A DNA stretch of 64,000 nt from the IMG/VR virus record IMGVR_UViG_3300045049_000070, positions 1-64,000 of that record; one strand, written 5' to 3'. This DNA is from a virus. Below are positions 1 through 64,000 of this stretch, one piece after another; within the stretch, counting starts at the first letter, position 1, and each line of letters begins with the position of its first letter. Below the pieces are notes generated by a model. The model saw only the letters and a list, made by a program, of their open reading frames with translations, was not told where the DNA came from and ran no database searches. The position numbers were made by a program, and so were the translations under genes.

Positions 1-1
1 T

Positions 2-133
2 TATGATCCATGGGAAGACCCTAGGATTGAAAATGAGCCCTGCGATGGTTGCAATGGTACTGGCAAAGACCTGTACTTCGTTGAGAAACAGCACGCACAT
101 CACACAAATCCAAGAGCAAAGGAAAGACTATGA
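2..133 (+). CDS. 3' end of a CxxC zinc-motif protein (partial)
   Basis: The window opens inside a reading frame of 43 codons ending in TGA at 131-133. The visible tail contains C-D-G-C-N-G-T-G, a CxxCxGxG half-site like those of DnaJ-type zinc ribbons, followed by a His-rich stretch. The stop overlaps the next ATG (ATGA), as is common in this genome. The start is outside the window, so function cannot be called; a small zinc-binding phage protein is the most that can be said. Confidence 0.6.
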   Translation, partial: YDPWEDPRIENEPCDGCNGTGKDLYFVEKQHAHHTNPRAKERL

Positions 134-321
134 AGTCGTTTGAACTTCCTCAACCTGAGTGCGAGGATGATTACGCGTTCATGCCTAACTACGATCAAAA
201 CCCGATGGTGCCACTGGAGGTAACTCCGCCTTCAGTGGCAACCACAAGGAGAAACGATCGTGGAAAGATTCAATCGCGCGGAGAGACGCGCACAAACAGT
301 GAGGCTGAAGGCCAAGCGTAA
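130..321 (+). CDS. Small hypothetical protein (63 aa)
   Basis: The ATG overlaps the preceding stop, which supports translational coupling. The N-terminal half is acidic and Pro-rich, and the last 20 residues are Arg/Thr/Glu-rich low complexity. The 3' end overlaps the next gene by 62 bases, longer than usual here, so either this gene or the start of the next is less certain. No family recognised. Confidence 0.5.
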   Translation: MKSFELPQPECEDDYAFMPNYDQNPMVPLEVTPPSVATTRRNDRGKIQSRGETRTNSEAEGQA

Positions 322-538
322 AACCTACTGGGGATATCCTCAGAGATTTGGAACGTGCGGATATCCTCCGCACTCTCCTGAAGGAATGTCCCCTCGCCAA
401 CTTGGAATGGTTTCGCAAACTCCTCATCCGTGCTCATGCGCTCTCGGATGTGGAAATGCTAGAGCATTCTACGGACGTACTTTGAAGGAAATTGTTCATA
501 TGATCGAAGAAAAGGAGGGCATCATGTTACTTCGTTAG
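260..538 (+). CDS. Conserved small phage protein with RxxRR/PCSC motifs (92 aa)
   Basis: A GTG start at 260 follows an AAGGAG ribosome site (246-251) at good spacing. The N-terminus is basic (N-R-A-E-R-R, then L-K-A-K-R-K) and the centre carries T-P-H-P-C-S-C with C-G-N-A-R shortly after, followed by an amphipathic Glu-rich tail. I associate the pair of motifs (basic helix, then TPxPCSC...CGN.R) with a small conserved protein found in many phages and prophages, of unknown role; the Cys residues suggest metal binding. It overlaps the previous gene in another frame. Confidence 0.7.
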   Translation: MERFNRAERRAQTVRLKAKRKTYWGYPQRFGTCGYPPHSPEGMSPRQLGMVSQTPHPCSCALGCGNARAFYGRTLKEIVHMIEEKEGIMLLR

Positions 539-556
539 ATAATACTAGGAGTAACG

Positions 557-910
557 ATGTCCAGAACTTACCGCCGCATCCGCGGCGACATGCATCATCG
601 CGGCGGATACACCGAGTTCCGTGAATACGGGCACTACTTCGACGAGGAGAGCGGCTACTACCGCTCTTGGTCGATTCAGGGTCGTGCACCGGATACGCTG
701 ACTCGCGAGATGATCCTCAACCGCGTGAAGTTCCACATGGATGGGCGTCGCACGATGGGTCAGACACCGACTTGGTGGTGGCACATGACGACCACTGTCC
801 CTGCTCGCCGCGAGGAGCGCGATCTTTGCAAGAAGATCCTGCGCCTCAAGGACTTGGAGGACGCTCCGATCTTCCCGGATCGCAAGCGCCCCAAGGAATG
901 GTACTGGTGA
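557..910 (+). CDS. Conserved small Arg/Trp-rich phage protein (117 aa)
   Basis: Preceded by AGGAG about eight bases before ATG. The protein starts S-R-T-Y-R-R, is Arg/Tyr-rich, holds a PTWWW segment in the middle and ends F-P-D-R-K-R-P-K-E-W-Y-W. The combination of basic N-terminus, PxxWW and an aromatic C-terminus resembles a family of small phage proteins of unknown function. Codon use here is more GC-rich than in the genes further down. A UUCG hairpin follows directly. Confidence 0.75.
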   Translation: MSRTYRRIRGDMHHRGGYTEFREYGHYFDEESGYYRSWSIQGRAPDTLTREMILNRVKFHMDGRRTMGQTPTWWWHMTTTVPARREERDLCKKILRLKDLEDAPIFPDRKRPKEWYW

Positions 911-912
911 TC

Positions 913-932
913 AGAGGGGCTTCGGCCCCTCT
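913..932 (+). terminator. UUCG-loop hairpin
   Basis: An 8-bp perfect stem, AGAGGGGC/GCCCCTCT, closed by a TTCG tetraloop, lies two bases after the stop of the 557 gene. There is no T-run after it, so it may be a weak terminator or an mRNA 3'-end stabiliser rather than a classical intrinsic terminator. Confidence 0.6.
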
Positions 933-971
933 ACTCACATCTTGACTCGCAACCACTTTGCTCTTTCAAAC

Positions 972-1346
972 ATGAACAACGCACTAGTTCCCGTTTCGCC
1001 TCCAGCCACCGACCCCATGAGCATCCACCAGCGCATCCGCCGTGGACAAGCCATCGCCCTGCTCTACATCGCTGCTCAGCATCTCAGTCAAGCTGCGAGC
1101 GACGACGCCTGCCGCCTTATCGAAGAAGCCAATGATCCATGGCAGAACTATGGCTTCAACAAGCAGATGCGGCGTTCTCCTTACATGACCCGTGCCGATG
1201 GACACGGTTCCCATGAGTGGTTCATGCAGAAGGAGTCGCAGGACGCCCGCGACCTTCGCATTGCACGCATGACGACGCCCCATTGGCTGCACACGAAGCC
1301 GGCTCCGGAGAAAGACATCTTCGAACTCATCAAACACGCAACATGA
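972..1346 (+). CDS. Hypothetical protein (124 aa)
   Basis: The frame could open at a TTG (942) or at ATG 972 or 1017; none has a clear Shine-Dalgarno site, so 972 is a compromise. The product is Ala/Arg-rich with an amphipathic helix (residues about 25-50) and a charged C-terminal half. Its stop overlaps the next ATG. No family recognised. Confidence 0.6.
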   Translation: MNNALVPVSPPATDPMSIHQRIRRGQAIALLYIAAQHLSQAASDDACRLIEEANDPWQNYGFNKQMRRSPYMTRADGHGSHEWFMQKESQDARDLRIARMTTPHWLHTKPAPEKDIFELIKHAT

Positions 1347-1639
1347 AGCTGCATCTTTCGTCCGACAAGGACAAGTCCGATACAGAGGCGTTGATCGCCA
1401 AACTGAACGAAGTCATGAGGACGGCTACCGTCAGAGGTGATCTGGCCCTGTTGGCCGTGGCGGTGTTCAGTGGCGAGTACGCTGCTGACCAAATCACCGT
1501 GATTCCCAAGAACGCAGGCAAAGCCGAACGTGAAACAGTGATTCGCGAGAACAAGCTCAAGATGAACTTCTTCGACGACTTTGTTCGAACGGCAAAGGCC
1601 GAGAGGCTGGCCGAAATCGTCCACGAGGTTATCGGATGA
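1343..1639 (+). CDS. Hypothetical helical protein (98 aa)
   Basis: The start at 1343 (ATGA overlap with the previous stop) is preferred over the in-frame upstream codon at 1217, which would bury about 130 bases in the preceding gene. The sequence begins M-K-L-H-L-S and looks all-helical and charged, with a hydrophobic segment (residues about 36-50) too short and mixed to be a membrane anchor. Stop overlaps the next start. Function unknown. Confidence 0.75.
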   Translation: MKLHLSSDKDKSDTEALIAKLNEVMRTATVRGDLALLAVAVFSGEYAADQITVIPKNAGKAERETVIRENKLKMNFFDDFVRTAKAERLAEIVHEVIG

Positions 1640-2493
1640 GACTGATCTCCAATTTCAAGGACTACTACGATAGTCTGCAGGATCCATCAGATAGGGACCT
1701 GACATATGTCCGTATGAAGAAGTTGCTAGACGCGGACGATCCGGTCACAACAGAAATGAATCTGTATCAGTTCAGCGTACCTGATACCTTTGAATGGAAG
1801 CACGATCGAAAACTTGGGCAAGACTTGGCAGATCTGGTGTCCAAAGAATGGAACAAACAAATCGTGCCTCGATACGAAGATCCGCGCGTAGGTCATGGGT
1901 ACTATACAAGTTACGCGCGATTCCAATGCGTAGTAGTCCTATTCTGCGGAAAGTTGTATCGTGGCATCCGCTACAGCGAGCGCTGGTCTTATTTGGACAA
2001 CAATGTTATTCCAACAAGCTTACGAGGCGATCCTGGAATGGTGAGTCGTGTTTATTGGGATGCAGCCTCTTTTGTTGCCGACTTCCATCAAGTTGACAGG
2101 AGAGGTAAACTCCTAGAAGACGCGAAGTATGTTCGAAGCGGAAACGCAGTATTGACATATTTCCAACCTCAGAACAATCGAGTTTTAATGGACCTCCACT
2201 TCAAGACAGGCTGTCCGGTGATAGGTCTTGAAAAAGACCCCGAGTCTAAAACCGCCCCGCACTGGAGCAAGCGTTTCCATCACGTGGCAGTTTTGAATCC
2301 GAGCCTGCGTGAAATGCAATTCTTTAGAGTCACAGACGTGAACTCTGCATTCCAGGAGCTGTCAATGTTCGTTGGTGGTGTTCTGGCGAACAATGACAAA
2401 CCAGAGTCTGTCGACAACAACTACAAGATTTTGGCACATGGCTTCGATCTTAAGGAAAGCTTTCGTAAAGGACCAACCAAGGAGCACAGATGA
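1636..2493 (+). CDS. Conserved phage protein, 'ISNFKDYYD' type (285 aa)
   Basis: Starts by ATGA overlap. The opening R-L-I-S-N-F-K-D-Y-Y-D-S-L-Q recalls a conserved hypothetical protein that recurs in large phages; I cannot attach a biochemical role. It is mixed alpha/beta, without membrane segments, and has a W-R-I/Y-R-G-I core near residues 110-125. The next gene overlaps by four bases, so the two are probably translated together. Confidence 0.8.
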   Translation: MRLISNFKDYYDSLQDPSDRDLTYVRMKKLLDADDPVTTEMNLYQFSVPDTFEWKHDRKLGQDLADLVSKEWNKQIVPRYEDPRVGHGYYTSYARFQCVVVLFCGKLYRGIRYSERWSYLDNNVIPTSLRGDPGMVSRVYWDAASFVADFHQVDRRGKLLEDAKYVRSGNAVLTYFQPQNNRVLMDLHFKTGCPVIGLEKDPESKTAPHWSKRFHHVAVLNPSLREMQFFRVTDVNSAFQELSMFVGGVLANNDKPESVDNNYKILAHGFDLKESFRKGPTKEHR

Positions 2494-3197
2494 CGTTGAA
2501 GCGATACAACATTGGATCTCATGGCAATGAGGTTGAAACTCCGGATGGTAAATACGTAAGAGCTGCAGACTTGGCCGGTCGAGTGGGCGACTTCAATCCT
2601 ACTATTTACTTCATCTCAGCATTTGACGATAACTATATGGAGACTCGTCGTGTCCTTCGTTTAGAAGGAGGGAAGACTGTGCCTCGTTCTACAGTTGTTA
2701 GACACGGTCCTCCTGAAGATAAAAAGTACAGGATTGAGCGACAGCGTGATGATGGTGTAATGCTCTACTACCAAGACACTGGACGATTCGGCTATTGGAC
2801 CAAGAATCCTGAGTGGGCGACTGTTGATGGACTAGCAAAAATGGTCGAAGTCCATAGGTATGTGGAGAAACTGGCCGGGAAGAGAGGATATTACTATCCG
2901 AGTCTCGGATCGAGGACATTTGGGTTCTACTTCAAGAAAGAGCAAGCAATAGCTGCGGTAGAACGTAACCAGTCGGATATGCACGAACGAATGTATACAT
3001 GGATCGTCATCGAACCATACCATACGTGGGGAATCCATCCAATATCTGCAGCTCTTGATACGGAAGGTGACGTAGACGAATCATTGTGGTTCAAATGGGA
3101 AGTAACGGATAGCTCGAAAGAGAACTATTCTGGTAGGTGGGTACGTGCCGAACGTCCTGAAGAAACGAAGCACACAGTTTGTTTTGCAGTTGGATAA
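2490..3197 (+). CDS. Conserved phage protein (235 aa)
   Basis: Starts by ATGA overlap with the 1636 gene. A C-terminal stretch (E-R-N-Q-S-D-M-H-E-R-M-Y-T-W-I-V-I-E, about residues 150-170, then G-I-H-P and a W-F-K-W) resembles a segment I associate with conserved hypothetical proteins of several large phages. Soluble, with many aromatic residues. Function unknown; pairing with the 1636 product suggests a shared task. Confidence 0.8.
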   Translation: MTLKRYNIGSHGNEVETPDGKYVRAADLAGRVGDFNPTIYFISAFDDNYMETRRVLRLEGGKTVPRSTVVRHGPPEDKKYRIERQRDDGVMLYYQDTGRFGYWTKNPEWATVDGLAKMVEVHRYVEKLAGKRGYYYPSLGSRTFGFYFKKEQAIAAVERNQSDMHERMYTWIVIEPYHTWGIHPISAALDTEGDVDESLWFKWEVTDSSKENYSGRWVRAERPEETKHTVCFAVG

Positions 3198-3209
3198 GGA
3201 GAAAGACGG

Positions 3210-3533
3210 ATGTCAATTCGTGATCAGTTTCTAAAAGAATGGGACAACTTTGTACTTGCGTTTACTGGAGCGTTCGATACTCCTGCTGATAGGAAGAAGT
3301 TTGCAGACGATCCTTACGCACAAGATGCTGTTCGCCGCTTCAAGGTCCTTAAGGATATGGTTGATCAACTCCGACAAGCAGGGAAACCTGCACCGTTCCA
3401 ACCCGTCGGAACGGTGGAAAGGTATCTTTCGACTGCTAGCTGTATTCGCTGGTCTGGCATTCCTGTTGAGCACGGTACAGAGTTGTTTGTCCGCCTTGAA
3501 GACATGTTGAAAGCAACTCCAAACAAAGAGTGA
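3210..3533 (+). CDS. Hypothetical protein (107 aa)
   Basis: Has AAGGAGAAAGACGG before ATG, a good ribosome site. Predicted helical and soluble, with a charged N-terminal half and a C-terminal part ending in L-E-D-M-L-K. Lies in the same transcription run as its neighbours. No family recognised. Confidence 0.75.
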   Translation: MSIRDQFLKEWDNFVLAFTGAFDTPADRKKFADDPYAQDAVRRFKVLKDMVDQLRQAGKPAPFQPVGTVERYLSTASCIRWSGIPVEHGTELFVRLEDMLKATPNKE

Positions 3534-3541
3534 GGATCACT

Positions 3542-4009
3542 ATGAAAAGCACGATCATCAATACAAAGACTGGTCAGCCAGTTGACATGACTACCAAGAA
3601 GGTAGTGGAGGTTCTTTCTAACATACCTTCCATTTCAGAAGCGGAAGAACGCTGGCGACATGTTGGTCTGGTGGTAGATCGGCTACCAGAAGATAAGATG
3701 GATCGATATGTGGGAATCGATCGTTTACATCCAAACGATATGATTCTTGTTGCGGTCGAAACTGGAGGCCCCACAGACATGTTTAAGAAGCGTGGTGTGT
3801 GGCTTACAGGAATACAACGTAGTCATGCGATCCTGAAAGCACCAAGAGTTGGGGCTGCCATCTCTTACATTGAAACGAAGCCAATGTATGAGATACAAAC
3901 CCTATGGAAGTCTACCGCAGACCAGATCAAGGCATTCGACTTGCTTCGTGACCAGATGCTTGGTGCTCTATCGTTTCTTGGCTATAGGGAGGATGGGAAC
4001 AAGCGATGA
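3542..4009 (+). CDS. Hypothetical protein (155 aa)
   Basis: The ATG at 3542 is chosen over a GTG at 3530 because GAGG sits six bases before it. The product is mixed alpha/beta and soluble. A G-L-V-V-D and a D-M-I-L-V-A-V-E strand suggest a globular alpha/beta fold, but no catalytic motif is visible. Stop overlaps the next start (ATGA). Confidence 0.75.
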   Translation: MKSTIINTKTGQPVDMTTKKVVEVLSNIPSISEAEERWRHVGLVVDRLPEDKMDRYVGIDRLHPNDMILVAVETGGPTDMFKKRGVWLTGIQRSHAILKAPRVGAAISYIETKPMYEIQTLWKSTADQIKAFDLLRDQMLGALSFLGYREDGNKR

Positions 4010-4383
4010 GACTTAATGAGTTTTCTTCACCCCATTTCATAGGGTTAACTATCCCTCCACCAAACTGGAAGGCTGTGGCTAAACGGTTCTTCGCGCCTTC
4101 AGTACGCTATATGTCGGATAGTGCTGTGGACGACAGTCGCGAACACCTTGGTTGGTTCTATTTAATACTATCTCAACTGACTGAGGACGAATACATTGAA
4201 TATCACCAAAACGAATCCGATGTCGCAGGTTATGTGACTTTATTACGGATCCATGATTGGCAGTACCAATTCAGTGACGATCAGCAAGTTTGGAAGAAAG
4301 GAAACAACGAAAGGCAAAGGTTAGAAGCACTCCAACGAAAGCTGGACCCCGACCAATCAATCTGGAACCAATTCAAGAGGTGA
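4006..4383 (+). CDS. Hypothetical protein (125 aa)
   Basis: Coupled to the 3542 gene by an ATGA overlap. Soluble, rich in aromatic residues (R-Y-M, W-F-Y, I-H-D-W-Q-Y-Q-F) with a charged helical C-terminus. No motif recognised. Confidence 0.75.
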   Translation: MRLNEFSSPHFIGLTIPPPNWKAVAKRFFAPSVRYMSDSAVDDSREHLGWFYLILSQLTEDEYIEYHQNESDVAGYVTLLRIHDWQYQFSDDQQVWKKGNNERQRLEALQRKLDPDQSIWNQFKR

Positions 4384-4387
4384 AGAT

Positions 4388-4660
4388 ATGAACCAAAAAC
4401 CGCAACAGCAACATCCACATTCAAACAAGAAGCCGCCACAAAAGTTTTGGGCACCGAAATCACTTGAGCAACAATATGCGGAAGGTAAAGCCGCTAGCAT
4501 AAGTCCGGTTGGAACTCATGGCTATTACGAAGCACGTCGAAGACATCTCAATCCAGAACGATACATCAACCTATTGATTCTTTTTGGGCGGGACTTTCCG
4601 AAGCGAATAAAGGGTCGTTCGAAGAGAGGTTGGACGTCCCCTACTAAGCCGGTTCGCTAA
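4388..4660 (+). CDS. Small basic hypothetical protein (90 aa)
   Basis: The reading frame is preceded by AGAGGTGAAG. The first 25 residues are Gln/Pro/His/Lys-rich low complexity, and the C-terminus is strongly basic (K-R-I-K-G-R-S-K-R). A nucleic-acid contact is possible but only inferred from charge. Confidence 0.65.
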   Translation: MNQKPQQQHPHSNKKPPQKFWAPKSLEQQYAEGKAASISPVGTHGYYEARRRHLNPERYINLLILFGRDFPKRIKGRSKRGWTSPTKPVR

Positions 4661-4675
4661 CTAAAAGGATTAATC

Positions 4676-5032
4676 ATGAACAGAAGAGATTTCTTGAAAG
4701 GAATGGCAGTCGCTTCGATTGCTATCACTGCTCCGGCCATAGTTACGTCGAAAGGTATTCGCACTTTCTATGCGCCACATTCACGTATTCCGAAAAACGA
4801 CTTCCGAGACTGGTACACGTACGAGATTTTTGATATCTCTACTGGTCGTGTCTCTTGCACAGAGACACGTTTTAACCAACAACTTGGACGGATCTATCGT
4901 CACGGGTTTGCAAAAGGCGAGATCTCTGTAATCATGGCAATGCGTGCCATCAGACACGAAAGTGACAGGTCGATTTTCTTAATCGATTCCCTTCGTCAAG
5001 GGATTGAAACAATTGAAATTATCACACTGTAA
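4676..5032 (+). CDS. Exported protein with Tat-type leader (118 aa)
   Basis: The protein begins N-R-R-D-F-L-K-G, an almost textbook twin-arginine motif (RRxFLK), followed by a hydrophobic stretch A-V-A-S-I-A-I-T-A-P-A-I-V (residues 11-23). This would direct a folded product to the periplasm through the host Tat system. The mature part (about 90 residues) has one Cys and many charged residues and matches no family I know. A second gene at 44077 has a similar leader. Preceded by AAGGATTAATC. Confidence 0.8.
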   Translation: MNRRDFLKGMAVASIAITAPAIVTSKGIRTFYAPHSRIPKNDFRDWYTYEIFDISTGRVSCTETRFNQQLGRIYRHGFAKGEISVIMAMRAIRHESDRSIFLIDSLRQGIETIEIITL

Positions 5033-5092
5033 ATAATTGGTAAGTGCATACCAGCACAAAACCTTCTCCAACCACTAGTCAGGGGCTGACTT

Positions 5093-6214
5093 ATGAGCAG
5101 ACGAGTAGGTGCCTTACTTGGGCGCTTCGAACCGCGTCATCGCGGACACAATTCGATCATAGAACAGGCAGCACAGAAATGTGATCACTTGTTGGTACTG
5201 ATCGGCTCGGCGAACAGGCCGAGATCACTACGCAACCCGTTCACATACGAAGAGCGATGGGCTGACATGCGTCAGTACTTGAGCGAAAACTTGAAAATCG
5301 GGTTCAGCATCTATCCATTAAACGACTACCGCTATTCGAACCAACAATGGGTGACGGATACGTGCGCAGCAGTCGACCATTTGATGGACACCAATCATCA
5401 ATACTTTGCAGGCTTCGACAGGAAGCCAATCTTGTTTGGACACACAAAGCCAGATACTGGATATCTCCAGGACTTCAAGCTTTGGCCATACGAGGAGCTT
5501 CATTCCGGATGGGATGGGTGTGCTACTGAAATGCGGGACAAGGAATTTTCCTTTGCCGAGATGGGACAAGACAACGTCACATTCTCAGATCACTTGCAGT
5601 TGACAGGACAAGAACTGCATAACTTGCTTGCTGACCGGAAAGCTCTACAAAAAGAAGCAAAAGATTTCGCCACCTATCTATACAAAGACACCCTCCAGTT
5701 CGTGTGCAGTGATGTCGTAGTAGAGTGTGCTGGACATGTGTTGATGATCAAACGGGGCAATAGTCCAGGACTTGGGTGTTGGGCTTGGCCCGGTGGATTC
5801 AAGGAAAACAACGAAACGTTCTACGAGTGTGCTCTAAGAGAACTTCGTCAAGAGACAGGACTACGAATTCCATTACCCGCTTTGATGAGTTCTGCTGTTG
5901 AATTTGAAGGCAACAAGATGCCGGAAGCACAGCTTGTCAACTACAAGATATACGACAGCCCAGACCGCGACATGGGTATACCGAGAATCACGGTTGCCTA
6001 TCATCTGAAAGTACAGCCGAATCGCGATGGCACGATGCCTAAAACAAAGGCACGCGACGATGCTCGTGAGACACAGTGGGTTCCGTTTTACGACTTCCTG
6101 AATCATTACAAATGTCACAGTGATCACCAAGACATCGGCTACGATCTGCTGAACGCGTTTCCGACGCCTGCTCATTTGAATCCTGCGTATCCCAAGTACA
6201 GCAAAACCATCTAG
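5093..6214 (+). CDS. nadM: Bifunctional NMN adenylyltransferase / Nudix hydrolase
   Basis: Residues 1 to about 190 are a nucleotidyltransferase of the HxGH superfamily: G-R-F-E-P-R-H-R-G-H at 10-19 binds ATP, and C-A-T-E-M-R-D-K-E-F further on matches the second (S/T)xx(I/M)R motif. Residues about 200-373 are a Nudix domain with its box at 235-257 (GX5E, then RELRQETGL; the first E of EE is Q). The layout matches bacterial NadM-Nudix fusions such as Synechocystis slr0787, which convert NMN and ATP to NAD+ and cleave ADP-ribose-type substrates. With the NAMPT at 8313 it completes a two-step nicotinamide-to-NAD+ route. AGGGG precedes the ATG. Confidence 0.92.
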   Translation: MSRRVGALLGRFEPRHRGHNSIIEQAAQKCDHLLVLIGSANRPRSLRNPFTYEERWADMRQYLSENLKIGFSIYPLNDYRYSNQQWVTDTCAAVDHLMDTNHQYFAGFDRKPILFGHTKPDTGYLQDFKLWPYEELHSGWDGCATEMRDKEFSFAEMGQDNVTFSDHLQLTGQELHNLLADRKALQKEAKDFATYLYKDTLQFVCSDVVVECAGHVLMIKRGNSPGLGCWAWPGGFKENNETFYECALRELRQETGLRIPLPALMSSAVEFEGNKMPEAQLVNYKIYDSPDRDMGIPRITVAYHLKVQPNRDGTMPKTKARDDARETQWVPFYDFLNHYKCHSDHQDIGYDLLNAFPTPAHLNPAYPKYSKTI

Positions 6215-6221
6215 GACATCT

Positions 6222-6419
6222 ATGAAGATAGAAAGATCACACATCTTAGTCAAGAACGGTGTTGACGTACCTCAACGTCAAGTAGTGATGTCTGTGGATG
6301 AAGCCAAACAACTTGCGGAAGAACTAAGACCACACCTAACCGGATTTGTAGTTGGTGAACACAAGAAGTGTGAGCGATTATGCAAACTGGTTGGCGTGCA
6401 TCTCGATCTAGTCAATTAA
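6222..6419 (+). CDS. Hypothetical protein (65 aa)
   Basis: Eight bases after the NMNAT-Nudix gene. A short soluble protein with an acidic helix (D-E-A-K-Q-L-A-E-E-L) and two Cys near the C-terminus. Position between the two NAD+ salvage genes is its only functional hint. Confidence 0.7.
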   Translation: MKIERSHILVKNGVDVPQRQVVMSVDEAKQLAEELRPHLTGFVVGEHKKCERLCKLVGVHLDLVN

Positions 6420-6443
6420 CATCAATCAACTGGAGCAACAAAC

Positions 6444-7001
6444 ATGCAACAAGAAATAGCGCTTGGCTGCGAAGCCAAAGACTTGACGACTGGGCTTAAA
6501 GGTATCATCACAAGTCGCGTCGTTCTCATGAACGGAAACCTACGATTTATCTTGCAACCACCTTGTGCGCCGGGTGCTGACAAGATGCCAGATGGATATG
6601 AAATCGATGCCCAATCATTGGAGTATGTCAGTCAAGGCATCATGAAGAGCGGTATTCCGTGTCCTGCCGACACGGGAATCGAACTTGGAAATGAGTATGA
6701 AGACATCGTATCAGGCACTGTTGGAATTGCTATCGCACGTTACGATAGCATGAATGGATGCGTACGATACGTAATCCAAGGAAAAACCAAGAAAGATGCT
6801 AAGGAGCCAAACGTAGTCTACGTAGACTACTCTCAGCTGAAGCCTACAGGGAAGAACTCAGTCATGACTCATCTGAAGAAGGCAATCGAGAAGGCAAAGA
6901 AGCTGAGTTCCAAAGCTGAAGCAGATTCTATGCCAAAGGCCGCCCGTAGAGTTTCAACCGCCACTCCGGGTGGCCCCACAACGAAAGCACCGAGGTTCTG
7001 A
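6444..7001 (+). CDS. Conserved phage protein with duplicated 'MNGxxR' module (185 aa)
   Basis: Two copies of a roughly 50-residue beta-rich module are visible: L-G-C-E-A-K-D-L-T-T-G...M-N-G-N-L-R-F (residues about 6-40) and L-G-N-E-Y-E-D-I-V-S-G...M-N-G-C-V-R-Y (about 77-110). This kind of module, with ITG and R...(L/M)NGC.R, is found in small phage proteins of unknown role. The C-terminal 40 residues are Lys/Ala/Ser-rich and probably disordered. Lies inside the NAD+ salvage cluster. Confidence 0.75.
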   Translation: MQQEIALGCEAKDLTTGLKGIITSRVVLMNGNLRFILQPPCAPGADKMPDGYEIDAQSLEYVSQGIMKSGIPCPADTGIELGNEYEDIVSGTVGIAIARYDSMNGCVRYVIQGKTKKDAKEPNVVYVDYSQLKPTGKNSVMTHLKKAIEKAKKLSSKAEADSMPKAARRVSTATPGGPTTKAPRF

Positions 7002-7003
7002 CC

Positions 7004-7834
7004 ATGAATACAGAAAAAGATCTGCATGATTTTGGTGTCGGAGACATCGTACGTTGTGTTCGTCCAATGGGAGAATTTCTCAAGATTGGAAACGAATACA
7101 AGGTCACTTTTATATCGGCTGACGACATTTGTGTTGAGGGCTGGTCTTACAGGTGGGATAGGACACGGTTCACACTAGTAAGAAGAGCAGCAAAGACGTC
7201 AAAGAAGCGAAGAGATCAGTTATCCATGCCAGATGCAATGTCACCGTTCGAGGATCTTTTTGAATCGAAAGAGACAGCTCCGAAGAAATTTCAAGTAGGT
7301 GACATAGTCAGATGTATTGATCTCGACTATGGAAAACGACTCGAGTTAAATCGTGAGTACGAAGTTACGCACATTTCTGGCGATGGTAGTGTTGAGGTCC
7401 ATGGTTTTGAAGGTTTCCACTTCATAAAGAGACGCTTTGAACTCGTCTCTAGAAGGAGCGTTAATATAAACGATTTCATTACTAAGACGGCTAAAAGAAT
7501 TGCAAACGATTTAACGATTCCCGACAATATCCTACAGGATCCCGCACTTGTGTTCCCGTATGAAGTAACGTGGAAAACTGCACAGGAGTTAGAAAATCTT
7601 GCGGTTTGTGTCCTGAAGTCACGTCCAGTAGACGTATCTGTCAACTTAACCTTCAGTGAAGGCCCCAATAAGAATGGTGTTACCTTTGCTAAAGAATTGT
7701 CCTCAGCTACTGAAGCCAAAAAGCCAGTAGTGTTAGCCGCTCCATGTCCGAATGCATTGACGATGACCGAAATGCCGACTGTCTTTGGTCGTAGCGCAGC
7801 CTTGTGGGGTGCTTGCAATGCCTCGCTGGATTGA
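7004..7834 (+). CDS. Protein with two KOW/SH3-like modules (276 aa)
   Basis: Two copies of the same small beta module are seen: V-G-D-I-V-R-C-V-R-P...G-N-E-Y-K-V-T (residues about 8-60) and V-G-D-I-V-R-C-I-D-L...N-R-E-Y-E-V-T (about 98-145). VGDxV...Y.V. patterns are typical of SH3-like or KOW-like barrels. The C-terminal 130 residues are a different, mixed fold without a motif I know. The start is two bases after the 6444 stop. Role unknown; sits between the NAD+ genes. Confidence 0.75.
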   Translation: MNTEKDLHDFGVGDIVRCVRPMGEFLKIGNEYKVTFISADDICVEGWSYRWDRTRFTLVRRAAKTSKKRRDQLSMPDAMSPFEDLFESKETAPKKFQVGDIVRCIDLDYGKRLELNREYEVTHISGDGSVEVHGFEGFHFIKRRFELVSRRSVNINDFITKTAKRIANDLTIPDNILQDPALVFPYEVTWKTAQELENLAVCVLKSRPVDVSVNLTFSEGPNKNGVTFAKELSSATEAKKPVVLAAPCPNALTMTEMPTVFGRSAALWGACNASLD

Positions 7835-8246
7835 CAACAAGGTAGAGCGGCCCACGATGACATGGAATGAACGAGTCCTTTTCGAGAAGCTGGGGCGCGA
7901 GATGTACGCGATGACGACGACCGTCCATTCTCCAAACATCCCGTTTGTTGAACAGTGCGAAATGATCCCCGGCATCTGGGAGCATCTTGTGCAGGAGCGC
8001 GACCGCTTACGGGAAATCGCCTCTGGTGTGGAAGGAACCGGAACCCATTCCAGTACAGAATACGAACGCATAACATCGTGGCTCCGCAATCTGGGGAACA
8101 AATACTTAGGTGATGGAATCCATGATGGAATACGTGCATCAACAATACTTGAAGTAATCGAAAGAGAAATTGGTAGCAGGAGACAACATGACAAAACCGA
8201 TTCCGACACAGGCACCACTACGGTTTCGCCTGCTGTGGAGGGCTGA
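7818..8246 (+). CDS. Hypothetical protein (142 aa)
   Basis: The ATG at 7818 (M-P-R-W-I-D-N) is chosen over an in-frame codon at 7785, which would extend deeper into the previous gene; the overlap is then 17 bases. A GGGG lies about nine bases upstream. Helical, with an E-R-D-R-L-R-E and a late E-V-I-E-R-E-I. The C-terminus is Ser/Thr/Asp-rich. No family recognised. Confidence 0.65.
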   Translation: MPRWIDNKVERPTMTWNERVLFEKLGREMYAMTTTVHSPNIPFVEQCEMIPGIWEHLVQERDRLREIASGVEGTGTHSSTEYERITSWLRNLGNKYLGDGIHDGIRASTILEVIEREIGSRRQHDKTDSDTGTTTVSPAVEG

Positions 8247-8310
8247 AGTCCTCATCAACAATCTGAAGCAGACTTTTCTTTTCTCAACCGGCCATTCGAA
8301 AGGGGCTTGA
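8188..8310 (+). CDS. Small hypothetical protein (40 aa)
   Basis: A short frame opening with M-T-K-P-I-P-T-Q after a strong AGGAG site, ending in TGA three bases before the NAMPT start. It overlaps the 3' end of the 7818 gene in another frame. The centre is hydrophobic and basic (L-R-F-R-L-L-W-R-A-E-V-L-I). It may serve mainly to couple translation into the NAMPT gene. Confidence 0.5.
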   Translation: MTKPIPTQAPLRFRLLWRAEVLINNLKQTFLFSTGHSKGA

Positions 8311-8312
8311 AA

Positions 8313-9908
8313 ATGGCAAACACCGAGCAACAAGAAGTTTATACCGACAACCAGATCGATCCGAACAAGGGTCCGATGCGCATCGACGGAGAACCTGTAT
8401 TCAGGTCTGAATACGAGAAAATGACGCAAAGCATTCCGTTCTACACGGACAGCTATAAACCATCAATGGATCCTCAGTATCCACCGGAGGTGGAAACCGT
8501 CCACAGCTATGGAGAATCGCGGGGTGCTCCAGTCGATCATGTGATGATGGCTGGAAACCAAGTCTTCGTCGACAAGTTGGCGGAAGGCACAAACATGCGT
8601 GAAGTCAATTTCGCACGTGAGTATTGGGCAGCGCATGGCGTACCCTTTCCGTACGAAATGTGGAAGACCATCGTCAAAGAATATGGTGGACGAATCCCAC
8701 TGACAATTCGTGCGGTACCAGAAGGGATTCTGATCCCGCCACGTAATCCGCTGGTGACCGTGGAGAACAACGGTGGGCGTGCAACTCGGGCCCTAACCAC
8801 ATGGGTAGAGACGATGGGTCTGTCGTATCTTTGGTACATGTCTACTGTTGCAACAAACGACTACTACCTCAGACAAACAATCGGGAAGTATTACGAATTG
8901 AGTGTCGACGCTGGTCTCTACGATCCAGGTCGTTTATTCCGCGACCACGACTTCGGATGGCGTGGCGTTGCTCCAGGAGCGGGTATTTACGGTGGAGGAG
9001 CGCACACGTTCAACTCGTTGGGCACTGACACATTCGGTTCTATCCCGTTCATGTGTTGGCACTATGGTGCGGCACCGAACGAGGTTGGATTCTCGATTCC
9101 GGCTATGGAGCACAGCACGGTTACTTCGTGGGGCAAGGATCGTGAAAACGACGCGTTCCTCAACATGACGGAAATCTACGCACATTCGAGTCGCCCATAT
9201 GCGATGGTGATAGACAGCTATGATCCGGAACGTGCTGTCGAGTGGATCACCAATCCTGATGGACCGATCGTCAAGATCCTGAAGGAGCGCAATGCCATCT
9301 GTGTGTTGCGTCCTGACAGTGGAAATCCGACCGAACTACTTCCAAAGTTGGCACAGATCGTAGCACGGAACGTTGGTTATACGACCAACAAGAAGGGCTA
9401 CAAGATCTTCAACTACTTCCGATTTATCTGGGGTGATGGTATCACGCACGAAGTCATCAATCGTATCGAGAACATGATGGTGTCTATCATGGGCTTCTCA
9501 GCAGAAAACTTCGCCTTTGGCCAAGGCGGAGCCAAACTCCAGTTGGTAGGTCGTGATGATCTCCAGTTCGCATACAAATGCTCGGCTGTGCGTTTAACCC
9601 ATGGTTCGTGGCGGAATGTCTATAAGCAGCCTGCTGGTATCTTGAACAAGAACTCGAAGATGGGTCTGGTTGAAACATTCGTTCTTGACCCAAGTAATTG
9701 GGAGTACGATGACATTTTGTATGTACGTGACATTCGCGACACCGAATCCATCGAAAGACTGAAGCTCGTTCCATTGATGGAAACTGTGTTCGAAAACGGA
9801 ATAGTGGAAAAACGATGGACCATAAAAGAAGTACGAGCGAACACTGAAAGAATCTACAAGAACGCTCCACAAGGTCACAGCGCTGGCGTTTACCCGCCTT
9901 TGGTGTGA
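8313..9908 (+). CDS. nadV: Nicotinamide phosphoribosyltransferase (NAMPT)
   Basis: This 531-residue protein makes NMN from nicotinamide and PRPP. It has the family marks in order: F-Y-T-D-S-Y-K-P-S-M near the N-terminus, an E-H-S-T-V box with the catalytic-type His at residue 267, R-P-D-S-G-N-P at 333-339 for the phosphoribosyl group, and a later W-G-D-G-I phosphate-binding turn. Length fits bacterial and phage NadV. ATG at 8313 is preferred to a TTG at 8307 because AAAGGGG lies at proper distance. Works with the NMNAT at 5093; such pairs in phages rebuild NAD+ after host defences deplete it. Confidence 0.95.
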   Translation: MANTEQQEVYTDNQIDPNKGPMRIDGEPVFRSEYEKMTQSIPFYTDSYKPSMDPQYPPEVETVHSYGESRGAPVDHVMMAGNQVFVDKLAEGTNMREVNFAREYWAAHGVPFPYEMWKTIVKEYGGRIPLTIRAVPEGILIPPRNPLVTVENNGGRATRALTTWVETMGLSYLWYMSTVATNDYYLRQTIGKYYELSVDAGLYDPGRLFRDHDFGWRGVAPGAGIYGGGAHTFNSLGTDTFGSIPFMCWHYGAAPNEVGFSIPAMEHSTVTSWGKDRENDAFLNMTEIYAHSSRPYAMVIDSYDPERAVEWITNPDGPIVKILKERNAICVLRPDSGNPTELLPKLAQIVARNVGYTTNKKGYKIFNYFRFIWGDGITHEVINRIENMMVSIMGFSAENFAFGQGGAKLQLVGRDDLQFAYKCSAVRLTHGSWRNVYKQPAGILNKNSKMGLVETFVLDPSNWEYDDILYVRDIRDTESIERLKLVPLMETVFENGIVEKRWTIKEVRANTERIYKNAPQGHSAGVYPPLV

Positions 9909-10114
9909 AAACTTCGCAGCTACGCGTTACTACGATGCTAGCTCTACTAACGCTAGTATCTAGTAATACCCCAACTGTCTTTGCACTCAAACGTGAGGAA
10001 GGACAGTTGGATACTAGCTATCCATTAGATTCCTTGTCCGACAGGGATAGGAAGCGTCTTGTCGCTGAATCACGTCGCAAACGCATTCAAGGTCCTAAGA
10101 GAGGAAGGTGGTGA
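9905..10114 (+). CDS. Small exported protein (69 aa)
   Basis: GTG start overlapping the NAMPT stop. The first 27 residues look like a Sec signal peptide: basic start, hydrophobic M-L-A-L-L-T-L-V, then T-V-F-A as a plausible cleavage site. The remaining 42 residues are very charged and end in an Arg/Lys-rich tail. Function unknown; presumably envelope or periplasm. Confidence 0.65.
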   Translation: MKTSQLRVTTMLALLTLVSSNTPTVFALKREEGQLDTSYPLDSLSDRDRKRLVAESRRKRIQGPKRGRW

Positions 10115-10116
10115 CA

Positions 10117-10383
10117 ATGAGCCGGTACTTACAACGTGTCATCGACATAGCCACACGCTGTGGTTTCAAGATGAAGTTCAATCGCAATCGCAAGAAATGC
10201 ACGTTCACAAACGTGATCAACCAACGAGTAACTATCGAACTTGAGACAGAACTCTACGTCGAAGACGGTGAGATCGTTGTTTGGTTCAACTGTAACGATG
10301 GCATGTCTGGCAATGACTCAGACTACGCTTTCTGGAAGTCATTCAAACGTATGATGACCAATGCGGATGGACTCTCCCTATGA
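10117..10383 (+). CDS. Hypothetical protein (88 aa)
   Basis: ATG at 10117 follows GAGGAAGG; an in-frame upstream GTG at 10108 is less likely. The protein has a basic N-terminal half and an acidic C-terminal half with beta-strand character (V-T-I-E-L-E-T-E-L-Y-V). Stop overlaps the next start. Confidence 0.75.
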   Translation: MSRYLQRVIDIATRCGFKMKFNRNRKKCTFTNVINQRVTIELETELYVEDGEIVVWFNCNDGMSGNDSDYAFWKSFKRMMTNADGLSL

Positions 10384-10583
10384 GTCGCACGAAGAACACT
10401 ACCAAACGACGAACCGTCAATCGCTTTAAGGACGGTGAGCGCGCGGAACACGATCCAGCGTTTAGCGGTGAACGTTATGGCAATCGTCGTAAAGACGTGA
10501 AGAAGGTGAAACGAGCTGTCAGCAAAGCGCTTCGCGGACAACAGAAGAAGGTTGATAGAAAGGAAATTAAAGATGTCAACTGA
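10380..10583 (+). CDS. Small highly basic protein (67 aa)
   Basis: Starts by ATGA overlap. About one third of residues are Lys or Arg, spread along the whole chain, with almost no hydrophobic core, so it is probably disordered and binds nucleic acid. No family recognised. Confidence 0.7.
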   Translation: MSRTKNTTKRRTVNRFKDGERAEHDPAFSGERYGNRRKDVKKVKRAVSKALRGQQKKVDRKEIKDVN

Positions 10584-10770
10584 AACGCCCGAGGAAGTCC
10601 AATGGCGTAATATCCGCAAAGTTGTCAAAGCGCTTGCTGATCATTGTTTTGGCAGTCCTGACGATCCCAAGTACGGACTCTACCATGTAGCACTGACGAC
10701 CAGCTTGACAGCAAAAGACGGTCCTACCTTCCAACTAGAGCCACTTCCGAAGTCAAAGGACAAGAAATGA
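10573..10770 (+). CDS. Hypothetical protein (65 aa)
   Basis: ATG at 10573 (M-S-T-E-T-P-E-E) is preferred over an upstream TTG at 10552, with AAAGGAAA before it. Helical start, Lys-rich end. Overlaps the preceding gene by 11 bases and the following one by four. Confidence 0.7.
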   Translation: MSTETPEEVQWRNIRKVVKALADHCFGSPDDPKYGLYHVALTTSLTAKDGPTFQLEPLPKSKDKK

Positions 10771-11072
10771 ATAAGGACATGCACGATTTAGAACTCTATT
10801 TGTGGAACTTTGGTACCATTTTTGGACTAATGCTCACAGCTGCTGCGATCGTTAACCTTCACCTAACCGGATACAACCTAATTGCAATCTTCGCTTTGCT
10901 ATGGGTTGCGGGTGCAATGATTGATGTTTGCTTAATGGTAAGCTGCGCGGCAATCGTGGGATTTAAACGCTTGCGAGACCTCGGCTGGCTCAGTCCTAAA
11001 CTACATCTGCGTCGCATCACTTGTGTTGCCCTCTGTATGTATGCCATGAAGATGTTGACCCTTCTAACATAG
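10767..11072 (+). CDS. Integral membrane protein (101 aa)
   Basis: Two or three membrane segments are visible: residues about 12-33, 37-65 and 84-99. A short charged cytoplasmic-type loop (F-K-R-L-R-D) separates them. No holin signature I can identify; no lysis genes lie nearby. Coupled by ATGA to the 10573 gene. Confidence 0.75.
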   Translation: MNKDMHDLELYLWNFGTIFGLMLTAAAIVNLHLTGYNLIAIFALLWVAGAMIDVCLMVSCAAIVGFKRLRDLGWLSPKLHLRRITCVALCMYAMKMLTLLT

Positions 11073-11079
11073 GACCAAA

Positions 11080-11523
11080 ATGGATAACGCAAGACGGATG
11101 GAAGATGTGGTTGCCAAACTTTGCATCGACATTTGGGACGAAACGCCACAGAATCACGTGTGCGGCCTGATCGAGGAAGTGATGGAGGCTGCGGCCGAAA
11201 CTCATCTTCTTACTGAGCAAGAAGCGATTGCTGTGGCAACAGCAGCTATCAAGAGGGCGTGGGCGTCAACTATGCTTGGAGATCCAAGAGTCTATGACGA
11301 ACAAGCGCACAAACGACGAATTAACTCAGAACTCAACGATGTCGTCACAATGGCTTGTGTGGTGCGCCAAACGTCAGGCAGTCCTCAACTTGCAACTGAA
11401 TCGTTCGTATCATCTGCGCTTGACAAGCTAATGGTGATCACCCAGAAGGCATTAAATCATAATGGACTCAAAGAGTTGATGCAGAAGCTTGATCGAAAGA
11501 GAGAACAAGGAATTCGGTTGTGA
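11080..11523 (+). CDS. Possible MazG-like all-alpha protein (147 aa)
   Basis: All-helical. L-I-E-E-V-M-E-A (residues about 28-35) and N-S-E-L-N-D-V-V (about 88-95) give an EExxE...ExxD spacing like that of MazG-type NTP pyrophosphatases, which use these acids to bind magnesium. The match is short and the rest of the family pattern is not clear, so this is a tentative call. AGGACC precedes the ATG. Confidence 0.4.
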   Translation: MDNARRMEDVVAKLCIDIWDETPQNHVCGLIEEVMEAAAETHLLTEQEAIAVATAAIKRAWASTMLGDPRVYDEQAHKRRINSELNDVVTMACVVRQTSGSPQLATESFVSSALDKLMVITQKALNHNGLKELMQKLDRKREQGIRL

Positions 11524-11939
11524 ACTTCATTAATCTATGGAACGAAATCAAGAACACGTTGCCGCACGTAGATACTTCTGAGTGGAGCCTTACCGACGAA
11601 CAGATTTCGATTATCAACCAGATAAACGTTTGCAAACGAAGGATGCGATCGTCATACTACTGGATTCAGCTGATGGTCATTTTGTTCATCTCTCTAACCT
11701 TATGCATGACAGTCCTGCAAGAAGACCAAGCATTTATTGCCGTCACGTTCAGACTAGTAATGGCCTTTGCTGTAGGATTCGGATTCTCTAAGATAATCCG
11801 TCTTGCAGAGGCACACGATCAATTCGTTCAGCTGCATGCTCAGTTGATGAACACTAGCCCTCCGTTACCCGGAGCACCGGGATACGTTGAACCTTTACCC
11901 GAAGGAATAAATGATGGGCGTAGAACCGAAACCACCTGA
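11520..11939 (+). CDS. Membrane protein with two TM helices (139 aa)
   Basis: GTG start overlapping the previous stop. Two adjacent hydrophobic segments at residues about 45-66 and 72-92 form a helical hairpin; a charged N-terminal domain precedes them and a Pro-rich acidic tail follows. Role unknown. Confidence 0.75.
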   Translation: MNFINLWNEIKNTLPHVDTSEWSLTDEQISIINQINVCKRRMRSSYYWIQLMVILFISLTLCMTVLQEDQAFIAVTFRLVMAFAVGFGFSKIIRLAEAHDQFVQLHAQLMNTSPPLPGAPGYVEPLPEGINDGRRTETT

Positions 11940-12033
11940 CAAATATCTACGCGGTGGAGACCATCATTGGCTTGAAGAATGGAAGAAGGTGTTTTACGAA
12001 TTAGCACAGACATCTATCAAACGCAACACATGA
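11911..12033 (+). CDS. Small hypothetical protein (40 aa)
   Basis: Two consecutive ATG codons (11911, 11914) follow AAGGA. The short product opens M-M-G-V-E-P-K-P-P-D and contains H-H-W-L-E-E-W-K-K, with a stop that overlaps the next ATG. It overlaps the 3' end of the 11520 gene by 29 bases. The ribosome site and coupled stop are the reasons to call it. Confidence 0.6.
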   Translation: MMGVEPKPPDKYLRGGDHHWLEEWKKVFYELAQTSIKRNT

Positions 12034-12197
12034 ACTTCTTCAAAAAGCTGCTATATCAACGCATACAAAAGCGGAATGCGCGTAAGATGCGTGAACACAT
12101 CATAGAGATGCAACGTTGCACTCCGAATGTGCCTGAAAACGAGAGGCTAAGAACTCTCCTATATCAAGTCCGTCGTGAGCTCGAAGCACGAATGTAG
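12030..12197 (+). CDS. Small basic helical protein (55 aa)
   Basis: ATG at 12030 overlaps the preceding stop. Nearly every third residue is Lys or Arg; predicted as one long amphipathic helix with a turn. Last gene before a strong terminator, so it ends this transcription unit. Confidence 0.65.
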   Translation: MNFFKKLLYQRIQKRNARKMREHIIEMQRCTPNVPENERLRTLLYQVRRELEARM

Positions 12198-12219
12198 AGA
12201 GAATGGAATGTCCAAAAGA

Positions 12220-12252
12220 AAAGCCCTGTAGATGATGAGTCTACAGGGCTTT
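12220..12252. terminator. Bidirectional intrinsic terminator
   Basis: A 13-bp perfect stem (AAAGCCCTGTAGA with its complement) around a 7-base loop. The stem has A-runs on the left and T-runs on the right, so it works for both strands, between the rightward genes ending at 12197 and the leftward gene ending at 12275. Confidence 0.9.
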
Positions 12253-12274
12253 GTCATTTGCGCCTCTGATTTTA

Positions 12275-13000
12275 TCAGGCTGTCTCAGCGTTCAGTTCTT
12301 TAAGAACTGCCTTAAGGTGTTTCATTACCTTGGTCTTGTTCGTGAACTCACGACTCAAAAACGCCAGATCTGCTTTACGCAAGTTACTGATGTTCTTAAG
12401 TTTGGCAACTATTTGAGTTTCGCTCATTTCGTCTTCATGAGCTCGCGCCACAAGATTCTGCACCTTGATCGAAGGTCCCTTCTTTGGCTTCGTTTCTGTA
12501 GTTTTTGTTGCCTGAGCCTGAGCTTTAGGGGCCTTCTTTTTTGATCCTTCGGTAGCCACGTCGAAGAAATCGTCTTCGTCGTCTTCGCCGACGCCAGACG
12601 ATTGTTCTGCCATCACACCAGCTTTCTTCAGCGCCATTCTGGCTTTTTGTTCTTCGTTGCGAAGTCTAGTAATTTCTTCCTTCGCTTCTTCTGTAGAAAG
12701 CAAAACAGCTGCATACTCTGGAGTAACTAATTTCAGCAGACGCGTGTTGATCGTCTTACGGAAATCAGCCGAATCCAGCACTTGCATTCGCGGAACCTGC
12801 TGCGTAATGTCAAAAGGAATAAACGACTTTGGCACCCTGACGATATCTGCGCCATTACCATTTTTCTTCGGGATAGAGATAACGACTTTACCTTCAAGGG
12901 AGTCACGTGTGTTATTCAAAACCCATACTGGACCGCGATCTGCTTTCTCCAGCTCTTCAAGAGTTGTCCATTTACGACCGCGGGAAATTACTTCTGCCAT
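12275..13000 (-). CDS. Hypothetical protein with acidic/basic linker (241 aa)
   Basis: A leftward gene. Residues 1 to about 130 look folded; 135-185 are a disordered linker with a D-D-E-D-D run then Lys/Ala/Thr/Gln-rich sequence; 185-241 are helical. The layout (domain, charged linker, small helical domain) suits a nucleic-acid or virion-associated protein, but I recognise no family. Last gene of the minus-strand island, ending next to the bidirectional terminator. Confidence 0.8.
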   Translation of the reverse strand: MAEVISRGRKWTTLEELEKADRGPVWVLNNTRDSLEGKVVISIPKKNGNGADIVRVPKSFIPFDITQQVPRMQVLDSADFRKTINTRLLKLVTPEYAAVLLSTEEAKEEITRLRNEEQKARMALKKAGVMAEQSSGVGEDDEDDFFDVATEGSKKKAPKAQAQATKTTETKPKKGPSIKVQNLVARAHEDEMSETQIVAKLKNISNLRKADLAFLSREFTNKTKVMKHLKAVLKELNAETA

Positions 13001-13063
13001 AGATTGTGTATCCTAACTGTAGATTGTTGAAAATGACGTGCCCCGCTGTTCGCGTTTATTGGT

Positions 13064-13558
13064 CTACAGTTTGATTGACGCTAATGACTCTCTTACGTCA
13101 TTTAGCTTGAATGTTGACCCTGTTCGTTGTGCCCATTTTGTGAATCGTTTTGGCGACCAGAATTTCTTTTGTTGATTTGGTGCCAATCCAAACACAGTGC
13201 TGAGTACGACGCTAACGTGGCTGTCCTTCTCATTTACAGTTTCACCCACCTTGATGGGCGGAAAGTCTACAACTTGGCTATTCTTTTCAATATGTCTCGG
13301 AAATGATTGTCGGATATATTCAGCATATCTGTCGATTGCCAGTCCGAGTTTGATATTCTTGGTCGCCGCCGTCGCTGCGGTCCTCACCTTGAATGTCTTT
13401 TCCCCTTTTATCGCAGCAATTGTTTGAACGTCGACCCCATCGTCACTCAGTTCTTGAAATCCGCATTGCCCATTTCCACGTCGATAACAACATTTTACGG
13501 GACACAAACTGACCGTCAGTTCTAGATGCTCAAGTCCGCAATACACCTCAGACACCAT
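13064..13558 (-). CDS. Cys-rich N-terminal hypothetical protein (164 aa)
   Basis: ATG at 13558 chosen because AAAGGA sits just upstream and a TTG at 13573 would lengthen the overlap. Residues about 17-35 hold a cluster C-P-V-K-C-C-Y-R-R-G-N-G-Q-C that could bind zinc. The middle is Lys/Ala/Thr-rich helix and the end is basic. A DNA-binding or regulatory role is conceivable from the zinc-like cluster and the resolvase neighbour. Confidence 0.7.
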   Translation of the reverse strand: MVSEVYCGLEHLELTVSLCPVKCCYRRGNGQCGFQELSDDGVDVQTIAAIKGEKTFKVRTAATAATKNIKLGLAIDRYAEYIRQSFPRHIEKNSQVVDFPPIKVGETVNEKDSHVSVVLSTVFGLAPNQQKKFWSPKRFTKWAQRTGSTFKLNDVRESLASIKL

Positions 13559-13748
13559 TTCCTTTTGCAGCAATCTTAGCGATTCTCACTTCGACTTCTA
13601 CAATTCCACATTCTGAACATTCAGGTTGCTCTCTTTTCAGGTCATCTTCAGATGCGAATATCGTTACTCCACCTTTGGCTTCACCAAGTTCATACCGGAA
13701 ACTTGTGGAACACATAAATCCCTTTCGAATATCAGTATTATCGTTCAT
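13548..13748 (-). CDS. Small hypothetical protein (66 aa)
   Basis: Coupled by an ATGA overlap to the resolvase gene upstream and overlapping the 13064 gene downstream. Contains C-S-E-C near residue 45, a possible half of a metal site. Function unknown. Confidence 0.65.
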   Translation of the reverse strand: MNDNTDIRKGFMCSTSFRYELGEAKGGVTIFASEDDLKREQPECSECGIVEVEVRIAKIAAKGNGV

Positions 13749-14338
13749 CTTTCGTTCTTTCTGTTGTAGAGTTTCGCTGTGCTTGTGTCTTCAACTTGGG
13801 TCATTAGACGATAGAATCGCTTCCGACCCATGGTCCCAAAATCTTTCTGTCCCAGAGCTTGATGCAACGCGTACACGCCAATTAGGCTTGCATCTAATTG
13901 GTGAGGTGCCGTCTTGCACAGACGATATTCATCTTTCAGCTCAATTCCATGACGAGCAACCGCGTTCTTCCACACAGCTGCCGGAATATACGCGTCTGGC
14001 AATCCTAGCGATTGCAATAAGCCGAGCATCATGTTCACGGCTTCAACAGTCGGTCCTTTGATGCCTCGTGTCATATATCGTTCGCCATAAATCCCCCTTG
14101 GCTTCCATCTGTCCACCATTTCTGTTGCCCATTCGAGAAACGCACGACTCTGTTCCTGTCGCTCCCTGTGATCCTTCAGGTTATTTATCGGACACGGACA
14201 TAATCCATTGATCAGCACGTCGAATTTTACTCGATCGTCAATCAATCGGCCTTCAACGATCGAAAATCCATAGTTCTTGGAACCCGGGTCGTGGGCAAAG
14301 ATTCTTAGCGCATTTTTGTTCTGTGATCTGGTGGACAT
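13745..14338 (-). CDS. RuvC-like Holliday-junction resolvase
   Basis: An RNase H-fold nuclease. The first catalytic Asp is in H-D-P-G-S-K-N-Y-G (D17), the Glu in Y-G-E-R-Y-M-T-R-G, and the last acid in H-Q-L-D-A-S-L-I-G-V-Y-A, matching the DxGxxxxG...E...DAxxxA pattern of RuvC and phage relatives. It would cut branched recombination or packaging intermediates. ATG at 14338 is preferred over 14368 because GAG precedes it; the alternative adds ten residues. First gene of the minus-strand island. Confidence 0.8.
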   Translation of the reverse strand: MSTRSQNKNALRIFAHDPGSKNYGFSIVEGRLIDDRVKFDVLINGLCPCPINNLKDHRERQEQSRAFLEWATEMVDRWKPRGIYGERYMTRGIKGPTVEAVNMMLGLLQSLGLPDAYIPAAVWKNAVARHGIELKDEYRLCKTAPHQLDASLIGVYALHQALGQKDFGTMGRKRFYRLMTQVEDTSTAKLYNRKNER

Positions 14339-14377
14339 AGCATTCTCATTTACAAAGCGGACTTGCATCCTGGGCCT

Positions 14378-14387
14378 TAATTTGATT
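14378..14387 (+). promoter_or_regulatory. TAATTTGATT motif, candidate promoter (site 1)
   Basis: Located 42 bases before the 14420 start, in the divergent gap between the minus-strand island and the virion region. Same ten-base word as at 16423, 29428 and 36692, with close variants at 17105 and 62869. At this copy it is followed by CAGTATTAAATT. Confidence 0.45.
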
Positions 14388-14419
14388 CAGTATTAAATTG
14401 CAGTCCAGGAGCTGAGAAC

Positions 14420-15691
14420 GTGCCTTTTCAACGCCGCTCGAACAATAAAATCCTTCCGCCAAATAGTCGCACAGCGGATGTGGCTCGGAAGACGCTGGAT
14501 GCTCTGGTTCCAGTCCAACAGCGAAAATATGCGAACGCATTCAAAGCAAATGGATATGAAACGTTGGTCTACAGTAGATTGAAACACGGAACTCCGTGTT
14601 CATGTCAATCTTCTAGACGAGCACAGGCCAGCATTCTTGACGAGCAAACAGGAAAATTGAAGAAAGGCCAGATGGAGAAAATATTGACCGGAGGACTATC
14701 TTTCCGTGTCAATCCATACGGCGTAAAAGAACCGATGCGTGACGATCTGCGTGCCCCTCGTGGTGGTCAATCTCAACCCCGAGACGAGCAGATTTATGAC
14801 GTGCTAGACAACAGTAAACCAGTTGCTGATTGGGAATTAGAGGACGACGTACTCGATAATCCTAATGCGACAGTCACTAGGGCAGCGAATGGTGACGAAG
14901 ATGATGCACAGGCTGATATTGTTGATCAAACAGCAGATGATGCTAGCGAGCTGGTGGACATTGAAGCGTATGCTAATGACAGCAAATGCGCAGTTTGTTT
15001 CGGGACCGGATATGTCGGTGGATTTACGTTGCTGAACGGATTGCGCTTAGTGATATGCACACAATGGCCTGCCATCTCCAATCTGGTGGGAACTATTGAA
15101 CCAAACCGTGTTCCGCATTCATTCTTTACGACAGATGTGTCGTTTACCGTCACGTTACCAAAAGGAGTGATTGGTGTTGATGCATTCAGATTGTGGAACA
15201 ACGATTTGCAGATTCACCCACTGACCATCACAATTGACGGTCTTTCGTATTCGATGGACTTGTTAAGAGCGTTTTGTGACGGACGTCCGCATACGTTCAG
15301 ATTCCAGTTTGAACGCCTGACGTATTTCACGCACGTAGAGCTCCAATTCAATTTGTCGGCCATTCCTGCTCTATTCGATTTCCCACGCGGGACGTTTGGA
15401 GCAAACATGCAGAACGTGGAAAATTTGGAGGACATGCAGTTGTATGCGAGTCCAGAGATTCCAAACATCGAACGTGAAGACATGCTGGTCGAATGTACGT
15501 TGGGGAAGGCATTGGTCGTCAGTTCAGTAACTGATTGGAAGACCAACAAACGTGATATTCTGGGCTGGGACGTGAACGTGCGTGCGCTCCAACCATCAGA
15601 ACTATTGAACTTGCTCCCACGTCGTCACCCAACGCATCAGAAATCCACTTACATGATAAGAGACAATATTGATGGTGGACGGAGAACGTAA
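14420..15691 (+). CDS. Probable virion protein with zinc motifs (423 aa)
   Basis: GTG start with CAGGAG ten bases upstream. The N-terminal 140 residues are basic with C-S-C (residues 60-62), a central Asp-rich linker (about 140-185), then C-A-V-C-F-G-T-G-Y, together a likely CxC...CxxC zinc site. The rest is beta-rich with structural-protein character. It opens the long virion/accessory operon and is preceded by the TAATTTGATT motif. I take it for a structural protein from context; no named family. Confidence 0.65.
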   Translation: MPFQRRSNNKILPPNSRTADVARKTLDALVPVQQRKYANAFKANGYETLVYSRLKHGTPCSCQSSRRAQASILDEQTGKLKKGQMEKILTGGLSFRVNPYGVKEPMRDDLRAPRGGQSQPRDEQIYDVLDNSKPVADWELEDDVLDNPNATVTRAANGDEDDAQADIVDQTADDASELVDIEAYANDSKCAVCFGTGYVGGFTLLNGLRLVICTQWPAISNLVGTIEPNRVPHSFFTTDVSFTVTLPKGVIGVDAFRLWNNDLQIHPLTITIDGLSYSMDLLRAFCDGRPHTFRFQFERLTYFTHVELQFNLSAIPALFDFPRGTFGANMQNVENLEDMQLYASPEIPNIEREDMLVECTLGKALVVSSVTDWKTNKRDILGWDVNVRALQPSELLNLLPRRHPTHQKSTYMIRDNIDGGRRT

Positions 15692-16167
15692 TGCCAATCA
15701 CGAACAAGACTGTAGATTTGTGGTCACAAGTTCAACTGAAGGTCGATGGACGTCCTGTCAAAAGCGGTGATTTCTATGACATCAGTTATGATGTTTATCT
15801 GGATAACGAGTATGTCGGTTATTTGATCTCGGACTACGCATTGAATACTACTGTCCAGAATTTCTTAGACAAATTGGCTCCAGATCAATCACGATTAGCT
15901 GATGTTATGTCTGCTGTTCCTTCACGATATAGATTCAACTACTATTATCTGAACTACCTAGAAATCAAAAGAAAGTGGCAAGGTCAGGGAATAGGTGGAA
16001 TCGCGTTGCAGAAATGGTTTTCCAAGTTGAAGTCCCCAGCGATGGTTGGATTAACGCCCGCAAAGATTGCGAATGTCCCAGTAGATATCGTCCGTAAGTT
16101 CTATCTTAAGAATGGATTCAAGAAAGTAAATCCGCATTATTTTGTCACTTTCATTAAGAGCAAATAG
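15691..16167 (+). CDS. GNAT-family N-acetyltransferase with tag-like N-terminus
   Basis: Residues about 80-110 contain L-E-I-K-R-K-W-Q-G-Q-G-I-G, the acetyl-CoA pyrophosphate loop (QxxGxG/A), and near residue 145 F-Y-L-K-N-G-F-K-K matches the C-terminal motif B of GNATs. Substrate unknown. It begins M-P-I-T-N-K, one of a series of related N-termini in this region. Starts by TAATG overlap with the virion gene. Confidence 0.8.
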   Translation: MPITNKTVDLWSQVQLKVDGRPVKSGDFYDISYDVYLDNEYVGYLISDYALNTTVQNFLDKLAPDQSRLADVMSAVPSRYRFNYYYLNYLEIKRKWQGQGIGGIALQKWFSKLKSPAMVGLTPAKIANVPVDIVRKFYLKNGFKKVNPHYFVTFIKSK

Positions 16168-16168
16168 T

Positions 16169-16405
16169 ATGGAAACCGTTTACGCTAACATTAGACGATT
16201 GGGTCGTATTCTAGCCGTGGCAAATAATCGTGGAATCGGTGAAGGGCTCGATAATCCATTTGCAACCGAAGCCGATATTCTCAACGATGATGTGGGAACC
16301 CAAGAAGAATATGAACATGCTGATCGTATGGGATTAAATGGACGTCCGATCGAAAAACCCACGGGAACAGGCATGGATCGAGAATCTATGGGGATGCAAT
16401 CGTGA
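16169..16405 (+). CDS. Hypothetical protein (78 aa)
   Basis: ATG at 16169 chosen rather than a TTG at 16142 inside the GNAT gene. The N-terminus is an amphipathic basic helix (Y-A-N-I-R-R-L-G-R-I-L-A), the remainder Gly/Asp/Glu-rich and probably disordered. The helix resembles the second class of tag seen in neighbours (A-R-L-K-x-x-A), so it may belong to that set. Confidence 0.65.
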   Translation: METVYANIRRLGRILAVANNRGIGEGLDNPFATEADILNDDVGTQEEYEHADRMGLNGRPIEKPTGTGMDRESMGMQS

Positions 16406-16422
16406 TCGGCATTTCGTGTGGG

Positions 16423-16525
16423 TAATTTGATTCCATACACAAGATAGTTGGGTGGCGGTGGTTGGACCAGAATTCATTCTGGAAACCGTTCCGTTCCGTC
16501 GTCATTCACTTAGGATTAGGAAATT
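16423..16525 (+). promoter_or_regulatory. Duplicated leader copy 1 (TAATTTGATT motif plus hairpin)
   Basis: Starts with TAATTTGATT at 16423-16432 and shares about 36 bases, apart from one mismatch, with the leader at 17105. A variable part follows with a perfect hairpin CCAGAAT-tc-ATTCTGG (about 16468-16483), then a shared GTCATTCA and AGGAAATTATGGCGATCA around the next start. Probably a promoter with an untranslated leader. Confidence 0.5.
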
Positions 16526-17107
16526 ATGGCGATCACTAATCGTCCAGAGACTGCTGAGACCTATAAAGACTATATTGAGATTCTGAAAAGGAAATATAAA
16601 CTGCGAGTATTAGGTGATGGAGCGTTCGGAACAGTGTTCCAGCACCCCACCTTGAAGAACGTAGCAGTGAAGGTCTACAGACAAGTGAAATGGATGTCAG
16701 CAACCAAATGGTTGGAATGGTGCAAGAAGCATCCGGAGAATCCTTACGTTCCTAAGATCTATAAGGTTGATTCTCTCCAAATAGAACAAGAAGGCTATCA
16801 ACGATACCTGCATAACGTGGTGTTTATGGAGAAACTATCTCGCGTTTCATCCACCTTTGTCGACGAGGTTCTTCAGAAAACAGGAGCATCAACCCATGTC
16901 TTGTATAAGACAGTTGATGAAGGAAGACTTGTGTACGAATTCTATTCGGATTCACGCAAGAATGTTCGTACTCTGAAAGACAAGAAATTGGCAGAAGTGC
17001 TATTGGCGATAGATCAGTTTGGCGATCAGTCTGATGGAACAGATTTGCGATATTCAAATTTCCTTCGTCGGGATCAACAATTGGTGTTCGTTGATCCTGT
17101 GAGGTAA
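16526..17107 (+). CDS. Protein-kinase-like protein with MAITNR tag (193 aa)
   Basis: Residues 30-38 G-D-G-A-F-G-T-V-F form a glycine-rich ATP loop, and A-V-K puts the ATP lysine at residue 49. Near the end D-L-R-Y-S-N-F-L (D173, N178) and F-V-D-P (D190) correspond to the catalytic loop and the metal-binding Asp. At 193 residues it is a compact, probably minimal kinase-fold enzyme; an inactive relative or small-molecule kinase is possible. It opens M-A-I-T-N-R. Confidence 0.7.
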   Translation: MAITNRPETAETYKDYIEILKRKYKLRVLGDGAFGTVFQHPTLKNVAVKVYRQVKWMSATKWLEWCKKHPENPYVPKIYKVDSLQIEQEGYQRYLHNVVFMEKLSRVSSTFVDEVLQKTGASTHVLYKTVDEGRLVYEFYSDSRKNVRTLKDKKLAEVLLAIDQFGDQSDGTDLRYSNFLRRDQQLVFVDPVR

Positions 17108-17191
17108 TTGGATTCCATACACAAGATAGTTGGGTGGCGGCTTCGATTTGATTTATCGAAAACCGAACCGCCGTCATTCATAGAGGAAATT
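17105..17191 (+). promoter_or_regulatory. Duplicated leader copy 2 (TAATTGGATT motif plus hairpin)
   Basis: Second copy of the 16423 leader. TAATTGGATTCCATACACAA is shared with one mismatch, then a different hairpin in which GGCGG pairs with CCGCC and TTCGAT pairs with ATCGAA, then the shared GTCATTCA and GAGGAAATT before ATG. The variable arms keep pairing ability, which suggests an RNA structure under selection. Confidence 0.5.
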
Positions 17192-18415
17192 ATGGCGATC
17201 AAACGATTGATGGGCTGTACTGAGATTGCTGACGCAACGCAGTATCGTAGCCTTACCGACGTTGAAAGACATCTGCAACAGATTAAAGATCAACTAAACG
17301 ACGCTGACGCGCTTCTGCGTACATACCGACTTCAATTCGCACGAGCTGAGACCTCGGCCATCAAATTCACAGTCGGTCAGGATATTGATGGCCCCAAGAA
17401 GGGCGGAAAGATAATCACGAATCAGATTGACAAAGTGGTGATTCCCAAGATGGATGCTCTGCGCTCCAACTTTGAGGTCGTCAATCAACTGGCAGAAAAG
17501 GTCCAAGAACTAGAGACCATGTATGCGTCGGTCGAAATCAATTTTCGCGGCGTTCGTGGGCAGCCAGATGTGCTGAAGTCGATCAAGACTATGAAAGCCG
17601 GAGCCGAAAAGAAGCTGCAGGATGCTCTCGACTTTCTAAACGATATCGGCACCAAATACGCCCCAACGGCCTTCAAGGAAATGACCAAGAAGGTTGCGGC
17701 GCGTCTGAACGAAGATCTTGACTTTGAGAAAGCCAAGTCTGCTGTATACGCTACTGAGATGGCGACAGGAGAATTGTCTTTCACTCTTTATATTGAACTA
17801 AAAAACCTCTCAGACGAAAACGGCGAAACATGGCCCAAATTCTACATCGTTCTGACGTGCGTTTTGGTTCCAATAGCTACCGACAAAACGAAACTGAGTG
17901 TCGAAACCTACGTCACTGTAATGCACGATTTCCAGCCTCCAGGACGTTTTGATGCGGGAAAACGAGTGACGACTGATAAGGAAGCGCTGGCCGAAATCGG
18001 ACATCTACTTAGCCTAGAAAATATCGCGACAGCTATCGGCACTTTGCCTCATAATCTGGTAGGGATTGACAAGAAGTTCTTGAAAACTGGAGCCGAGCGT
18101 GTACGTGATGTAGAGGTAGATGAATCTAGCTTCACGTTCTGGTTCCTGAAAGCGGTAAAAGAAGCAGAAGCACGTTCGTTGATGAATACTCTGTATCCGC
18201 AAGTTAAAGCAATGCTGTCACACATTAAGCGCGCTCAGGTAAAGATGCGACTGCTGGAAGCCAGCGACGGAGGATGGGGCGCGAAATACAGTCTGGTCAA
18301 TCTGGCTCGTGACGACCAGATTTCTGTGCAAGATCTTGATTGGCTGAAGAAGCAATTCAAGATGAGTGACGAAAAGCTACGTGAAGTAGTGAAGATCGTC
18401 AACAAAGGAAATTAA
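17192..18415 (+). CDS. Coiled-coil-rich hypothetical protein (407 aa)
   Basis: ATG at 17192 with GAGGAAATT is chosen over an in-frame codon at 17108 that lies in the leader. Residues about 20-200 are heptad-like helices, about 205-270 a beta-rich block, and the C-terminus helical with W-L-K-K-Q-F-K. It begins M-A-I-K-R-L, related to the neighbouring tags but divergent. Likely a virion or virion-associated protein; no family recognised. Confidence 0.7.
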   Translation: MAIKRLMGCTEIADATQYRSLTDVERHLQQIKDQLNDADALLRTYRLQFARAETSAIKFTVGQDIDGPKKGGKIITNQIDKVVIPKMDALRSNFEVVNQLAEKVQELETMYASVEINFRGVRGQPDVLKSIKTMKAGAEKKLQDALDFLNDIGTKYAPTAFKEMTKKVAARLNEDLDFEKAKSAVYATEMATGELSFTLYIELKNLSDENGETWPKFYIVLTCVLVPIATDKTKLSVETYVTVMHDFQPPGRFDAGKRVTTDKEALAEIGHLLSLENIATAIGTLPHNLVGIDKKFLKTGAERVRDVEVDESSFTFWFLKAVKEAEARSLMNTLYPQVKAMLSHIKRAQVKMRLLEASDGGWGAKYSLVNLARDDQISVQDLDWLKKQFKMSDEKLREVVKIVNKGN

Positions 18416-18423
18416 GACATATC

Positions 18424-18858
18424 ATGAAGATCAGACTTCAAGCCGCTGTTCGTCTTAAGAAAGTTTTAGCCGCAGCACTAAAATCCTTCCCTACGTTAAG
18501 CAAATATCCGACAATCGTGAAAGCAGTCGAGGAAATTGGACTCGACAACAACAGCAGAAAAGACTCTTATTATGGACGCGCCGAGTGGTATCTTACCAAA
18601 GGGAAATATAAGCCTGCAGAATTAGAAGCAACATGCAAAGAACTTTCCGGACAGAATGTCAGTAAGCTCAAGAATCCAAAGGCTATTGAGATGTATGGAA
18701 AGAACGGAAACTTCTTAGAAGTTCTGGCTATAGGCGAAGATAGGGATCAAAGAGATGTTATGTCCCGTTCACCGAAATACAAACGTGTGTTTGACTTTCT
18801 AGCCGATGTATTCGACGGTGCAGAGTGTCCTATCCACTCGCTATTCAGAGGTGAATAA
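18424..18858 (+). CDS. Hypothetical protein, R-L-K type N-terminus (144 aa)
   Basis: Opens M-K-I-R-L-Q-A-A-V-R-L-K-K-V-L-A, an amphipathic basic helix shared in form with 18859, 19134, 22317 and 23433. The rest is a soluble helical domain with no motif I know. One base before the next gene. Confidence 0.75.
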   Translation: MKIRLQAAVRLKKVLAAALKSFPTLSKYPTIVKAVEEIGLDNNSRKDSYYGRAEWYLTKGKYKPAELEATCKELSGQNVSKLKNPKAIEMYGKNGNFLEVLAIGEDRDQRDVMSRSPKYKRVFDFLADVFDGAECPIHSLFRGE

Positions 18859-19134
18859 ATGAGGATTCAAGCTGTCGCACGGCTTAAAGAAGCCGCTGGT
18901 GTTCTAGACGTTAAACAGAAACAGAAGATACAGAGTGGTCTAGCACAGATATCTGAAGGAATGGCGATCATCAGAGTTGGCCTTAATACGTTGAAACCAA
19001 TTGTTGATGTTCTCAAGAAGAATGATGGAAGTTCTTACGTCGATCATGCAAGTGTCACTAACTCACTCAAAGATTTTGAGTTTGTTTTCAAAGCACTTAA
19101 AGACGCGATTAAAGACGACGACAAAGGCATCTAA
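18859..19134 (+). CDS. Hypothetical protein, R-L-K type N-terminus (91 aa)
   Basis: Opens M-R-I-Q-A-V-A-R-L-K-E-A-A-G, the same amphipathic N-terminal helix as its neighbours. The rest is helical with an acidic tail. Stop overlaps the next start (TAATG). Confidence 0.75.
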   Translation: MRIQAVARLKEAAGVLDVKQKQKIQSGLAQISEGMAIIRVGLNTLKPIVDVLKKNDGSSYVDHASVTNSLKDFEFVFKALKDAIKDDDKGI

Positions 19135-19919
19135 TGAAACTGCAAGCACTTGCGCGCCTGTTGTCGCTAGCAGGTGCTTATACCGAAGACAGACTGACAC
19201 GCGAACAAGCAAAGAAACTAGCGCTTCAGTTACGTCCGCTAATCAAACGTCATTGTCAGGGTTTCCAGCTAGCGGGCTCATATCGTCGCGGCAAGACTGA
19301 TATTGGTGACTTAGATTTTGTGGTAGTCAATTGCGATATGGCTGCCTTGCTCTCTGACTTGGTTGAACATGCTGCGGCAACAGAAGCTCCTCGTGCAGGA
19401 TCCGGAATGTTGACCGTCACTGTGCCGTTCGGAAAGAAGAGTATTCAAGTCGAGTTTGTAAACGTCAAGCCTCGCGCGATAGGTAGCGGATTGCTTCATA
19501 GTACGGGAGGTGCAGATTTCAACAAAGGTCTGCGCAGTTACGCCAAGAGTAAGGGAATGCTGCTCAATCAGCATGGTCTGTTCCGTGCTGATAACAAGAG
19601 ATTCTTAGCCGGACGTACTGAAGAAGATGTGTTCGACAAGCTAGGGTGGGCGTTCGTTCCACCTAAAGAACGTGGCTTCAGTTTTATGACCTTGAAGCCC
19701 AAATATCTTATCGATCCATACAAGAATAACCTGTTGTTGAAGAAACCTCAAGGTGAAGGTAAAGTATGGAAGGTCAAATCCAAATCCGATCCAAACAAGC
19801 TCTATTTCGTGACACTAAAACCGAATGGCAAATGGACATGCACATGTCCGCAGTTTGTGTTCAGAAAAGTAGACTGCAAACACATAGATCTAGTTAAAGA
19901 GAGAACAGGTACCAAATGA
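19134..19919 (+). CDS. Family X DNA polymerase-like nucleotidyltransferase with SWIM zinc finger
   Basis: Residues 48-62 read G-S-Y-R-R-G-K-T-D-I-G-D-L-D-F, the pol-beta type GSxRRGK...GDxD site with catalytic D59 and D61; the third acid appears as E107 in I-Q-V-E-F, where Asp is usual. G-G-A-D-F-N-K-G-L-R further on fits the family's substrate-binding region. The C-terminus has C236-T-C238...C248-K-H250, a SWIM zinc-binding pattern. At 261 residues it is a minimal PolX: no 8-kDa lyase helices are obvious. It starts M-K-L-Q-A-L-A-R-L-L-S-L-A-G, the local tag. Possible roles are gap filling, end processing or nucleotidylation of host targets. Confidence 0.82.
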   Translation: MKLQALARLLSLAGAYTEDRLTREQAKKLALQLRPLIKRHCQGFQLAGSYRRGKTDIGDLDFVVVNCDMAALLSDLVEHAAATEAPRAGSGMLTVTVPFGKKSIQVEFVNVKPRAIGSGLLHSTGGADFNKGLRSYAKSKGMLLNQHGLFRADNKRFLAGRTEEDVFDKLGWAFVPPKERGFSFMTLKPKYLIDPYKNNLLLKKPQGEGKVWKVKSKSDPNKLYFVTLKPNGKWTCTCPQFVFRKVDCKHIDLVKERTGTK

Positions 19920-20515
19920 ATCCCGTTAATCTAGCAAAGCTATCCTACACGTTCCTAGACTCGAACGGTGCTGCGTATGTCGGAAAAGAAGTGACTGTCT
20001 ACGAAGACAACTCTAGTATTCCTGTTCGTACATTCACGTCAGACGGTCGTTTCTTGGGTTCAATTGGATATACAGACCCAAATGGATTGTTTCAGACCTA
20101 CGTCCTGCAGGGCAAGAGCTATCGTTTAGTGATCCGTGATGCGGCTCTGAATGGGTTTGAACTCGACGAAGTGACGGGCATTGTTCCTTCGAATGCCAAT
20201 CCATCGAATGCAGCTCCGCTGACTGGTCCGCTGGCAATCACTGCATCACGAACGTTGACCGCTCAAGATAACGGACGTACTTTGGTGTCGAACGTCACGT
20301 CGGCGATCGTACTAACGATTCCTAAAGGACTCGCTTCTGGATTTGGATGTGCAGTCCATCAACAGAATACAGGAAAAGTTACATTTGCTGCCGCATCTGG
20401 TGTAACTATGACAAATGTTGGCGATCAATATTCGACGTCAGGCCAGAAAGCTACGATTGGATTAGTAAACATTGCTCAGGACGCTTACAACGTTACTGGT
20501 TCTACTGGAGCGTAA
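19916..20515 (+). CDS. Tail-fibre or adhesin-type virion protein (199 aa)
   Basis: The N-terminal about 95 residues are beta-rich with a G-K-E-V-T-V-Y and Y-R-L-V-I-R-D pattern like carboxypeptidase-regulatory or fibre-attachment domains. The C-terminal 90 residues (T-A-Q-D-N-G-R-T-L...T-I-P-K-G...V-T-F-A-A-A-S-G-V-T) match a beta domain common in phage tail fibres. Precedes the beta-helix gene, so the two may form one receptor-binding unit. ATGA overlap with the PolX gene. Confidence 0.7.
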   Translation: MNPVNLAKLSYTFLDSNGAAYVGKEVTVYEDNSSIPVRTFTSDGRFLGSIGYTDPNGLFQTYVLQGKSYRLVIRDAALNGFELDEVTGIVPSNANPSNAAPLTGPLAITASRTLTAQDNGRTLVSNVTSAIVLTIPKGLASGFGCAVHQQNTGKVTFAAASGVTMTNVGDQYSTSGQKATIGLVNIAQDAYNVTGSTGA

Positions 20516-20520
20516 TCCAG

Positions 20521-22317
20521 ATGATGTTATCAAATGCTTTTCTAGCAGCTCTTGCAGCGGCCGGAAATCAGAATTTCACCTATTATGTAGATTCGGTAAA
20601 CGGGAACGATGCGAACAACGGTACATCTAAAGCATCTGCCTTCCAATCGCTGAGCAGCGTTCCGTTGCTAACCACCGGTCAATCAGTTGGACTGGCATGT
20701 GGATCGTACTGGCGTGGATATCTTCTAGACGTCAATAGTTCTGGTAACATCATCTTTGGATCGTACGGAACAGGTGCCCCTCCGGTAATGGATGGAGCAG
20801 TCGTCGTTACTGGGTGGACACAGAACGGAACATATTCTGATATCTACCAAGTTTCGTTCACACGTGACAATACGAATCCGACGACCACCGAACTACTTGG
20901 TCTGTGGATAGATGGTATACGCCCACGGTTTGCCTCGTCATTGGCTGATTTGGAAGCTAACGGTGGATGGTATGCAGATTCACGTATCTCCCTGACAACA
21001 AACGTGTACGTGAAAACGGTGCCTAACTCGCACACGATTGAGATCAGCAAATACGATTGGGCGATCGGATGCTACAACGCAGCGACTCCATGCTACGTAA
21101 ATGGTCCAATCGAAATGAAGCGTTATCTGGCGCATTACAACGCGCTCCAGATGGGCCCAGGACAGGCTCAACAATTCATTGTTAGAGATGGAACTATCCA
21201 CCATACGGTTACTCAAGCGTCATTGACACAAGATTTCATCTTGACTGAGCTGGATATACCGTCTGATCCAAATCTGATGGTCGCCTATCGTGATAATCCT
21301 GTTGGTTTTACACCAGTGATAAAACGTGGATTTGCCATCTTTGATCAAGCTACGTTAGGCGGCCAGAATTTCACAGTTCATGCAATTTCTGAGCACAGCG
21401 GATCAACAGATATCCAGAGTCTGGATGCAGAACAGTGCGGCTTTGTTGGAATAAATGGATTGGCCCATCTGTCTGCATCAAGTGGGCATCTAGAAGGAAT
21501 CTATTGTCACAACGTTGTCAGTGACGGAATATTCTTGGGTCCTGGGTCAACGGTGACTAGACTACTGATGTGGGACGATCAAGTCTCTAACTATAACGGC
21601 GGTGTCGCTGCAATGACACAAATCCACGCCGTTGTAAACGCATCTGCTTCTATCACTGACTGCGCTGTGTGGGGAAAGAAAGGTGCTCAGATGGTAATGG
21701 ACACCGTAGGAACAGTTCCGTTACCAATGTCGCACACTGTGCTATCTTCTGACAATGGTCAAGCGATCAACGTTACAAGTGGATCAATTGCCGTCAACTT
21801 CTGTGTCATTGACACAAACGATACCAACATACAGATTTGGGATGGATCTGATCCAGGATCGTACACTGGAGATTATAACGTATGGGCGTGGTGGCGCAAT
21901 CCGTCTGGCTTCCGACCCGGTGCCGTAAAAGGACAATGGAAAGGCTCTCTGATATTCCACCTAAATGATTGGCAAGCAGCGTCTGGTCAGGATGCTCATA
22001 GTGTAGGCCTTGATTCTGCCGATCAGGTGAGTGGCAATGCCAATGCATTCTGGTTAGGAATGGCTCTAGGAACTGGTGGACCTGAAGTTGGTGACTTCCG
22101 AATCAATCCAAATGCCAGAGTAATAGGTGGTGACGGAACGGCGTACATTGGAACGTTCACTGATGGAACTCCAATCACACAAGCGGGTCCTCAAACTCAC
22201 TGGGATTGGAACGCCAGAGCAATCGCATCTGGTCCTCCAACACATATACCACAGCTGCCAATAACTCTGTCTCAGATGCGACAGTATATTCAAACCCCAA
22301 AATTATGGACCTTCTGA
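20521..22317 (+). CDS. Beta-helix tail-spike-like protein (598 aa)
   Basis: ATG at 20521, five bases after the previous stop; the longer in-frame opening at 20347 lies in the fibre gene and is unlikely. N-terminus Y-Y-V-D-S-V-N-G-N-D-A-N-N-G-T is the usual entry to right-handed parallel beta-helix (pectin-lyase fold) proteins, followed by short repeated strands rich in Gly, Asn, Ser and Thr. Such proteins are phage tail spikes that bind or cleave surface polysaccharide. Catalytic residues are not identifiable by eye. Confidence 0.75.
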   Translation: MMLSNAFLAALAAAGNQNFTYYVDSVNGNDANNGTSKASAFQSLSSVPLLTTGQSVGLACGSYWRGYLLDVNSSGNIIFGSYGTGAPPVMDGAVVVTGWTQNGTYSDIYQVSFTRDNTNPTTTELLGLWIDGIRPRFASSLADLEANGGWYADSRISLTTNVYVKTVPNSHTIEISKYDWAIGCYNAATPCYVNGPIEMKRYLAHYNALQMGPGQAQQFIVRDGTIHHTVTQASLTQDFILTELDIPSDPNLMVAYRDNPVGFTPVIKRGFAIFDQATLGGQNFTVHAISEHSGSTDIQSLDAEQCGFVGINGLAHLSASSGHLEGIYCHNVVSDGIFLGPGSTVTRLLMWDDQVSNYNGGVAAMTQIHAVVNASASITDCAVWGKKGAQMVMDTVGTVPLPMSHTVLSSDNGQAINVTSGSIAVNFCVIDTNDTNIQIWDGSDPGSYTGDYNVWAWWRNPSGFRPGAVKGQWKGSLIFHLNDWQAASGQDAHSVGLDSADQVSGNANAFWLGMALGTGGPEVGDFRINPNARVIGGDGTAYIGTFTDGTPITQAGPQTHWDWNARAIASGPPTHIPQLPITLSQMRQYIQTPKLWTF

Positions 22318-22775
22318 TGAAGATCAATGCGCCCAATAGACTGAAGGAAATTGCAGTCGAAATCAAACCTGAGAATCGTGGCAAGTTGCACAAGCGGCTT
22401 GGTATTCCAGAAGGAGAGACAATTCCAATGTCTCGTCTACATTCTGAACTCAAGAAAGCCAAGGACAGCGGCGATACTGAGCTCGAAAAGATGGTGAACT
22501 TCGCCATAAATTTTCACCACAAGGCCTCTGTGCAAAAGGCGGCAAAGAAACGCCTTCGTGATTACTTAGTGTCGTTCATTCCAGAACATTGGCCTGGAAC
22601 GACTGCGGTCCTAGAAGACGATTGTGTGATCGTGAAAGGACCAAAAGCACAGTTGGATAAGATCTATAAAGAATACCATGAAGATGGCCATCCAGGCGAA
22701 CTCGCTTGCTATCGCTATCCGAATTATGTGTCGATAACATCGACAGGCCGCAAAATGGGCGGAATGCCATGGTGA
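22317..22775 (+). CDS. Hypothetical protein, R-L-K type N-terminus (152 aa)
   Basis: ATG at 22317 overlaps the tail-spike stop; upstream in-frame sequence is inside that gene. Near the start K-I-N-A-P-N-R-L-K-E-I-A combines both local tag types. The remaining domain is basic and mixed alpha/beta; ends G-G-M-P-W. No family recognised. Confidence 0.7.
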   Translation: MKINAPNRLKEIAVEIKPENRGKLHKRLGIPEGETIPMSRLHSELKKAKDSGDTELEKMVNFAINFHHKASVQKAAKKRLRDYLVSFIPEHWPGTTAVLEDDCVIVKGPKAQLDKIYKEYHEDGHPGELACYRYPNYVSITSTGRKMGGMPW

Positions 22776-22778
22776 TGT

Positions 22779-23432
22779 ATGCCTGTACCCTACGTTAAGA
22801 AATTAGCAGAGAAGCATGGCATGTCTGTCGATAAGGCAGAAGAACATTGGTCAAAGGCTAAGCAGAGAGCAGCTGACGAAGGCAAGTCTGAAGATTATGC
22901 GTATATCACTGGCATCTTTAAGCGAATGATGGGTGAAAAAGCTGGAGCCGAATCGGATGCTGCTGAACGATTGTACTGGGAGTTTGATGCTCGCAAGAAA
23001 GGTTACGGACCTTGGAAAACACGGCCACAGTCAGAGCGTGATGCATTTAAGCAAATCTTACGTGGAGTTGGAGTGACCGCCAGTCAAAGAGCTAATGTCG
23101 TTCTTGCGGCAATTGCCAATCAAGCCCAAGCTAAACGGTTCTTGATCGACATTGGTTTGCATCCAACTAAGATCGGACAATCTGACGATAATTACGTTTC
23201 GTGGTCGATTGCAAAAGACAGCGAAGAACAGGACGTAGTAAACAAGATAAGTGAAGCACTTGGCCGTTCTGGAAAGAAAGTCGCGAAAGATTACGGTCCT
23301 CCGATTAAACGCATTACCAAGACAATCCGTTGGCTGTGGGAAGTTCCAGGCAAAGGCGTTATGGTCTTCTATCCACACAGCTACAAAGTCGGTTTCATGA
23401 ACAAGATCGAAGACGATCCCGGAGAAGAGTAA
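22779..23432 (+). CDS. Protein with phage 'KLAEKHG...GIFKRMM' module (217 aa)
   Basis: Residues about 8-50 (K-L-A-E-K-H-G-M-S-V-D-K-A-E-E-H-W...A-Y-I-T-G-I-F-K-R-M-M) form a small helical module that recurs in phage structural or head-associated proteins. Near residue 100 the chain contains T-A-S-Q-R-A-N-V-V-L-A-A-I, then a second alpha/beta domain with W-L-W-E-V-P-G-K-G. Function unknown; likely a virion-linked accessory protein from context. Confidence 0.65.
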   Translation: MPVPYVKKLAEKHGMSVDKAEEHWSKAKQRAADEGKSEDYAYITGIFKRMMGEKAGAESDAAERLYWEFDARKKGYGPWKTRPQSERDAFKQILRGVGVTASQRANVVLAAIANQAQAKRFLIDIGLHPTKIGQSDDNYVSWSIAKDSEEQDVVNKISEALGRSGKKVAKDYGPPIKRITKTIRWLWEVPGKGVMVFYPHSYKVGFMNKIEDDPGEE

Positions 23433-23912
23433 ATGGCTATCACCAAAATCCATGCTGCTGAACGTTTGAAACAAACGGCTCTTACCGACACAAAAGGAGC
23501 AGCTGCGTTTGTACAGAAGGTCTTTGACAAATATCAGCTTGGTCTTAAAGTCAAAGCCGACAGAAATCCAGATAATGAGACTGAACCGGCATTAGCTGTA
23601 TCCGGCCGATACAAAGGGCAGGAAATTGAGTTCAACATCATTCTCATGGCGGACGGTAAGCGGCCGGATGTAGTTTTTGATGTCTTCGCATGGCCAGAAA
23701 TGTCCAATGAATCACCAGATGATTATGAGGCAATGGACGTTCTAATGCACAACGGCATGAAAAAGAAAAGCGAACGTCGTGCGTTGGTAAAAGGTCTAAA
23801 TCAAGCAGCTGGGACGCTCAGAGATTCTGCGAATAGACTTGTAGACTACGCCGATTGGCTTGAACGAGTATCTAAAGCTATGGCGGACATTGGAAGTAAG
23901 TACGGGAAATAA
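23433..23912 (+). CDS. Hypothetical tagged protein (159 aa)
   Basis: Starts M-A-I-T-K-I-H-A-A-E-R-L-K-Q-T-A, which joins the two tag forms of this region in one N-terminus. The remaining domain is mixed alpha/beta with a helical C-terminus. Directly abuts the previous stop. No family recognised. Confidence 0.75.
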   Translation: MAITKIHAAERLKQTALTDTKGAAAFVQKVFDKYQLGLKVKADRNPDNETEPALAVSGRYKGQEIEFNIILMADGKRPDVVFDVFAWPEMSNESPDDYEAMDVLMHNGMKKKSERRALVKGLNQAAGTLRDSANRLVDYADWLERVSKAMADIGSKYGK

Positions 23913-23913
23913 C

Positions 23914-24546
23914 ATGAAAGCAGAAAGTCGCTTGAAAGTTCTTGCGACCGAAGGTGAATCGCTGATCGAACGACGTAACAAACAGACTACTGACCTGTTG
24001 CACCGTCTTAAGTCCATGGGTCTATCTGGAGATTGGCGAGTAGAATCGCATCATTCGGTCATCGTGTTTAGACCTCAGGTAAGCATTGCTATTGGTGATT
24101 GGTGGACGTCAAAGACAGAACCTATTCCCGATGGTGAACATATTCTTGGAGAGTTGCTTTACGACTTGCGTAAATTAGGCTACCGTCTAGACAAAGCCAG
24201 ATCACGTAAAATAGGCAGCATGCATGAAAGTGCGTTTTGGACTAACGGCCACGATGTAATCAGAGTAATGGTCACATATGGCCCCGACGACAATCATCAC
24301 GTAAGTTACATAGAATTTGCGTTCTACGAACCAGAATCTGCTGCTCGTTATATTGGCACGCAACAGTGGTTTCTCGACAAGCCTGTTCATAACCAGAAAG
24401 ATTATCTGACAAAGAAGCCGTTCTCTAAGTTCAAGCAGGTTCACGAAGACCACAAACAGCAGAAAGAACAAGAAGCGACAGATGAGCAGGATGAACGATA
24501 CGGACGTGCGATGGAACGTCTGCGCCAACGACTGCAGAAAGACTGA
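23914..24546 (+). CDS. Hypothetical tagged protein (210 aa)
   Basis: ATG at 23914 (M-K-A-E-S-R-L-K-V-L-A) is taken because it falls just after the previous stop; the upstream frame extension is inside that gene. Central domain alpha/beta with several His and Trp; C-terminal 40 residues are a Glu/Gln/Lys-rich coiled helix. Function unknown. Confidence 0.7.
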   Translation: MKAESRLKVLATEGESLIERRNKQTTDLLHRLKSMGLSGDWRVESHHSVIVFRPQVSIAIGDWWTSKTEPIPDGEHILGELLYDLRKLGYRLDKARSRKIGSMHESAFWTNGHDVIRVMVTYGPDDNHHVSYIEFAFYEPESAARYIGTQQWFLDKPVHNQKDYLTKKPFSKFKQVHEDHKQQKEQEATDEQDERYGRAMERLRQRLQKD

Positions 24547-24555
24547 AAGTCAATC

Positions 24556-25011
24556 ATGCCTAGCAACAGCAAACGTATTAAAGAGATTCTTGATCGTCTT
24601 GGAAAGATCAAAGAAATCCTAAGACGTAATGTCGATCCTAAGAAGAAAGCACCAGCGATTAAAGAACGTGAAGAATTGAAAAAAGAATTACAGAAGCTTG
24701 GATACACTGGCAAACTATATTCTAGTCTCGGTGCCGTAGCTCGTTTGCAAGAGATCGCTGCTACGAAGCAGGAGTGGGAAACCGTCTATAACGCTACGTT
24801 CAAGGTAATGCTCAAGCACGGACAAAGATATCTTGCTCGTGCCAAATGGTATTACGAGAACGACTACAGCGAAGTGATCATCGCATTCGAGACCGACATG
24901 GATGATGTTCCTGAGAGCTTGCTAAACGAGCTGAAGTCGTGCAATACGAAGAACGTTAGAGTCGATCCCTGCCGAAGCATTCATGGTAGCGGATTCACAC
25001 GATATAGATAA
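24556..25011 (+). CDS. Hypothetical protein with internal tag-like segment (151 aa)
   Basis: The first 57 residues are a strongly charged helical region. Residues 59-69 then read G-A-V-A-R-L-Q-E-I-A-A, the tag motif that other proteins carry at their N-terminus. There is no start codon in frame at that point, so the tag lies internally, as if behind a prosegment. The C-terminal 80 residues are a small alpha/beta domain with three Cys. Confidence 0.65.
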   Translation: MPSNSKRIKEILDRLGKIKEILRRNVDPKKKAPAIKEREELKKELQKLGYTGKLYSSLGAVARLQEIAATKQEWETVYNATFKVMLKHGQRYLARAKWYYENDYSEVIIAFETDMDDVPESLLNELKSCNTKNVRVDPCRSIHGSGFTRYR

Positions 25012-25017
25012 GACATT

Positions 25018-26490
25018 ATGAACAGCACACAAGTAATCGTCAAGTACCCCGCCGACATACGAAACGTTTCAGTCGACTTCACCGACGTACTTGTGGGTGG
25101 AGAGCAAATCACAAGCGGTAGCTTGAGCGTCAGTGATCCAACAGGATTGACAGTCAGCGGACTAGGTTTTACTGCCAGTACCATCAGCCTTAATGTAGGT
25201 GGCGGGGCAGATAAGCAATCGTATGGTGTGCAAGTGACAGCCAACACGAGTGGCGGTCATATCTACACCAAACAATTAGCAGTGGTCAACAATTCTGATT
25301 TGGCTGCCAACTATCAGAACGTAAACGTAGATGCGTTCCAGGCTCTGGTTGGAAAGCTTGAGGCAGGAACATCGGCGTTAGGTAAAGTCAACTTCTCGTT
25401 TCCAGCAACAGTTGATACAACGACTGGTGTTGTTGGATGGGAATTGCTAGACATTGATGGGATTGTTCTTTCGTCTGGACAGGCGTTTGGATATCAGACA
25501 GTCACCACTGTTGGTGGCAAACGTGTTGAAGCACAAGCTATCATATCTGTTCCATCGAACACGAAACCAACGTTGGAAGGTCAGTCGTACCAGATTCGCT
25601 GGACATTGACTCTAAACGGCAATCAGAACTATGCGTATGAAAACCTGATTGTCACTGGACCAAATACTGTTCCAGAAGGCCCGGAAGATGTAATCGAGCT
25701 ATCGGACGCAGCGTCGTTCTGTGCATCAATAGTGTCTCCGACTCCGTTCGACACTGTTACTGCCGACATCTATGTCAAAAACGATAAGCTGGTTGCAGAC
25801 GCACCGACTACAGCTGTTCAGACCGCAGACGGATGGCTGTACACGATCAATGTGACTAACGATGGTACATTGGTCGCCAGCCTAGATCCGTATACTGTGA
25901 TGTGGAAGCAATCGAATGTTGCACGTCCAAACTATGTTGAACGCAGCACCGGACGACTGTTTGTCGTCAACGCCAGCTTGATGCAGGCAGTAAATGACAT
26001 GCGGATTATCGTCAATCGAGCTGAGTCCTCGATTCTCGGCGCGAACGACATCATCTTCACAGAACAGATTCTGCTGGCGTACCTGCGTCGCGGTCGCGAC
26101 GCGTTCAACAGTGCATATGGCATGTTCACTGCATTTGACATGAGAAACGCCAGCGGCGGTATTCGCGAGTATTGGCTGCGCTTCAGTGAAATCATGTGCC
26201 TGCGTGCTCAGTTCCTGGCCGAAGGTGAAAAGGTGTTCAATCTTAGTGGACAAGGTATTTCGCTGGATGTGGATCGTACTTCGTACTATAGTCAGTTGGC
26301 TGACAACATGCAATCGCAGCTGGACAACGAATGCAAGTCCATGAAACAAAACCTGATCAAGAAAGGCATCCTTGGCGGTGACGGCAACGTCGACAACTTG
26401 ACGGCAATGCGTCGTGGATCGAACGGAGCAGTGGCTATCACAATCACTCCAGCCTCCTCACTTGGATGGCGTTGGGCACGGAGATTCTAA
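25018..26490 (+). CDS. Virion structural protein (490 aa)
   Basis: Residues 1 to about 300 are beta-rich, Ser/Thr/Val-rich and built of immunoglobulin-like repeats. Residues about 325-460 are helical, with L-G-A-N-D-I-I-F-T-E-Q...Y-L-R-R-G-R-D-A-F-N, which looks like a connector or adaptor element of a tailed-phage particle. Lacks the tag. Structural assignment is from composition and context. Confidence 0.65.
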   Translation: MNSTQVIVKYPADIRNVSVDFTDVLVGGEQITSGSLSVSDPTGLTVSGLGFTASTISLNVGGGADKQSYGVQVTANTSGGHIYTKQLAVVNNSDLAANYQNVNVDAFQALVGKLEAGTSALGKVNFSFPATVDTTTGVVGWELLDIDGIVLSSGQAFGYQTVTTVGGKRVEAQAIISVPSNTKPTLEGQSYQIRWTLTLNGNQNYAYENLIVTGPNTVPEGPEDVIELSDAASFCASIVSPTPFDTVTADIYVKNDKLVADAPTTAVQTADGWLYTINVTNDGTLVASLDPYTVMWKQSNVARPNYVERSTGRLFVVNASLMQAVNDMRIIVNRAESSILGANDIIFTEQILLAYLRRGRDAFNSAYGMFTAFDMRNASGGIREYWLRFSEIMCLRAQFLAEGEKVFNLSGQGISLDVDRTSYYSQLADNMQSQLDNECKSMKQNLIKKGILGGDGNVDNLTAMRRGSNGAVAITITPASSLGWRWARRF

Positions 26491-26495
26491 ATATC

Positions 26496-26768
26496 ATGGC
26501 GATCATAAATCGTGTCGAAGCCGTTCGAAAGCGCATTTACGAGTTCGTCCCCGGAAGACCAAAATTCTTTTACGCAGACGAAGTCGATAGCATCATTAAC
26601 AATCTAAAAACAAAAGGCAAGGCAGAGCTGCTACATAATGCGTTAAGCGACTTTTTCGATTTTAGTGTCGACAGGAGTAATCTAAAGAATCCAAAGAAAG
26701 CTTCTGATCAACTCTGCAAAGACGTTGGGAAAACTGTCTGGTACTCAGAAATAGACGATGATCACTAA
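26496..26768 (+). CDS. Hypothetical tagged protein (90 aa)
   Basis: ATG at 26496 (M-A-I-I-N-R-V-E-A) is chosen over an in-frame ATG at 26466 that sits in the structural gene. After the tag comes a small helical charged domain. Overlaps the next start by 11 bases. Function unknown. Confidence 0.7.
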   Translation: MAIINRVEAVRKRIYEFVPGRPKFFYADEVDSIINNLKTKGKAELLHNALSDFFDFSVDRSNLKNPKKASDQLCKDVGKTVWYSEIDDDH

Positions 26769-27519
26769 CCGTATACAAGCGGCTGCTTTATACAGATTGG
26801 TCGACAGCATGCCTTCAGTAACTGTCTACCACGGAACCACTGAGAAAGAAGCCGAAAGAGGACTGAAAAATCCTGATAACCTAAATACAAACTGGGCACA
26901 AGGTCTCCTGCCTCCAAATAGTCATCATCTAACAACTGACTTGAATCTAGCGAAAGGATATGCATCATCTGGTGTTCCTAGAAAATATTTCAAGGAATCA
27001 GAGAAGCGAATGAATGATGCTATTGATGACGTTCAACGAACAGCTAGAGATTACGAAAAGAAGCTAGGATTGGATCCAGATTCTAAGATGTGGTCCGTGT
27101 GGAAAGAACAATCTCCACACACCTTTAAGAAGAAATATCCGAATGTATTCAAGCTTGGAGAAGTTGAATACGAGAAGCGTGTCAAGCAGCTAATGAAATT
27201 CTCTAAAAGTCTTTATATAGCTTTCGATGACAAAGTGGAGCAAAAGAAACTTGAAGACGTTCGCGGTCAAGGTGGATATGTTCTATCGTTTACCCTTACT
27301 CCAAAGAAGGTGCTCGCATTTTCAAAACCCTTTGACTCTCTTGACAAGTATGAACTATTTAGTGCCCTTCAGCGAATGAAGGGCAAGTTCCAGTGTATCT
27401 ATTTTCCCAGTTCATATTTGCGTCCAGAAAATATGAAAGGTGGTCGTGTCAAGAGAAGTGATTACTATATTGTAGTAGGAACAAAGCTTCTCTCAAATCA
27501 GAAGAGAATAGACTTATGA
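26758..27519 (+). CDS. ADP-ribosyltransferase-like protein with tag (253 aa)
   Basis: After M-I-T-N-R-I-Q-A-A-A, residues 21-28 read V-T-V-Y-H-G-T-T, then E-A-E-R-G-L, H-H-L-T-T-D-L, A-K-G-Y-A-S-S and, much later, G-Y-V-L-S-F-T-L. The order Y-H-G-T / S-T strand / A..YA is that of the ART-RES-type NAD-binding fold, where the His is the first catalytic residue. The last catalytic Glu is not obvious, so activity is unproven. T4 Alt, a virion-injected ADP-ribosyltransferase, is the analogy. ATGA-type overlap with the next gene. Confidence 0.55.
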   Translation: MITNRIQAAALYRLVDSMPSVTVYHGTTEKEAERGLKNPDNLNTNWAQGLLPPNSHHLTTDLNLAKGYASSGVPRKYFKESEKRMNDAIDDVQRTARDYEKKLGLDPDSKMWSVWKEQSPHTFKKKYPNVFKLGEVEYEKRVKQLMKFSKSLYIAFDDKVEQKKLEDVRGQGGYVLSFTLTPKKVLAFSKPFDSLDKYELFSALQRMKGKFQCIYFPSSYLRPENMKGGRVKRSDYYIVVGTKLLSNQKRIDL

Positions 27520-28166
27520 CGATCACCAATCGAATCGTTGCTGTCCCGAAAGAAGCTAATCCAAACAGCAAAGAGTGGAAAGCCGGATACTCTGCCGGTC
27601 GCAATGGGAAGAGTAGCAAATCACCTCACGTAAAAGGCACTCAAAAGGAAATCGACTGGACGGATGGATGGATAACTGGTGATCATGAACGTAATAGTCC
27701 ACCTCCAAAATCAACTAAGGATGTTTTGGGATATTCGATACAAGATCGCTTAGAACGTTTACGACAACGTCGTGGGGATCCTCCAGATGTCTGGTACACG
27801 CATGAAACAGCGGTTCCGTCCAAAAGCGTTTACTACGTTCTCAGACGATTATTCAAGACACTATTTCCACACGGAGGAGCTGGCGACGTTCCGCCGTATG
27901 GAACAAACATATGTCATGGGCGAGTGGCAGAAGCAATCAAACGTAGGAACTACAATCCAGAAGACAAAATCTGGCTGTATGGCGCGTCTGGTGGTGATGT
28001 CATGCATTCGGTCCTGACAGACGAACATAATCGAGTGATCCTCGATCCTTGGGCTGGAAGCGGAAACGCTTTTGGTGGACGAGATGGTTATGGCAAACCC
28101 GGTGACATGCTTGACTGTTTATGGGTCGAAACAGTGGCCGGACTTCAAGACGAATTTGGTATTTAA
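27516..28166 (+). CDS. Tagged RMF-like/papain-like protein (216 aa)
   Basis: Begins M-T-I-T-N-R-I-V-A. Residues about 21-56 hold W-K-A-G-Y-S-A-G-R-N-G-K...W-T-D-G-W-I-T-G, a pattern like ribosome modulation factor. The C-terminal half has N-I-C133-H-G-R, V-M-H164-S-V-L and V-I-L-D177-P-W, a spacing that fits the Cys-His-Asp triad of papain-like or transglutaminase-like folds seen in toxins and peptidases. Both readings are from short motifs and need a structural check. Confidence 0.45.
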   Translation: MTITNRIVAVPKEANPNSKEWKAGYSAGRNGKSSKSPHVKGTQKEIDWTDGWITGDHERNSPPPKSTKDVLGYSIQDRLERLRQRRGDPPDVWYTHETAVPSKSVYYVLRRLFKTLFPHGGAGDVPPYGTNICHGRVAEAIKRRNYNPEDKIWLYGASGGDVMHSVLTDEHNRVILDPWAGSGNAFGGRDGYGKPGDMLDCLWVETVAGLQDEFGI

Positions 28167-28181
28167 CACATAGGAGCTATC

Positions 28182-28316
28182 ATGTTTTCAACAGTTTTGA
28201 TTTTTGTTGCTGGTGTCGTGTTTGCAGCCTTCTTTCCAAAAGCTACTCAATGGGCACACGATAAGGCCGTTGCCACATTCACTGCGTTAAAGAGTCTGTT
28301 CGCTAAGAAGCAATAA
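28182..28316 (+). CDS. Small membrane protein (44 aa)
   Basis: A short frame with TAGGAG ahead of ATG. Residues 2-19 are hydrophobic (F-S-T-V-L-I-F-V-A-G-V-V-F-A-A-F-F), then a basic amphipathic tail ending K-K-Q. Single-span inner membrane protein or an uncleaved signal. No family recognised. Confidence 0.65.
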   Translation: MFSTVLIFVAGVVFAAFFPKATQWAHDKAVATFTALKSLFAKKQ

Positions 28317-28317
28317 T

Positions 28318-28629
28318 ATGGCAATCTCAGAACGTATAACGTCAGCTATTGGAATAACTCCTGAACAGAAGCAGATACAAACCAAGTTCCTGACGTTGCT
28401 GAAGCGTAGTAATAGAGGGATCAAGGCAGAACAAGCAGGTAGTGTTTGGGAGGTCTACTACACTTCGAAAGACCACAGCATCACCTTTGGTGACGACTTG
28501 CTGAAGTTCTCGGTAAAGAACGGTATAACCATATCAATCATAAAAGACTCTACTGTAATCAAACTCAGTGCGATCTTCTCTATGGATAGAAACCAAATGC
28601 AAGAGCTTATAGATAACATCAGTGACTAA
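28318..28629 (+). CDS. Hypothetical tagged protein (103 aa)
   Basis: Starts M-A-I-S-E-R-I-T-S-A, a variant of the local tag. The rest is an alpha/beta domain (V-W-E-V-Y-Y, L-L-K-F-S-V, V-I-K-L-S-A). Directly followed by the HNH gene with no gap. Function unknown. Confidence 0.75.
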   Translation: MAISERITSAIGITPEQKQIQTKFLTLLKRSNRGIKAEQAGSVWEVYYTSKDHSITFGDDLLKFSVKNGITISIIKDSTVIKLSAIFSMDRNQMQELIDNISD

Positions 28630-28950
28630 ATGCAGTTCCGACGCGGCAAGAATGGTGTGACGCGTATAGTGCGTGATACATACCGAAAGAAGTACGCACC
28701 GACAGTCGGCGGTAAGAAAGTAACTGAAGATTGGTGGACACTCAAACAGCGTGTTCTTAAACGAGATGGATACAGATGTCGTCAATGCAACGTAAAACAC
28801 GGTTCAGATGATCCACAAAAACCTGGATCAAAGATCTGGCTAGACGTACATCATATACGTGAGTTGTCGCGTGGTGGAACTACGACGATGGCTAATCTAA
28901 TTTCTTTATGTCGACGTTGTCACCAAACACGTCACTCCCATCACTTCTAA
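28630..28950 (+). CDS. HNH endonuclease (106 aa)
   Basis: R-D-G-Y-R-C-R-Q-C, then D-V-H-H-I-R-E-L-S-R-G-G-T-T-T-M-A-N-L and L-C-R-R-C-H make a complete HNH domain: two CxxC zinc pairs and the H-H...N...H core. Basic N-terminus. It lacks the tag of its neighbours and could be a free-standing homing-type nuclease or a packaging-related nicking enzyme. Confidence 0.85.
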   Translation: MQFRRGKNGVTRIVRDTYRKKYAPTVGGKKVTEDWWTLKQRVLKRDGYRCRQCNVKHGSDDPQKPGSKIWLDVHHIRELSRGGTTTMANLISLCRRCHQTRHSHHF

Positions 28951-28960
28951 AGGACGAAAT

Positions 28961-29419
28961 ATGGGCATCGTAGTTCTAACAGGGGCCGCAGCTCGCGGTC
29001 ATATGGATCACAGACCAGATTTGCCGACCACTAATGAGCCACGAATGCTCATTCATTGGGATGGTGTTGCAAATCGAAAAGTCAATTCAAACTTGGCTGA
29101 TGGCGTATGCTGGCTCAATCCGCAAGCACTTATCCGTTATGGACTGGTTAATATGGGTCTGCAATTCCACTCGTTGAACAGTGGGGCAGGAACGATCAAG
29201 ATTGAAGGATCGATGAGTCCTGGTGAATTTGCTGACCGTCTAAAAGACAGTTCAGATGCGTGGTCGAATGCGGTAATATCTAAGGAAGCGAATAATTTTG
29301 CGACAATTTCTGCCGCGCTAGCGAGTGGAGCGTCCGTAAATTCGACAATTATTTATACGTTGCTCCGAATTACGTTCCCAGTCGGAACACCATGCAGTTT
29401 GTCCATCACTTCGATGTAA
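28961..29419 (+). CDS. Probable virion protein (152 aa)
   Basis: Soluble, beta-rich, with many Ala, Ser and Asn and a tail-type composition; no enzyme motif and no tag. AGGACG precedes the ATG. It is followed by a TAATTTGATT site, so it ends a transcription segment. Confidence 0.55.
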   Translation: MGIVVLTGAAARGHMDHRPDLPTTNEPRMLIHWDGVANRKVNSNLADGVCWLNPQALIRYGLVNMGLQFHSLNSGAGTIKIEGSMSPGEFADRLKDSSDAWSNAVISKEANNFATISAALASGASVNSTIIYTLLRITFPVGTPCSLSITSM

Positions 29420-29427
29420 GACGACCG

Positions 29428-29437
29428 TAATTTGATT
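29428..29437 (+). promoter_or_regulatory. TAATTTGATT motif, candidate promoter (site 4)
   Basis: Intergenic, 61 bases before the 29489 start, followed by ACGTACCCTAGAG. Shares the TAC four bases after the motif with the sites at 16423, 17105 and 62869. A downstream CCGGAG is the ribosome site of the next gene. Confidence 0.45.
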
Positions 29438-29488
29438 ACGTACCCTAGAGGTCGCTGCCCACCAATTCAATTTGCCCGGAGATCGAAT

Positions 29489-30022
29489 ATGTCCCAACCT
29501 TCGGAGCAGTTCTTGGACGTCACTGTCCAGGCACAGTCTCCGCCAGACGTTGAACAAAACGATGATGTAACTCTTGAAGATATCATCACAGCTTTTCTAG
29601 ACGTCAATCCAACTCCCTCAGACGATCAAATACATACGTTGGCTGCGCTTCTGAACGTTCCCTTTGAGGATTTTGAAGCCGTTATCTATAAGATGTTTTC
29701 GCGCTACGTGAAAGATCCAGAATCTTACGCCGTAGACGATGCAATTAACGGATTAACCCAACGAGATGGACCAGAAGACGATCCGGTAGAAAACCTACTC
29801 GTTTGCTTCTTTTCCTACCATCCGGATCCAACAGATGTTGAGATCCACCAGCTCTCGGGGTTGATCGATATGACGCCCGAAGAACTGGAAGAAATTCTGT
29901 ATGCGATGCTATCAGAGATCAACGACGATCAGGAAGCAGAAATAGCATCAGATGAAATAGCTACTGAACCGTGTGAGCAAGATGAGTTCCCGTACCAGAA
30001 CGATCAGCTCCATACACCGTGA
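29489..30022 (+). CDS. Acidic protein with two helical repeats (177 aa)
   Basis: ATG at 29489 with CGGAG before it; a TTG at 29432 lies inside the promoter-like motif. Residues about 28-75 and 95-142 are copies of one helical module: L-E-D-I-I-T-A-F-L-D-V-N-P-T-P-S-D-D-Q-I-H against V-E-N-L-L-V-C-F-F-S-Y-H-P-D-P-T-D-V-E-I-H. Very acidic overall. Could be a scaffold or DNA-mimic-like protein, but this is speculation from charge. Confidence 0.7.
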   Translation: MSQPSEQFLDVTVQAQSPPDVEQNDDVTLEDIITAFLDVNPTPSDDQIHTLAALLNVPFEDFEAVIYKMFSRYVKDPESYAVDDAINGLTQRDGPEDDPVENLLVCFFSYHPDPTDVEIHQLSGLIDMTPEELEEILYAMLSEINDDQEAEIASDEIATEPCEQDEFPYQNDQLHTP

Positions 30023-30039
30023 AATGCAAAGGATTTATC

Positions 30040-30870
30040 ATGTCTCAAGATACATATCGCCTGTTTGATCTGGACAAAGTTGCTGCTCAACTGTCCCGCT
30101 TTACTGTAAACGTCCACGACTACAAAATGCTGAGCCCAACAGTTGCTCGTGTGATTTTGTCGTACACAGGAACGGTCCCAACACAAGAACAAATGCGTCA
30201 AGAAATTGCTGCTCTGTTCGACAACAACGCATCGGCTGTAGCCGGATCCTTCCGCCAACTGACAACGGCTGGTGACGTGAAGAGCGCAGTTGGCTTTGTC
30301 AAGATGAGTCGCGAAGTGCGTCCTTTCGGCGACGAAGAAGTGAAGGCTGCGGCTGATACTCACAAGGTAATGGCATCTAACCTGCTGATGAATAAAGCAG
30401 ATGGTTCCATGTGGGAAATCAAGAGCGGTGCGATGGGCAAATATCTAGCCAAGCAAACTGGGGACGATCTGCGTGAGCTTATCCATCTAGCTCACGCTTC
30501 GGTCGGCGGCCTACCGCGATTCAGTTCGATTGCCAGCCTTGCCAGCATGACGCAACCGAAAGAATTCGCAGCATACGTTGACCTGAACGCTGAAGAAGTG
30601 CTGCATGGTTTTGTAATCGAGTCATCCGCCGACAAGATCAAGATCTTGGCCAAAGAAACTGACGAAGTAGTTGAAGTAGCTGCCGATCAGTTGGTCCAAG
30701 TGCAAGATTTGGAAGGTGAGGAAAAGGCTGCTATTACCGCCAGCCCGGAAATGCAAAACTTCAGCCAAGACGCTGCTGGCATGGTTGCCTATTACCGTCT
30801 GGCATATCGCTACTCTCCTGATTACATTCAGAAGATTATCGACATAATCGGTCAACACTCTTTCGCGTAA
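30040..30870 (+). CDS. Probable structural protein (276 aa)
   Basis: ATG at 30040 with AAAGGA at good distance, preferred over 30019. Codon choice is clean and the gene is closed by a strong terminator, typical of an abundant product. Alpha/beta, Ala-rich, no enzyme motif. Likely a virion or virion-assembly protein; no family recognised. Confidence 0.65.
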   Translation: MSQDTYRLFDLDKVAAQLSRFTVNVHDYKMLSPTVARVILSYTGTVPTQEQMRQEIAALFDNNASAVAGSFRQLTTAGDVKSAVGFVKMSREVRPFGDEEVKAAADTHKVMASNLLMNKADGSMWEIKSGAMGKYLAKQTGDDLRELIHLAHASVGGLPRFSSIASLASMTQPKEFAAYVDLNAEEVLHGFVIESSADKIKILAKETDEVVEVAADQLVQVQDLEGEEKAAITASPEMQNFSQDAAGMVAYYRLAYRYSPDYIQKIIDIIGQHSFA

Positions 30871-30884
30871 GGCTAACGCGGTTC

Positions 30885-30923
30885 AAACGGGAGCCTGTCC
30901 ACCACGGATAGAGCTCCCGTTTT
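30885..30923 (+). terminator. Intrinsic terminator
   Basis: A 10-bp stem AAACGGGAGC / GCTCCCGTTT with an 18-base loop, ending in TTTT. Placed 15 bases after the 30040 stop. Confidence 0.85.
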
Positions 30924-30940
30924 CGTTCCAAGGACACATC

Positions 30941-31297
30941 ATGGCAATCACAAACAAAGTCACTGCAAAGCCTTCGCAGGAAACTGCTCTCAGTTGGGCA
31001 GATATGGCGAAAACGGTTAACACTGTCGTTAATGAACTCCGCGCGGGCGGAGTCAAGTTGAAGAAAGAGAATGAACCTGTACGCGGGCCTTCTTACTACA
31101 GACAGTTCTATATCTGCTTGTCAGGTGAGGAATCGATTCCAAAAATCTTGAAAGCACGTGGATTCAAGACTGATAAACTTGGGACGATGGGAAAGCGAGT
31201 AGGCTCGTATGGAGTGGCTGTAGACTACGATCCCAACGATAACATGATTGAAATCGTCATTACAGATTTCGACGGTCCACAAGAAGAACCTTTCTGA
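30941..31297 (+). CDS. Hypothetical tagged protein (118 aa)
   Basis: Begins M-A-I-T-N-K-V-T-A after AAGGAC. The rest is an alpha/beta domain ending in an acidic tail (D-F-D-G-P-Q-E-E). No family recognised. Confidence 0.75.
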   Translation: MAITNKVTAKPSQETALSWADMAKTVNTVVNELRAGGVKLKKENEPVRGPSYYRQFYICLSGEESIPKILKARGFKTDKLGTMGKRVGSYGVAVDYDPNDNMIEIVITDFDGPQEEPF

Positions 31298-31299
31298 TC

Positions 31300-31521
31300 A
31301 TGGCAATCAAGAACCGTATTCAAGCTACTCCAGGCGAGCTCACTGGATGGTTCTTGCCTGTAGACAGTGTTAGCGACATCCAACGTGAACGCATTACAGA
31401 ATTCGTAAGGCGAGCAAAGGGTGCTCACTTCATCAACATCTTGATGCGTATCGACGGTCAAGACGAGAATATTGAGGCCGACTGGCTCAGTCGTCTCGAT
31501 CCAAGTACTTCCATCGTATAA
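31300..31521 (+). CDS. Tagged paralogue A (73 aa)
   Basis: Begins M-A-I-K-N-R-I-Q-A-T. Similar along its length to the 31811 product: shared G-W-F-L, R-A-K-G-A-H-F-I, R-I-D-G-Q-D-E and D-W-L-S-R-L-D-P. The pair arose by duplication with the 31548 gene between them. Function unknown. Confidence 0.75.
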   Translation: MAIKNRIQATPGELTGWFLPVDSVSDIQRERITEFVRRAKGAHFINILMRIDGQDENIEADWLSRLDPSTSIV

Positions 31522-31547
31522 ACCACCGTGCAGTAGAGTGGACGATC

Positions 31548-31811
31548 ATGCAACGCCTCCAACCAAACGGCAGACTGTGGAACTTCGTTATCGCAGTAGA
31601 CCAGTTGATAGCCACATGGTTTGGAGCGTGGCCTGACGAGACATTGAGCAGTTATGCTTGGCGTCTTGAGCGTGCTGGTGACCCCGAAGGTCACTACTGG
31701 CGTGTACAGATCGACGACATCTTTGAGCATTTGTTTGGTGTACGGGATCATTGTGAAAACGCACATGCAAGTCACATGATACGTAATTCCATCCCTCCTG
31801 AGGAGCGCTAA
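31548..31811 (+). CDS. Conserved small phage protein, 'DETLSSYAWR' type (87 aa)
   Basis: Contains P-D-E-T-L-S-S-Y-A-W-R-L and, later, F-G-V-R-D-H-C-E-N-A, ending I-P-P-E-E-R. This order (DETxSxxAxR...W...DHC...PPE.R) is what I expect of a small conserved phage protein common in Proteobacteria phages, of unknown role. No tag. Overlaps the next start by TAATG. Confidence 0.7.
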   Translation: MQRLQPNGRLWNFVIAVDQLIATWFGAWPDETLSSYAWRLERAGDPEGHYWRVQIDDIFEHLFGVRDHCENAHASHMIRNSIPPEER

Positions 31812-32035
31812 TGGCGATCAAGAACAGAATTCAAGCCAGTACCAGGATTAAGGGCTGGTTTCTAAAAGCAACAGATGATCAAGAGTACGCGCAGCGAATT
31901 AACTCGATCATCAACTGGTTGAAGGGTGCACACTTCATTGATCTTGCGGTTCGAATCAATGGGAAAGATGAACGAGAACAAGGCGATTGGGTCAAGTACC
32001 TAGAGCCAGTGTTTGGAGAAGAAGATGTCACTTAA
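31811..32035 (+). CDS. Tagged paralogue B (74 aa)
   Basis: Begins M-A-I-K-N-R-I-Q-A-S, and matches the 31300 product (G-W-F-L, K-G-A-H-F-I, R-I-N-G-K-D-E, D-W-V-K-Y-L-E-P). The DNA encoding the two tags uses different synonymous codons, so the peptide is what is conserved. Overlaps the Nudix gene by 11 bases. Confidence 0.75.
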   Translation: MAIKNRIQASTRIKGWFLKATDDQEYAQRINSIINWLKGAHFIDLAVRINGKDEREQGDWVKYLEPVFGEEDVT

Positions 32036-32486
32036 GAAAGTAGAAGCAGCACAAATTAGCGCGGCCGGGATTATCTTTGTGCATGATGGACAGTTCTTGT
32101 TAATCATGCGTGCGCGTGATGTTGTCTCTCCATCTGTGTGGTGCGGAGCTGGTGGAAAGATCGAACCGGGCGAAACACCGGAACAGGCCGCCATACGCGA
32201 GTCTGAGGAAGAAATTGGGTTTCCATCTGATTTGCCAATGGAACTGATTCCGCTATATGTGTTCAATAGCGACAGTCTGGTATTTCATAACTATATCGGA
32301 TGGCTAAAGGGTGACCGATTTGACCCTAAGCTGAATTGGGAGTCAGATGGATGGGCATGGTTCACGATGGAGAATCTGCCACAGAATGGATTACACTTCG
32401 GCTTTCAGGCTATACTGTCTGATCCAATGGCAGCGTCCTTGTTGAACAGAACTATTGAAGGTTCCGTACTAAAGAGAGCAGAATGA
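32025..32486 (+). CDS. Nudix hydrolase with tag-like N-terminus (153 aa)
   Basis: Nudix box at residues 44-66: G44-K-I-E-P-G-E50, seven residues, then R58-E-S-E-E-E-I-G65. Such enzymes cleave nucleoside diphosphates linked to another group (damaged dNTPs, ADP-ribose, mRNA caps); the substrate is not readable. Start M-S-L-K-K-V-E-A-A-Q echoes the local tag. ATG at 32025 is used, with GGAGAAG before it. Distinct from the Nudix domain at 5093. Confidence 0.88.
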   Translation: MSLKKVEAAQISAAGIIFVHDGQFLLIMRARDVVSPSVWCGAGGKIEPGETPEQAAIRESEEEIGFPSDLPMELIPLYVFNSDSLVFHNYIGWLKGDRFDPKLNWESDGWAWFTMENLPQNGLHFGFQAILSDPMAASLLNRTIEGSVLKRAE

Positions 32487-32716
32487 TGCCCATCTCAAAT
32501 AGAGTCGAAGCTGTAGGCGAATCTCCAGAAGAAACAAAGGAGTGGGAAGCCATCGCCAAGTTTGTGGCGCGCGGCAAAGGAAGTGCCGTCAAGGACAAAG
32601 GCAAGAAAGTAATGTCTACGTATGACAGACTTCCAAAGTCAAATCCCACTATTCACGAGATCGAAGTTAATGGAACTCGATACGCCATTGTGAAAATCAT
32701 CAGTCTGAGTAACTAA
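32483..32716 (+). CDS. Hypothetical tagged protein (77 aa)
   Basis: ATG-ATG at 32483/32486 overlapping the Nudix stop, then P-I-S-N-R-V-E-A-V. Lys/Gly-rich middle and a short beta hairpin at the end (R-Y-A-I-V-K-I-I). No family recognised. Confidence 0.7.
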   Translation: MMPISNRVEAVGESPEETKEWEAIAKFVARGKGSAVKDKGKKVMSTYDRLPKSNPTIHEIEVNGTRYAIVKIISLSN

Positions 32717-32729
32717 GCACTAAAGCATC

Positions 32730-33116
32730 ATGACTATAACAAATCGCATAACGGCATCTCCAGCAACGCTGGAAGAACGTACCAACATTCCAAACGATCC
32801 GATTAGTGTTGCTCGTGCTCATTGGTTTATCGCTCATTTCCAGAACGGTCTTGAACGACAACTTCATTTGGCTTTCGATCCGTCCTTGACCGGACACGAC
32901 AGAATCGTGTTCAAGAGGAAAGGAAATCAGCTGAACGCTGAATCGATTGTGGCATGGCTAGAACATGCGGGGCTGAAGTTTCGTCCTGCCCGTATGAGCG
33001 TCGGAATCCCATATGCCATGATAAGCGATCGCCAATCTATCGACGGCCAATACATCTACTTCTCTGTCACATACTATGCAACACAAGGCACAGTGACTGT
33101 CTCGTGCCAATGGTGA
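32730..33116 (+). CDS. Hypothetical tagged protein (128 aa)
   Basis: Begins M-T-I-T-N-R-I-T-A-S. An alpha/beta domain follows with A-R-A-H-W-F-I-A-H-F and a beta-rich C-terminus. Last clear member of the tagged series in this window. Confidence 0.75.
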   Translation: MTITNRITASPATLEERTNIPNDPISVARAHWFIAHFQNGLERQLHLAFDPSLTGHDRIVFKRKGNQLNAESIVAWLEHAGLKFRPARMSVGIPYAMISDRQSIDGQYIYFSVTYYATQGTVTVSCQW

Positions 33117-33123
33117 GCGATGT

Positions 33124-33240
33124 ATGGAAAACAAGCCTGAACACGAGTATGATATTGAGCTGTTAATCATACTGTTCATAGAATGGCTAGCTCTGATGTG
33201 GGAGATTGTTGGTCCTGCATTCACGTTCACATTCCAATAA
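33124..33240 (+). CDS. Small membrane protein (38 aa)
   Basis: Acidic N-terminus then a hydrophobic segment with Trp (L-L-I-I-L-F-I-E-W-L-A-L-M-W) and a second short one. Spacing to neighbours and GAG before ATG support a real gene. Possibly a holin-like or superinfection peptide; not provable from sequence. Confidence 0.5.
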   Translation: MENKPEHEYDIELLIILFIEWLALMWEIVGPAFTFTFQ

Positions 33241-33260
33241 AGAAAGATAAAGGTTAAACA

Positions 33261-34109
33261 ATGAAGATGCGTAACGTCGGTCCTAAGAAGATCACGCAAT
33301 CGCTGCTAGAAGGTCCTGCTCGTAGGAAGAAACGTACTAAAGATGGCGTAACAGAATATGAAAATGGAGATCGAACGTATAAGGTTCTGGCACGTAAAGA
33401 TCCTGATGACTTGTCTCCAGAAGAGGAACGGACGTTAAAGAAGTTACGTCGTGAGCGTAAAGAACGCAGAAAGAAGCGTGAGCACGAGGCAATGCTCAAA
33501 GGGCAAGCTGAAGACAACAGGTTTGATAAGCGCCTCAAGGGGAAAGAAAAGAAGATCAGCAAGAGCAGAGAGCTAGTGGTCCAATCTGGTGTACTAGATC
33601 TGACTGAAAAAGACAAGCGACGCATTGCCAAACAAACTGAATCGTTCTTTGGAGGCAAAAGCTCCAAGATCATGGAGATGCTCGAGATGGGTGACTCTGA
33701 TGGTGGTATCACCATTCTGAAGAAAACCTTATTGATGACCATCATTCGTGTGTTGCCTATGTCTGAACAGATTCTTTCAGCTTCAGGTACAGAAAAAGGC
33801 ACGTACCAATTTGTCACTTTAGTGAGCCAAATGCGTGAGCTGATGGCCGACATACAGGCTGACAAGGACAAGCAGTACATTGCTCAATCGATCACCGAAC
33901 AGATCCTACGGCCTGCATTTATGAACTTGGCGCAGGAAATGATCAATCAGCATCACGACTTCCGTAAACGTAGCGATATGTTCGTTGTGCCGGAAAAGTC
34001 TAGTAGGTTTAGTCAAGAGCTAATGGAACTAGGTAAGTCTCTAGCCAGTTCTATGCAAGTCGAATATAGAGACGTAAGTGCCAAGATCAACGAAGCACTT
34101 AAAAACTAA
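33261..34109 (+). CDS. Highly charged hypothetical protein (282 aa)
   Basis: Residues about 20-105 are extremely Lys/Arg/Glu-rich (R-K-E-R-R-K-K-R-E), a single-helix or disordered region; residues about 110-282 are a helical domain with I-L-R-P-A-F-M-N-L and a repeated Ser/Met-rich end. A nucleic-acid contact is plausible for the basic arm. No family recognised. Confidence 0.7.
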   Translation: MKMRNVGPKKITQSLLEGPARRKKRTKDGVTEYENGDRTYKVLARKDPDDLSPEEERTLKKLRRERKERRKKREHEAMLKGQAEDNRFDKRLKGKEKKISKSRELVVQSGVLDLTEKDKRRIAKQTESFFGGKSSKIMEMLEMGDSDGGITILKKTLLMTIIRVLPMSEQILSASGTEKGTYQFVTLVSQMRELMADIQADKDKQYIAQSITEQILRPAFMNLAQEMINQHHDFRKRSDMFVVPEKSSRFSQELMELGKSLASSMQVEYRDVSAKINEALKN

Positions 34110-34117
34110 GGACTATC

Positions 34118-34366
34118 ATGTCACGTTTAGCAGTTGGATCAGCGATTCGCCAAGGACTGGAATACATTGGAGATTTCTTTGGCATCCTTATAATGGGATG
34201 GCCAGTCGTACTGATCATTACGGTGCTATTTGCACTTTTCGGATTTATTGGCTGGATCTTCTGGGGGACTGTTCTAAGTGCTTGGCTTCTGTGGAGCGCA
34301 GGCATTGGATTCGTGATCTCCATGTTTCTCTGTGCTCTTATTTTCGCTCAAGGTAATATTCAATAA
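34118..34366 (+). CDS. Integral membrane protein (82 aa)
   Basis: Two or three hydrophobic segments (residues about 22-45, 47-62, 64-78), Gly/Trp/Phe-rich. Located between two soluble genes with short gaps. Unknown role. Confidence 0.7.
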   Translation: MSRLAVGSAIRQGLEYIGDFFGILIMGWPVVLIITVLFALFGFIGWIFWGTVLSAWLLWSAGIGFVISMFLCALIFAQGNIQ

Positions 34367-34374
34367 GGAACAAC

Positions 34375-34845
34375 ATGTCTGCACTCGTAACCGATCCTAC
34401 CGACCCACGTCTTGGCCATGGCGAAGACAAAGAACGTGTCCCGCAGAACGCCGCTTATCTCGTTCTGAGTGATGAAGAAAGGGCCAAGGGCTTCGTGCGT
34501 CCTGTGCGCCAAACTTACAAGCACGTTGGTCTGAAACCACCGGGAACCCTTCGTGACTTGACAGACGAAGAGAAGGAACGCCACAAGCAGTGGGGTTATG
34601 TCAAGTTTGAGCCCAACCCAAATTATCCTGAGAAGAGCTCGGTGATCGGTACATACTGGACTCAGGAACGCTTAGACAAGGCAGGTAAGGGCTGTCAGAC
34701 GACTACGACCATGAGTCGGTCAATCGCAGAAACTTATGCACGCGATCCTCACTTCTATGGGTCTACATATTGCTGCACGTGTCAACGTCACATAGCTGTC
34801 GCAGAATTTGTATGGGATGGAACTGACGAACGGGTAGGTAGCTAA
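34375..34845 (+). CDS. Conserved phage protein, 'DPRLGHG...ETYARDP' type (156 aa)
   Basis: Starts with T-D-P-R-L-G-H-G-E-D near residue 10, then R-P-V-R-Q-T-Y-K-H-V, and later A-E-T-Y-A-R-D-P-H-F-Y-G-S-T-Y-C-C-T-C, ending with F-V-W-D-G. This is a widespread small protein of phages and prophages of unknown function; the Cys pairs suggest zinc. AAGGAACAAC precedes the ATG. Confidence 0.85.
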   Translation: MSALVTDPTDPRLGHGEDKERVPQNAAYLVLSDEERAKGFVRPVRQTYKHVGLKPPGTLRDLTDEEKERHKQWGYVKFEPNPNYPEKSSVIGTYWTQERLDKAGKGCQTTTTMSRSIAETYARDPHFYGSTYCCTCQRHIAVAEFVWDGTDERVGS

Positions 34846-34846
34846 A

Positions 34847-35179
34847 ATGATTGGGAATGCCTCTGATCTTTTCATGTTCTTGAACGCCGTTCTTTCGCCA
34901 TATGTTCTAGAGCTAATAATTTCGTTCTATATCCTTCTAATGGTAGACTGGAAACAGACGCTGGACATATCAGAACACTCAGACAAATGGTGGGAGCGCA
35001 ATCCGATTTTGGGTCGTCATCCAAGTAAGCTAAGAGTTAACACATGGTTCACCTTCTGCTTTGTAGTCGATACCCTCATTTTGTGGCACTGGCCAGAACA
35101 ACGAACCAAGATTGCTGTTCCTCTGTTATTTGAACTCTGGTGTGTGATAAACAACCTAAGACTCGGTATCAAACCATGA
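34847..35179 (+). CDS. Membrane protein (110 aa)
   Basis: Three candidate membrane segments: residues about 10-33, 62-80 and 88-102, with a charged N-R-N-P-I-L-G-R-H loop. Overlaps the next start by four bases. Confidence 0.7.
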   Translation: MIGNASDLFMFLNAVLSPYVLELIISFYILLMVDWKQTLDISEHSDKWWERNPILGRHPSKLRVNTWFTFCFVVDTLILWHWPEQRTKIAVPLLFELWCVINNLRLGIKP

Positions 35180-35877
35180 CTATGTATCAAAAACCATGGC
35201 CTCGTCAAATTAAGTGCTGCTTCTTAGAAGCAACGACTATAGAAGAACAACGTTTGCGCCGATATACCAACAACTATGGAGAGTGTCCCGATATCAATAA
35301 CAATGGTCTTCATCAAAACTGGGTTAAGATCGGTGAAATAGAAAACGATGGTCGTGACGAAGAGAAACGTCGTGAAGATCACAGCTTAGGCAACGGCGTA
35401 AATCACGATGTTGAACCGGGTCAAATTTACCCGGTTTCGTACGACGATCCACGATGGCCATCTCATTGCACTTGCGGATTCAAGTTTCCTGACGAGGTAG
35501 TACGTCAGTACTTCCCAGAGAGGATGTATCGCGTGCAAGGAACTGATACACTAGTTACGCTTCGTAACGCACCTGCCGGAGCAATGTGGTATGCTACTTG
35601 GCTCGAAAAGTACGATGCATATAAAGGACCGGATGGCAGATGTTTGATTGTCAAACTTCCAAATGGAAATGATTGGACGATCGATAGTCGAGCCTCCAAC
35701 TGCACATTGCCTAACGATACTGTTCACAAATGCTGGATACGTCATGGGACACCTCCGAACATAACCGTGGACAAAAACGGCTTCACGTGTGCTGCGGGTG
35801 CTGGATCGATTCTTAGTGGTCAGGGTGATCGTCATTATCATGGATTTCTCATAAATGGTGAGCTTCGAGAATGCTAG
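35176..35877 (+). CDS. Conserved phage protein, 'IDSRASNCT' type (233 aa)
   Basis: ATG at 35176 is chosen from the ATGA overlap. The C-terminal half holds W-T-I-D-S-R-A-S-N-C-T, H-K-C-W-I-R-H-G and T-C-A-A-G-A-G-S-I, a pattern I associate with a conserved phage protein of unknown function; the N-terminal half has C-T-C-G-F. Several Cys and His could bind metal. No enzyme activity can be assigned. Confidence 0.8.
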   Translation: MTMYQKPWPRQIKCCFLEATTIEEQRLRRYTNNYGECPDINNNGLHQNWVKIGEIENDGRDEEKRREDHSLGNGVNHDVEPGQIYPVSYDDPRWPSHCTCGFKFPDEVVRQYFPERMYRVQGTDTLVTLRNAPAGAMWYATWLEKYDAYKGPDGRCLIVKLPNGNDWTIDSRASNCTLPNDTVHKCWIRHGTPPNITVDKNGFTCAAGAGSILSGQGDRHYHGFLINGELREC

Positions 35878-35921
35878 AACTTGAAGATTCTTGAGGAATG
35901 GTTTCTTAGAGGAGTGTTGAA

Positions 35922-36686
35922 ATGCCGGTAGTGCCAACTGCCCCACCATCAAAACTTGAAGGTCAGGATCAGACACTAACAGATCTAACGATCATTGGTG
36001 TTCCACCTGAATTTCAGTCGCAGTGGCCTACTGTTCCTGCGTATCCTTCGAAGTTCAGCGATGAAGGCTTCCATGTATGGCAAGGCCTCCTGAACGATCA
36101 GTCGTTTACGCGTCTGATGACCACAACTGGGAGCAAGGATGCAGCATGGCACATGACTATTCATGAATGGCTGCATCGCTGTGAACTGGCAGTCATAAAA
36201 CCGTTTCCTGACAACACACCTACTGCCGGAACTGCTTTCGTTCACGAACAAGCGCGCCGTGGTCGTATATTTCTCGTAGACTACTGTAATGAAATCGGCT
36301 TGTTTGAGAAAGTCAAAGTCTGGTATCCTCATCGTGAGTATATACGGACCGACAATCGAATCATCATCTACAGTTGGGCACGGATGTTCCCAATTAGTGA
36401 TGTGACATTCCCAAATTGGCTTACAAGCTTGTCCATGCCTCGATTCATTAAGCACACTCGTGGTCGTATGGTCGCAACGATAAGACCGGGTGTACGGTTA
36501 TGGATTGACTGTTTGAATTTGAAGCGCATATCAGTTGGACAAGAAATAGACGTGACAGGCACGATCGATATTCCAGGCAATCCAGCTCCTACCCGACAAG
36601 AAGTGGACGAATTCTTGGACGCTCGCGTATGGTTACCAATAGTTCGTTCAATTCGTTTTGATTTTGTCACTAATCGCATCTTCTAA
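35922..36686 (+). CDS. Hypothetical protein (254 aa)
   Basis: GAGTGTTGAAATG with GGAG upstream. N-terminal 30 residues Pro-rich and flexible, then a mixed domain with many Trp and Arg (W-L-H-R-C, V-W-Y-P-H-R-E-Y). Probably virion-related from its position; no motif recognised. Confidence 0.6.
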   Translation: MPVVPTAPPSKLEGQDQTLTDLTIIGVPPEFQSQWPTVPAYPSKFSDEGFHVWQGLLNDQSFTRLMTTTGSKDAAWHMTIHEWLHRCELAVIKPFPDNTPTAGTAFVHEQARRGRIFLVDYCNEIGLFEKVKVWYPHREYIRTDNRIIIYSWARMFPISDVTFPNWLTSLSMPRFIKHTRGRMVATIRPGVRLWIDCLNLKRISVGQEIDVTGTIDIPGNPAPTRQEVDEFLDARVWLPIVRSIRFDFVTNRIF

Positions 36687-36691
36687 TCAGT

Positions 36692-36701
36692 AATTTGATT
36701 G
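36692..36701 (+). promoter_or_regulatory. TAATTTGATT motif, candidate promoter (site 5)
   Basis: Located 50 bases before the 36742 start and ahead of the giant helicase gene. The bases after the motif (GGAAAATCCATAG) deviate from the TAC-containing context of other sites. A CTGTAAATAA lies just downstream. Confidence 0.4.
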
Positions 36702-36741
36702 GAAAATCCATAGACTGTAAATAAGGCCGTATAGGACCATC

Positions 36742-36984
36742 ATGATCGACAACCAGATCCTATCCATGACTGAAGAAGAGATAGATTCAGCAGTCGTTTC
36801 CATTGTCTCTCAGTTTGAGGATAATGAAAGGGATTTTCAACTCGCCAGCCAGATGTACAATAGTCTGTACTTCCGTGACGTTTCGCCAGCGTTGCGTAAA
36901 CGTGCGTGTTTGGGTCTAAGGGACCACTTCACAAATAGAACCAACAATTACTGGAACACGCAGGCTGAGAACCAATTCTTGTAA
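36742..36984 (+). CDS. Hypothetical acidic helical protein (80 aa)
   Basis: Begins after TAGGACC. Helical and acidic N-terminal half (T-E-E-E-I-D-S-A-V), with a basic segment L-R-K-R-A near residue 53. First gene of the unit that contains the 37000 helicase. Function unknown. Confidence 0.75.
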   Translation: MIDNQILSMTEEEIDSAVVSIVSQFEDNERDFQLASQMYNSLYFRDVSPALRKRACLGLRDHFTNRTNNYWNTQAENQFL

Positions 36985-36999
36985 TACTAGAAGATCGAC

Positions 37000-39900
37000 A
37001 TGCGACCATTAACAAACCTTCGTCCGAGAACCGAATTTCGTCTAGACGTCAAACAGTTGCGTTCAGGCTTTATCGGTATCTTTGACGCGAAGCTTGGATC
37101 TAAAAACGCGCTAGCAGACATCTACTACATGCTTGTAGCAGATGCGTTCTTGCCAGCCGTTCGTGATTTGCATCCAAATACGGATGAAGTCAAGAAAGTG
37201 ATGGCACCGAAAGACGGAATGTCCTCACTTCGTGACCGTGACCGCCATCGTGTGGTGAGATCGACTCTGCGTAAGAACAACGCGGCAAAACGTTTGGAGT
37301 TCCGAACACCACTCGCACAGCTGAATGCTGGTGCGATTGCCACTCGTCTTGGGATAAGCTATATTTTCGGCGTTAAACCAAACGAGGCAGGATATGTGGA
37401 AGGATTCGACAACACAGAAATGGTGGGCGGTCACATTATTTCTGGTAAGGATGTCGATTCACTGTTCAAAAACATACCTTCCAAGGCACGAGCGCTGTTC
37501 AAAGATTGCCTGCTTTCGCTAGAAGCTACTAAGGAAGGCAACGACGTCTGGCTTTGGGGTACGTTCATCATCACCCAACCAGAAGCAGAGTATCTTTGCA
37601 ACTGCAAGTGGGTTGAGCTGCGTCTAAGTGATATCTATCCCACATTGATCGACTGGACAGCCTCTGTATTCGGACGATACAGTCGTCTTCCAAAGACGAT
37701 CACTAAAGTGTCGATGATTGCCAACGAAGTTAAGGACGTGTTGGCTACTTCCGAGCCTGGAAAAGTCAAACCACGTACTGGCGTAAGCGGCATTGTTGCT
37801 GACATTAATGGCGACTACTATGTCATTCCAGAAGTAGATCAGAGCGCAGAATACGAACAGCTCCTGATGGAGTTTGGTCTACAAGAAGACGGTTCTTACT
37901 CCTGGAATCAAATCAAAAAGTTGGGTAAGGAGCAGCCAGCTGAAGGCCTCCCGCCAGAAGAAGATGAAGAAGGCGAAGGCGACGAGGGCGAGAACTATCG
38001 CGTAGGCGAAGAAAATATCAACGACCTGAATCCAGGACAACGGAAAAAACTTCCAGCCAATATGCCAATTTTTAGCGATTGGCTGAATGACAAGTTTGTC
38101 TACTCTAATACGGCTGGTAACCTTGCAGTATATGACCTAAGCGATACTGTTCCAGCAACTGCCTATCATTTCACACAATTCTTTGACACTAAGATCAAGG
38201 GTGGGGAAGGCCGCGAAGGTGGAATGGCTGCGTTCCTTAATCAGATGGTCAACGTGGCAGGTGGGTTTGACTCATCTATCTGGAACGAGTCGGTAGTTGC
38301 ATCAGACGCTAAAGTGCGTTCGTCACGTGATTTGATGAACGCAGTTGATCGTGTCGTGCCACACTCAGATATGAGAGCACGCTCGTTCGCTGATGCAATG
38401 TCACGAGCATTCCTGATTCAAAAAGTGTATGCTGGCGAGGGCGGAGCCGACGCTGTATATCAAGGCCGTGATAACATTCGCTACGAATATGTCAAGATAG
38501 AAGATCTTGTTCCAAATTCACAGTTCGATGCGTTCAAATTTGTTGGTCGCATTGTTACCAAAGCAGCTGAAGCCATTGAGAACAACATGGAGGTTCTCTA
38601 CAACAGAATGAGTGTGATGAGTGCACTCAAACTGTTGGCCGTTGCTCGCATGATGAAGGAAAGTGCTCCGGCTGCAAAACAGATACGTGAACTTGATACG
38701 AAGGAGCGTAACGCCTACATCAATCAAGGTGTTGACCCTACATACAAACCAGCACCTATTGCCAACATCAAAGAACTGAAGATCAACAAGAAGACTGGAG
38801 AAGTTGAATCTGGTCTGGTGTTCCAGCCACACCAAGCAAAGATCGACAACTTGATGCGTGAACACCCTAAGTGTGCTGCATATCCAGTCGACGCTGGTGG
38901 TGGGAAGACCATCCTTTTGATGACGAACATCCTGCGTGAAATGCAGGCAGGCGTTTGTAAGAGACCTATCATTGCATGCCCTTCTACGTTGGTCAACCAA
39001 TATGTAGAAGAAGCAGTGTTCGTAACAGAAGGCCGGGTTAACATCATTCCGGTGACGAATCAGACTGTACGCATGCACGGTCTTGAGACGATCGCTAAGA
39101 TGATTGAGCAGGCTCCCCCAAATACGATCGTTGTTACGGATTTCGATTTCGTCAAGGGCAAATCGAAGATCCTTAGCTACGGCAATCGTAGCATCATTAT
39201 GTGGAACAACGCGGAATGGCTGCGCCAGTTCGAGTTTGACCTGATGTGCGTTGATGAGTGCCATAAGCTAAAGAACATCAGTTCTGCCCGTCGTCAGGCA
39301 GTAGCTAGACTGATGCAAGACATACCGTATAAGCGTATTGCTAGCGGTACGTTGGTGGATGACACGTTGACCGATCTGGTTTCACAGATCGCCCTGATGG
39401 ATCCTACGATCTTTGGATCGCAGGAGAAATTCAAAGCAGACTATGGTGATGATGTCCGCGGCAATAAGGTTCTGAGCTGGAAGAAGGGTTCGCAAGAAGC
39501 CATTCAGCAAAAGATCCGTGACAACATGATTTGGGCGCAAGCACGCCGCAAAGAGTGGGCATCACTGTTGCCTCCAGCAAAAGAAGAGTTCTGGGCTGTT
39601 GATCTGTCAGAAAACCAGCGTCTTCTGTACGATTCAATCCTACAAGAAACGACTGACTTGATCGAAGAGGCAATGTCTAAAGACCCAGAGCTCAAGGAAG
39701 CTCTCGAGTCTGGTGACGAAACGCTGGCCGACGACCTTGAAGCAATGTTGCGTCCGTATTTGTCACGTTTGGAACGTTTCCTTTCAGCTCCAGAAGTTGA
39801 CGAGTTGGCACCTGTCTTTCTTAAGACAGAAGATGATAAGATCAGTCCAAAAGTACGTAAGATTCACGAGATCTGCCAAGAGCACCTTCGTAAGAAGCTT

Positions 39901-41769
39901 CCTGGTAAGATCGTAATCTTTACAAACTATAAGGCTAGCGCTGAAGCGGTGTTCAAATTCGCTCCTCCTGATCTCAGGAAGACGATGATTCATTATACGG
40001 CTGGCCGTAAGATGGAGTGTCGTGCAGAATTTGCCCGCAATCCAAACAAGATGATCATGGTAGGACAATCATCTTCGATGGACACAGGCATCAACTTCCA
40101 GGTAGCATCCCGTTTGATACGCATGGAAACCATATGGACACCGGGTCTGTTGGAACAAGGTAATGCACGCATCAATAGGCCTCAGTTGAAGAAGGCAGAA
40201 ATGCGCAACATGGTCTATTTCGATTGGATCATGGTGAACAGATCGATCGACATTACAAAAGTTGCTCGACTAACCGCCAAGATCATTTCGAAAGCCAAGT
40301 TTGATAATGCAGGACCCGGTGGTTTCCCGGACTATGCAGAACTGCCGGACATGCCAATCATCCCGATGAACATCGAGACGATTGCTGCTAAGAACGACTT
40401 CTTAACTGATCTTAAGGATTACCTGGATGCATATTCTGAGCTGAACGCGCCTGAGACTGGTGTTCGTGCACGTGACTATGCAGAATACAGAAGAGAGAAC
40501 GAAGGCAAGTTGCATCCTGTACCTGTTCCGCACGGAAAGTTGCTGCCCGGATCTAAGCTGATGTCGAGAGTTCCATACGTTCCAGGAATGGCATTGTACG
40601 GTACAGACCAACTTGGCTTGGTGCGTTATGATGAGTTCTGTAACATCGACCTTGATGAGTTTGAAACATCTGACGATGAATCTGAGGAAGGAGAAGACGC
40701 TCTCGGTAAAGACGAAGCGATTTCTGACCAAGATCCTAAAGCTGTCGAGAAGCGACGTCATTTAGCTGCTCTGGAACGCAGATGGGAAGCTGAGCGTGCT
40801 CTGGTCATGAATATGCCATGCCACACTGAGTATGGTGACGGCGTAATCATAGGACTTAAGAAGAAAGTTTGGATACGCTTCCCCTGGAGCGGTAAGATGT
40901 GGCGCATTCCGAAGTTGCAGGTGTTTGTGATTACACGAACTACCACCAATAACAAGGACATGCGTAAGGAACTGCTGAAAGCTGTTGGCGATATACCGAT
41001 TGACGCCCCTATCGAAGTGCCAGTTGAAGTAGGTAGACAAACCAACAAGATTCGCAAACAGATCGCGGAAAAGAAGGCTGTAAAAGAAGGTAAACGGCCG
41101 GTTAAAGAAGAGACTCCAGACGAAGAAACTGGAGCTAGCTTCCAGTTCGCTATCATCAACGATATGTTGGCTATCGAGTTTGATGCAGAAGCATCAAGTC
41201 CGGAAGCAGCGGCTGCCATGCAAAACTATGGGTTCAAGCTCAGTCCAGATTTCTGGATCGCGAGAATCAAAGGCCCAATAGTGATGGTCAACTTGTTCAA
41301 CAACTTGGCTGCCAAGGGTTTCACAGTCGACAAGAAGACGGGTGAACACCTGAAGCGCATCTATTTGGTGATCAAGAAGCAGAAGTCATTGATCAAGCAA
41401 GCCGGCTTTGCGACCAGTCTGGACATCACTCACTTTCTGCGTGAGACCGTCAAACCCTCAGCAGATCCTAAGCAAATGAAGGTCTACCCGATGGTTCGCG
41501 ATGGTTTGCTATACATGGTAATGCCTATCAAGGGTCAGTCTGCGAACGCCAAGGCCGTGAAAGTGCCTAGCCCTATGATTCAATGGAAGAAGGGTGGTGG
41601 TCAGTCAGAAATGCTGCGATTCTGCAAGAACAAAGCAGAAGCGTTGCAAGTGCTCCAACGTATCAAGGCTGACGGGATCAAAATCCTGAATGCTAAGGAG
41701 TTGGAGAAGCAATGGAAGACCATAAAAGTTGGAGGTAAGATTAAGCTTCCAAAAACTGAGAAAGAGTAA
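37000..41769 (+). CDS. Giant SF2/SNF2-type helicase (1589 aa)
   Basis: A helicase core starts near residue 605 (F-Q-P-H-Q-A-K). Motif I is D-A-G-G-G-K-T with K636 (usual form D-x-G-x-G-K-T), motif II D-E-C-H at 752-755, motif III A-S-G-T, and the second lobe has S-S-M-D-T-G-I-N-F-Q then Q-G-N-A-R-I-N-R-P, the SNF2-like motifs V and VI. The about 600-residue N-terminal region contains a long acidic insertion (E-E-D-E-E-G-E-G-D-E-G-E) and no motif known to me; the last 500 residues after the helicase include another acidic linker. Probably remodels DNA-protein complexes or replication forks. A strong terminator follows. Confidence 0.85.
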   Translation: MRPLTNLRPRTEFRLDVKQLRSGFIGIFDAKLGSKNALADIYYMLVADAFLPAVRDLHPNTDEVKKVMAPKDGMSSLRDRDRHRVVRSTLRKNNAAKRLEFRTPLAQLNAGAIATRLGISYIFGVKPNEAGYVEGFDNTEMVGGHIISGKDVDSLFKNIPSKARALFKDCLLSLEATKEGNDVWLWGTFIITQPEAEYLCNCKWVELRLSDIYPTLIDWTASVFGRYSRLPKTITKVSMIANEVKDVLATSEPGKVKPRTGVSGIVADINGDYYVIPEVDQSAEYEQLLMEFGLQEDGSYSWNQIKKLGKEQPAEGLPPEEDEEGEGDEGENYRVGEENINDLNPGQRKKLPANMPIFSDWLNDKFVYSNTAGNLAVYDLSDTVPATAYHFTQFFDTKIKGGEGREGGMAAFLNQMVNVAGGFDSSIWNESVVASDAKVRSSRDLMNAVDRVVPHSDMRARSFADAMSRAFLIQKVYAGEGGADAVYQGRDNIRYEYVKIEDLVPNSQFDAFKFVGRIVTKAAEAIENNMEVLYNRMSVMSALKLLAVARMMKESAPAAKQIRELDTKERNAYINQGVDPTYKPAPIANIKELKINKKTGEVESGLVFQPHQAKIDNLMREHPKCAAYPVDAGGGKTILLMTNILREMQAGVCKRPIIACPSTLVNQYVEEAVFVTEGRVNIIPVTNQTVRMHGLETIAKMIEQAPPNTIVVTDFDFVKGKSKILSYGNRSIIMWNNAEWLRQFEFDLMCVDECHKLKNISSARRQAVARLMQDIPYKRIASGTLVDDTLTDLVSQIALMDPTIFGSQEKFKADYGDDVRGNKVLSWKKGSQEAIQQKIRDNMIWAQARRKEWASLLPPAKEEFWAVDLSENQRLLYDSILQETTDLIEEAMSKDPELKEALESGDETLADDLEAMLRPYLSRLERFLSAPEVDELAPVFLKTEDDKISPKVRKIHEICQEHLRKKLPGKIVIFTNYKASAEAVFKFAPPDLRKTMIHYTAGRKMECRAEFARNPNKMIMVGQSSSMDTGINFQVASRLIRMETIWTPGLLEQGNARINRPQLKKAEMRNMVYFDWIMVNRSIDITKVARLTAKIISKAKFDNAGPGGFPDYAELPDMPIIPMNIETIAAKNDFLTDLKDYLDAYSELNAPETGVRARDYAEYRRENEGKLHPVPVPHGKLLPGSKLMSRVPYVPGMALYGTDQLGLVRYDEFCNIDLDEFETSDDESEEGEDALGKDEAISDQDPKAVEKRRHLAALERRWEAERALVMNMPCHTEYGDGVIIGLKKKVWIRFPWSGKMWRIPKLQVFVITRTTTNNKDMRKELLKAVGDIPIDAPIEVPVEVGRQTNKIRKQIAEKKAVKEGKRPVKEETPDEETGASFQFAIINDMLAIEFDAEASSPEAAAAMQNYGFKLSPDFWIARIKGPIVMVNLFNNLAAKGFTVDKKTGEHLKRIYLVIKKQKSLIKQAGFATSLDITHFLRETVKPSADPKQMKVYPMVRDGLLYMVMPIKGQSANAKAVKVPSPMIQWKKGGGQSEMLRFCKNKAEALQVLQRIKADGIKILNAKELEKQWKTIKVGGKIKLPKTEKE

Positions 41770-41777
41770 GTAAACAT

Positions 41778-41805
41778 GGGAGGGCTATAGCCCTCCCTCT
41801 TTTTA
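41778..41805 (+). terminator. Intrinsic terminator after the helicase gene
   Basis: Perfect palindrome GGGAGGGCTATAGCCCTCCC followed by CTTTTT-type tail, nine bases after the helicase stop. Confidence 0.92.
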
Positions 41806-41817
41806 GAAGGAAATGTA

Positions 41818-42513
41818 ATGGAACAGCAAACAAAGTCAGTGCAAGATCTTACCCAAGACGATCTGTATGATATGATCAAACACTATTTGGCAAAGGTGGG
41901 GGCGATTCCACATGCTATAGTGCAATGGGACCATAACATTGAACGCATCTTCAAAGAACATTGCCATTTTGGTCTTGGTATCTCGCATCCGATTCTTGTG
42001 CCGCATAAATTGGAAGCATTCCATCCGAAACTTTTTGACGCGATGTTTGGGTCGGCACAAGGTGAAGTAACTACTTCTGCAGCGGCAGAAAATGTGGTAT
42101 CCTCAACGAGTTCGACAACTGGAGTTCAGACGCAAGAAAGTGCTCCAGCTGAACCGCAATTCAAGCAGCACGACAATGGCGATCTAAGTTTTGCTCTGAA
42201 GACTGGCGTTAACCAAGTAGTTCCTCCGACAACAGAAGAACAACTCGCTGTCCAAGTTACGGACAATACGGCAAAGGTTGCTAACGACCTAAGCACCGGA
42301 GACGTTGTAACTAAAGAAGTGTTGGAATCAGATAAGTCGGCAGATTCCCAGTCAGAAGCCGAAGCTACTGACGAAGAAAACGCAAAGATTGCGGCGACTA
42401 ACGCAGCGCCCGATCCGACTACAGCCCCAGTGCCGCCTGCCGTTACGCCTTCAGTAACTCCGGCCCCAACGCCTGCGCCTGCTACTGACGAGCCAAACAT
42501 CGAAGGTGCATGA
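41818..42513 (+). CDS. Hypothetical protein with Pro/Ala/Thr tail (231 aa)
   Basis: AGAAGGAAATGTA precedes the ATG. Residues 1-85 look folded (helical, with H-A-I-V-Q-W-D-H and F-G-L-G-I-S-H-P). Residues about 90-231 are low-complexity Ala, Thr, Ser, Glu and Pro, ending in a Pro-rich PAP/TPAP segment. The layout fits a virion- or membrane-linked protein with a flexible arm. Confidence 0.7.
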   Translation: MEQQTKSVQDLTQDDLYDMIKHYLAKVGAIPHAIVQWDHNIERIFKEHCHFGLGISHPILVPHKLEAFHPKLFDAMFGSAQGEVTTSAAAENVVSSTSSTTGVQTQESAPAEPQFKQHDNGDLSFALKTGVNQVVPPTTEEQLAVQVTDNTAKVANDLSTGDVVTKEVLESDKSADSQSEAEATDEENAKIAATNAAPDPTTAPVPPAVTPSVTPAPTPAPATDEPNIEGA

Positions 42514-42514
42514 T

Positions 42515-42730
42515 GTGAAGAACCTGATTCGCGCACTAGTGTTATGTGCCCCACTGACCGGGTGTGCGGTCAGACTCGATTCCTGCCGCCCTAGCATCTC
42601 AGTCGACAGGGTAGACGAAATGCCAGACGGCGTTATCTCATTGAATCAATGTCAGTTCAATATCCAGCATCCGACGGCATGCATCGGAACCTTGTGGCTC
42701 AAACTTAAATGTAAAACGGAGAACTTGTAA
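42515..42730 (+). CDS. Phage lipoprotein (71 aa)
   Basis: GTG at 42515 just after the previous stop. Sequence M-K-N-L-I-R-A-L-V-L-C-A-P-L-T-G-C: a short basic start, hydrophobic core and a lipobox L-T-G-C with the lipidated Cys at 17. The mature part has three more Cys. Likely anchored in the host membrane, where small phage lipoproteins act in lysis (o-spanins) or superinfection exclusion; no partner spanin is seen next to it. Confidence 0.7.
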   Translation: MKNLIRALVLCAPLTGCAVRLDSCRPSISVDRVDEMPDGVISLNQCQFNIQHPTACIGTLWLKLKCKTENL

Positions 42731-43014
42731 TGAAATATCCTCGCCAAAATTACGCCAGCGTTCTAAGTGCGGCCTCTGGTGCGGCAAGTGCATGTCATTG
42801 CATCGGTCCACAAAACGGCCAACCTGTGTGCCCATGTGAAATGCGTGGCGTTGAGATCAGAAACGGACGCTATGTCCGTGTCACAGATCTTGGTGCTGTG
42901 CCAAGTGGTCTGGTAGGAATTCCTCGCGGAGAGGAACACAAATGCGGCAAATGCCAGACCTGTTATTTCCAGAAGCAAGAATGCGACTGGTGTCCAGGTC
43001 AGCAGACGTCGTAG
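42730..43014 (+). CDS. Cys-rich zinc-type small protein (94 aa)
   Basis: Overlaps the previous stop (TAATG). Ten Cys in pairs: C-H-C near residue 23, C-P-C near 37, C-G-K-C-Q-T-C and C-D-W-C at the end. A binuclear zinc or disulfide-rich fold is likely. No family recognised. Confidence 0.7.
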   Translation: MKYPRQNYASVLSAASGAASACHCIGPQNGQPVCPCEMRGVEIRNGRYVRVTDLGAVPSGLVGIPRGEEHKCGKCQTCYFQKQECDWCPGQQTS

Positions 43015-43026
43015 GGTTGTAAATTG

Positions 43027-43050
43027 AGGGGTCGCCATTTGGCGGCCCTT
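43027..43050 (+). terminator. Hairpin, probable terminator
   Basis: A ten-pair stem AGGGGTCGCC / GGCGGCCCTT with two G-T pairs and an ATTT loop, between the Cys-rich gene and the 43070 gene. Only a weak T-rich stretch follows. Confidence 0.5.
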
Positions 43051-43069
43051 CTGCATTTGGGGATCAGAA

Positions 43070-43267
43070 ATGAATATCGTCATATTCAGTTTATGGCTCT
43101 TGGTATATCCGGCTGTAAACGAACATCCGCCAGTCGTAGTGGAGCGCTTCAAAAGCTTCCAAGACTGTGAAGAGTTTCGCAAGGAAGTGGATCCTTTGTC
43201 ACGCGGGTCGTCTTCTCAACCATTAAAGTGCATTCGTGCTACAGTCGCTCGTTATCATGAGCAATAA
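43070..43267 (+). CDS. Small exported Cys protein (65 aa)
   Basis: N-terminus M-N-I-V-I-F-S-L-W-L-L-V-Y-P-A-V is signal-like. The mature part has F-K-S-F-Q-D-C-E-E-F and a second Cys (L-K-C-I-R), suiting a single disulfide in the periplasm. The 55151 product has the same plan. Overlaps the phosphoesterase gene by 11 bases. Confidence 0.65.
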   Translation: MNIVIFSLWLLVYPAVNEHPPVVVERFKSFQDCEEFRKEVDPLSRGSSSQPLKCIRATVARYHEQ

Positions 43268-44075
43268 GTATAAGTACATACGTCCGGTTAGTGATCTGCA
43301 TGCAAATGCATTTCAGAGTAAACCAATACATGAAGTAGCGATATTCTTTGTTCCTCCGGATGATCGTGATTCAGAAACTATTCTAATACTGGCTGGTGAT
43401 ATCTCACACTACAGGGGTCAATTGTGTGATTTCTTCCAGATAATGGCAACACGATTCGCAGCCGTCATCTATGTTCCAGGAAACCATGAGTACTATGGAT
43501 CTGAAATGGATGAGTGGAATTCCACAGTGGAAAACACTATCAATTGCCTGTATGGAGTACACGCTTCATTGGGTGACGTACGATCGAAAGAGTTCTTTAC
43601 CGAAGATGGTCAGCCTCTAGTTCGCTTTATCAGTAGCACGTTCTGGGCTGATGGCGGCAAGACTATGGATGAGCATATCGTTGTCGCTAATAGTATGAAT
43701 GACTTTGTTCACATTCGCAAAGGTCATCGCAAGTTCACGGTTGGTGACATGATGACGCTGCATGCGCAACAAAAGAAGCAGACTGACGAACTATTAAGCA
43801 CACCGTGGGCAGGTAAGACAATAGTGGTAACCCATCACGTCCCATCGTACTCTTTGTGTCATCCAAGATTTCCTGTAGAAGGTAACGGTGGATTTGCAAG
43901 TGCATCGGATGACTTGATAGTTAAACACAAACCATGGCTATGGATCCATGGACATACGCACGATACTATCGACACAAAGATAGATGAGACTAGGATAGTT
44001 TGCAATCCACGAGGATACTTACGTGAGTGGAATACTAAGTACAATAAGTTCCCACAACTGTTCATAGAGATCTAA
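43257..44075 (+). CDS. Calcineurin-like metallophosphoesterase (272 aa)
   Basis: All five signature blocks are seen: S-D-L-H (D13, H15), L-A-G-D-I-S, P-G-N-H-E-Y-Y, V-T-H-H-V-P-S and I-H-G-H-T-H-D. These bind two metal ions. Single-domain, unlike the SbcD-type protein at 56075, so more likely a phosphatase or cyclic-nucleotide/nucleic-acid phosphodiesterase. ATG at 43257 is used; 43236 gives seven extra residues. Confidence 0.88.
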   Translation: MSNKYKYIRPVSDLHANAFQSKPIHEVAIFFVPPDDRDSETILILAGDISHYRGQLCDFFQIMATRFAAVIYVPGNHEYYGSEMDEWNSTVENTINCLYGVHASLGDVRSKEFFTEDGQPLVRFISSTFWADGGKTMDEHIVVANSMNDFVHIRKGHRKFTVGDMMTLHAQQKKQTDELLSTPWAGKTIVVTHHVPSYSLCHPRFPVEGNGGFASASDDLIVKHKPWLWIHGHTHDTIDTKIDETRIVCNPRGYLREWNTKYNKFPQLFIEI

Positions 44076-44076
44076 C

Positions 44077-44475
44077 ATGCAAAGAAGAGGTCTTCTTAAG
44101 ACGATTCCAGCACTTGGCGTTGCAGTCGTATTTCCTGCGTTAGCATTGACTACAGCAGTTCCGAATAAACTATCTTCATTAGATATAATGAATAGGAGAC
44201 GTCTCAATATCAAGATAGCGGAACGTATCTGTTGGGACGTAGGGTTTGTGACGGAAGCATATGGATGTAACGACCTTAACTCTAAAGAGGTACTGCGAAC
44301 GTTAGTATCACGGTACATGTCGGAATTAGAGAGAATACGCGCGATCGTTAAATGGAAATGCATCTGTGATGATACAAATAATCCGGTGTCAGTCATAGAC
44401 GCTAACAGAATAGGCATCCATGTTTGGTGGCAATATACAAATGATGATATGTCCTACCATTACATGCAGTCTTAA
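44077..44475 (+). CDS. Exported protein with Tat-like leader (132 aa)
   Basis: Begins M-Q-R-R-G-L-L-K-T-I-P-A-L-G-V-A-V-V-F-P-A-L-A-L: twin Arg followed by G-L-L-K (the RRxFLK pattern with L for F) and a hydrophobic stretch. The mature domain has two Cys near its end (C-I-C) and is soluble. With the 4676 product it is the second such leader. One base after the phosphoesterase gene. Confidence 0.65.
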   Translation: MQRRGLLKTIPALGVAVVFPALALTTAVPNKLSSLDIMNRRRLNIKIAERICWDVGFVTEAYGCNDLNSKEVLRTLVSRYMSELERIRAIVKWKCICDDTNNPVSVIDANRIGIHVWWQYTNDDMSYHYMQS

Positions 44476-44495
44476 GCTGTAAATGTTTGCAGCAA

Positions 44496-44503
44496 TATAA
44501 ATA
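44496..44503 (+). promoter_or_regulatory. TATAAATA, possible promoter before the DNA polymerase
   Basis: TATAAATA, the core of T4-type late promoters and also a fair -10 element, sits 17 bases before the polymerase GTG. A CTGTAAAT and TTGCAG lie upstream. Only one exact copy was noticed, so a late-promoter role is not established. Confidence 0.3.
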
Positions 44504-44519
44504 ACCCACGAGGTCCGGA

Positions 44520-47500
44520 GTGTCAGAGCTTTTAGGTAAGCGCTATCGTCCAGATGTTTGGACGTCCAAGAATGACTACGGCTTGTCCCTCCCTATCGAT
44601 GCGGACTGGAACGACAAGCCTCAGCGTGTGATGCTAGTTATCGAGACGATCGACAGTCAAGACCTTACGGAAGGTAGACTGCTCCACGAACGAGCACGCA
44701 CGGTAGTCCATAACCTCATTCAGTATTCTTGTATTCAGGCGAAGCACGAGTTTGGTTTCAAGCGTAAAGACTGTGCATTTGCCACTGTTAACTTCAATTC
44801 GTATAAGTTCTTTGACCAGCCGAAAGAAACTTGGCCAGGACATCGCCGTAAGATGGCGAAGCGTGTCTGGGAAATTATTGCCCAAAAGAAACCGACTCAT
44901 GTGATTGTGTTCGGCGATTGGGCAATGAAGGCTATGATGCCCGGCACTGATTGGCTGGAAAAGAAGCGCGGATGGGTGTTTGATGCTGATGCGCATGGGC
45001 ATCCAGTTAAGATCACTGGCACGTTGGACTTACAGCCACTATACTCGACTCGTAAGGAAGATACAAACAACGATGACGATGAAGGTGAAGAAGGTGACGT
45101 CTTCGGTAAGGCGAATCTGCTCTACTACGTCAGCCGCAACGTCATCAACGCACTCGCTGGTCGCAACCTCTACGATCTGAGCCACATCAAGCCCAATCCG
45201 GTGGTGGTCGACACTATCGAGAAGTTCGATAAGCTCTTCAAGAAACTGACTTCTAAGGAAGTGGTAGCAGTAGACACCGAAACCAAGAACGGTTCGGTTA
45301 ACCACAACGCGATCCACACAATTCAGTTTGCCTTTAATGAAGATAAAGGCTACCTGCTACCAATAGATCACCCACAAACTCCCTTCTCTAAAGAGGAGCG
45401 CAAGTACATAAAGAAGAAGTTGCGTAAATTCTTCGGTGCGGAGAGGGGTGCTATCCCACTGAAGTATCTAATCACACAGTATGGTATCTTCGACCTACGT
45501 GTGTTGCGTGTGGAACTCGGTTTGCCAATCATCTGGCATCGTGTGTGGGAGATCACAGCCGGCGAATGGTGCTTGGATGAGAATCTCAAATACTTGGCAG
45601 GGCAACCGTTCAATACACCACAAGGTGGATTGGAACAGATCTTCATGGTCTACGGCAATGGCCATTACAAGACTGCTCCGTTTGGTAAGGGTGATCGTGC
45701 TAACCCCGAGTTGACAAAGCTGACCAATCCAGACTTCATCGACTATGGTGTGCTAGACGTACAATCTATCTTCGGTATCCACTTGATGCAGATCAAGAGG
45801 GCATCAAAACTAAAGGTTGGGGACAAGGAGTTCACTCCGTTTTACAAACGTTTGGTACTACGACAGTTCTCAAACACTGTGCATGTGCTGTCTCACATGA
45901 AACAGAACGGAAGCACTGTAGACAAGGAATACCTGCAACTGCTTATTTCTAAAGACAGTCCGTTGCTGGAGCTGATCAGGAAAGCAAAGGCGGATCTACT
46001 TAAATACCCACAGGTACAGAAGGCGAACCGTGTTCTGTTGGCAGAATCGAGTGGACAACAATCTCACAAGGGACTGTTCAATCGCATTCAAACAGTATTC
46101 AGATGGAATAAGTCTCAACACTTGAAGACACTATTCTTCGGCATAATGAAGCTGAAGCCAGTGTCATTCTCGAAGAAGACAAAACTGCCATCTACTGACA
46201 AGTTCTTCATCAAGGCCTATCAGGATGAACATGAGCTTGTGAAGAAGTTCGGCGAATATCAGAAGCTGACAAAACTCTATTCCACATATGTGAAGGGATG
46301 GTGGAAAGTCCTGTCGAAGAACATCGACAGTCTGGCTGACTTCAAGTTGCGTCCAGACTATGGTTTCTTCTTGGTGGTAACAGGTCGTCTAAATTCGAGC
46401 AAGCCATCACTTCAGCAGGTACCAGCGCGTGGGGAAGTAGCGAAGTATATCAAGCGAATGTTCATCGCACGCGCAGGTCTGTTACTAATCAAATTCGACT
46501 ATAGCGCACACGAGATTAGATGCTGGTCTTACGTGTCAGGCGACGAAGTGCTGGCCGAACTGTTCAAGATAGGCCAGCGACTACGTAAGAAATTCCGTAA
46601 GGATCCAGATGCTGAAAAGGCAAAGGAGCTTAAGACCAAGGGTGATATTCACATCATCAACGCGTTCCACTTTTTTGCGCGCTGGATTGACAAGTCTGAT
46701 CCACTTCGTGATGCTATCAAACAGATCGTGTTCGGTGTGGTATACGGTAAGGGCGTGAAGGCGTTAGCTCGAGATATCAAGCAGACAGAAGAGCTTGCTC
46801 AAGAAATTATGGACAAGCTGTTTGCCAAGTATCCTAAAGCGACAAAGTGGTTGCATTGGTCTATGAACCACGCAATGGACTTTTTGTATACATATAGTCC
46901 TCTAGGAATGCGACGTAACCTGTTTGGCGTAATGACCGGAGTGAAGAGCATAGTTAGCGCTATGCGTCGCCGTGCAGCAAATAGTCCAATTCAGGGATTC
47001 GCGAGCCAGATCGGTGTTACCACCGCTCGTTTGATTACCGAAGAGCTGTACAGAACTTTGATGCATTTCGGGTACATGGACCGTAAAACTCGCGTGATGC
47101 CCGCTGACATCACCAAGGCCATTCACGATGCACTTCATACGGAAGCCCCATACGAAATCGTTTTGATCGTGCTACACGTTATTCAGTATACAGCTACATA
47201 TGGAGTTGCCAAGTGGTATAAGGACAACTATGGCGTAGACATGCTTGTCGAACCTGAGATCGAGATGGAAATTGGCGCTTCAGAAGACAAGATGTACAAA
47301 TGGGATTGGACCCAAAAGAAATGGGATAAGAGCGAGAAGCCTAGTGCATCTTCTCTGAAAGAGATCTTAGAGCAAGCAGTGAAAGACCAAGCGAAACTTG
47401 GCTTCTGCAAAGACCCTGAACTTGCTCTTGAGAAGATCTGGGAGCCTTACCGGAAACCTGAAGTCAAGCAATATCTGCTGACCAATTATCCAATCTTGGG

Positions 47501-47528
47501 CATGAGACCCAAAGCATCTAAGGAGTGA
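44520..47528 (+). CDS. Family A DNA polymerase with 3'-5' exonuclease (1002 aa)
   Basis: GTG start at 44520 after CGAGGT. Exonuclease domain begins V-A-V-D-T-E-T (D252, E254). Polymerase motif A is K-F-D-Y-S-A-H-E-I-R (D660), motif B R730-xxx-K734-xxxxxxx-Y742-G, motif C I-H-D-A-L (D870). The residue after D870 is Ala, where Pol I and T7 have Glu. Residues about 35-145 (M-L-V-I-E-T-I..., V-I-V-F-G-D-W-A) resemble a uracil-DNA-glycosylase-like fold, as fused in some phage polymerases. Main replicative polymerase of this phage. Confidence 0.93.
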   Translation: MSELLGKRYRPDVWTSKNDYGLSLPIDADWNDKPQRVMLVIETIDSQDLTEGRLLHERARTVVHNLIQYSCIQAKHEFGFKRKDCAFATVNFNSYKFFDQPKETWPGHRRKMAKRVWEIIAQKKPTHVIVFGDWAMKAMMPGTDWLEKKRGWVFDADAHGHPVKITGTLDLQPLYSTRKEDTNNDDDEGEEGDVFGKANLLYYVSRNVINALAGRNLYDLSHIKPNPVVVDTIEKFDKLFKKLTSKEVVAVDTETKNGSVNHNAIHTIQFAFNEDKGYLLPIDHPQTPFSKEERKYIKKKLRKFFGAERGAIPLKYLITQYGIFDLRVLRVELGLPIIWHRVWEITAGEWCLDENLKYLAGQPFNTPQGGLEQIFMVYGNGHYKTAPFGKGDRANPELTKLTNPDFIDYGVLDVQSIFGIHLMQIKRASKLKVGDKEFTPFYKRLVLRQFSNTVHVLSHMKQNGSTVDKEYLQLLISKDSPLLELIRKAKADLLKYPQVQKANRVLLAESSGQQSHKGLFNRIQTVFRWNKSQHLKTLFFGIMKLKPVSFSKKTKLPSTDKFFIKAYQDEHELVKKFGEYQKLTKLYSTYVKGWWKVLSKNIDSLADFKLRPDYGFFLVVTGRLNSSKPSLQQVPARGEVAKYIKRMFIARAGLLLIKFDYSAHEIRCWSYVSGDEVLAELFKIGQRLRKKFRKDPDAEKAKELKTKGDIHIINAFHFFARWIDKSDPLRDAIKQIVFGVVYGKGVKALARDIKQTEELAQEIMDKLFAKYPKATKWLHWSMNHAMDFLYTYSPLGMRRNLFGVMTGVKSIVSAMRRRAANSPIQGFASQIGVTTARLITEELYRTLMHFGYMDRKTRVMPADITKAIHDALHTEAPYEIVLIVLHVIQYTATYGVAKWYKDNYGVDMLVEPEIEMEIGASEDKMYKWDWTQKKWDKSEKPSASSLKEILEQAVKDQAKLGFCKDPELALEKIWEPYRKPEVKQYLLTNYPILGMRPKASKE

Positions 47529-47533
47529 CACGC

Positions 47534-48691
47534 GTGAAGGCAATTCGTAACTGGTTCTCGAAGACATTCGGCAACAATCAAATGTCTGCGGATCATGAAC
47601 CAGTGTCCATAGATCGTAGGGTAAAGGTTCTCTTTATCCTCAAATTCCGTGAAGTGGAAGACAAAGACTGCGGTGTTTACAGTGTTCCTGGATTCAGCTC
47701 GGGTTTGTTCAACTCTGCTCGTATGGTCAGTAGTATGTTGGCCCTGGAAACAGATGGACGATTCGAGTCAAAATTGGTTCATGTGGTAGACAACAACGAC
47801 ATTGATCGAGAAGTCACAAAATACGCAGCAGACGTAGTGATTATTGAAGCATTCTGGGTAGTGCCGGAAAAGTTCGAGATCCTGCAGAAGCTGCACCCTA
47901 AAGTGAAGTGGATTATCCGTAATCACAGTAACGTACCGTTCTTGGCGCAAGAAGGTGTGATCATGCGATGGATCGGAGAGTACATCAAATTCGACAACGT
48001 CTACGTAGGCACTAATACGAAGGAATCTCTGCACGATTTACGGGAAGCAATGACCGCAACCGTCGGTCATTTCTTTGCGCACCGAAAGGTACTGTACTTT
48101 CCGAACTATTACAAGAATGAAACGCCTGCTATCGATTGGGAGTCTAAATGGCGTGAAGTTGGTGAACTACACATTGGATGCTTCGGTGCTATTAGGCCGC
48201 TGAAGAACCATCTAGTTCAAGCAGTGGCAGCCATCAAGGTAGCACGCCAGTTGAATAAGGAACTCTACTTCCATGTGAACGCCGGCCGCTATGAAACTGG
48301 TGGTCTTCCTGTAATGCACAACTTACGTGGCTTATTTGACCATCAGTCGAGAGCTAATCTTGTTGAGCATAAGTGGATGAAGCATCAAGACTTCTTAAAG
48401 CTGGTTGGCTCGATGGATGTTGCAATGCAGGTATCTTTGTCAGAGACGTTTAACATTGTAACAGCCGATGCTGTGATGATGAACGTTCCTGTGATAGTAA
48501 GTCCAGAAGTCTTCTGGGTGAACGATCGTTATTACGCACATCCAAACAACGCAAACGAGATAGCAGAGCGCCTGATGCGCGTTCTACTCGAAGAGAAGGA
48601 CCGTCACTCAATAAACAAACATCACTTGACGGTCTACAATAGTGAGAGCAAGGACGCCATTCTAGAGACATTACACGAGGTGTATCAATGA
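47534..48691 (+). CDS. GT-B fold glycosyltransferase (385 aa)
   Basis: The C-terminal half is a group-1 type domain: H-I-G-C-F-G-A-I-R-P-L-K-N, then S-L-S-E-T-F-N-I-V-T-A-D-A-V, the donor-nucleotide region with its E near residue 300, then P-V-I-V-S-P. The N-terminal half is Rossmann-like. GTG at 47534 is favoured by AAGGAG nine bases before; 47525 gives three more residues. Acceptor unknown: modified DNA bases, virion or host surface are all possible. Directly follows the polymerase. Confidence 0.8.
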   Translation: MKAIRNWFSKTFGNNQMSADHEPVSIDRRVKVLFILKFREVEDKDCGVYSVPGFSSGLFNSARMVSSMLALETDGRFESKLVHVVDNNDIDREVTKYAADVVIIEAFWVVPEKFEILQKLHPKVKWIIRNHSNVPFLAQEGVIMRWIGEYIKFDNVYVGTNTKESLHDLREAMTATVGHFFAHRKVLYFPNYYKNETPAIDWESKWREVGELHIGCFGAIRPLKNHLVQAVAAIKVARQLNKELYFHVNAGRYETGGLPVMHNLRGLFDHQSRANLVEHKWMKHQDFLKLVGSMDVAMQVSLSETFNIVTADAVMMNVPVIVSPEVFWVNDRYYAHPNNANEIAERLMRVLLEEKDRHSINKHHLTVYNSESKDAILETLHEVYQ

Positions 48692-49611
48692 AAAAAGCAT
48701 ATTGGATGCGTGACAATCATACGTTCAGGCCAATTCCATTAGATATGGAAGAAGCCATTGAAGTAATTCGTGAAGAGTTCACTGAAAGTTGGGCAGGTAC
48801 GCTGTGTAGTAAAGTAGCAGGAACCAAAATGTTGCATGGGACGAATACCGAGTTTACGGCTTTCGAACCATTGGCACGGAAATGGTTACAGAACTACTAC
48901 GATTTGATTCAAAAAGAACCGGAACCTGCGTGGGTAGGGTGCAGTGAGTGTGACTGTACTTTTTCCTGCTACGACGGGAAAGCTCGCTGCATTCGTTTAG
49001 AGCCAATTAGAACCCCGGACGACGAACAAGGGGGCTACCAGACTGAGAGACAGACACAGAAGATTGGGGTCGATACACCGCTCGATCAGCTGACTGACTT
49101 CCAGAAAGGCGCAAGAGCCATGTTTGATGTATTACACGTCAGAGCCGCTAACAACTGGCATCCGCGCTATATGGATAGTTGCGATAAGGAAAACAAGTTG
49201 ATCCAGGAATGGGCAACGGATGCATTAGGTGAAGTTGATCCAAATTCACTGGACGAATGGAAGACTGCAGACCAAATGTTCACAGATGGCGTGCGATTGG
49301 GTAAAGCACAAGCGTATGCGGAGAAGACGAATACGGTTATCGTTCGTGAATTCCAAGAAATGAACATTGCAATCTACATGGGTGTCATCAGTTCGATATT
49401 CATGTCGTTTGGATGCGTAGGAATGTACAGGGGAGCTGGCTGGACAACTCCTACATTCGTTCTTATAGCCTTTAACCTAGTGCTACTGATGTGCACCGGA
49501 ATCGTATTCGCTCAACAACGATCATTAAGACGCGTGCAAAAGAATGGATTCTATCCACCGGCTCCACTACCTCCATCACGTCCTCCTGAAGGATGGTCAC
49601 CAAAGATGTGA
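48688..49611 (+). CDS. Membrane protein with cytoplasmic domain (307 aa)
   Basis: Soluble N-terminal about 225 residues with C-S-E-C-D-C (a metal-like cluster near residue 91), then two membrane helices at about 228-249 and 256-275, and a Pro-rich tail P-P-A-P-L-P-P-S-R-P-P. Start overlaps the glycosyltransferase stop. Unknown role at the inner membrane. Confidence 0.7.
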   Translation: MKKAYWMRDNHTFRPIPLDMEEAIEVIREEFTESWAGTLCSKVAGTKMLHGTNTEFTAFEPLARKWLQNYYDLIQKEPEPAWVGCSECDCTFSCYDGKARCIRLEPIRTPDDEQGGYQTERQTQKIGVDTPLDQLTDFQKGARAMFDVLHVRAANNWHPRYMDSCDKENKLIQEWATDALGEVDPNSLDEWKTADQMFTDGVRLGKAQAYAEKTNTVIVREFQEMNIAIYMGVISSIFMSFGCVGMYRGAGWTTPTFVLIAFNLVLLMCTGIVFAQQRSLRRVQKNGFYPPAPLPPSRPPEGWSPKM

Positions 49612-49618
49612 GGGTAAC

Positions 49619-49810
49619 ATGGAGTTCATCTACTGCCATCTATACAACGTCAACACTGAGAGGAGTATTTGCAAGGCACAGTTCAGAGCGATCCCACTAC
49701 GTGGGGATCTTATCTGGGATCAGAATACTTCTCGTCGTTTCCGTGTAGTAGAGATCGAACACTACACTGGAGGAGATGTCATCATACACGTTAAACAGGA
49801 GAGAGAATGA
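49619..49810 (+). CDS. Small hypothetical protein (63 aa)
   Basis: ATG at 49619 with GAGGGT before it; an upstream frame at 49544 is in the previous gene. Small beta-rich fold (F-R-V-V-E-I-E, V-I-I-H-V-K). Overlaps the next gene by ATGA. Confidence 0.65.
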   Translation: MEFIYCHLYNVNTERSICKAQFRAIPLRGDLIWDQNTSRRFRVVEIEHYTGGDVIIHVKQERE

Positions 49811-50280
49811 ACTACGAATGTCATATCACTGTCAATACTGCAGATGCCAAGAAGGCCACAAAGATTGCAGAAGAACAGCACTGGAAAACTAGTGAGATCG
49901 CGCGCGATCCAGTGCTTGGTGATAAGAATTTCTTCTATCTGACTACACATACCAATAGTTATGCATTGATGTTATCGCGAATGTCGCGTTGTGCAGAAGC
50001 GTTGAGATCCTGGGACGTTGAAGTAATTCGTGAGAAAATCGAGCTTATCATCCACGACACTAAGACCAATCGCATTGCGTGTGCAAGTGATGTTTTAGAA
50101 TCAGAATCAATGGTTGCCATTAAGACGAAAACTCAAAGGCCGACAGTACGTTTCGTAAAACAATGCGAGCAGCATAGTGGCATGCCGTTCAAAGCATTTG
50201 CGTCATATTCTGGATCATATCTGACAGAATCATATTGCCCAAATTGTGAAGAGTCTGCTGACAATGTCCGCCCTAGATAG
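49807..50280 (+). CDS. Conserved phage protein, 'YECHIT...HWKTSEI' type (157 aa)
   Basis: N-terminal half is an alpha/beta fold: Y-E-C-H-I-T, H-W-K-T-S-E-I-A-R-D-P-V-L-G-D-K, F-Y-L-T-T-H-T, then V-I-R-E-K-I-E-L-I-I-H-D-T-K. These phrases look like a conserved phage protein of unknown function with an ACT-like or ferredoxin-like layout. C-terminal C-P-N-C adds a zinc-like pair. Confidence 0.75.
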   Translation: MNYECHITVNTADAKKATKIAEEQHWKTSEIARDPVLGDKNFFYLTTHTNSYALMLSRMSRCAEALRSWDVEVIREKIELIIHDTKTNRIACASDVLESESMVAIKTKTQRPTVRFVKQCEQHSGMPFKAFASYSGSYLTESYCPNCEESADNVRPR

Positions 50281-50992
50281 TGAAATCCATGGTGGTCTGT
50301 TGGTAAATATTCTGAACCTAGATAGGATGGAACCAATAACTTTTCCATTCGATGATAGTGTTCCGACCAACGGTGTAAATACAAAGCGCGGTAACCAGAT
50401 CAAGGAATATGATCCAACTACAGTCAATCCTTTTGATTACTGGCACAGTAGCAGAAACGCATCAAAGCAGAATATCTTTGTTGTAGAGCGCGGAATCACT
50501 GTAGAAGGTAGAATGGTAGGACACGAGGCTGATCGTGTTCTAAGGCATACTCTTCATCATGTAGTTACGATGAACGAGGGAACTAGACGCGAAGAACGTC
50601 AGGATATGTTAGAACAGGTGACTAGTGCAGTGATGCCAAACCTATCTAGTCCGGCAATGATAAGCATGGAGATGCAATCTAGCCAGCCAAAGTTCTTGTT
50701 GATTTCTAGAGAGATTCCTATCTATATAAACGTATTCTGCGACGAAGCATGCATGTTATTGGTCTGGTCGAATGAAAAGCAAATCGAAAGTCGCATGCGC
50801 GAGCATTATGGCAATCGATTCGTTGTCTACAGAATGCCCCCGATTGTAAATAGCGTGTGTGTTGTACAGACATATTTCTTGCGTAAACGCATTAAGCGAT
50901 GGCGAAATGAAATGCGCGGTGATAATTTGAGGCTTCTAAATGCGTTAGAAGGATTCATATTTAGACGCGCAAAGCAGGATGATAGAGAATGA
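50264..50992 (+). CDS. Hypothetical protein (242 aa)
   Basis: ATG at 50264 (M-S-A-L-D-S-E) overlaps the previous gene by 17 bases; a GTG at 50246 is an alternative. Mixed alpha/beta, with a basic C-terminal helix (R-K-R-I-K-R-W-R-N-E). No family recognised. Confidence 0.7.
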   Translation: MSALDSEIHGGLLVNILNLDRMEPITFPFDDSVPTNGVNTKRGNQIKEYDPTTVNPFDYWHSSRNASKQNIFVVERGITVEGRMVGHEADRVLRHTLHHVVTMNEGTRREERQDMLEQVTSAVMPNLSSPAMISMEMQSSQPKFLLISREIPIYINVFCDEACMLLVWSNEKQIESRMREHYGNRFVVYRMPPIVNSVCVVQTYFLRKRIKRWRNEMRGDNLRLLNALEGFIFRRAKQDDRE

Positions 50993-51204
50993 GTTACAGG
51001 CAACAGTTAGAAAGTATCTTTACTGATATAGAATTAAACGTACTCGAACAGATGGTCTCATTCGAATCTTCTACGGATACTGGATCAGATCATGTGAATA
51101 GCATGTCAGCAGCCGAGAAACGTGCCAGGATTTCTATTCTAGATAAGATCAATGGAAAACAAAATATCCGGCAGTCAACAACTACGCCACCGAGCAAGTT
51201 GTAA
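50989..51204 (+). CDS. Small hypothetical protein (71 aa)
   Basis: ATGA overlap with the previous stop. Helical N-terminal half, Ser/Lys/Thr-rich end. No motif recognised. Confidence 0.7.
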   Translation: MSYRQQLESIFTDIELNVLEQMVSFESSTDTGSDHVNSMSAAEKRARISILDKINGKQNIRQSTTTPPSKL

Positions 51205-51250
51205 ATGAAGCCCATGTGCAACAGGCATAAACCAGAAGGAAAGGAAATAG

Positions 51251-52474
51251 GTGACTAGAGCCCGCTTTAGAACTGAGCGGACGTTTGAAGACACGCAGAA
51301 CTTCTCCAAAGAACCAAGAGCCGAAGACATCGTAGATGTTCTGAAGTATCCACCAAAAGATTGGCTTACTGTTAGAGCAGTAGGTCCAGTAGTGGCAAAT
51401 GGTGGACATTGGGTAAATACGGAGCCTCCTGCAAAGGACAAGAAGACGAAAGCCTTCTATGTTCCTTGTCTTGCGTTCGATCCAAAAACAGAAGAACGAG
51501 ATAGCACCAAATATTGTGCGTGGTGCGCTGATACAAGCGGTTGGGTTCGTCCTGCTCTCGACTACTGGCAGAACTTCATTGTGCGTGAACTGGAAGAGAA
51601 CATGCCTGCGAAGTTGAAAGAGCCAACGAAGAAGGAACGGAAAACTGGCTTCAAGGAAAAGGGCAGCAACTCCTGGACTCCTTGCAAAGCTGGTCGTATT
51701 ACACCCGGCTTCATGCGTGACTTGAAGAAGTCAGCGTCTCTTAATCGTCACAAAAACAAAGACGGAGAGAAGAAGGCATATGCTCTGAGCCATGTTAAGT
51801 GCGGTGTAGATCTGGAAATCATGTATGACCCGGATGAAGCACCAGCCAAGAAGTATTCGCTGCAGAAGGGTGAGAAGCGCACGCCGCTTACAGAAGAACA
51901 GCAAGAATATCTATTGCAGCCCATCGAGAATCTTAACATTACGTTTAAGGCAGAAGCTGAAGCAGATGGCGATGAAGAAAAACTTGCCAAATTGCTAAAA
52001 GCACTCGAAAAGAAGTGGACGTCTGAGCACGAAGGTTGGCTCAAGCGTATGAAGAAGAAATGGAAGTCCAAGTTCGGATCAGAGGGTGACGACGAGGACG
52101 ATGACGATGATGACGATGATGAGGACGATGATGATCGTCCTAAGGGTAAAGGCAAGAAGGGTAAGAAGTCTGCAGGCAAGAAATCTAGTCGAGACGAAGA
52201 CGATGACGACGATTCCGACGAGGATGATGACGACAACGAATTCGACTCAGACAAGAAGTCTTCAAAGAAGTCCAAGAAGTCAAAGCATCGTGATGATGAA
52301 GACGATGACGAAGATGACGATGAAGATTCCGACGACGATGACGACGAAGATGAGGACGACGAGCCCAAGTCTAAGAAGAAGTCGAAGAAGGGCAAAAAGT
52401 CCAAGAAGTCACGTGACGACGATGATGACGAGGACGAAGATGACGATGATGACGACGAAGACGATGATGACTGA
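51251..52474 (+). CDS. Candidate ssDNA-binding protein with D/K-block tail (407 aa)
   Basis: GTG start with AAGGAAATAG before it. Residues 1 to about 275 are folded, with Y-C-A-W-C (about residue 95) as a possible zinc pair and many aromatic and Lys residues. The last about 130 residues alternate long Asp runs with Lys/Ser blocks. The domain plus a very acidic C-terminal tail, together with the recombinase two genes on, recalls T4 gp32-type SSBs, whose acidic tail recruits partners. No OB-fold signature is provable by eye. Confidence 0.5.
   Translation: MTRARFRTERTFEDTQNFSKEPRAEDIVDVLKYPPKDWLTVRAVGPVVANGGHWVNTEPPAKDKKTKAFYVPCLAFDPKTEERDSTKYCAWCADTSGWVRPALDYWQNFIVRELEENMPAKLKEPTKKERKTGFKEKGSNSWTPCKAGRITPGFMRDLKKSASLNRHKNKDGEKKAYALSHVKCGVDLEIMYDPDEAPAKKYSLQKGEKRTPLTEEQQEYLLQPIENLNITFKAEAEADGDEEKLAKLLKALEKKWTSEHEGWLKRMKKKWKSKFGSEGDDEDDDDDDDDEDDDDRPKGKGKKGKKSAGKKSSRDEDDDDDSDEDDDDNEFDSDKKSSKKSKKSKHRDDEDDDEDDDEDSDDDDDEDEDDEPKSKKKSKKGKKSKKSRDDDDDEDEDDDDDDEDDDD
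52193..52227 (+). repeat. Direct repeat unit shared with the 52536 gene
   Basis: A 35-base stretch coding D-E-D-D-D-D-D-S-D-E-D in this gene is identical to 52791-52825 in the next gene, and most of it recurs at 52944-52969. Identity at the DNA level, including silent positions, points to recent duplication or repeat exchange. Confidence 0.8.
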
Positions 52475-52535
52475 GTCGACAACCAATCAATCTGAAATTA
52501 ACCACAATCACGTAAACTCCGGAGTTTAACACCAA

Positions 52536-53027
52536 ATGGCAAAGATGGATAAAGCAGTCGCGAAGAAGTTTGAAGAAGTCGACGAGAAGCTGGAAGCTTT
52601 GAAGAAGGCTCTTGCTAAACTCGCAAAGGGTGGCAAGGCCGACAAGAAGGGTAAGGCGGATGACGACGAGGATGACGAAGACTTCGACCTCGACGAAGAC
52701 GACGACGTAGAAGAGTCTGGAAAGAAGGGCAAGAAAGCCGCAAAGAAGGCAGCTAAAAAGGCTGGAAAGAAAGGCGGTAAGAAAGCCAAGGACGAAGACG
52801 ATGACGACGATTCCGACGAGGATGACGACGACTCTGATGATGACGAGGACGACGAGCCAAAAGGCAAGAAGGGTAAGAAGGCTGCCAAGAAAGCTGCTAA
52901 GAAGGGTGGCAAGAAGGGCAAAAAGTCTGATGACGACGATGACGATGACGACGATTCCGACGAGGATGACGACGGAGACGACGATGATGACGACTCCGAT
53001 GATGACTTCGACGATGACGACGAGTAA
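52536..53027 (+). CDS. Polyampholyte protein of alternating Asp and Lys blocks (163 aa)
   Basis: Residues 1-35 form an amphipathic helix (F-E-E-V-D-E-K-L-E-A-L-K-K-A-L-A-K-L). After that come alternating acidic blocks (D/E/S) and basic blocks (G/K/A, such as G-K-K-G-K-K-A-A-K-K). There is no folded domain. Such block polyampholytes can phase separate or bind DNA and partners electrostatically. It sits between the SSB candidate and the recombinase. Confidence 0.75.
   Translation: MAKMDKAVAKKFEEVDEKLEALKKALAKLAKGGKADKKGKADDDEDDEDFDLDEDDDVEESGKKGKKAAKKAAKKAGKKGGKKAKDEDDDDDSDEDDDDSDDDEDDEPKGKKGKKAAKKAAKKGGKKGKKSDDDDDDDDDSDEDDDGDDDDDDSDDDFDDDDE
52791..52825 (+). repeat. Direct repeat unit, second copy
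   Basis: Identical over 35 bases to 52193-52227; a shorter third copy is at 52944-52969. The repeat encodes the acidic D-D-D-D-S-D-E-D-D blocks. Confidence 0.8.
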
Positions 53028-53053
53028 TCTTAATCACCTAGGCTGATTAGAAT

Positions 53054-53092
53054 CGGGGCCTGCCTGCTGTGCGCGGGTATGGCCCCGTTTTT
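53054..53092 (+). terminator. Intrinsic terminator
   Basis: CGGGGCC and GGCCCCG arms, extended inward by TGCC/GGTA pairs, then TTTTT. Separates the polyampholyte gene from the recombinase gene. Confidence 0.88.
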
Positions 53093-53127
53093 CTTGGTAG
53101 ATTCAAACAATCTAGTGTAGGACAAGC

Positions 53128-54780
53128 ATGGCAACAAAGGTCAAGGGCAGCAAAAAGGGTAAGACTGAGGATAAAGCAAAACGCCGTAAGCTAAAAGAAC
53201 GCGAACGTGCGGCGAAGGCGAAGTCGAAGGCCAAAGCAAAGAAGAAGGGTGGCCGCACTGAAGCCCTTGAAGAAGGTGAAGAGATTGAGCCAGCAAAAGG
53301 CCAACGTGGAAAGAAGGTCAAGGAACACGCCGATGAGCCAGAAGCGCGAAAACTCGCTTATGGAAAAGGTATCAAAGCACCGGCTGAGATCCCGGGTCTA
53401 GACATTGATGATGTTCTAAACACTATTGAAAAGAAGACAGGCCTGTCTTCTACTGGCATGGGTGGGGAAGGTGACACACGTATGTCTACCGGACTGCTGA
53501 TGCTTGACCTCATTTCTGGTGGCGGTATCACAGCCGGATGGTATACGACGTTTGGTGAAGAGCAGTCATGTAAGTCAACTCTGGCTATGGCGCTATCCGC
53601 ATTTGCTGTAACACAGGATGTGCCAATAATCGCATATGCCGATTTTGAGGGCTCCACTACTCCTAACTATGTTCAGAACATCCTGAACACGATGGGTGTT
53701 AAAGCTACTGTTGAAGATGTGTTCGGCGTCAAGGACAGGATGGGCAACTATGTGAAACGCCCCCGCATTCGTTACCTGCCCTGCGATACGGCAGAACAGT
53801 TCTTCGATTACTTGGCAATGTTAGAACGCACGTTGCCTGATAAGGTTTTTGAAGCTGGTGAATGGTGGTATGTCTACGAAAACACCAATGAGAATCGTAA
53901 GAAACTGGCGAAGACTGGGCACGAATACGACAAGAAACGTTTCTCCAAATACAACAAATTCTATGTACCAGCTGAGAACGGTGGGCTGCAAGCACTTCTG
54001 ATTACAGACTCCTATCCTGCTATGCTGCCAGAACGCCTAGACGTCGATGAGCCGGGCGCCGGTCTGGCGGCAGTTGCACGTATGTTTGCCGAACAGCTTC
54101 CACGAGTGAAGGGCAAGATGCGTAAGAAGCGCATTGCCGTTATCGGTGTCAACCAATTGCGTGATGTTCCGATGGCGAAGTACGGTCCGCCAAAGAAGCA
54201 GGCTGCAGGTAATGCAGTGCGTTTCTATTCTGATGTTCGTTTTCAAAACACTGCTCGTGCTTTGTCTGCTATCAGTGATGCTAGACCATCTAAAGATAGT
54301 CCGTACGAAGTTGAGAACAGTGTGGAGTACGAAGGCAAAGACTACTACCGCTACATCGACGTTCGTGGAGAAAAGAACAAATTCAGTCAGCCTAATCTCA
54401 GATGCTGGTTGCGCCTATGGGTAGAAGACGGCAACGGTAACGCACGCGGTTTTGATCCAGTTTGGGACACTTATGAATATCTGCGTGCCACTGGTCAAAT
54501 GATCGGTAGTCGTAAAAAGAAGCTCCAGATGAAACTGGAAGGTAACGAAGCACGAAAACCCATCGAGTGGGAAGACTTCAAGACCCTCATACTTGGTGAG
54601 AAGAAAGAGATTGCAGCCATCTGTAAGAAGATTGGCATGAAGCCTTGCTTTGTGCGTAAAGTCTGTTTCCGTCAGATGGAAAAGAAAAAAGGCATCGATA
54701 TGTACTTCGAGCAACGCCGTAAGAAGGCGATGGCGAAGGGTAGCGATGACGATGATGAAACTGGTGGAGATGATGAGTAA
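53128..54780 (+). CDS. RecA/UvsX-like recombinase (550 aa)
   Basis: The first 75 residues are a Lys/Arg/Ala-rich basic arm, not part of RecA or UvsX. The ATPase core has a P-loop G143-E-E-Q-S-C148-K149-S-T, where the usual Gly before Lys is Cys (UvsX of T4 also departs from the consensus here). Walker B is L-L-I-T-D-S, followed by I-A-V-I-G-V-N-Q-L-R-D, the DNA-loop region. Acidic C-terminal tail (D-D-D-D-E-T-G-G-D-D-E). Strand exchange in recombination-dependent replication is the expected role. Confidence 0.88.
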   Translation: MATKVKGSKKGKTEDKAKRRKLKERERAAKAKSKAKAKKKGGRTEALEEGEEIEPAKGQRGKKVKEHADEPEARKLAYGKGIKAPAEIPGLDIDDVLNTIEKKTGLSSTGMGGEGDTRMSTGLLMLDLISGGGITAGWYTTFGEEQSCKSTLAMALSAFAVTQDVPIIAYADFEGSTTPNYVQNILNTMGVKATVEDVFGVKDRMGNYVKRPRIRYLPCDTAEQFFDYLAMLERTLPDKVFEAGEWWYVYENTNENRKKLAKTGHEYDKKRFSKYNKFYVPAENGGLQALLITDSYPAMLPERLDVDEPGAGLAAVARMFAEQLPRVKGKMRKKRIAVIGVNQLRDVPMAKYGPPKKQAAGNAVRFYSDVRFQNTARALSAISDARPSKDSPYEVENSVEYEGKDYYRYIDVRGEKNKFSQPNLRCWLRLWVEDGNGNARGFDPVWDTYEYLRATGQMIGSRKKKLQMKLEGNEARKPIEWEDFKTLILGEKKEIAAICKKIGMKPCFVRKVCFRQMEKKKGIDMYFEQRRKKAMAKGSDDDDETGGDDE

Positions 54781-54967
54781 TACACTACGATTCAAGGAAG
54801 AAGATTTCCCAAAGGTAAAACGTATGATGGATCAGGCAGGTGTCTACGGCACGTACTTCTTCCAGAACGGTAGCGTAGACGTTACTTACACGCCGGAAAG
54901 CCTAGCACAGTTCGCTCGCTTTAAGAGGGGAGCACAAGAAGATGCCAAACGGCAAACGCTCCACTAA
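54773..54967 (+). CDS. Small hypothetical protein (64 aa)
   Basis: ATG-ATG at 54770/54773 after GGTGGAG, overlapping the recombinase stop. Soluble, with F-K-E-E-D-F and F-A-R-F-K-R-G. Likely translated with the recombinase. Confidence 0.6.
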   Translation: MSNTLRFKEEDFPKVKRMMDQAGVYGTYFFQNGSVDVTYTPESLAQFARFKRGAQEDAKRQTLH

Positions 54968-55154
54968 ACTGCCCAAGGTGAGTCGACGTCGAATCGGCTC
55001 ACCAAAGAGACACAAATGGATTCGTCTGTTTAGTCACAGTGAAGCACATGCTATTGTGAATCATCCAGATTGTCACCCAAACTGGACCGAATGTCCGACC
55101 TGTAAGAACGACATTGTAAAGTGTGTAATCCTTAACAAACAAGGACAACCATGA
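54942..55154 (+). CDS. Basic zinc-motif small protein (70 aa)
   Basis: Basic N-terminus (S-R-R-R-I-G-S-P-K-R-H-K-W). H-P-D-C-H-P-N-W-T-E-C-P-T-C then a last C fits a small zinc ribbon. GGGGAG lies ahead of the ATG. Probably binds nucleic acid. Confidence 0.65.
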   Translation: MPNGKRSTKLPKVSRRRIGSPKRHKWIRLFSHSEAHAIVNHPDCHPNWTECPTCKNDIVKCVILNKQGQP

Positions 55155-55354
55155 ATCTTGCAGGATGGATGTTGTTAGTATTACTAGCTGACGGTTATCC
55201 GACAGCCATTCAGATGAGAAGCTATGACAGTTGTGTTAGCACGATGTTAGAACTGCACATCAAGGTTCCTGAAACGAAACCTACGTGTGTAAACAGAAAT
55301 CCTTTGTACGATGGATTTAGAGTAACTCCTCAATCTGTTACAGGAAAGAAATAA
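55151..55354 (+). CDS. Small exported Cys protein (67 aa)
   Basis: Signal-like N-terminus M-N-L-A-G-W-M-L-L-V-L-L-A-D, then Y-D-S-C and P-T-C. Same plan as the 43070 product: signal, then two Cys about 30 residues apart. Role unknown. Confidence 0.65.
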   Translation: MNLAGWMLLVLLADGYPTAIQMRSYDSCVSTMLELHIKVPETKPTCVNRNPLYDGFRVTPQSVTGKK

Positions 55355-55355
55355 C

Positions 55356-56075
55356 ATGAACATCATCTTCCTACAAGGAGCTGGTGGAACAGGCAAGTCA
55401 TCTGTAGTGAAGGAACTCAAACGTATGTACCCAAGTGGCGGAGTGTATACGTTGAGTTCCAGCACGCGTAAGACTTATGAGCGTCTTGGAATCCAAAGTG
55501 AAACCGATAGTCTTGTCATGGACGATGAGACTCGTGTACGGCTGCAAGAAGCAGTTATGGATGATTGGGCAACTGACATTCAAATCGCAGCCTGTCAGTT
55601 ACAAGATGAAGAGAAAGAGTTCGGAGACCGACTATTAATCGTAGATAGAGGTCCATTCGATCGAATGGCTTATTGGCTACTGACGATGATGGAGTGTAAT
55701 CCAGGTTCAGTAGACAACTATGTCAGCAAGATGAATAAAATGATTGCATGGTTGGATGGGCTTGAAGCTGACATCATGCTGTTTGTAGAGTTTCCTTATC
55801 CAGTCGCGTGGCCTACACAGGATAACTTCCGTACACCGAACGAGCTTCAGACAATGGCGTTATCTTTGATGATCAGCCAAATGTGTTTTCGTCACCATCA
55901 AGATGTGAAGGCTGTATCGAGATACTGGAACATTAATGAGATAGCACCTGCTGGAACAGCTTTGGATAGAGCTTCCAACATGATTACAAGGTATAGTCAG
56001 CTAGTTGACGTGTTCAAAGAGAGCTCGCGTATGCCGAAGAAGCGTGGATTTTTCGATCGTCTGACAGGTAGGTAA
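55356..56075 (+). CDS. P-loop kinase/NTPase (239 aa)
   Basis: N-terminal G-A-G-G-T-G-K-S-S (residues 8-16) is a Walker A loop, and L-L-I-V-D-R-G-P-F-D a Walker B followed by a lid-type R. The pattern suits small-molecule kinases of the AAA_28/thymidylate-kinase type. Substrate unknown. One base before the SbcD-like gene. Confidence 0.75.
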   Translation: MNIIFLQGAGGTGKSSVVKELKRMYPSGGVYTLSSSTRKTYERLGIQSETDSLVMDDETRVRLQEAVMDDWATDIQIAACQLQDEEKEFGDRLLIVDRGPFDRMAYWLLTMMECNPGSVDNYVSKMNKMIAWLDGLEADIMLFVEFPYPVAWPTQDNFRTPNELQTMALSLMISQMCFRHHQDVKAVSRYWNINEIAPAGTALDRASNMITRYSQLVDVFKESSRMPKKRGFFDRLTGR

Positions 56076-57106
56076 TGGAGTACATCGGGATAGGAGATCT
56101 CCATTACGATAAAATGGACGGACTGGTTGAAAACGCAAATGACAAGATTAGCGCCTCGATCAGGAAAGTGTTCAAGTACGCCGTAGAAAATGGTGTTCGT
56201 CATGTCATCTTTTATGGTGACTTGTGTGAGCGCTATCGCATGTCATATGAAGCTCAAGTTTCATTCTATCAGATTGCCTTAGATCCTAAGTATGAAGATC
56301 TTGTTATACATGCGATACTTGGCAATCATGACTTCGCTGAGACGGGGGCACATAGCCTAGAAGTGTTGAAGGTACTTGCTAACTTGATGGACAAGCGTCT
56401 GCGTGTGTATACAGAGCAGAAGCTAGTAAAGCTGGATGGCAAGAAGTTCAACATGATGCCGCATCCAGTGCTAGAAACTCGTCGTGACTGTCTCAACATT
56501 GGTCACTTCGAAATGAAGAACAGTTTTCGAGATAATGGAAGGCAAATCGGCCATGGATTCACAACTGCCCATAAATGTTGTGTTGGACACTTACACACCA
56601 ACCACCGAGTGCGAAGAGCACATTATAGTGGAACACTGTACCAGACAAACTTTGGAGAGTCCTTGCCAAAGTTTTTCCATCACGTACGGTACGAGGACGA
56701 TGACCCATATTCTGTCGGAGTGGAGAGCGTTCCCTTCGATCCACCATGGAAGCTCATCAACTTACAGGTGAAATCAGAGTCAGACTTGAAAGCAATTGAA
56801 GACGACGAGAACGTTCTCTATAAACTATTTGTGCACGAAGGTTTGGACCTCGACATTGGTGATGTGATGGCCGAACATCCGAATGTGGTGCGCCATAACA
56901 GATTTGCAAATAAGAAGGAACTACAAGAGCTAATTCAGAACGAATGGGACTTTGAATCTGATTCGTTTGACAACAATTTCGATACTAAAGACGTCGTTGG
57001 CGATTACTTGAGAGAGAAAGCAAGGCTCAAACCAAAGGAAGTAAAGCGTGCGTTTAGTATGCTTGACCGCATTGTACAGAAACAACCAGCAACAACACAG
57101 GAGTAA
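56075..57106 (+). CDS. sbcD: SbcD/Mre11-like nuclease subunit (343 aa)
   Basis: Metallophosphoesterase blocks at G-D-L-H (7-10), Y-G-D-L-C-E-R, G-N-H-D-F, and G-H-L-H-T-N-H near residue 180. Length and order match SbcD/gp47 proteins, and a SbcC/gp46-like partner is at 60405. Together they process DNA ends and hairpins. Seven genes lie between them. Confidence 0.85.
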   Translation: MEYIGIGDLHYDKMDGLVENANDKISASIRKVFKYAVENGVRHVIFYGDLCERYRMSYEAQVSFYQIALDPKYEDLVIHAILGNHDFAETGAHSLEVLKVLANLMDKRLRVYTEQKLVKLDGKKFNMMPHPVLETRRDCLNIGHFEMKNSFRDNGRQIGHGFTTAHKCCVGHLHTNHRVRRAHYSGTLYQTNFGESLPKFFHHVRYEDDDPYSVGVESVPFDPPWKLINLQVKSESDLKAIEDDENVLYKLFVHEGLDLDIGDVMAEHPNVVRHNRFANKKELQELIQNEWDFESDSFDNNFDTKDVVGDYLREKARLKPKEVKRAFSMLDRIVQKQPATTQE

Positions 57107-57109
57107 ATT

Positions 57110-57409
57110 ATGAAGTGCACTGACCCAGGACATCAATATGAGATCGAAGGCAACCAGACTCTTCGTTTCCTTAAGAAGGAACGTAATGGCACGGGTGCCG
57201 AATTGAAGACAACTATTACAGGCACCACGAATGAGGAGCTGATCGAAGTGCTACTCGATCGACTGAATCATCTTAATAGCATGTTTCCATGTGTTGAGAA
57301 CGAACGTGCTATTGGCCACCTAATCCAAGCTAAAGATTGGTTGGATCTACGAACAAGTAAACGTCAGTCTCAAGGCGTTGAAGGAACTGCACAATCTCAT
57401 CAATCATGA
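57110..57409 (+). CDS. Conserved phage protein, 'PGHxY...PCxEN' type (99 aa)
   Basis: D-P-G-H-Q-Y near residue 6, F-L-K-K-E-R, then E-E-L-I-E-V-L-L-D-R-L-N-H-L-N-S and F-P-C-V-E-N-E-R-A-I with a helix ending L-R-T-S-K-R. This is a conserved phage/prophage small protein of unknown role. ATGA overlap with the next gene. Confidence 0.8.
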   Translation: MKCTDPGHQYEIEGNQTLRFLKKERNGTGAELKTTITGTTNEELIEVLLDRLNHLNSMFPCVENERAIGHLIQAKDWLDLRTSKRQSQGVEGTAQSHQS

Positions 57410-57975
57410 TGGTAACTCTGCTCGATGACAGCTTTCTGACGCACGAGCACGAAACTGTCGTACGCTGCTACCAGAAGACGCCGTTCGAGCAAGTAACATG
57501 GGATCATCTGAACAAGGTGATCTCTGTCACCAACGAGCTCGAGCCTCCTCTGGCTGACTCTGATCGGCAAGTGCAGATATTCTACTACGCAAAGGTAAAG
57601 GATGATTTCCTTGGCTACGTGAAGGACTGTGTAATAGCCACTTGGATGCAGGCTCTGTTGGACTCACAAGGATGGGACAGTACATTCCTGGCTCATCCAA
57701 TGGCTGGCGTGAAGCGTGGGCGCCTACCGATGGCCGTTGCTCCTGAAGGTTTTGCACTATCAGCAGTGCAATGCGATCAGGCTTTCGAACTTCATCTCAA
57801 TCCAATCAAGTACGTCTATGGATGTACTTCCGTCTGCTTGTGGGGCAACGAACTGTTTAGGAACGGTAAATGGGTAAAGAACAACGGCTTCGAAGCAGCG
57901 CAGGCGAATTACTCAAATGTACGCCTTGACTATGCTTGTTTAGGTGCAGTGTTTCCAAATCTACTAGATTCATGA
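57406..57975 (+). CDS. Hypothetical protein (189 aa)
   Basis: Two in-frame ATG (57406, 57409); the first overlaps the preceding stop. Mixed fold, with a W-D-S-T-F-L-A-H-P and C-T-S-V-C-L-W-G. Ends overlapping the next start. Confidence 0.7.
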   Translation: MMVTLLDDSFLTHEHETVVRCYQKTPFEQVTWDHLNKVISVTNELEPPLADSDRQVQIFYYAKVKDDFLGYVKDCVIATWMQALLDSQGWDSTFLAHPMAGVKRGRLPMAVAPEGFALSAVQCDQAFELHLNPIKYVYGCTSVCLWGNELFRNGKWVKNNGFEAAQANYSNVRLDYACLGAVFPNLLDS

Positions 57976-58358
57976 TTCCGTTCGAGGTTATGAAGGCTGT
58001 CAACGCAGCATACGTTGACTTTACGATATCAGACTTGTCACCCAAGACAATCGTGGTGCGGGTTAGGAATGCATTGATACATCTGAACTATCCGATTACG
58101 CATCTGGTAATTAGTAAAGACGTAATGAGTCAGATCGTTTCTGAAGACTGGTGGTCTCAAAGCATGGATCCGGTAACGCAAGTGGAAACCACGGCAGGCG
58201 TGATAGGTACTCTATATGGGATGACTGTCTGTTCTGACTTCGTTGGCAACGTGCCTAAGGAATCGGTGCTCGAACCAAAAACATTGGCTGCAGTCGTCGT
58301 TCACCCAAAACTTGTAATCAACAAAGTTAGATATTTGCCTATTGCGACGAGACCATGA
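57972..58358 (+). CDS. Hypothetical protein (128 aa)
   Basis: ATG at 57972 by overlap with the preceding stop; upstream extension is not used. Alpha/beta, with I-V-V-R-V-R-N-A-L and a beta-rich end. Coupled by ATGA to the clamp-loader gene. Confidence 0.65.
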   Translation: MIPFEVMKAVNAAYVDFTISDLSPKTIVVRVRNALIHLNYPITHLVISKDVMSQIVSEDWWSQSMDPVTQVETTAGVIGTLYGMTVCSDFVGNVPKESVLEPKTLAAVVVHPKLVINKVRYLPIATRP

Positions 58359-59446
58359 GTAAAAAATCTGAAACGAAAGACGTTGGCGCACAGTTTCATA
58401 ATCTCTACAGACCAAAGACACTTGAGAAAGTAATTGGACAAGAAGCGGCTGTGAAACGGCTCAATGGAATTATAGAAAGCAAACGCTATCCGTCAACGAT
58501 GCTCTTCACTGGACCACCGAGTTCTGGGAAGACCACGTTGGCGAGAGCATTTGCAGCCGGTGTTTTTGGTACAAAACACATCAAGCACCACCCTGACTTC
58601 CACGAGCTAAACGGGGCTGCTGAAGGTAATATCGACAACATCCGCAGCGTGATGCGAATGGCACGTTTACGCCCACGAACCGGACCACGGCGCATCATCA
58701 TGATTGATGAATGTCACGGACTAACTGGACAAAGCCTCGAGGCGGTGTTGAAGCCTCTGGAGGAGCCGCCGCCGTTCACGATGTTCATTCTTGGAACAAG
58801 TGAACCGGAAAAACTAAAGTCGTCGCTGAAGACACGCGGTTCGCACTTTGCGCTTAAACCATACTCGCGTGAAGAAGTTCTAAAGTACATTAAACGAATT
58901 GTCAAGCTTGAGGACATGTCTTACATGACTGATGAGCTGATGGCAACTGTTGCAGAAAACTCCAATGGGGAACTACGCACTGTCTGTCAGCTGCTGGAAG
59001 CAATTGTCCAAACAGCAGGCAAAGACGGAAAGGTAAAGAAGGAAGATGTACTACAGTCACTGTCCTCTGTTGAGACAGATGATGCCAAAGTAGCGATGAA
59101 TATCCTTTTCGAAGCATATTCAGGCAACATGGAAGGTGTGTATCGTCATCTGTTGGATACCACTGATGGCTTCCGTATGGTGCAATTGCTTCTTGGCTTT
59201 AACAGCTTCCTAATCAATGCAACGACTCTCAAAGGTGAAAAGCATCGGTCTGTTTGGTGGAATAAAAACAACAAAGACTTGTGGGAAGCGATCAAAGAAC
59301 TGAAGGTAGACTTACGTAATATGTCTATCGTGCAGTCGTACCTAATTAGCGCCAGATCCAGGAGCGGTGCATTTATGGTTAGTGAGCAAATGCTTCTTGG
59401 AGACGAGATCTTTAAAGCTGTGTCGGTGATCAAGAAGTCAAAATGA
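58355..59446 (+). CDS. Clamp-loader ATPase, RFC/DnaX-like (363 aa)
   Basis: AAA+ ATPase that opens sliding clamps. Y-R-P-K-T-L-E-K-V-I-G-Q near residue 20 is the entry seen in RFC and DnaX; Walker A is G53-P-P-S-S-G-K59-T-T; Walker B ends D-E-C-H at 118-121; S-L-K-T-R-G (around 155) is the arginine-finger (SRC) region. C-terminal helical collar follows. No clamp or small subunit is seen in this window. Confidence 0.9.
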   Translation: MSKKSETKDVGAQFHNLYRPKTLEKVIGQEAAVKRLNGIIESKRYPSTMLFTGPPSSGKTTLARAFAAGVFGTKHIKHHPDFHELNGAAEGNIDNIRSVMRMARLRPRTGPRRIIMIDECHGLTGQSLEAVLKPLEEPPPFTMFILGTSEPEKLKSSLKTRGSHFALKPYSREEVLKYIKRIVKLEDMSYMTDELMATVAENSNGELRTVCQLLEAIVQTAGKDGKVKKEDVLQSLSSVETDDAKVAMNILFEAYSGNMEGVYRHLLDTTDGFRMVQLLLGFNSFLINATTLKGEKHRSVWWNKNNKDLWEAIKELKVDLRNMSIVQSYLISARSRSGAFMVSEQMLLGDEIFKAVSVIKKSK

Positions 59447-59919
59447 AGCTTAGACCAGTAGATACTCGTCCGTTGCTGGACGACATGTGGAACTTTTATC
59501 GGTACGCGACACCGCACAGTACAGACGAGAACTATCTTAAAAACGGTGCACTCAGGCACGGGAAGACGCTGTGGTTTAAGGACGGGCAGGGCCGCATATG
59601 GCACTGGAACGGACTGTATTCGAGTTGTCTGGGTTTCATCTTGGGATACGCTCAAGAACAAGAACGACACTTGGGATACGCGTACATCCATTGTCTAGAA
59701 GCGGGCCAATGTATTGATAAACATTCGGATAACTTGCCGTATCATTCAACGATAGATAGGTATCAAGTTTATCTAAACTGGCCAGATGGGTGCGGATATG
59801 AATACGATGGTGAGTTGATGCCCAATCATTTACTTTGGTTTGATCATACGAAGGAACATGCCTTCTGGAACAAGGGTAAGGATCCATGGTACATGCTCGT
59901 TTTTGATTTACTCAAATGA
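59443..59919 (+). CDS. 2OG-Fe(II) oxygenase-like protein (158 aa)
   Basis: C-I-D-K-H94-S-D96 gives the HxD iron pair and K-E-H139-A-F-W the distal His of the double-stranded beta-helix fold. The region between (R-Y-Q-V-Y-L-N-W-P) matches the core strands. The usual Arg for 2-oxoglutarate is not clear (Lys146 could serve). Aspartyl/asparaginyl hydroxylase-like. Coupled to the clamp-loader gene by overlap. Confidence 0.6.
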   Translation: MKLRPVDTRPLLDDMWNFYRYATPHSTDENYLKNGALRHGKTLWFKDGQGRIWHWNGLYSSCLGFILGYAQEQERHLGYAYIHCLEAGQCIDKHSDNLPYHSTIDRYQVYLNWPDGCGYEYDGELMPNHLLWFDHTKEHAFWNKGKDPWYMLVFDLLK

Positions 59920-60080
59920 TGTCTAAGAAACCGAAACCAGAGGTTAAAGGCAAGAAGCTTTCTCCCAAAGATTTCAGCACTGGTGGATTCTTTTCACAGG
60001 AAGAGCTCAAGGAACTCGGTGTTCCGAAAAGCAAACGGAAACTACCGCCAGTAGGTAAGTCAAAGACCAAGAAACCATGA
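59916..60080 (+). CDS. Small Lys/Pro-rich protein (54 aa)
   Basis: Two ATG codons (59916, 59919), the first overlapping the previous stop and the end overlapping the next start. Product M-M-S-K-K-P-K-P-E...G-G-F-F-S-Q-E-E-L; strongly basic and probably disordered. Confidence 0.6.
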   Translation: MMSKKPKPEVKGKKLSPKDFSTGGFFSQEELKELGVPKSKRKLPPVGKSKTKKP

Positions 60081-60388
60081 AATTCCGCAAGGGGGATAAA
60101 GTTTGTGCCTTGCTCGTAGCTAACAAATGGGGTGTAGACTTCACGTGCTTCTGTGGCAAGTTGGTGAAGATAGAAGAACGCGGATCCCTTCTTGTCGCGA
60201 AGATCATGGTTAGCACGTATTACGATCTGTACAAAAAGCAGAAGCACAAACCTTCTGAATTCAGCTTAGACGTACGTCTGTTCAAACTTCTGCCATGGAA
60301 CGAACAAACAAAGGAGTATGTCAAGAGCGTAAGAAAGGCTAGCCAAACGCTGCACGAGGTTACTTGTAAAGTAAGATCAACAAAGTAA
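60077..60388 (+). CDS. Hypothetical protein (103 aa)
   Basis: ATGA overlap. Opens K-F-R-K-G-D-K-V-C-A-L-L-V, a small SH3/KOW-like pattern, then charged helix. Sits immediately before the SbcC-like gene. Confidence 0.7.
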   Translation: MKFRKGDKVCALLVANKWGVDFTCFCGKLVKIEERGSLLVAKIMVSTYYDLYKKQKHKPSEFSLDVRLFKLLPWNEQTKEYVKSVRKASQTLHEVTCKVRSTK

Positions 60389-60404
60389 CGACCAACAATC
60401 TGCC

Positions 60405-62627
60405 GTGAAGTTATTAGAACTAGAACTGAAGAACGTAAAACCGTTCAAGAGCGCATTGCTAGATCTTGATTATGAAGGCGTAACCGTCATCAAAGGACTG
60501 AACAAGGACGATGGGCCGAAGGCTAGCAATGCAGCGGGTAAAAGCCGGTTGATCTCTGCTTTGCCTGACCTTGTGCTTGATGAAAGTCCTAATGGCAAAG
60601 AAGACAAGATCAAGGGGCAGAAGCGCAAGAAGCAGTTGACTCGTGTTCGTTTCATGAAGGGGAAACACGAGTACGACATAACGAAGAAGATTGGTAAGGG
60701 AAAGAGCTACGAGATAGTCAAGGATGGCAAGTCGATTGACGTACGAACAGTCAAATACAGTCAGCAGAAAATACAGAAGCTGTTTGGTATGTCAGAAACG
60801 CAGTTCTATACTCGTTTCTACATCGACGGAACTATTCCACACGTTCTGATCACTGGAAGTGCAAAACACAGACAAGAGTACATAGTCGATCTGTTCGATT
60901 TAGGTAACATCGATAGCATCCGCAGGCTATTGAATGCAGAACTTACCGCAGTGTCAAAGAAGGCTGTCGAATATAAGACAGTTAAGAGGACACTGGATGA
61001 ACTACGTGAAGACTTACTTCCTAAAGAGAAGCGAATTGCCATTCGTGAACGCTTAGAAAAGCTGAAATCCAAGCAGGAACGTTTATCTGAATCACTTAAG
61101 AACAGCCAACATGTTAGCCAACTATTGACATTTGAACGCCAGAACAAGCAGTTACTGGGACGATTCCATAAGTTGGGCATTACAAGTGATCCTGCAGAAG
61201 AGTTACAAGATCTTCGCAAACGGATTGGTCGCATACAGCTCGACAGATCTAGTTACCACGAATGGGAAGCATACGATAAAGCATTAAATAGCTGGAAGAA
61301 GTCATTTGCTCCAGTTAAGCAGATGCTGGATAGACTAGGTACTGATCTAGAAACAGCTAAGAAGAAGGCACACGAAGCTGGAACAGCAGCCGCTCAACTA
61401 AGTGCTTTAGATGCAGCTCGTGATCCAGGCACCAAACCCGAACTAGTTGAACGACCGAAGTTTGACCATGATGAATGCAAAATCAAGGTACGTCACTACA
61501 AAGATGAATTAGAACATTCTAAGTCGTTTAAGGACGGCAGGTGTTCTCTATGCGGATCCAAGGTAAAGGCACGCTCGCGTGATGAGATAAAGGCAGATCT
61601 TGAGAAATGGGTAAAGCGCATAAACGCCTGCGAGAAGTATGTCTTATATGAGAACCGCATTCGTGAATGGAAGGAACGTAAACGCGCCTACGATGAGAAC
61701 GTCGAACAAGCCAATGCACTGTCGGCAAAGATTGAAGCGCGCGCCCCGTATGTAGATGTGGTAAATGCGGCGTCTGATTTGCGCGCAAAGCCACAGAAAC
61801 CTCTCTGTGACAGGCCAAAGGAGTTTGACGAAGCCCTATTAGAAAGGCTCGAACGTCGTCGTGAACTATTGCGATCAATTCATGATGTATGGACTACAAT
61901 TCAAGAACTTCAAACACTCACCGTTGAAAAGCGCGCAACTGCAGAGGAAGCAGAGTCGCAAGTACAACGACTGAACGAGATCATGGGTGAGATTAATGAT
62001 CTCACCACCAAGGATGTAAAACAGCAGGAAGTGATCCGCCGTATGCGCGGCCTCAAAGAACGCTGTGCTGCTCTATGGGAAGAATGTAAGGACGAGAAAC
62101 TTCTAAAAGCCCTTGTTGGAGCCTATTCGACATCGGGCCTAAAGAAGTTCATGATTGAACGATACTCGAAACTGCTAGAACAGCAGATAAACAAGTACCG
62201 GAAGATGTTCTTCTCTGAAGACTATACGTTTGAGTTCCAATACGATAATGGACTCAAGGTGTTGGTTCATAGAAAGTATGGAAAGCGTGTGGAAACTAGT
62301 GACGTGCGCAAGCTAAGTGGCGCAGAGAAGAGGTTCTTTACATTGCTATCTGTAGTTGCTACGAACACAATGCTTCCAGCAAAGAAACGATTGAACGTTC
62401 TGATACTGGATGAACCAGAATCACAGATGGGAGAACCAGCAATTGAAAGATTCGTACAAACACTATCAATACTACGGCGACTTGTCCCTCACATCATTGT
62501 CGTCACCCCCAAAACAAGTCTTGATATCCCAGATTCTAGGTCGTTTACTGTCGTCAAACAAAATGGTATATCCCGTCTCGTACGGGACAAGACTCGCGGA
62601 GTTGGTAGACAACAAGATGAAATATAG
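60405..62627 (+). CDS. sbcC: SbcC/Rad50-like ATPase (740 aa)
   Basis: GTG start. N-lobe begins with L-E-L-E-L-K-N-V-K-P-F-K-S, Walker A G-L-N-K-D-D-G-P...N-A-A-G-K46-S. Long coiled coil from about 170 to 560 with a CxxC zinc hook at C380-S-L-C383. C-lobe signature L-S-G-A-E-K-R-F-F-T-L and Walker B I-L-D669-E670-P-E. Partner of the 56075 SbcD-like nuclease. Smaller than SbcC of E. coli, similar to phage gp46 forms. Confidence 0.9.
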   Translation: MKLLELELKNVKPFKSALLDLDYEGVTVIKGLNKDDGPKASNAAGKSRLISALPDLVLDESPNGKEDKIKGQKRKKQLTRVRFMKGKHEYDITKKIGKGKSYEIVKDGKSIDVRTVKYSQQKIQKLFGMSETQFYTRFYIDGTIPHVLITGSAKHRQEYIVDLFDLGNIDSIRRLLNAELTAVSKKAVEYKTVKRTLDELREDLLPKEKRIAIRERLEKLKSKQERLSESLKNSQHVSQLLTFERQNKQLLGRFHKLGITSDPAEELQDLRKRIGRIQLDRSSYHEWEAYDKALNSWKKSFAPVKQMLDRLGTDLETAKKKAHEAGTAAAQLSALDAARDPGTKPELVERPKFDHDECKIKVRHYKDELEHSKSFKDGRCSLCGSKVKARSRDEIKADLEKWVKRINACEKYVLYENRIREWKERKRAYDENVEQANALSAKIEARAPYVDVVNAASDLRAKPQKPLCDRPKEFDEALLERLERRRELLRSIHDVWTTIQELQTLTVEKRATAEEAESQVQRLNEIMGEINDLTTKDVKQQEVIRRMRGLKERCAALWEECKDEKLLKALVGAYSTSGLKKFMIERYSKLLEQQINKYRKMFFSEDYTFEFQYDNGLKVLVHRKYGKRVETSDVRKLSGAEKRFFTLLSVVATNTMLPAKKRLNVLILDEPESQMGEPAIERFVQTLSILRRLVPHIIVVTPKTSLDIPDSRSFTVVKQNGISRLVRDKTRGVGRQQDEI

Positions 62628-62700
62628 AACGCCTGGATTCGGCCAATGTGTACACGGGTCTACGTATAAACAATGCGAGTTCTGTTCGCAGAACGATTAA
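62617..62700 (+). CDS. Tiny Cys-rich peptide (27 aa)
   Basis: ATG inside the SbcC 3' end; product ends C-V-H-G-S-T-Y-K-Q-C-E-F-C-S-Q. The Cys/His cluster (C, H, C, C) would suit one zinc. Ribosome site is weak, and a longer in-frame ATG at 62563 exists. Low confidence. Confidence 0.4.
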   Translation: MKYRTPGFGQCVHGSTYKQCEFCSQND

Positions 62701-62702
62701 CA

Positions 62703-62867
62703 ATGAATGCAAAACAAGGGCTCATCTTTCTTGGCATTCCGCTTTTGATGTACGTGCTGCAAGGGGTATTGGTCTACTGGACTAATCACCGATACGGTAT
62801 GGCGATTGCTATGTTCGCATATGCAGTTGCCAACGTAGGTCTGATAATGGACATGTTTGGTATCTAG
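62703..62867 (+). CDS. Small membrane protein (54 aa)
   Basis: ATG at 62703; two hydrophobic segments (residues about 6-24, 30-53) with a charged turn T-N-H-R-Y. Role unknown. A TAATTTGAT site follows directly. Confidence 0.65.
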   Translation: MNAKQGLIFLGIPLLMYVLQGVLVYWTNHRYGMAIAMFAYAVANVGLIMDMFGI

Positions 62868-62868
62868 A

Positions 62869-62878
62869 TAATTTGATG
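62869..62878 (+). promoter_or_regulatory. TAATTTGATG motif, candidate promoter (site 6)
   Basis: Last base differs from the common TAATTTGATT; followed by GCGTACACACTG, sharing TACAC with the 16423 copy. Located 40 bases before the 62909 start. Confidence 0.42.
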
Positions 62879-62908
62879 GCGTACACACTGTCACATAGGG
62901 AGACTACG

Positions 62909-63319
62909 ATGGACCTCCACAACCTGAATATACGCCTTCTGGAATACAAACAAATAGCATGGACATGTATTGCAACGCATGATCCAGAAGAAATACATGC
63001 AGAGCTAATGTCGGCGCGTGTAGCTAGCGGAATCACGCATGATGTTGCTCTGGTGATGAGTAACAGTCTATGGATACCATGGTGGAAGAATCCAAAACTT
63101 CTACGCTCATTCAAGCAATGCAACGTATCAGACTATAACTCACGTGGAGTGATAGGAGTATGGGCGTCAATGCATAGCACGGACGAAGTGGTTGTTATGA
63201 CAGATGTCAACGTAAACAAAGATGATCGTACGATCAGCACAATGAGCTTTGCGTTTCTGCACATTTCCCAAGTCAAATATCCTCGTCAGTACGACGCCCC
63301 TGCAAGGAGAATAACATGA
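62909..63319 (+). CDS. Hypothetical protein (136 aa)
   Basis: ATG at 62909 with AGGGAG upstream; an ORF start at 62873 falls inside the promoter-like motif. Alpha/beta fold with V-A-L-V-M-S-N-S-L-W-I-P-W-W-K and V-V-V-M-T-D-V-N-V. No family recognised. Confidence 0.75.
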   Translation: MDLHNLNIRLLEYKQIAWTCIATHDPEEIHAELMSARVASGITHDVALVMSNSLWIPWWKNPKLLRSFKQCNVSDYNSRGVIGVWASMHSTDEVVVMTDVNVNKDDRTISTMSFAFLHISQVKYPRQYDAPARRIT

Positions 63320-63338
63320 CAAGATACAAACTTCAAAA

Positions 63339-64000
63339 ATGATCGTTGCAGTATTTGGTGTTCCAGGTCTTTCGTTCGCAGAATTGACATACTTGCTGAC
63401 AGAACTCGGAATCGGGTTTATGGCAGTAACGGATAAACCGCATAGGATTGGGCAACCGAGTCAAAATCATATAGTTCCGGTGGTATTTGGTTCCGTACGT
63501 TCGTTCTTGCAGCATTATCAAAAGATCAAATTTAGATCAGTTGCTTTTGTCTGTGACACATACACAAAATTGGCAATAGAGCATGGATTTGGCGTACTTG
63601 GTGTAAATAAACTAAGCAGCAAACGACACGAATATACGCAATTCCATGTTCAAGAACTTGGGGCCATTCTACAATCTGTGGACGGGCTGAGGATGCCGAT
63701 AACGGCAGAAAATTTGATCGAACCCAAGGCCTACGATCCAGCTGCCGAGATGATCTCCAAGTTCTCACAATCGGCATTGACCCAAACCCAATCACTGATG
63801 TACAAAGTGAAAAACCAAGAGTTACGGTCAAAGACATTTTTGTTGGTCAAGAGTTGGTTCCTCGGCGATATCAAAAGTAGTGATACGTTACGCAGTAGAC
63901 TGAAAAATATACACAGTAGTGATAAATATGTTGATGACCTGATGGTCGTAATGACAGCATCAGAAGGTCAAGCGTTACGTAGGGTAACGATTGAAAGCCG
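63339..64000 (+). CDS. Hypothetical protein, runs off the window (at least 220 aa)
   Basis: ATG at 63339; the frame is open to the end of the window. An eight-codon frame (63316-63341) just upstream may feed ribosomes into it. Starts M-I-V-A-V-F-G-V-P-G-L-S with a beta-alpha repeat pattern, and continues Lys/Ser-rich. No motif recognised, incomplete at 3'. Confidence 0.7.
   Translation, partial: MIVAVFGVPGLSFAELTYLLTELGIGFMAVTDKPHRIGQPSQNHIVPVVFGSVRSFLQHYQKIKFRSVAFVCDTYTKLAIEHGFGVLGVNKLSSKRHEYTQFHVQELGAILQSVDGLRMPITAENLIEPKAYDPAAEMISKFSQSALTQTQSLMYKVKNQELRSKTFLLVKSWFLGDIKSSDTLRSRLKNIHSSDKYVDDLMVVMTASEGQALRRVTIES

Follow-up and report, generated by a model that had tools for sequence, protein, structure and literature searches.

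The window, a stretch of 64,000 nucleotides of viral DNA (positions 1 to 64,000 of IMG/VR record IMGVR_UViG_3300045049_000070), lies within a 72 kb fragment from a jumbo myophage whose relatives include Achromobacter phage Motura and Burkholderia phage BcepSauron. A conserved, untagged homolog of Motura gp156 (14420..15691) and a conserved helicase gene (37000..41769) form the left and right edges of a cluster of genes whose products share a short N-terminal tag; the genes described from 14420 to 41769 are all on the plus strand. In the left part of the cluster, tagged proteins are encoded at 18424..18858 (MKIRLQAAVRLKKVLAA), 18859..19134 (MRIQAVARLKEAA), 19134..19919 (a PolX-type nucleotidyltransferase with a SWIM finger, MKLQALARLLSLA), 22317..22775 (MKINAPNRLKEIA; ortholog in the related contig G001, MTIRAIARLKELA), 23433..23912 (MAITKIHAAERLKQTA) and 23914..24546 (MKAESRLKVLATE; G001 ortholog, MKTKAAKRLLTAG). 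They are followed by a conserved, untagged homolog of the head-tail connector (25018..26490; PF23148, Motura gp166). Downstream of it, tagged proteins begin with MAIINRVEA (26496..26768), MITNRIQAA (26758..27519), MTITNRIVA (27516..28166, with a weak RMF-like segment), MAISERITS (28318..28629), MAITNKVTA (30941..31297; G001 ortholog, MAITHRIVA), MAIKNRIQA (31300..31521 and 31811..32035, the latter MAIKNRIQASTRIKGWFLK), MMPISNRVEA (32483..32716; G001 ortholog, MPVKNRVEA) and MTITNRITA (32730..33116). The preliminary description of this DNA had reported such a peptide in the region 15691-33116, and the open reading frames and their N-termini were found at the positions it gave. A tagged gene that it had not listed encodes a Nudix hydrolase (32025..32486), which starts with MSLKKVEAA; in G001, the nearest relative, the start reads MSINKKVEAA.

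Most of the starts listed earlier carry the tag, but two of them retain its first half and no more. These are a GNAT-like acetyltransferase (15691..16167; PF13508, E 8.9e-4) with the degenerate start MPITNKTVDL, and a protein-kinase-like protein (16526..17107; assigned to the PHROG of the T7 0.7-type kinase) with MAITNRPETA. The homolog of the latter in contig G006 has a full tag, MKLNAATRLIA. The next gene, a homolog of Motura gp157 (17108..18415), likely starts at 17192 with MAIKRLMG and is possibly another tagged gene; the full tag is present on its homologs at loci L108 and L099. An IMG/VR scan with the 17108 protein as a single query gave no matches. The YHGTT motif in the 26758 protein suggests, by eye, an ADP-ribosyltransferase, and a search for homologs of this protein found none. 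Neither for this protein nor for the YRG cargo family did the ADP-ribosyltransferase fold gain support, and the motif stays an observation by eye: there was no Pfam match, the structural models (pLDDT 35 and 52) were too poor, and Foldseek gave no significant match. The families found on the tag include Nudix, GNAT, kinase, PolX and SprT/zincin, and several cargoes look like host-takeover enzymes.

A regular expression covering both forms of the tag matched 16 of the 30 genes in 15691-33116 and none of the 83 other genes of the record (Fisher P = 1.3e-11). In 5000 shuffles of residues 2-20 of these 30 proteins, the mean number of matches was 0.91 and the maximum was 5. Fifteen is the safer count, because the match in the 17108 protein depends on an upstream start that is probably wrong. 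The shared peptide is real, and it is broader than had been noted. Among 114 tagged proteins of related phages, the consensus is M-x-[KF]-[IL]-[NQE]-A-A-x-R-[LI]-x-A-[ST], about 12 residues long, and the MAIxNRIxA of the window looks like its shortened form. The tag and the "related helix" distinguished in the preliminary description also look like one family, as the two forms are bridged by the window protein at 23433 (MAITKIHAAERLKQTA) and by the protein at position 9908 of locus L101 (MKIEAANRIQATERRVNGWLWKP); the latter, MKIEAANRIQA, resembles the window protein at 31811. The helical character itself was not supported, nor was the idea of an amphipathic helix: the helical hydrophobic moment of the tags equals that of shuffled tags.

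The claims that the DNA at the tag is not conserved and that the domains after it are unrelated were both borne out. Identical residues in the tags of Motura and G006 share their codon in 27-39% of cases, against a background of 23-27%, and both phages show a modest bias to GCA for Ala. When 86 tagged proteins were aligned, conservation was confined to the columns of the tag and ended directly past it. The tag is thus a short N-terminal peptide common to otherwise unrelated proteins, conserved at the peptide level.

The same tag occurs on unrelated proteins in Motura and about 20 IMG/VR contigs. An HMM of the tag, a check that had been proposed earlier, found 3-13 copies in each of nine out of 12 relatives. 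A scan of 2.9 million viral contigs with the tag alone yielded 20 contigs, 16 of which have homologs of head or tail genes near the tag, and these genes belong to the Motura-related lineage. No excess of the tag was found in the related phages PhiXhv, GR11A and Aura. The tag alignment used in the genome search (A1) was too strict to catch divergent dialects, and all-versus-all clustering of N-termini with a low score threshold produced mixed clusters in the larger genomes.

In the relatives, the tag cluster is syntenic with that of the window, flanked by two conserved genes near the genes of the capsid, protease and tail sheath. Motura encodes about 15 tagged proteins, namely gp158-164, gp168, gp170, gp171, gp174-177 and gp197. 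Of the 13 tagged genes recovered by the gene caller, 12 are located at 132-145 kb, in the interval from gp156 to the helicase, next to the genes of protease, capsid and sheath; the remaining one adjoins the tail tube gene. The Motura helicase gene is followed by those of the head maturation protease and the major head protein. In G006, 16 of the 18 tagged genes form one block round the sheath, capsid, protease and connector genes, if the contig is circular, and the two others, at 87.7 and 164.9 kb, are remote from the head genes. The relatives thus combine a protease-matured prohead with tagged genes in the head region, adjacent to protease and capsid. Since no capsid or protease genes were found in the window record with Motura proteins as queries, the linkage of the window tag to the head module rests on these relatives.

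Each phage has its own dialect of the tag, for instance MEIQAxARL in Motura as opposed to the G006-type MKLNAAxRL. Tags are more similar within phages than between them by 7.37 (permutation maximum 1.82), and for the segment just past the tag the difference is 0.27 (permutation maximum 1.58). This likeness, which is missing in the residues past the tag, suggests one tag receptor per phage. The same cargo family also bears different tags in different phages.

A search for virion proteomics of this phage, or of any phage with the exact tag, found none. The virion evidence comes from a tag-like variant at the start of PaBG gp83 (MLIKINLLEAVAAKA), a proven virion protein (PMC7412058), whose monoisotopic mass of 35127.30 is the exact value in the PaBG virion proteome list of that work. 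The start of gp83 and Alexandra-type starts (MLIKINLLEAV, MALIKINLAGAV) resemble the tag in being a short KIxLxxAV N-terminus on several different proteins, but they lack the R-L core; the PaBG variant is plausibly homologous to the KIxAAxRLxA tag. Two further PaBG products, those of 55970-56212 and gp267, likewise begin with IKINL. The tag-like genes of Alexandra are located at 166-169 kb, far from its capsid gene at 103.6 kb, and a neighbour of theirs (MQVFVSLSAPKIYYRGL) is a homolog of a G006 tagged cargo.

Taken together, the head-packaging or localisation signal proposed in the preliminary description, apart from its helical part, is the best-supported reading: head-module clustering, dialects, tag swaps and the PaBG virion protein all speak for it. 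It seems, with a probability of about 0.7, that the tag serves one lineage of jumbo myophages as a capsid-targeting (cargo-loading) sequence and is borne by fast-changing small cargo proteins encoded beside the head genes. It is unlikely that the tag instead docks proteins on another part of the virion, such as the portal, neck, tail tube or baseplate. Some tagged genes do adjoin sheath or tube genes (Motura gp197, G003 at 217 kb, BcepSauron at 33-36 kb) and the connector homolog lies within the cluster, but in these genomes head genes adjoin tail genes regardless, and at least 15 different small enzymes and orphans per phage suit a large inner volume better than a site of fixed symmetry. Somewhat less likely still is an intracellular address (a replication compartment, membrane or assembly site) for proteins working in the producing cell. 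An N-terminal signal with per-phage dialects would be expected of any phage-encoded receptor, and several cargo enzymes could work during infection; against this stand the strong head-module linkage, the presence of a tag-like protein in PaBG virions, and the lack of a tag on a metabolic Nudix-containing enzyme (5093-6214) encoded beside the NAMPT gene.

It is very improbable that the proteins share their N-terminus as a relic of gene duplication, or as an aid to translation initiation, with no role in targeting. The genes are adjacent, the tag is always at the start codon and the GCA bias would fit, but the synonymous codons are near random and the same cargo changes its tag type across phages; unrelated bodies, varied codons and the lack of within-phage likeness past the tag led to rejection of a duplication origin. 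Least probable of all is that the tag serves primarily for recognition and removal by the prohead protease, as a maturation rather than a targeting signal. In some relatives the major head protein, too, begins with tag-like residues, Glu stands at +5 from the tag Arg in 16 of the 114 tagged proteins (P 0.004), and [AST][AST]E was observed 16 times close to the end of the tag, against 8.9 in shuffles. However, [ASG]xE within 16 residues past the tag is present in just 39 of the 114, so that the signal is missing from most tagged proteins, and the enrichment disappears one residue farther along. For the suggested cleavage after the last Ala, the tag end shows a weak excess of AxE motifs (p about 0.01-0.02 with composition controlled for); universal AxE cleavage was not supported under this control.

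From the capsid-targeting reading we infer packaging in this phage, a receptor, ejection and cleavage. During prohead assembly, the tag would bind one phage-encoded partner (a core, scaffold, portal-proximal or shell protein), and any protein that gained the tag would be enclosed in the head. The enclosed cargo could then be ejected along with the DNA when the next host is infected, and the end of the tag (R-L-x-A-[ST]-E) may be a cut site of the prohead protease in some cargoes. The capsid-targeting sequence (CTS) of T4 is described as letting T4-like phages take in diverse proteins (PMC9026906). Like the tag, it is an N-terminal peptide of about 10 residues on otherwise unrelated small internal proteins and a host-modifying enzyme (IPI, IPII, IPIII and Alt). 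The tag differs in its consensus KIxAAxRLxA, in having no universal protease site at its end, in the number of tagged genes (10-18 per phage, most of them in a single block), in its per-phage dialects and in the phage lineage. In SPN3US and phiKZ, N-terminal propeptides of head proteins, processed at AxE, route ejection proteins into the giant-phage head (PMC5694885, PMC10052503). These propeptides, N-terminal like the tag, are mostly longer than 100 residues and occur on few proteins, whereas the tag has about 12 residues, often without AxE. A literature search found no description of a KIxAAxRLxA-type tag. In our judgement, the tag would work like the T4 CTS, yet represent a distinct, unreported type.

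The broader proposal, of a lineage-wide portable N-terminal address with one co-evolving receptor, where gain of the tag makes a protein virion cargo and the tag alone predicts the repertoire of injected effectors, has slightly better than even odds. If the tag is such a signal, a block of small orphan genes that lacks annotation, in a lineage of jumbo phages that is widespread, could be read as a list of virion cargo, with host-takeover or anti-defence enzymes likely among it. The tag would also provide a new portable signal to load proteins into very large phage heads, and one could test whether capsid-targeting peptides have independent origins in several lineages of giant phages and co-evolve with one receptor.

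Within 15691-33116 of the window, a short common N-terminal peptide (the tag; MAIxNRIxA or a related form) opens 16 of the 30 genes, one of them (17108) with a doubtful start codon, and none of the 83 other genes (Fisher P = 1.3e-11, one combined regex). Shuffling of the first 20 residues gave a mean of 0.91 tag matches and a maximum of 5. The ORF positions and N-termini listed in the preliminary description were found in the sequence as claimed, and most of the listed proteins carry the tag, but those starting at 15691 and 16526 retain only half of it. The cluster is interrupted at 19916-22317 by two ORFs without a Pfam match, one small and tail-fibre-like, the other long.

The alignment of 114 tagged proteins on Arg gave the consensus M-x-[KF]-[IL]-[NQE]-A-A-x-R-[LI]-x-A-[ST], directly behind which the information content falls to background. 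The window form is most simply interpreted as this tag lacking two residues, as suggested by alignment by eye of MKIEAANRIQATERRVNGWLWKP from the related locus L101 with MAIKNRIQASTRIKGWFLK from window 31811. Two earlier claims were borne out: the bodies behind the tag are unrelated, with no further conserved column in a MAFFT alignment of 86 tagged proteins, and conservation acts at the level of the peptide and not of the DNA, since codon choice at the tag is near background.

The IMG/VR record is linear and comprises 72,411 bases, of which the window covers 1-64000. The presence of genes for DNA polymerase, helicase, UvsX, clamp loader, SbcC and NAMPT indicates a large phage. DNA polymerase and gene 14420 both point to Achromobacter phage Motura (221 kb) and Burkholderia phages BcepSauron and BcepSaruman (263 kb) as the nearest relatives with a name, and the nearest IMG/VR helicase (63% identity) is encoded on the 249 kb contig G001. 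The window also contains an NAD salvage pair, an NMNAT/Nudix fusion (5093-6214) and a nicotinamide phosphoribosyltransferase (8307-9908).

In Motura, gp156 (homolog of window 14420) and gp182 (homolog of the 37000 helicase) bracket about 25 small genes, and about 14 of their products open with M-x-I-Q-A-x-x-R-L-x-A. Genes of the head maturation protease, major head protein and tail sheath directly follow gp182; an additional tagged protein, gp197, adjoins the tail tube gene. Most of the 26 fetched IMG/VR loci with the helicase have tagged genes upstream of it, and a tag HMM, a check put forward earlier, found 3-13 copies in nine of 12 helicase-bearing relative contigs. With both contig ends treated as adjacent, 16 of the 18 tagged genes of contig G006 lie in one block around the sheath, capsid, protease and connector genes. 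The regex matches ten genes of G001, nine of them at 157.7-171.1 kb, and orthologs there of window 30941, 32483, 22317 and 32025 keep the tag. The conserved gp157 family (L108 846, L099 8906 and window 17108) is tagged in some phages and untagged in others, which indicates that an old gene can gain or lose the tag.

A scan of 2.9 million viral contigs with a degenerate DNA pattern for MKIxAAxRLxA matched 29 stretches in 20 contigs, part of them already known from the helicase search and part additional. Nearly all matches were true N-termini, most were preceded by a Shine-Dalgarno sequence, and the retrieved DNA of 16 of the 20 contigs encoded homologs of Motura head or tail proteins. Thus, the tag by itself locates this lineage and its structural region.

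Recognisable bodies behind the tag (cargo) are Nudix, GNAT, T7 0.7-type kinase, PolX with SWIM and SprT/zincin-like domains. Weak matches are HicA-like and RMF-like, the latter including a ribosome modulation factor-like segment in the tagged 27516-28166 (PF04957, E 7.8e-4, below the family cut-off), and a motif impression only hints that 26758 may be an ADP-ribosyltransferase. In contrast, the Nudix-containing enzyme next to NAMPT, outside the cluster, is untagged. An untagged ORF outside the cluster (48688-49611) has an LHGTN motif by eye and is possibly another ADP-ribosyltransferase-like protein. A second common module, W-[WF]-x-x-L-x-x-x-Q-[KQ]-x-x-Y-[ILV]-x-x-H-P-x-S-[KR], usually lies behind the tag; all nine carriers found are tagged (G006 4950, 36845 and 37777; BcepSauron 33273; and, in further relatives, L106 1040, L112 6623, L125 3521 and 7200, and G003 217016). 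A degenerate copy (QQWFLDKPVHNQKDYLTKKPFSKF) also occurs towards the C-terminus of window 23914.

About ten residues of IPIII suffice as the T4 capsid targeting sequence (PMC9026906). The tag resembles it as a short common N-terminus on unrelated proteins and, in protease-bearing relatives, by linkage to the head module. These features support the head-packaging signal proposed in the preliminary description, which had also guessed at cleavage after the last Ala. The SPN3US protease cuts after AxE (PMC5694885, PMC10052503); here [AST][AST]E is in excess at the tag boundary only (16 against 8.9 in shuffles, p 0.007; E at +5, P 0.004), but most tagged proteins lack it; cleavage of the tag may occur in some of the proteins. 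We consider it probable (roughly 70%) that the tag serves capsid targeting in the manner of the T4 sequence.

The papers searched contained no proteome of a phage that carries this tag exactly. In PaBG, which is more distantly related, IKINLxEA-type N-termini occur on three proteins (gp83, gp267 and the product of an unannotated ORF at 55970), and this start is plausibly homologous to the KIxAAxRLxA tag. The gp83 gene is near the capsid gene, and the computed monoisotopic mass of gp83, 35127.30, equals that given for '83, Unknown' in the list of 14 proteins identified in the PaBG virion (PMC7412058). Tag-like starts also occur in the related locus L111 at 5189 (MLKNAVHRLRATA), 8298 (MISISAALLRLASTE) and 15930 (MYEIKAAVDRLKATE).

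Tags are far more similar within a phage than between phages (mean score 24.75 vs 17.39, a difference of 7.37 against a permutation maximum of 1.82). The nine residues that follow the tag lack this within-phage similarity (difference 0.27, permutation maximum 1.58). One cargo family has three different starts, MMKLNAAHRLLASQIFYRGL in G006, MKIEAATRLKASQVFYRGL in IMG/VR 3300026222 and MQVFVSLSAPKIYYRGL in Erwinia phage Alexandra, and the G006 homolog of the 16526 kinase bears the G006 version of the tag. Such a pattern is expected from, and suggests, a common binding partner for the tag that would be specific to each phage. The major head proteins of BcepSauron, G001, G002, G003 and G006 have tag-like N-termini (MRTNKIQVTATKKPMVAAS, MMRIKTPVLATEY), which suggests that the capsid propeptide and the cargo tag might bind the same partner.

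What the first reader, a model, noticed from the sequence alone, without database searches (positions are those of the whole stretch)
19134..19919. Minimal PolX nucleotidyltransferase fused to a SWIM zinc finger
The pol-beta type G-S-Y-R-R-G...G-D-L-D-F site is clear and a CxC...CxH SWIM pattern closes the protein. The third catalytic acid is Glu (E107). The pairing is unusual, and the tag suggests delivery. It could fill gaps in the incoming genome, or nucleotidylate host proteins or RNA like toxin-type NTases.
Basis: partly seen in the sequence, partly recalled or inferred. Interest (0 to 1): 0.7.

Follow-up and report, generated by a model that had tools for sequence, protein, structure and literature searches.

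The report
Tagged minimal repair polymerase with SWIM finger
A giant bacterial virus encodes a stripped-down DNA repair polymerase joined to a DNA-binding-type zinc finger, and the protein starts with a short tag shared by about fifteen neighbouring proteins that probably directs them into the virus head for injection into the host.

Summary
The 261-aa ORF at 19134-19919 is a real gene, with a 73%-identical syntenic homologue in a second 249-kb phage contig. It is a bona fide family-X polymerase core (palm plus thumb). Pfam thumb E is 2e-20, the deeper AlphaFold model has pLDDT 84.5, and the best Foldseek hit is Pol lambda at E 3e-14. It lacks the 8-kDa/HhH and PHP domains and ends in a C-terminal SWIM finger (CxCx9CxH). 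D59/D61 are conserved; the third acid is Glu (E107) only in these two proteins.

About 15 of 31 ORFs in the same cluster start M-x-I-x-N-R-I-x-A or M-x-I-Q-A-x-A-R-L (about 0.1 expected per motif). Half the genes at the matching place in Achromobacter phage Motura do too. The lineage encodes a head maturation protease. I read the tag as a capsid-targeting propeptide like that of T4 internal proteins.

Best explanation: a virion-packaged, injected gap-filling polymerase whose SWIM finger replaces the missing DNA-binding domains (compare packaged ASFV PolX). A toxin-type nucleotidyltransferase role is disfavoured because the template-polymerase thumb is kept. Packaging, cleavage and activity are inferred, not shown.

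The parts
19134..19919 (+). Whole gene: tag + PolX palm/thumb + linker + SWIM finger, 261 aa
   Evidence: homologue L001:7980-8753 at 73% over residues 16-261
19134..19178 (+). N-terminal tag MKLQALARLLSLAGA (residues 1-15), inferred capsid-targeting propeptide; putative cut after LQA (residue 5) is inferred
   Evidence: motif shared with cluster genes and with Motura; lowest-confidence part of the model
19191..19478 (+). PolX palm (about residues 20-115) with GSYRRG and GDLDF
   Evidence: PF14792; 3b0x alignment; model pLDDT mostly above 90
19308..19316 (+). Catalytic D59-L-D61
   Evidence: conserved in all compared PolX except Rhizobium-phage copies
19452..19454 (+). Third catalytic acid E107 (Asp in the other active-looking PolX compared)
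19479..19673 (+). PolX thumb (residues 116-180) with H122-S-T-G125, N130, R134
   Evidence: PF14791 E 2.2e-20; site table
19674..19757 (+). Linker, residues 181-208
   Evidence: between Pfam domains; pLDDT 54-69 in the worst blocks
19758..19895 (+). SWIM module (residues 209-254), zinc ligands C236, C238, C248, H250
   Evidence: PF04434 224-251; 76% identical between the two homologues with all ligands kept
18424..18858 (+). Tagged neighbour MKIRLQAAVRLKKV, function unknown
18859..19134 (+). Tagged neighbour MRIQAVARLKEAAG, stop overlaps the PolX start
22317..22775 (+). Tagged neighbour MKINAPNRLKEIAV; orthologue L001:8750 MTIRAIARLKELAA
23433..23912 (+). Tagged neighbour MAITKIHAAERLKQTA, joins both tag forms
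26496..26768 (+). Tagged neighbour MAIINRVEAVRK
26758..27519 (+). Tagged neighbour MITNRIQAAALYR, ART-like YHGTT motif by eye only
   Evidence: no profile support
27516..28166 (+). Tagged neighbour MTITNRIVAVP, weak RMF-like match
   Evidence: PF04957 E 7.8e-4, below cut-off
28318..28629 (+). Tagged neighbour MAISERITSA
30941..31297 (+). Tagged neighbour MAITNKVTAKP
31300..31521 (+). Tagged neighbour MAIKNRIQATP
31811..32035 (+). Tagged neighbour MAIKNRIQAST
32025..32486 (+). Tagged Nudix hydrolase MSLKKVEAAQ
   Evidence: PF00293 E 4.6e-18
32486..32716 (+). Tagged neighbour MPISNRVEAVG
32730..33116 (+). Tagged neighbour MTITNRITASP

Best explanation
The gene encodes a virion-packaged accessory DNA repair polymerase of a Sarumanvirus/Moturavirus-like jumbo phage. 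Shown by sequence and model: an N-terminal tag, a family-X palm-thumb catalytic core with an intact acidic triad (D59, D61, E107) and intact dNTP/template-contacting residues (T124, G125, N130, R134), and a SWIM zinc finger. Inferred: (1) the tag loads the protein into the prohead core and is clipped by the head maturation protease after a short [ILV]-x-A motif; (2) the mature enzyme is ejected into the cell with the DNA; (3) there it fills short gaps or extends 3' ends on the incoming genome before phage gene expression, with the SWIM finger supplying the DNA grip that the missing 8-kDa and helix-hairpin-helix domains give in ordinary PolX; (4) host or phage ligase seals the product.
For: Catalytic core. 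Thumb 85% identical between homologues, whole protein under purifying selection. Tag: 4 of 31 cluster ORFs match the ARL form and 10 genuine ones the NRIxA form, against 0.09 expected each; outside the cluster 1 of 65 and 0 of 65; Motura 13 of 26 against 0.1. Codons for the same tag residues differ, so it is selected as protein. A pattern close to the ARL form was written from the window, before the Motura genes were seen. The PolX homologue has the other tag form (MPILQRILAG), so the tag behaves as a module. Head-tail connector (PHROG 4.2e-52) in the same cluster. Head maturation protease and major capsid homologues in the sister contig (41% and 52% to BcepSauron). The scaffold-like protein beside the capsid gene contains NRIVA. 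Precedents: the first 10 residues of T4 IPIII suffice for head targeting and are clipped by the prohead protease (PMC9026906); ASFV minimal PolX is packaged, proposed to allow repair before replication (PMC12172490).
Against: No virion proteomics or cleavage data exist for this phage. The Ala-before-cut motif is not demonstrated; T4, phiKZ and SPN3US proteases cut after Glu. Asp-to-Glu at the third acid may lower catalysis (general knowledge of Pol beta mutants, not tested). Motura and BcepSauron lack a detected PolX, so the enzyme is dispensable in the lineage. No tagged ligase or AP endonuclease was recognised nearby. SWIM fingers can bind proteins as well as DNA. The tag regexes used for counting were finalised after seeing the sequences.
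Confidence: 0.5

Rival explanations
1. It is an ordinary intracellular PolX made during infection for repair of replicating phage DNA; the N-terminal similarity has another role, such as docking to another phage assembly or translation.
For: Other phages encode PolX among replication genes without such a tag, e.g. beside nrdA and thyA in Cobetia phage Carin-5 or a ligase in IME392.
Against: About 15 neighbours with unrelated bodies share the tag, next to a head-tail connector gene; the same is seen in Motura. None of the PolX domains needs such a tag.
Confidence: 0.18
2. It is an injected toxin-type nucleotidyltransferase that AMPylates or otherwise nucleotidylates host protein or tRNA.
For: Tagged neighbours include a clear Nudix and proteins with weak or by-eye links to ART and RMF; a GNAT-like and a kinase-like neighbour share only the first six tag residues. 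Polyvalent injected proteins include Pol-beta NTases beside ARTs, kinases and GNATs (PMC5512222). The third acid is Glu.
Against: [quoted passage not shown] this one keeps the PolX thumb (E 2.2e-20) and N130/R134/TG residues that serve dNTP and template binding. Foldseek's best hits are DNA polymerases.
Confidence: 0.12
3. It is an end-processing transferase that adds nucleotides, possibly ribonucleotides, to 3' ends of the incoming genome, for end protection or end joining.
For: The steric-gate pair Tyr-Phe is replaced by His-Ser (H122-S123), as in two other phage PolX; the gap-recognising 8-kDa domain is absent.
Against: No sign of template independence; the His-Ser effect on sugar choice is a guess; N130 and R134 are kept.
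Confidence: 0.13
4. The polymerase site is weak or dead and the protein works mainly as a DNA-binding core or genome-condensing protein in the head.
For: The Rhizobium-phage homologues have lost the triad (E/E/S); about a quarter of prokaryotic PolX lack an intact triad (PMC9226535).
Against: All three acids are present here (Asp, rarely Glu, counts as canonical in PMC9226535), the dNTP site is intact, and there is no PHP nuclease to justify keeping a dead polymerase.
Confidence: 0.07

Closest known systems
Bacterial/archaeal PolX (e.g. Thermus thermophilus PolX, 3b0x/3au2)
   Same: Palm and thumb align over residues 42-180 (E 6.8e-17); catalytic DxD and TG motifs shared
   Different: No 8-kDa/HhH domain, no PHP nuclease; SWIM finger added; third acid Glu; phage N-terminal tag
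ASFV DNA polymerase X (O174L), the minimal PolX
   Same: Palm plus thumb only; profile match 28-180 (E 4e-6), fold match (2e-5); listed in the virion nucleoid (PMC12172490)
   Different: No SWIM, no tag; a virus of animals and arthropods; the phage protein's packaging is not shown
Phage PolX proteins (IME392, Ab1-TPeters, Carin-5, YerA41, Rhizobium phages)
   Same: PolX core, some with the same HSTG motif
   Different: Keep an N-terminal DNA-binding extension, lack SWIM and tag; only 24-28% identical to the query
T4 capsid-targeting sequences of IPI-III and Alt
   Same: Short N-terminal peptide shared by otherwise unrelated internal, ejected proteins; prohead protease in the system (PMC9026906)
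   Different: Putative cut after Ala rather than Glu; different motif; not experimentally shown
PgV-16T PolX (giant algal virus PolX fused to another module)
   Same: Viral PolX core with an extra C-terminal module for repair (PMC5537341 abstract)
   Different: The module there is not a SWIM finger
Polyvalent injected proteins of phages and conjugative elements
   Same: Delivery of mixed effector enzymes with incoming DNA, Pol-beta NTases among them (PMC5512222)
   Different: Here separate small proteins share a tag rather than domains in one long protein; the NTase is a true PolX

Membership tests
Family X DNA polymerase | NTase palm with GS...DxD and a third acid | tested here: met
   PF14792 above cut-off; D59, D61, E107 aligned
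Family X DNA polymerase | C-terminal thumb with TG, N and R contacts | tested here: met
   PF14791 E 2.2e-20; T124, G125, N130, R134 conserved
Family X DNA polymerase | PolX fold | tested here: met
   model pLDDT 84.5; Pol lambda E 3.3e-14, TM 0.57 over 178 columns
Family X DNA polymerase | Template-directed DNA synthesis | not testable with these tools
   needs assay
Cellular PolX (full length) | 8-kDa/HhH domain and, in prokaryotes, PHP domain | tested here: not met
   no such Pfam match; only about 22 residues before the first NTase helix; C-terminal part is SWIM
SWIM zinc finger | CxCx(n)CxH in the family profile | tested here: met
   PF04434 23.3 bits against cut-off 19.6; ligands conserved in the homologue
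SWIM zinc finger | Zinc and DNA or protein binding | not testable with these tools
   needs assay
T4-type capsid-targeting propeptide | Short common N-terminus on unrelated proteins | tested here: met
T4-type capsid-targeting propeptide | Prohead protease encoded by the phage lineage | tested here: met
   homologue of BcepSauron gp85 in the sister contig L018:12600-13193; the window record is only 72 kb, probably part of a larger genome
T4-type capsid-targeting propeptide | Cleavage after Glu | tested here: not met
   tags have Ala at the equivalent place
T4-type capsid-targeting propeptide | Shown packaging, clipping and ejection | not testable with these tools
   needs virion proteomics
[quoted passage not shown]
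   thumb present; definition from PMC5512222

The most novel reading that the evidence does not exclude
A lineage of jumbo phages uses a previously undescribed capsid-targeting signal ([ILV]-x-A, followed or preceded by R-L / N-R) to load a rapidly changing set of small effectors into the head. One cargo is a new PolX-SWIM polymerase that repairs or finishes the incoming genome before any phage gene is expressed.
Probability: 0.45. Interest if true: 0.8.

Novelty: new variant of a known kind. Interest (0 to 1): 0.62.

Why it matters
If the tag is a capsid-targeting signal, it lets one read the injected cargo of this phage lineage directly from genome sequence, including many proteins of unknown function. 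An injected PolX would be, as far as I found, the first repair polymerase delivered by a phage, parallel to packaged ASFV PolX. PolX-SWIM is also a new way to give a minimal polymerase its DNA grip.

Tried and rejected
(1) Chance or misread ORF: rejected by the homologue, selection and profiles. (2) Shared DNA element at gene starts instead of a peptide tag: rejected because codons for the same residues differ widely. (3) Toxin-type minimal NTase membership: rejected, thumb present. (4) Defence-system protein: no PADLOC match. (5) Other PolX-SWIM fusions: searched in viral contigs, species genomes, phages, plasmids; only stand-alone SWIM hits (L032, ANMV-1) and plain PolX came back. The peptide-pattern scans have limited reach, so rare relatives could be missed. 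(6) First AlphaFold run with two sequences was poor (pLDDT 49.7) and was not used. (7) Two scans for more viral PolX with single queries found nothing; one DNA-pattern scan gave 15 contigs, 6 holding usable PolX. (8) ART assignment of 26758 could not be confirmed by profiles or PDB sequences.

Full report
What is there. The window is 64,000 bases of a 72,411-base virus record. The ORF at 19134-19919 (+) encodes 261 aa and starts on an ATG that overlaps the stop of the gene before it. Pfam finds palm (23-71), thumb (120-180) and SWIM (224-251), each above its curated cut-off. PDB sequence search gives Thermus PolX first (6.8e-17), then Pol mu, lambda, TdT, Pol beta and ASFV PolX. With a 9-sequence alignment AlphaFold gives pLDDT 84.5, mostly above 90 over residues 20-190 and about 65-85 over the SWIM part. 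The tag is the least certain part. Foldseek finds Pol lambda (3.3e-14, TM 0.57 over 178 columns) and, among viruses, giant-virus PolX and ASFV O174L.

Active site. D59 and D61 are conserved across the compared set, apart from Rhizobium-phage copies that have E/E/S. The third acid is Glu only here and in the homologue. T124, G125, N130 and R134, which by alignment correspond to dNTP and template contacts of Pol beta, are kept (the Pol beta numbering is partly from PMC9226535 and partly my own knowledge). The steric-gate Tyr-Phe pair is His-Ser here and in two other phage PolX. By the published rule (three acids, Asp or rarely Glu; PMC9226535) this is a canonical, probably active PolX. It has no 8-kDa, HhH or PHP domain, so its core is about as small as ASFV PolX, with a SWIM finger added.

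Conservation. L001, from a 248,884-base viral contig, holds the same fusion, 73% identical over residues 16-261. Synonymous sites are saturated (pS 0.80) and nonsynonymous change is low (pN 0.19 overall, 0.14 in SWIM). The two proteins are most alike in the thumb (85%) and least in the tag (55%).

Lineage. The sister contig's portal and the window's connector protein match Motura and BcepSauron (37-43% identity). In the sister contig the major capsid protein (52%) and the head maturation protease (41%) are homologues of BcepSauron gp82 and gp85.

The tag. In the 15.0-33.3 kb cluster around the connector gene, 4 of 31 ORFs match M..I.A..RL and 10 genuine ones (11 by regex; the one at 22206 is an over-extended start) match M....[NR][IV].A. 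The shuffle expectation is 0.09 each. Outside, 1 and 0 of 65 match. One further gene, 23433, carries a mixed form, giving about 15 in all. GNAT-like 15691 and kinase-like 16526 share only the first six residues. In Motura 13 of 26 genes in the matching region match (0.1 expected), although I found no PolX there. Codons for identical residues vary, so this is a peptide, not a DNA element. The PolX homologue carries the other form of the tag, MPILQRILAG, so tag and enzyme evolve separately. The scaffold-like protein next to the capsid gene contains the same NRIVA string, and the capsid protein has a conserved LAA about 45-55 residues in, a plausible but unproven cut. PaBG, a relative, shortens its capsid protein by about 20% on maturation (PMC7412058).

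How it probably works. T4 shows that a 10-residue N-terminal peptide is enough to load unrelated proteins into the head, where the prohead protease removes it, and that internal proteins are ejected with the DNA (PMC9026906). SPN3US packages and ejects many head proteins, and the proteases of T4, phiKZ and SPN3US cut after Glu (PMC10052503; PMC9026906). I infer the same logic here, with Ala before the cut. The injected PolX would act on the incoming genome before phage expression, as proposed for packaged ASFV repair enzymes (PMC12172490). SWIM would give the DNA grip lost with the 8-kDa and HhH domains. Shown: fold, motifs, tag statistics, lineage protease. Inferred: packaging, clipping, ejection, gap filling, SWIM role.

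Why not a toxin NTase. The injected Pol-beta NTases described in the polyvalent-protein survey are palm-only (PMC5512222). This protein keeps a full thumb. The possibility is not excluded, since the Glu acid and the company of enzymes such as Nudix fit an effector set, but it ranks lower.

Limits. Only two PolX-SWIM sequences were found, scans by short peptide patterns can miss relatives, and the regexes were finalised after reading the sequences (a similar pattern was, however, written before Motura was read).

Noticed in passing
window 27516-28166 and L028:13669-13905 (Motura): Two tagged proteins, in two phages, weakly match ribosome modulation factor (PF04957, E 7.8e-4 and 1.7e-5, both just below cut-off): possible injected host-ribosome silencers.
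   Followed up: partly
L028:11538-23750 (Achromobacter phage Motura): Thirteen proteins annotated as hypothetical start with M-x-I-Q-A-x-A-R-L-x-A; one (13145) has a YHGTT motif like ADP-ribosyltransferases.
   Followed up: partly
L014:16373-17176 (-), near the portal gene of the sister phage: A tagged protein (MSIENRVTSA) with an ART-like LYHFSP...G motif by eye, outside the main cargo cluster.
   Followed up: no
window 16526-17107 and 15691-16167: A T7-kinase-like protein (PHROG 15752, 8.8e-12) and a GNAT-like protein share the first six tag residues (MAITNR, MPITNK) but not the I-x-A core.
   Followed up: partly
L003:5479-6435 (Rhizobium phage RHph_TM21B): The annotated PolX of these Rhizobium phages has lost the acidic triad (E/E/S), so it is probably not a polymerase.
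   Followed up: no
G001:C1:87162 (L022:9163 on): A protein starting MAIRRILAGNEDKTLYERLGG looks like a truncated haemoglobin by eye and starts with a tag-like peptide; may be coincidence or contig chimerism.
   Followed up: no
L001:5700-6428 and 8959-9543: Two unrelated proteins share an internal string SFVGDEEADT, and several carry internal ARLREIA-like elements, as if tag or cut sites also occur inside proteins.
   Followed up: no
window 51251-53027: Two neighbouring ORFs end in long Asp/Lys-rich low-complexity tails (DDDEDDD, KKGKK).
   Followed up: no
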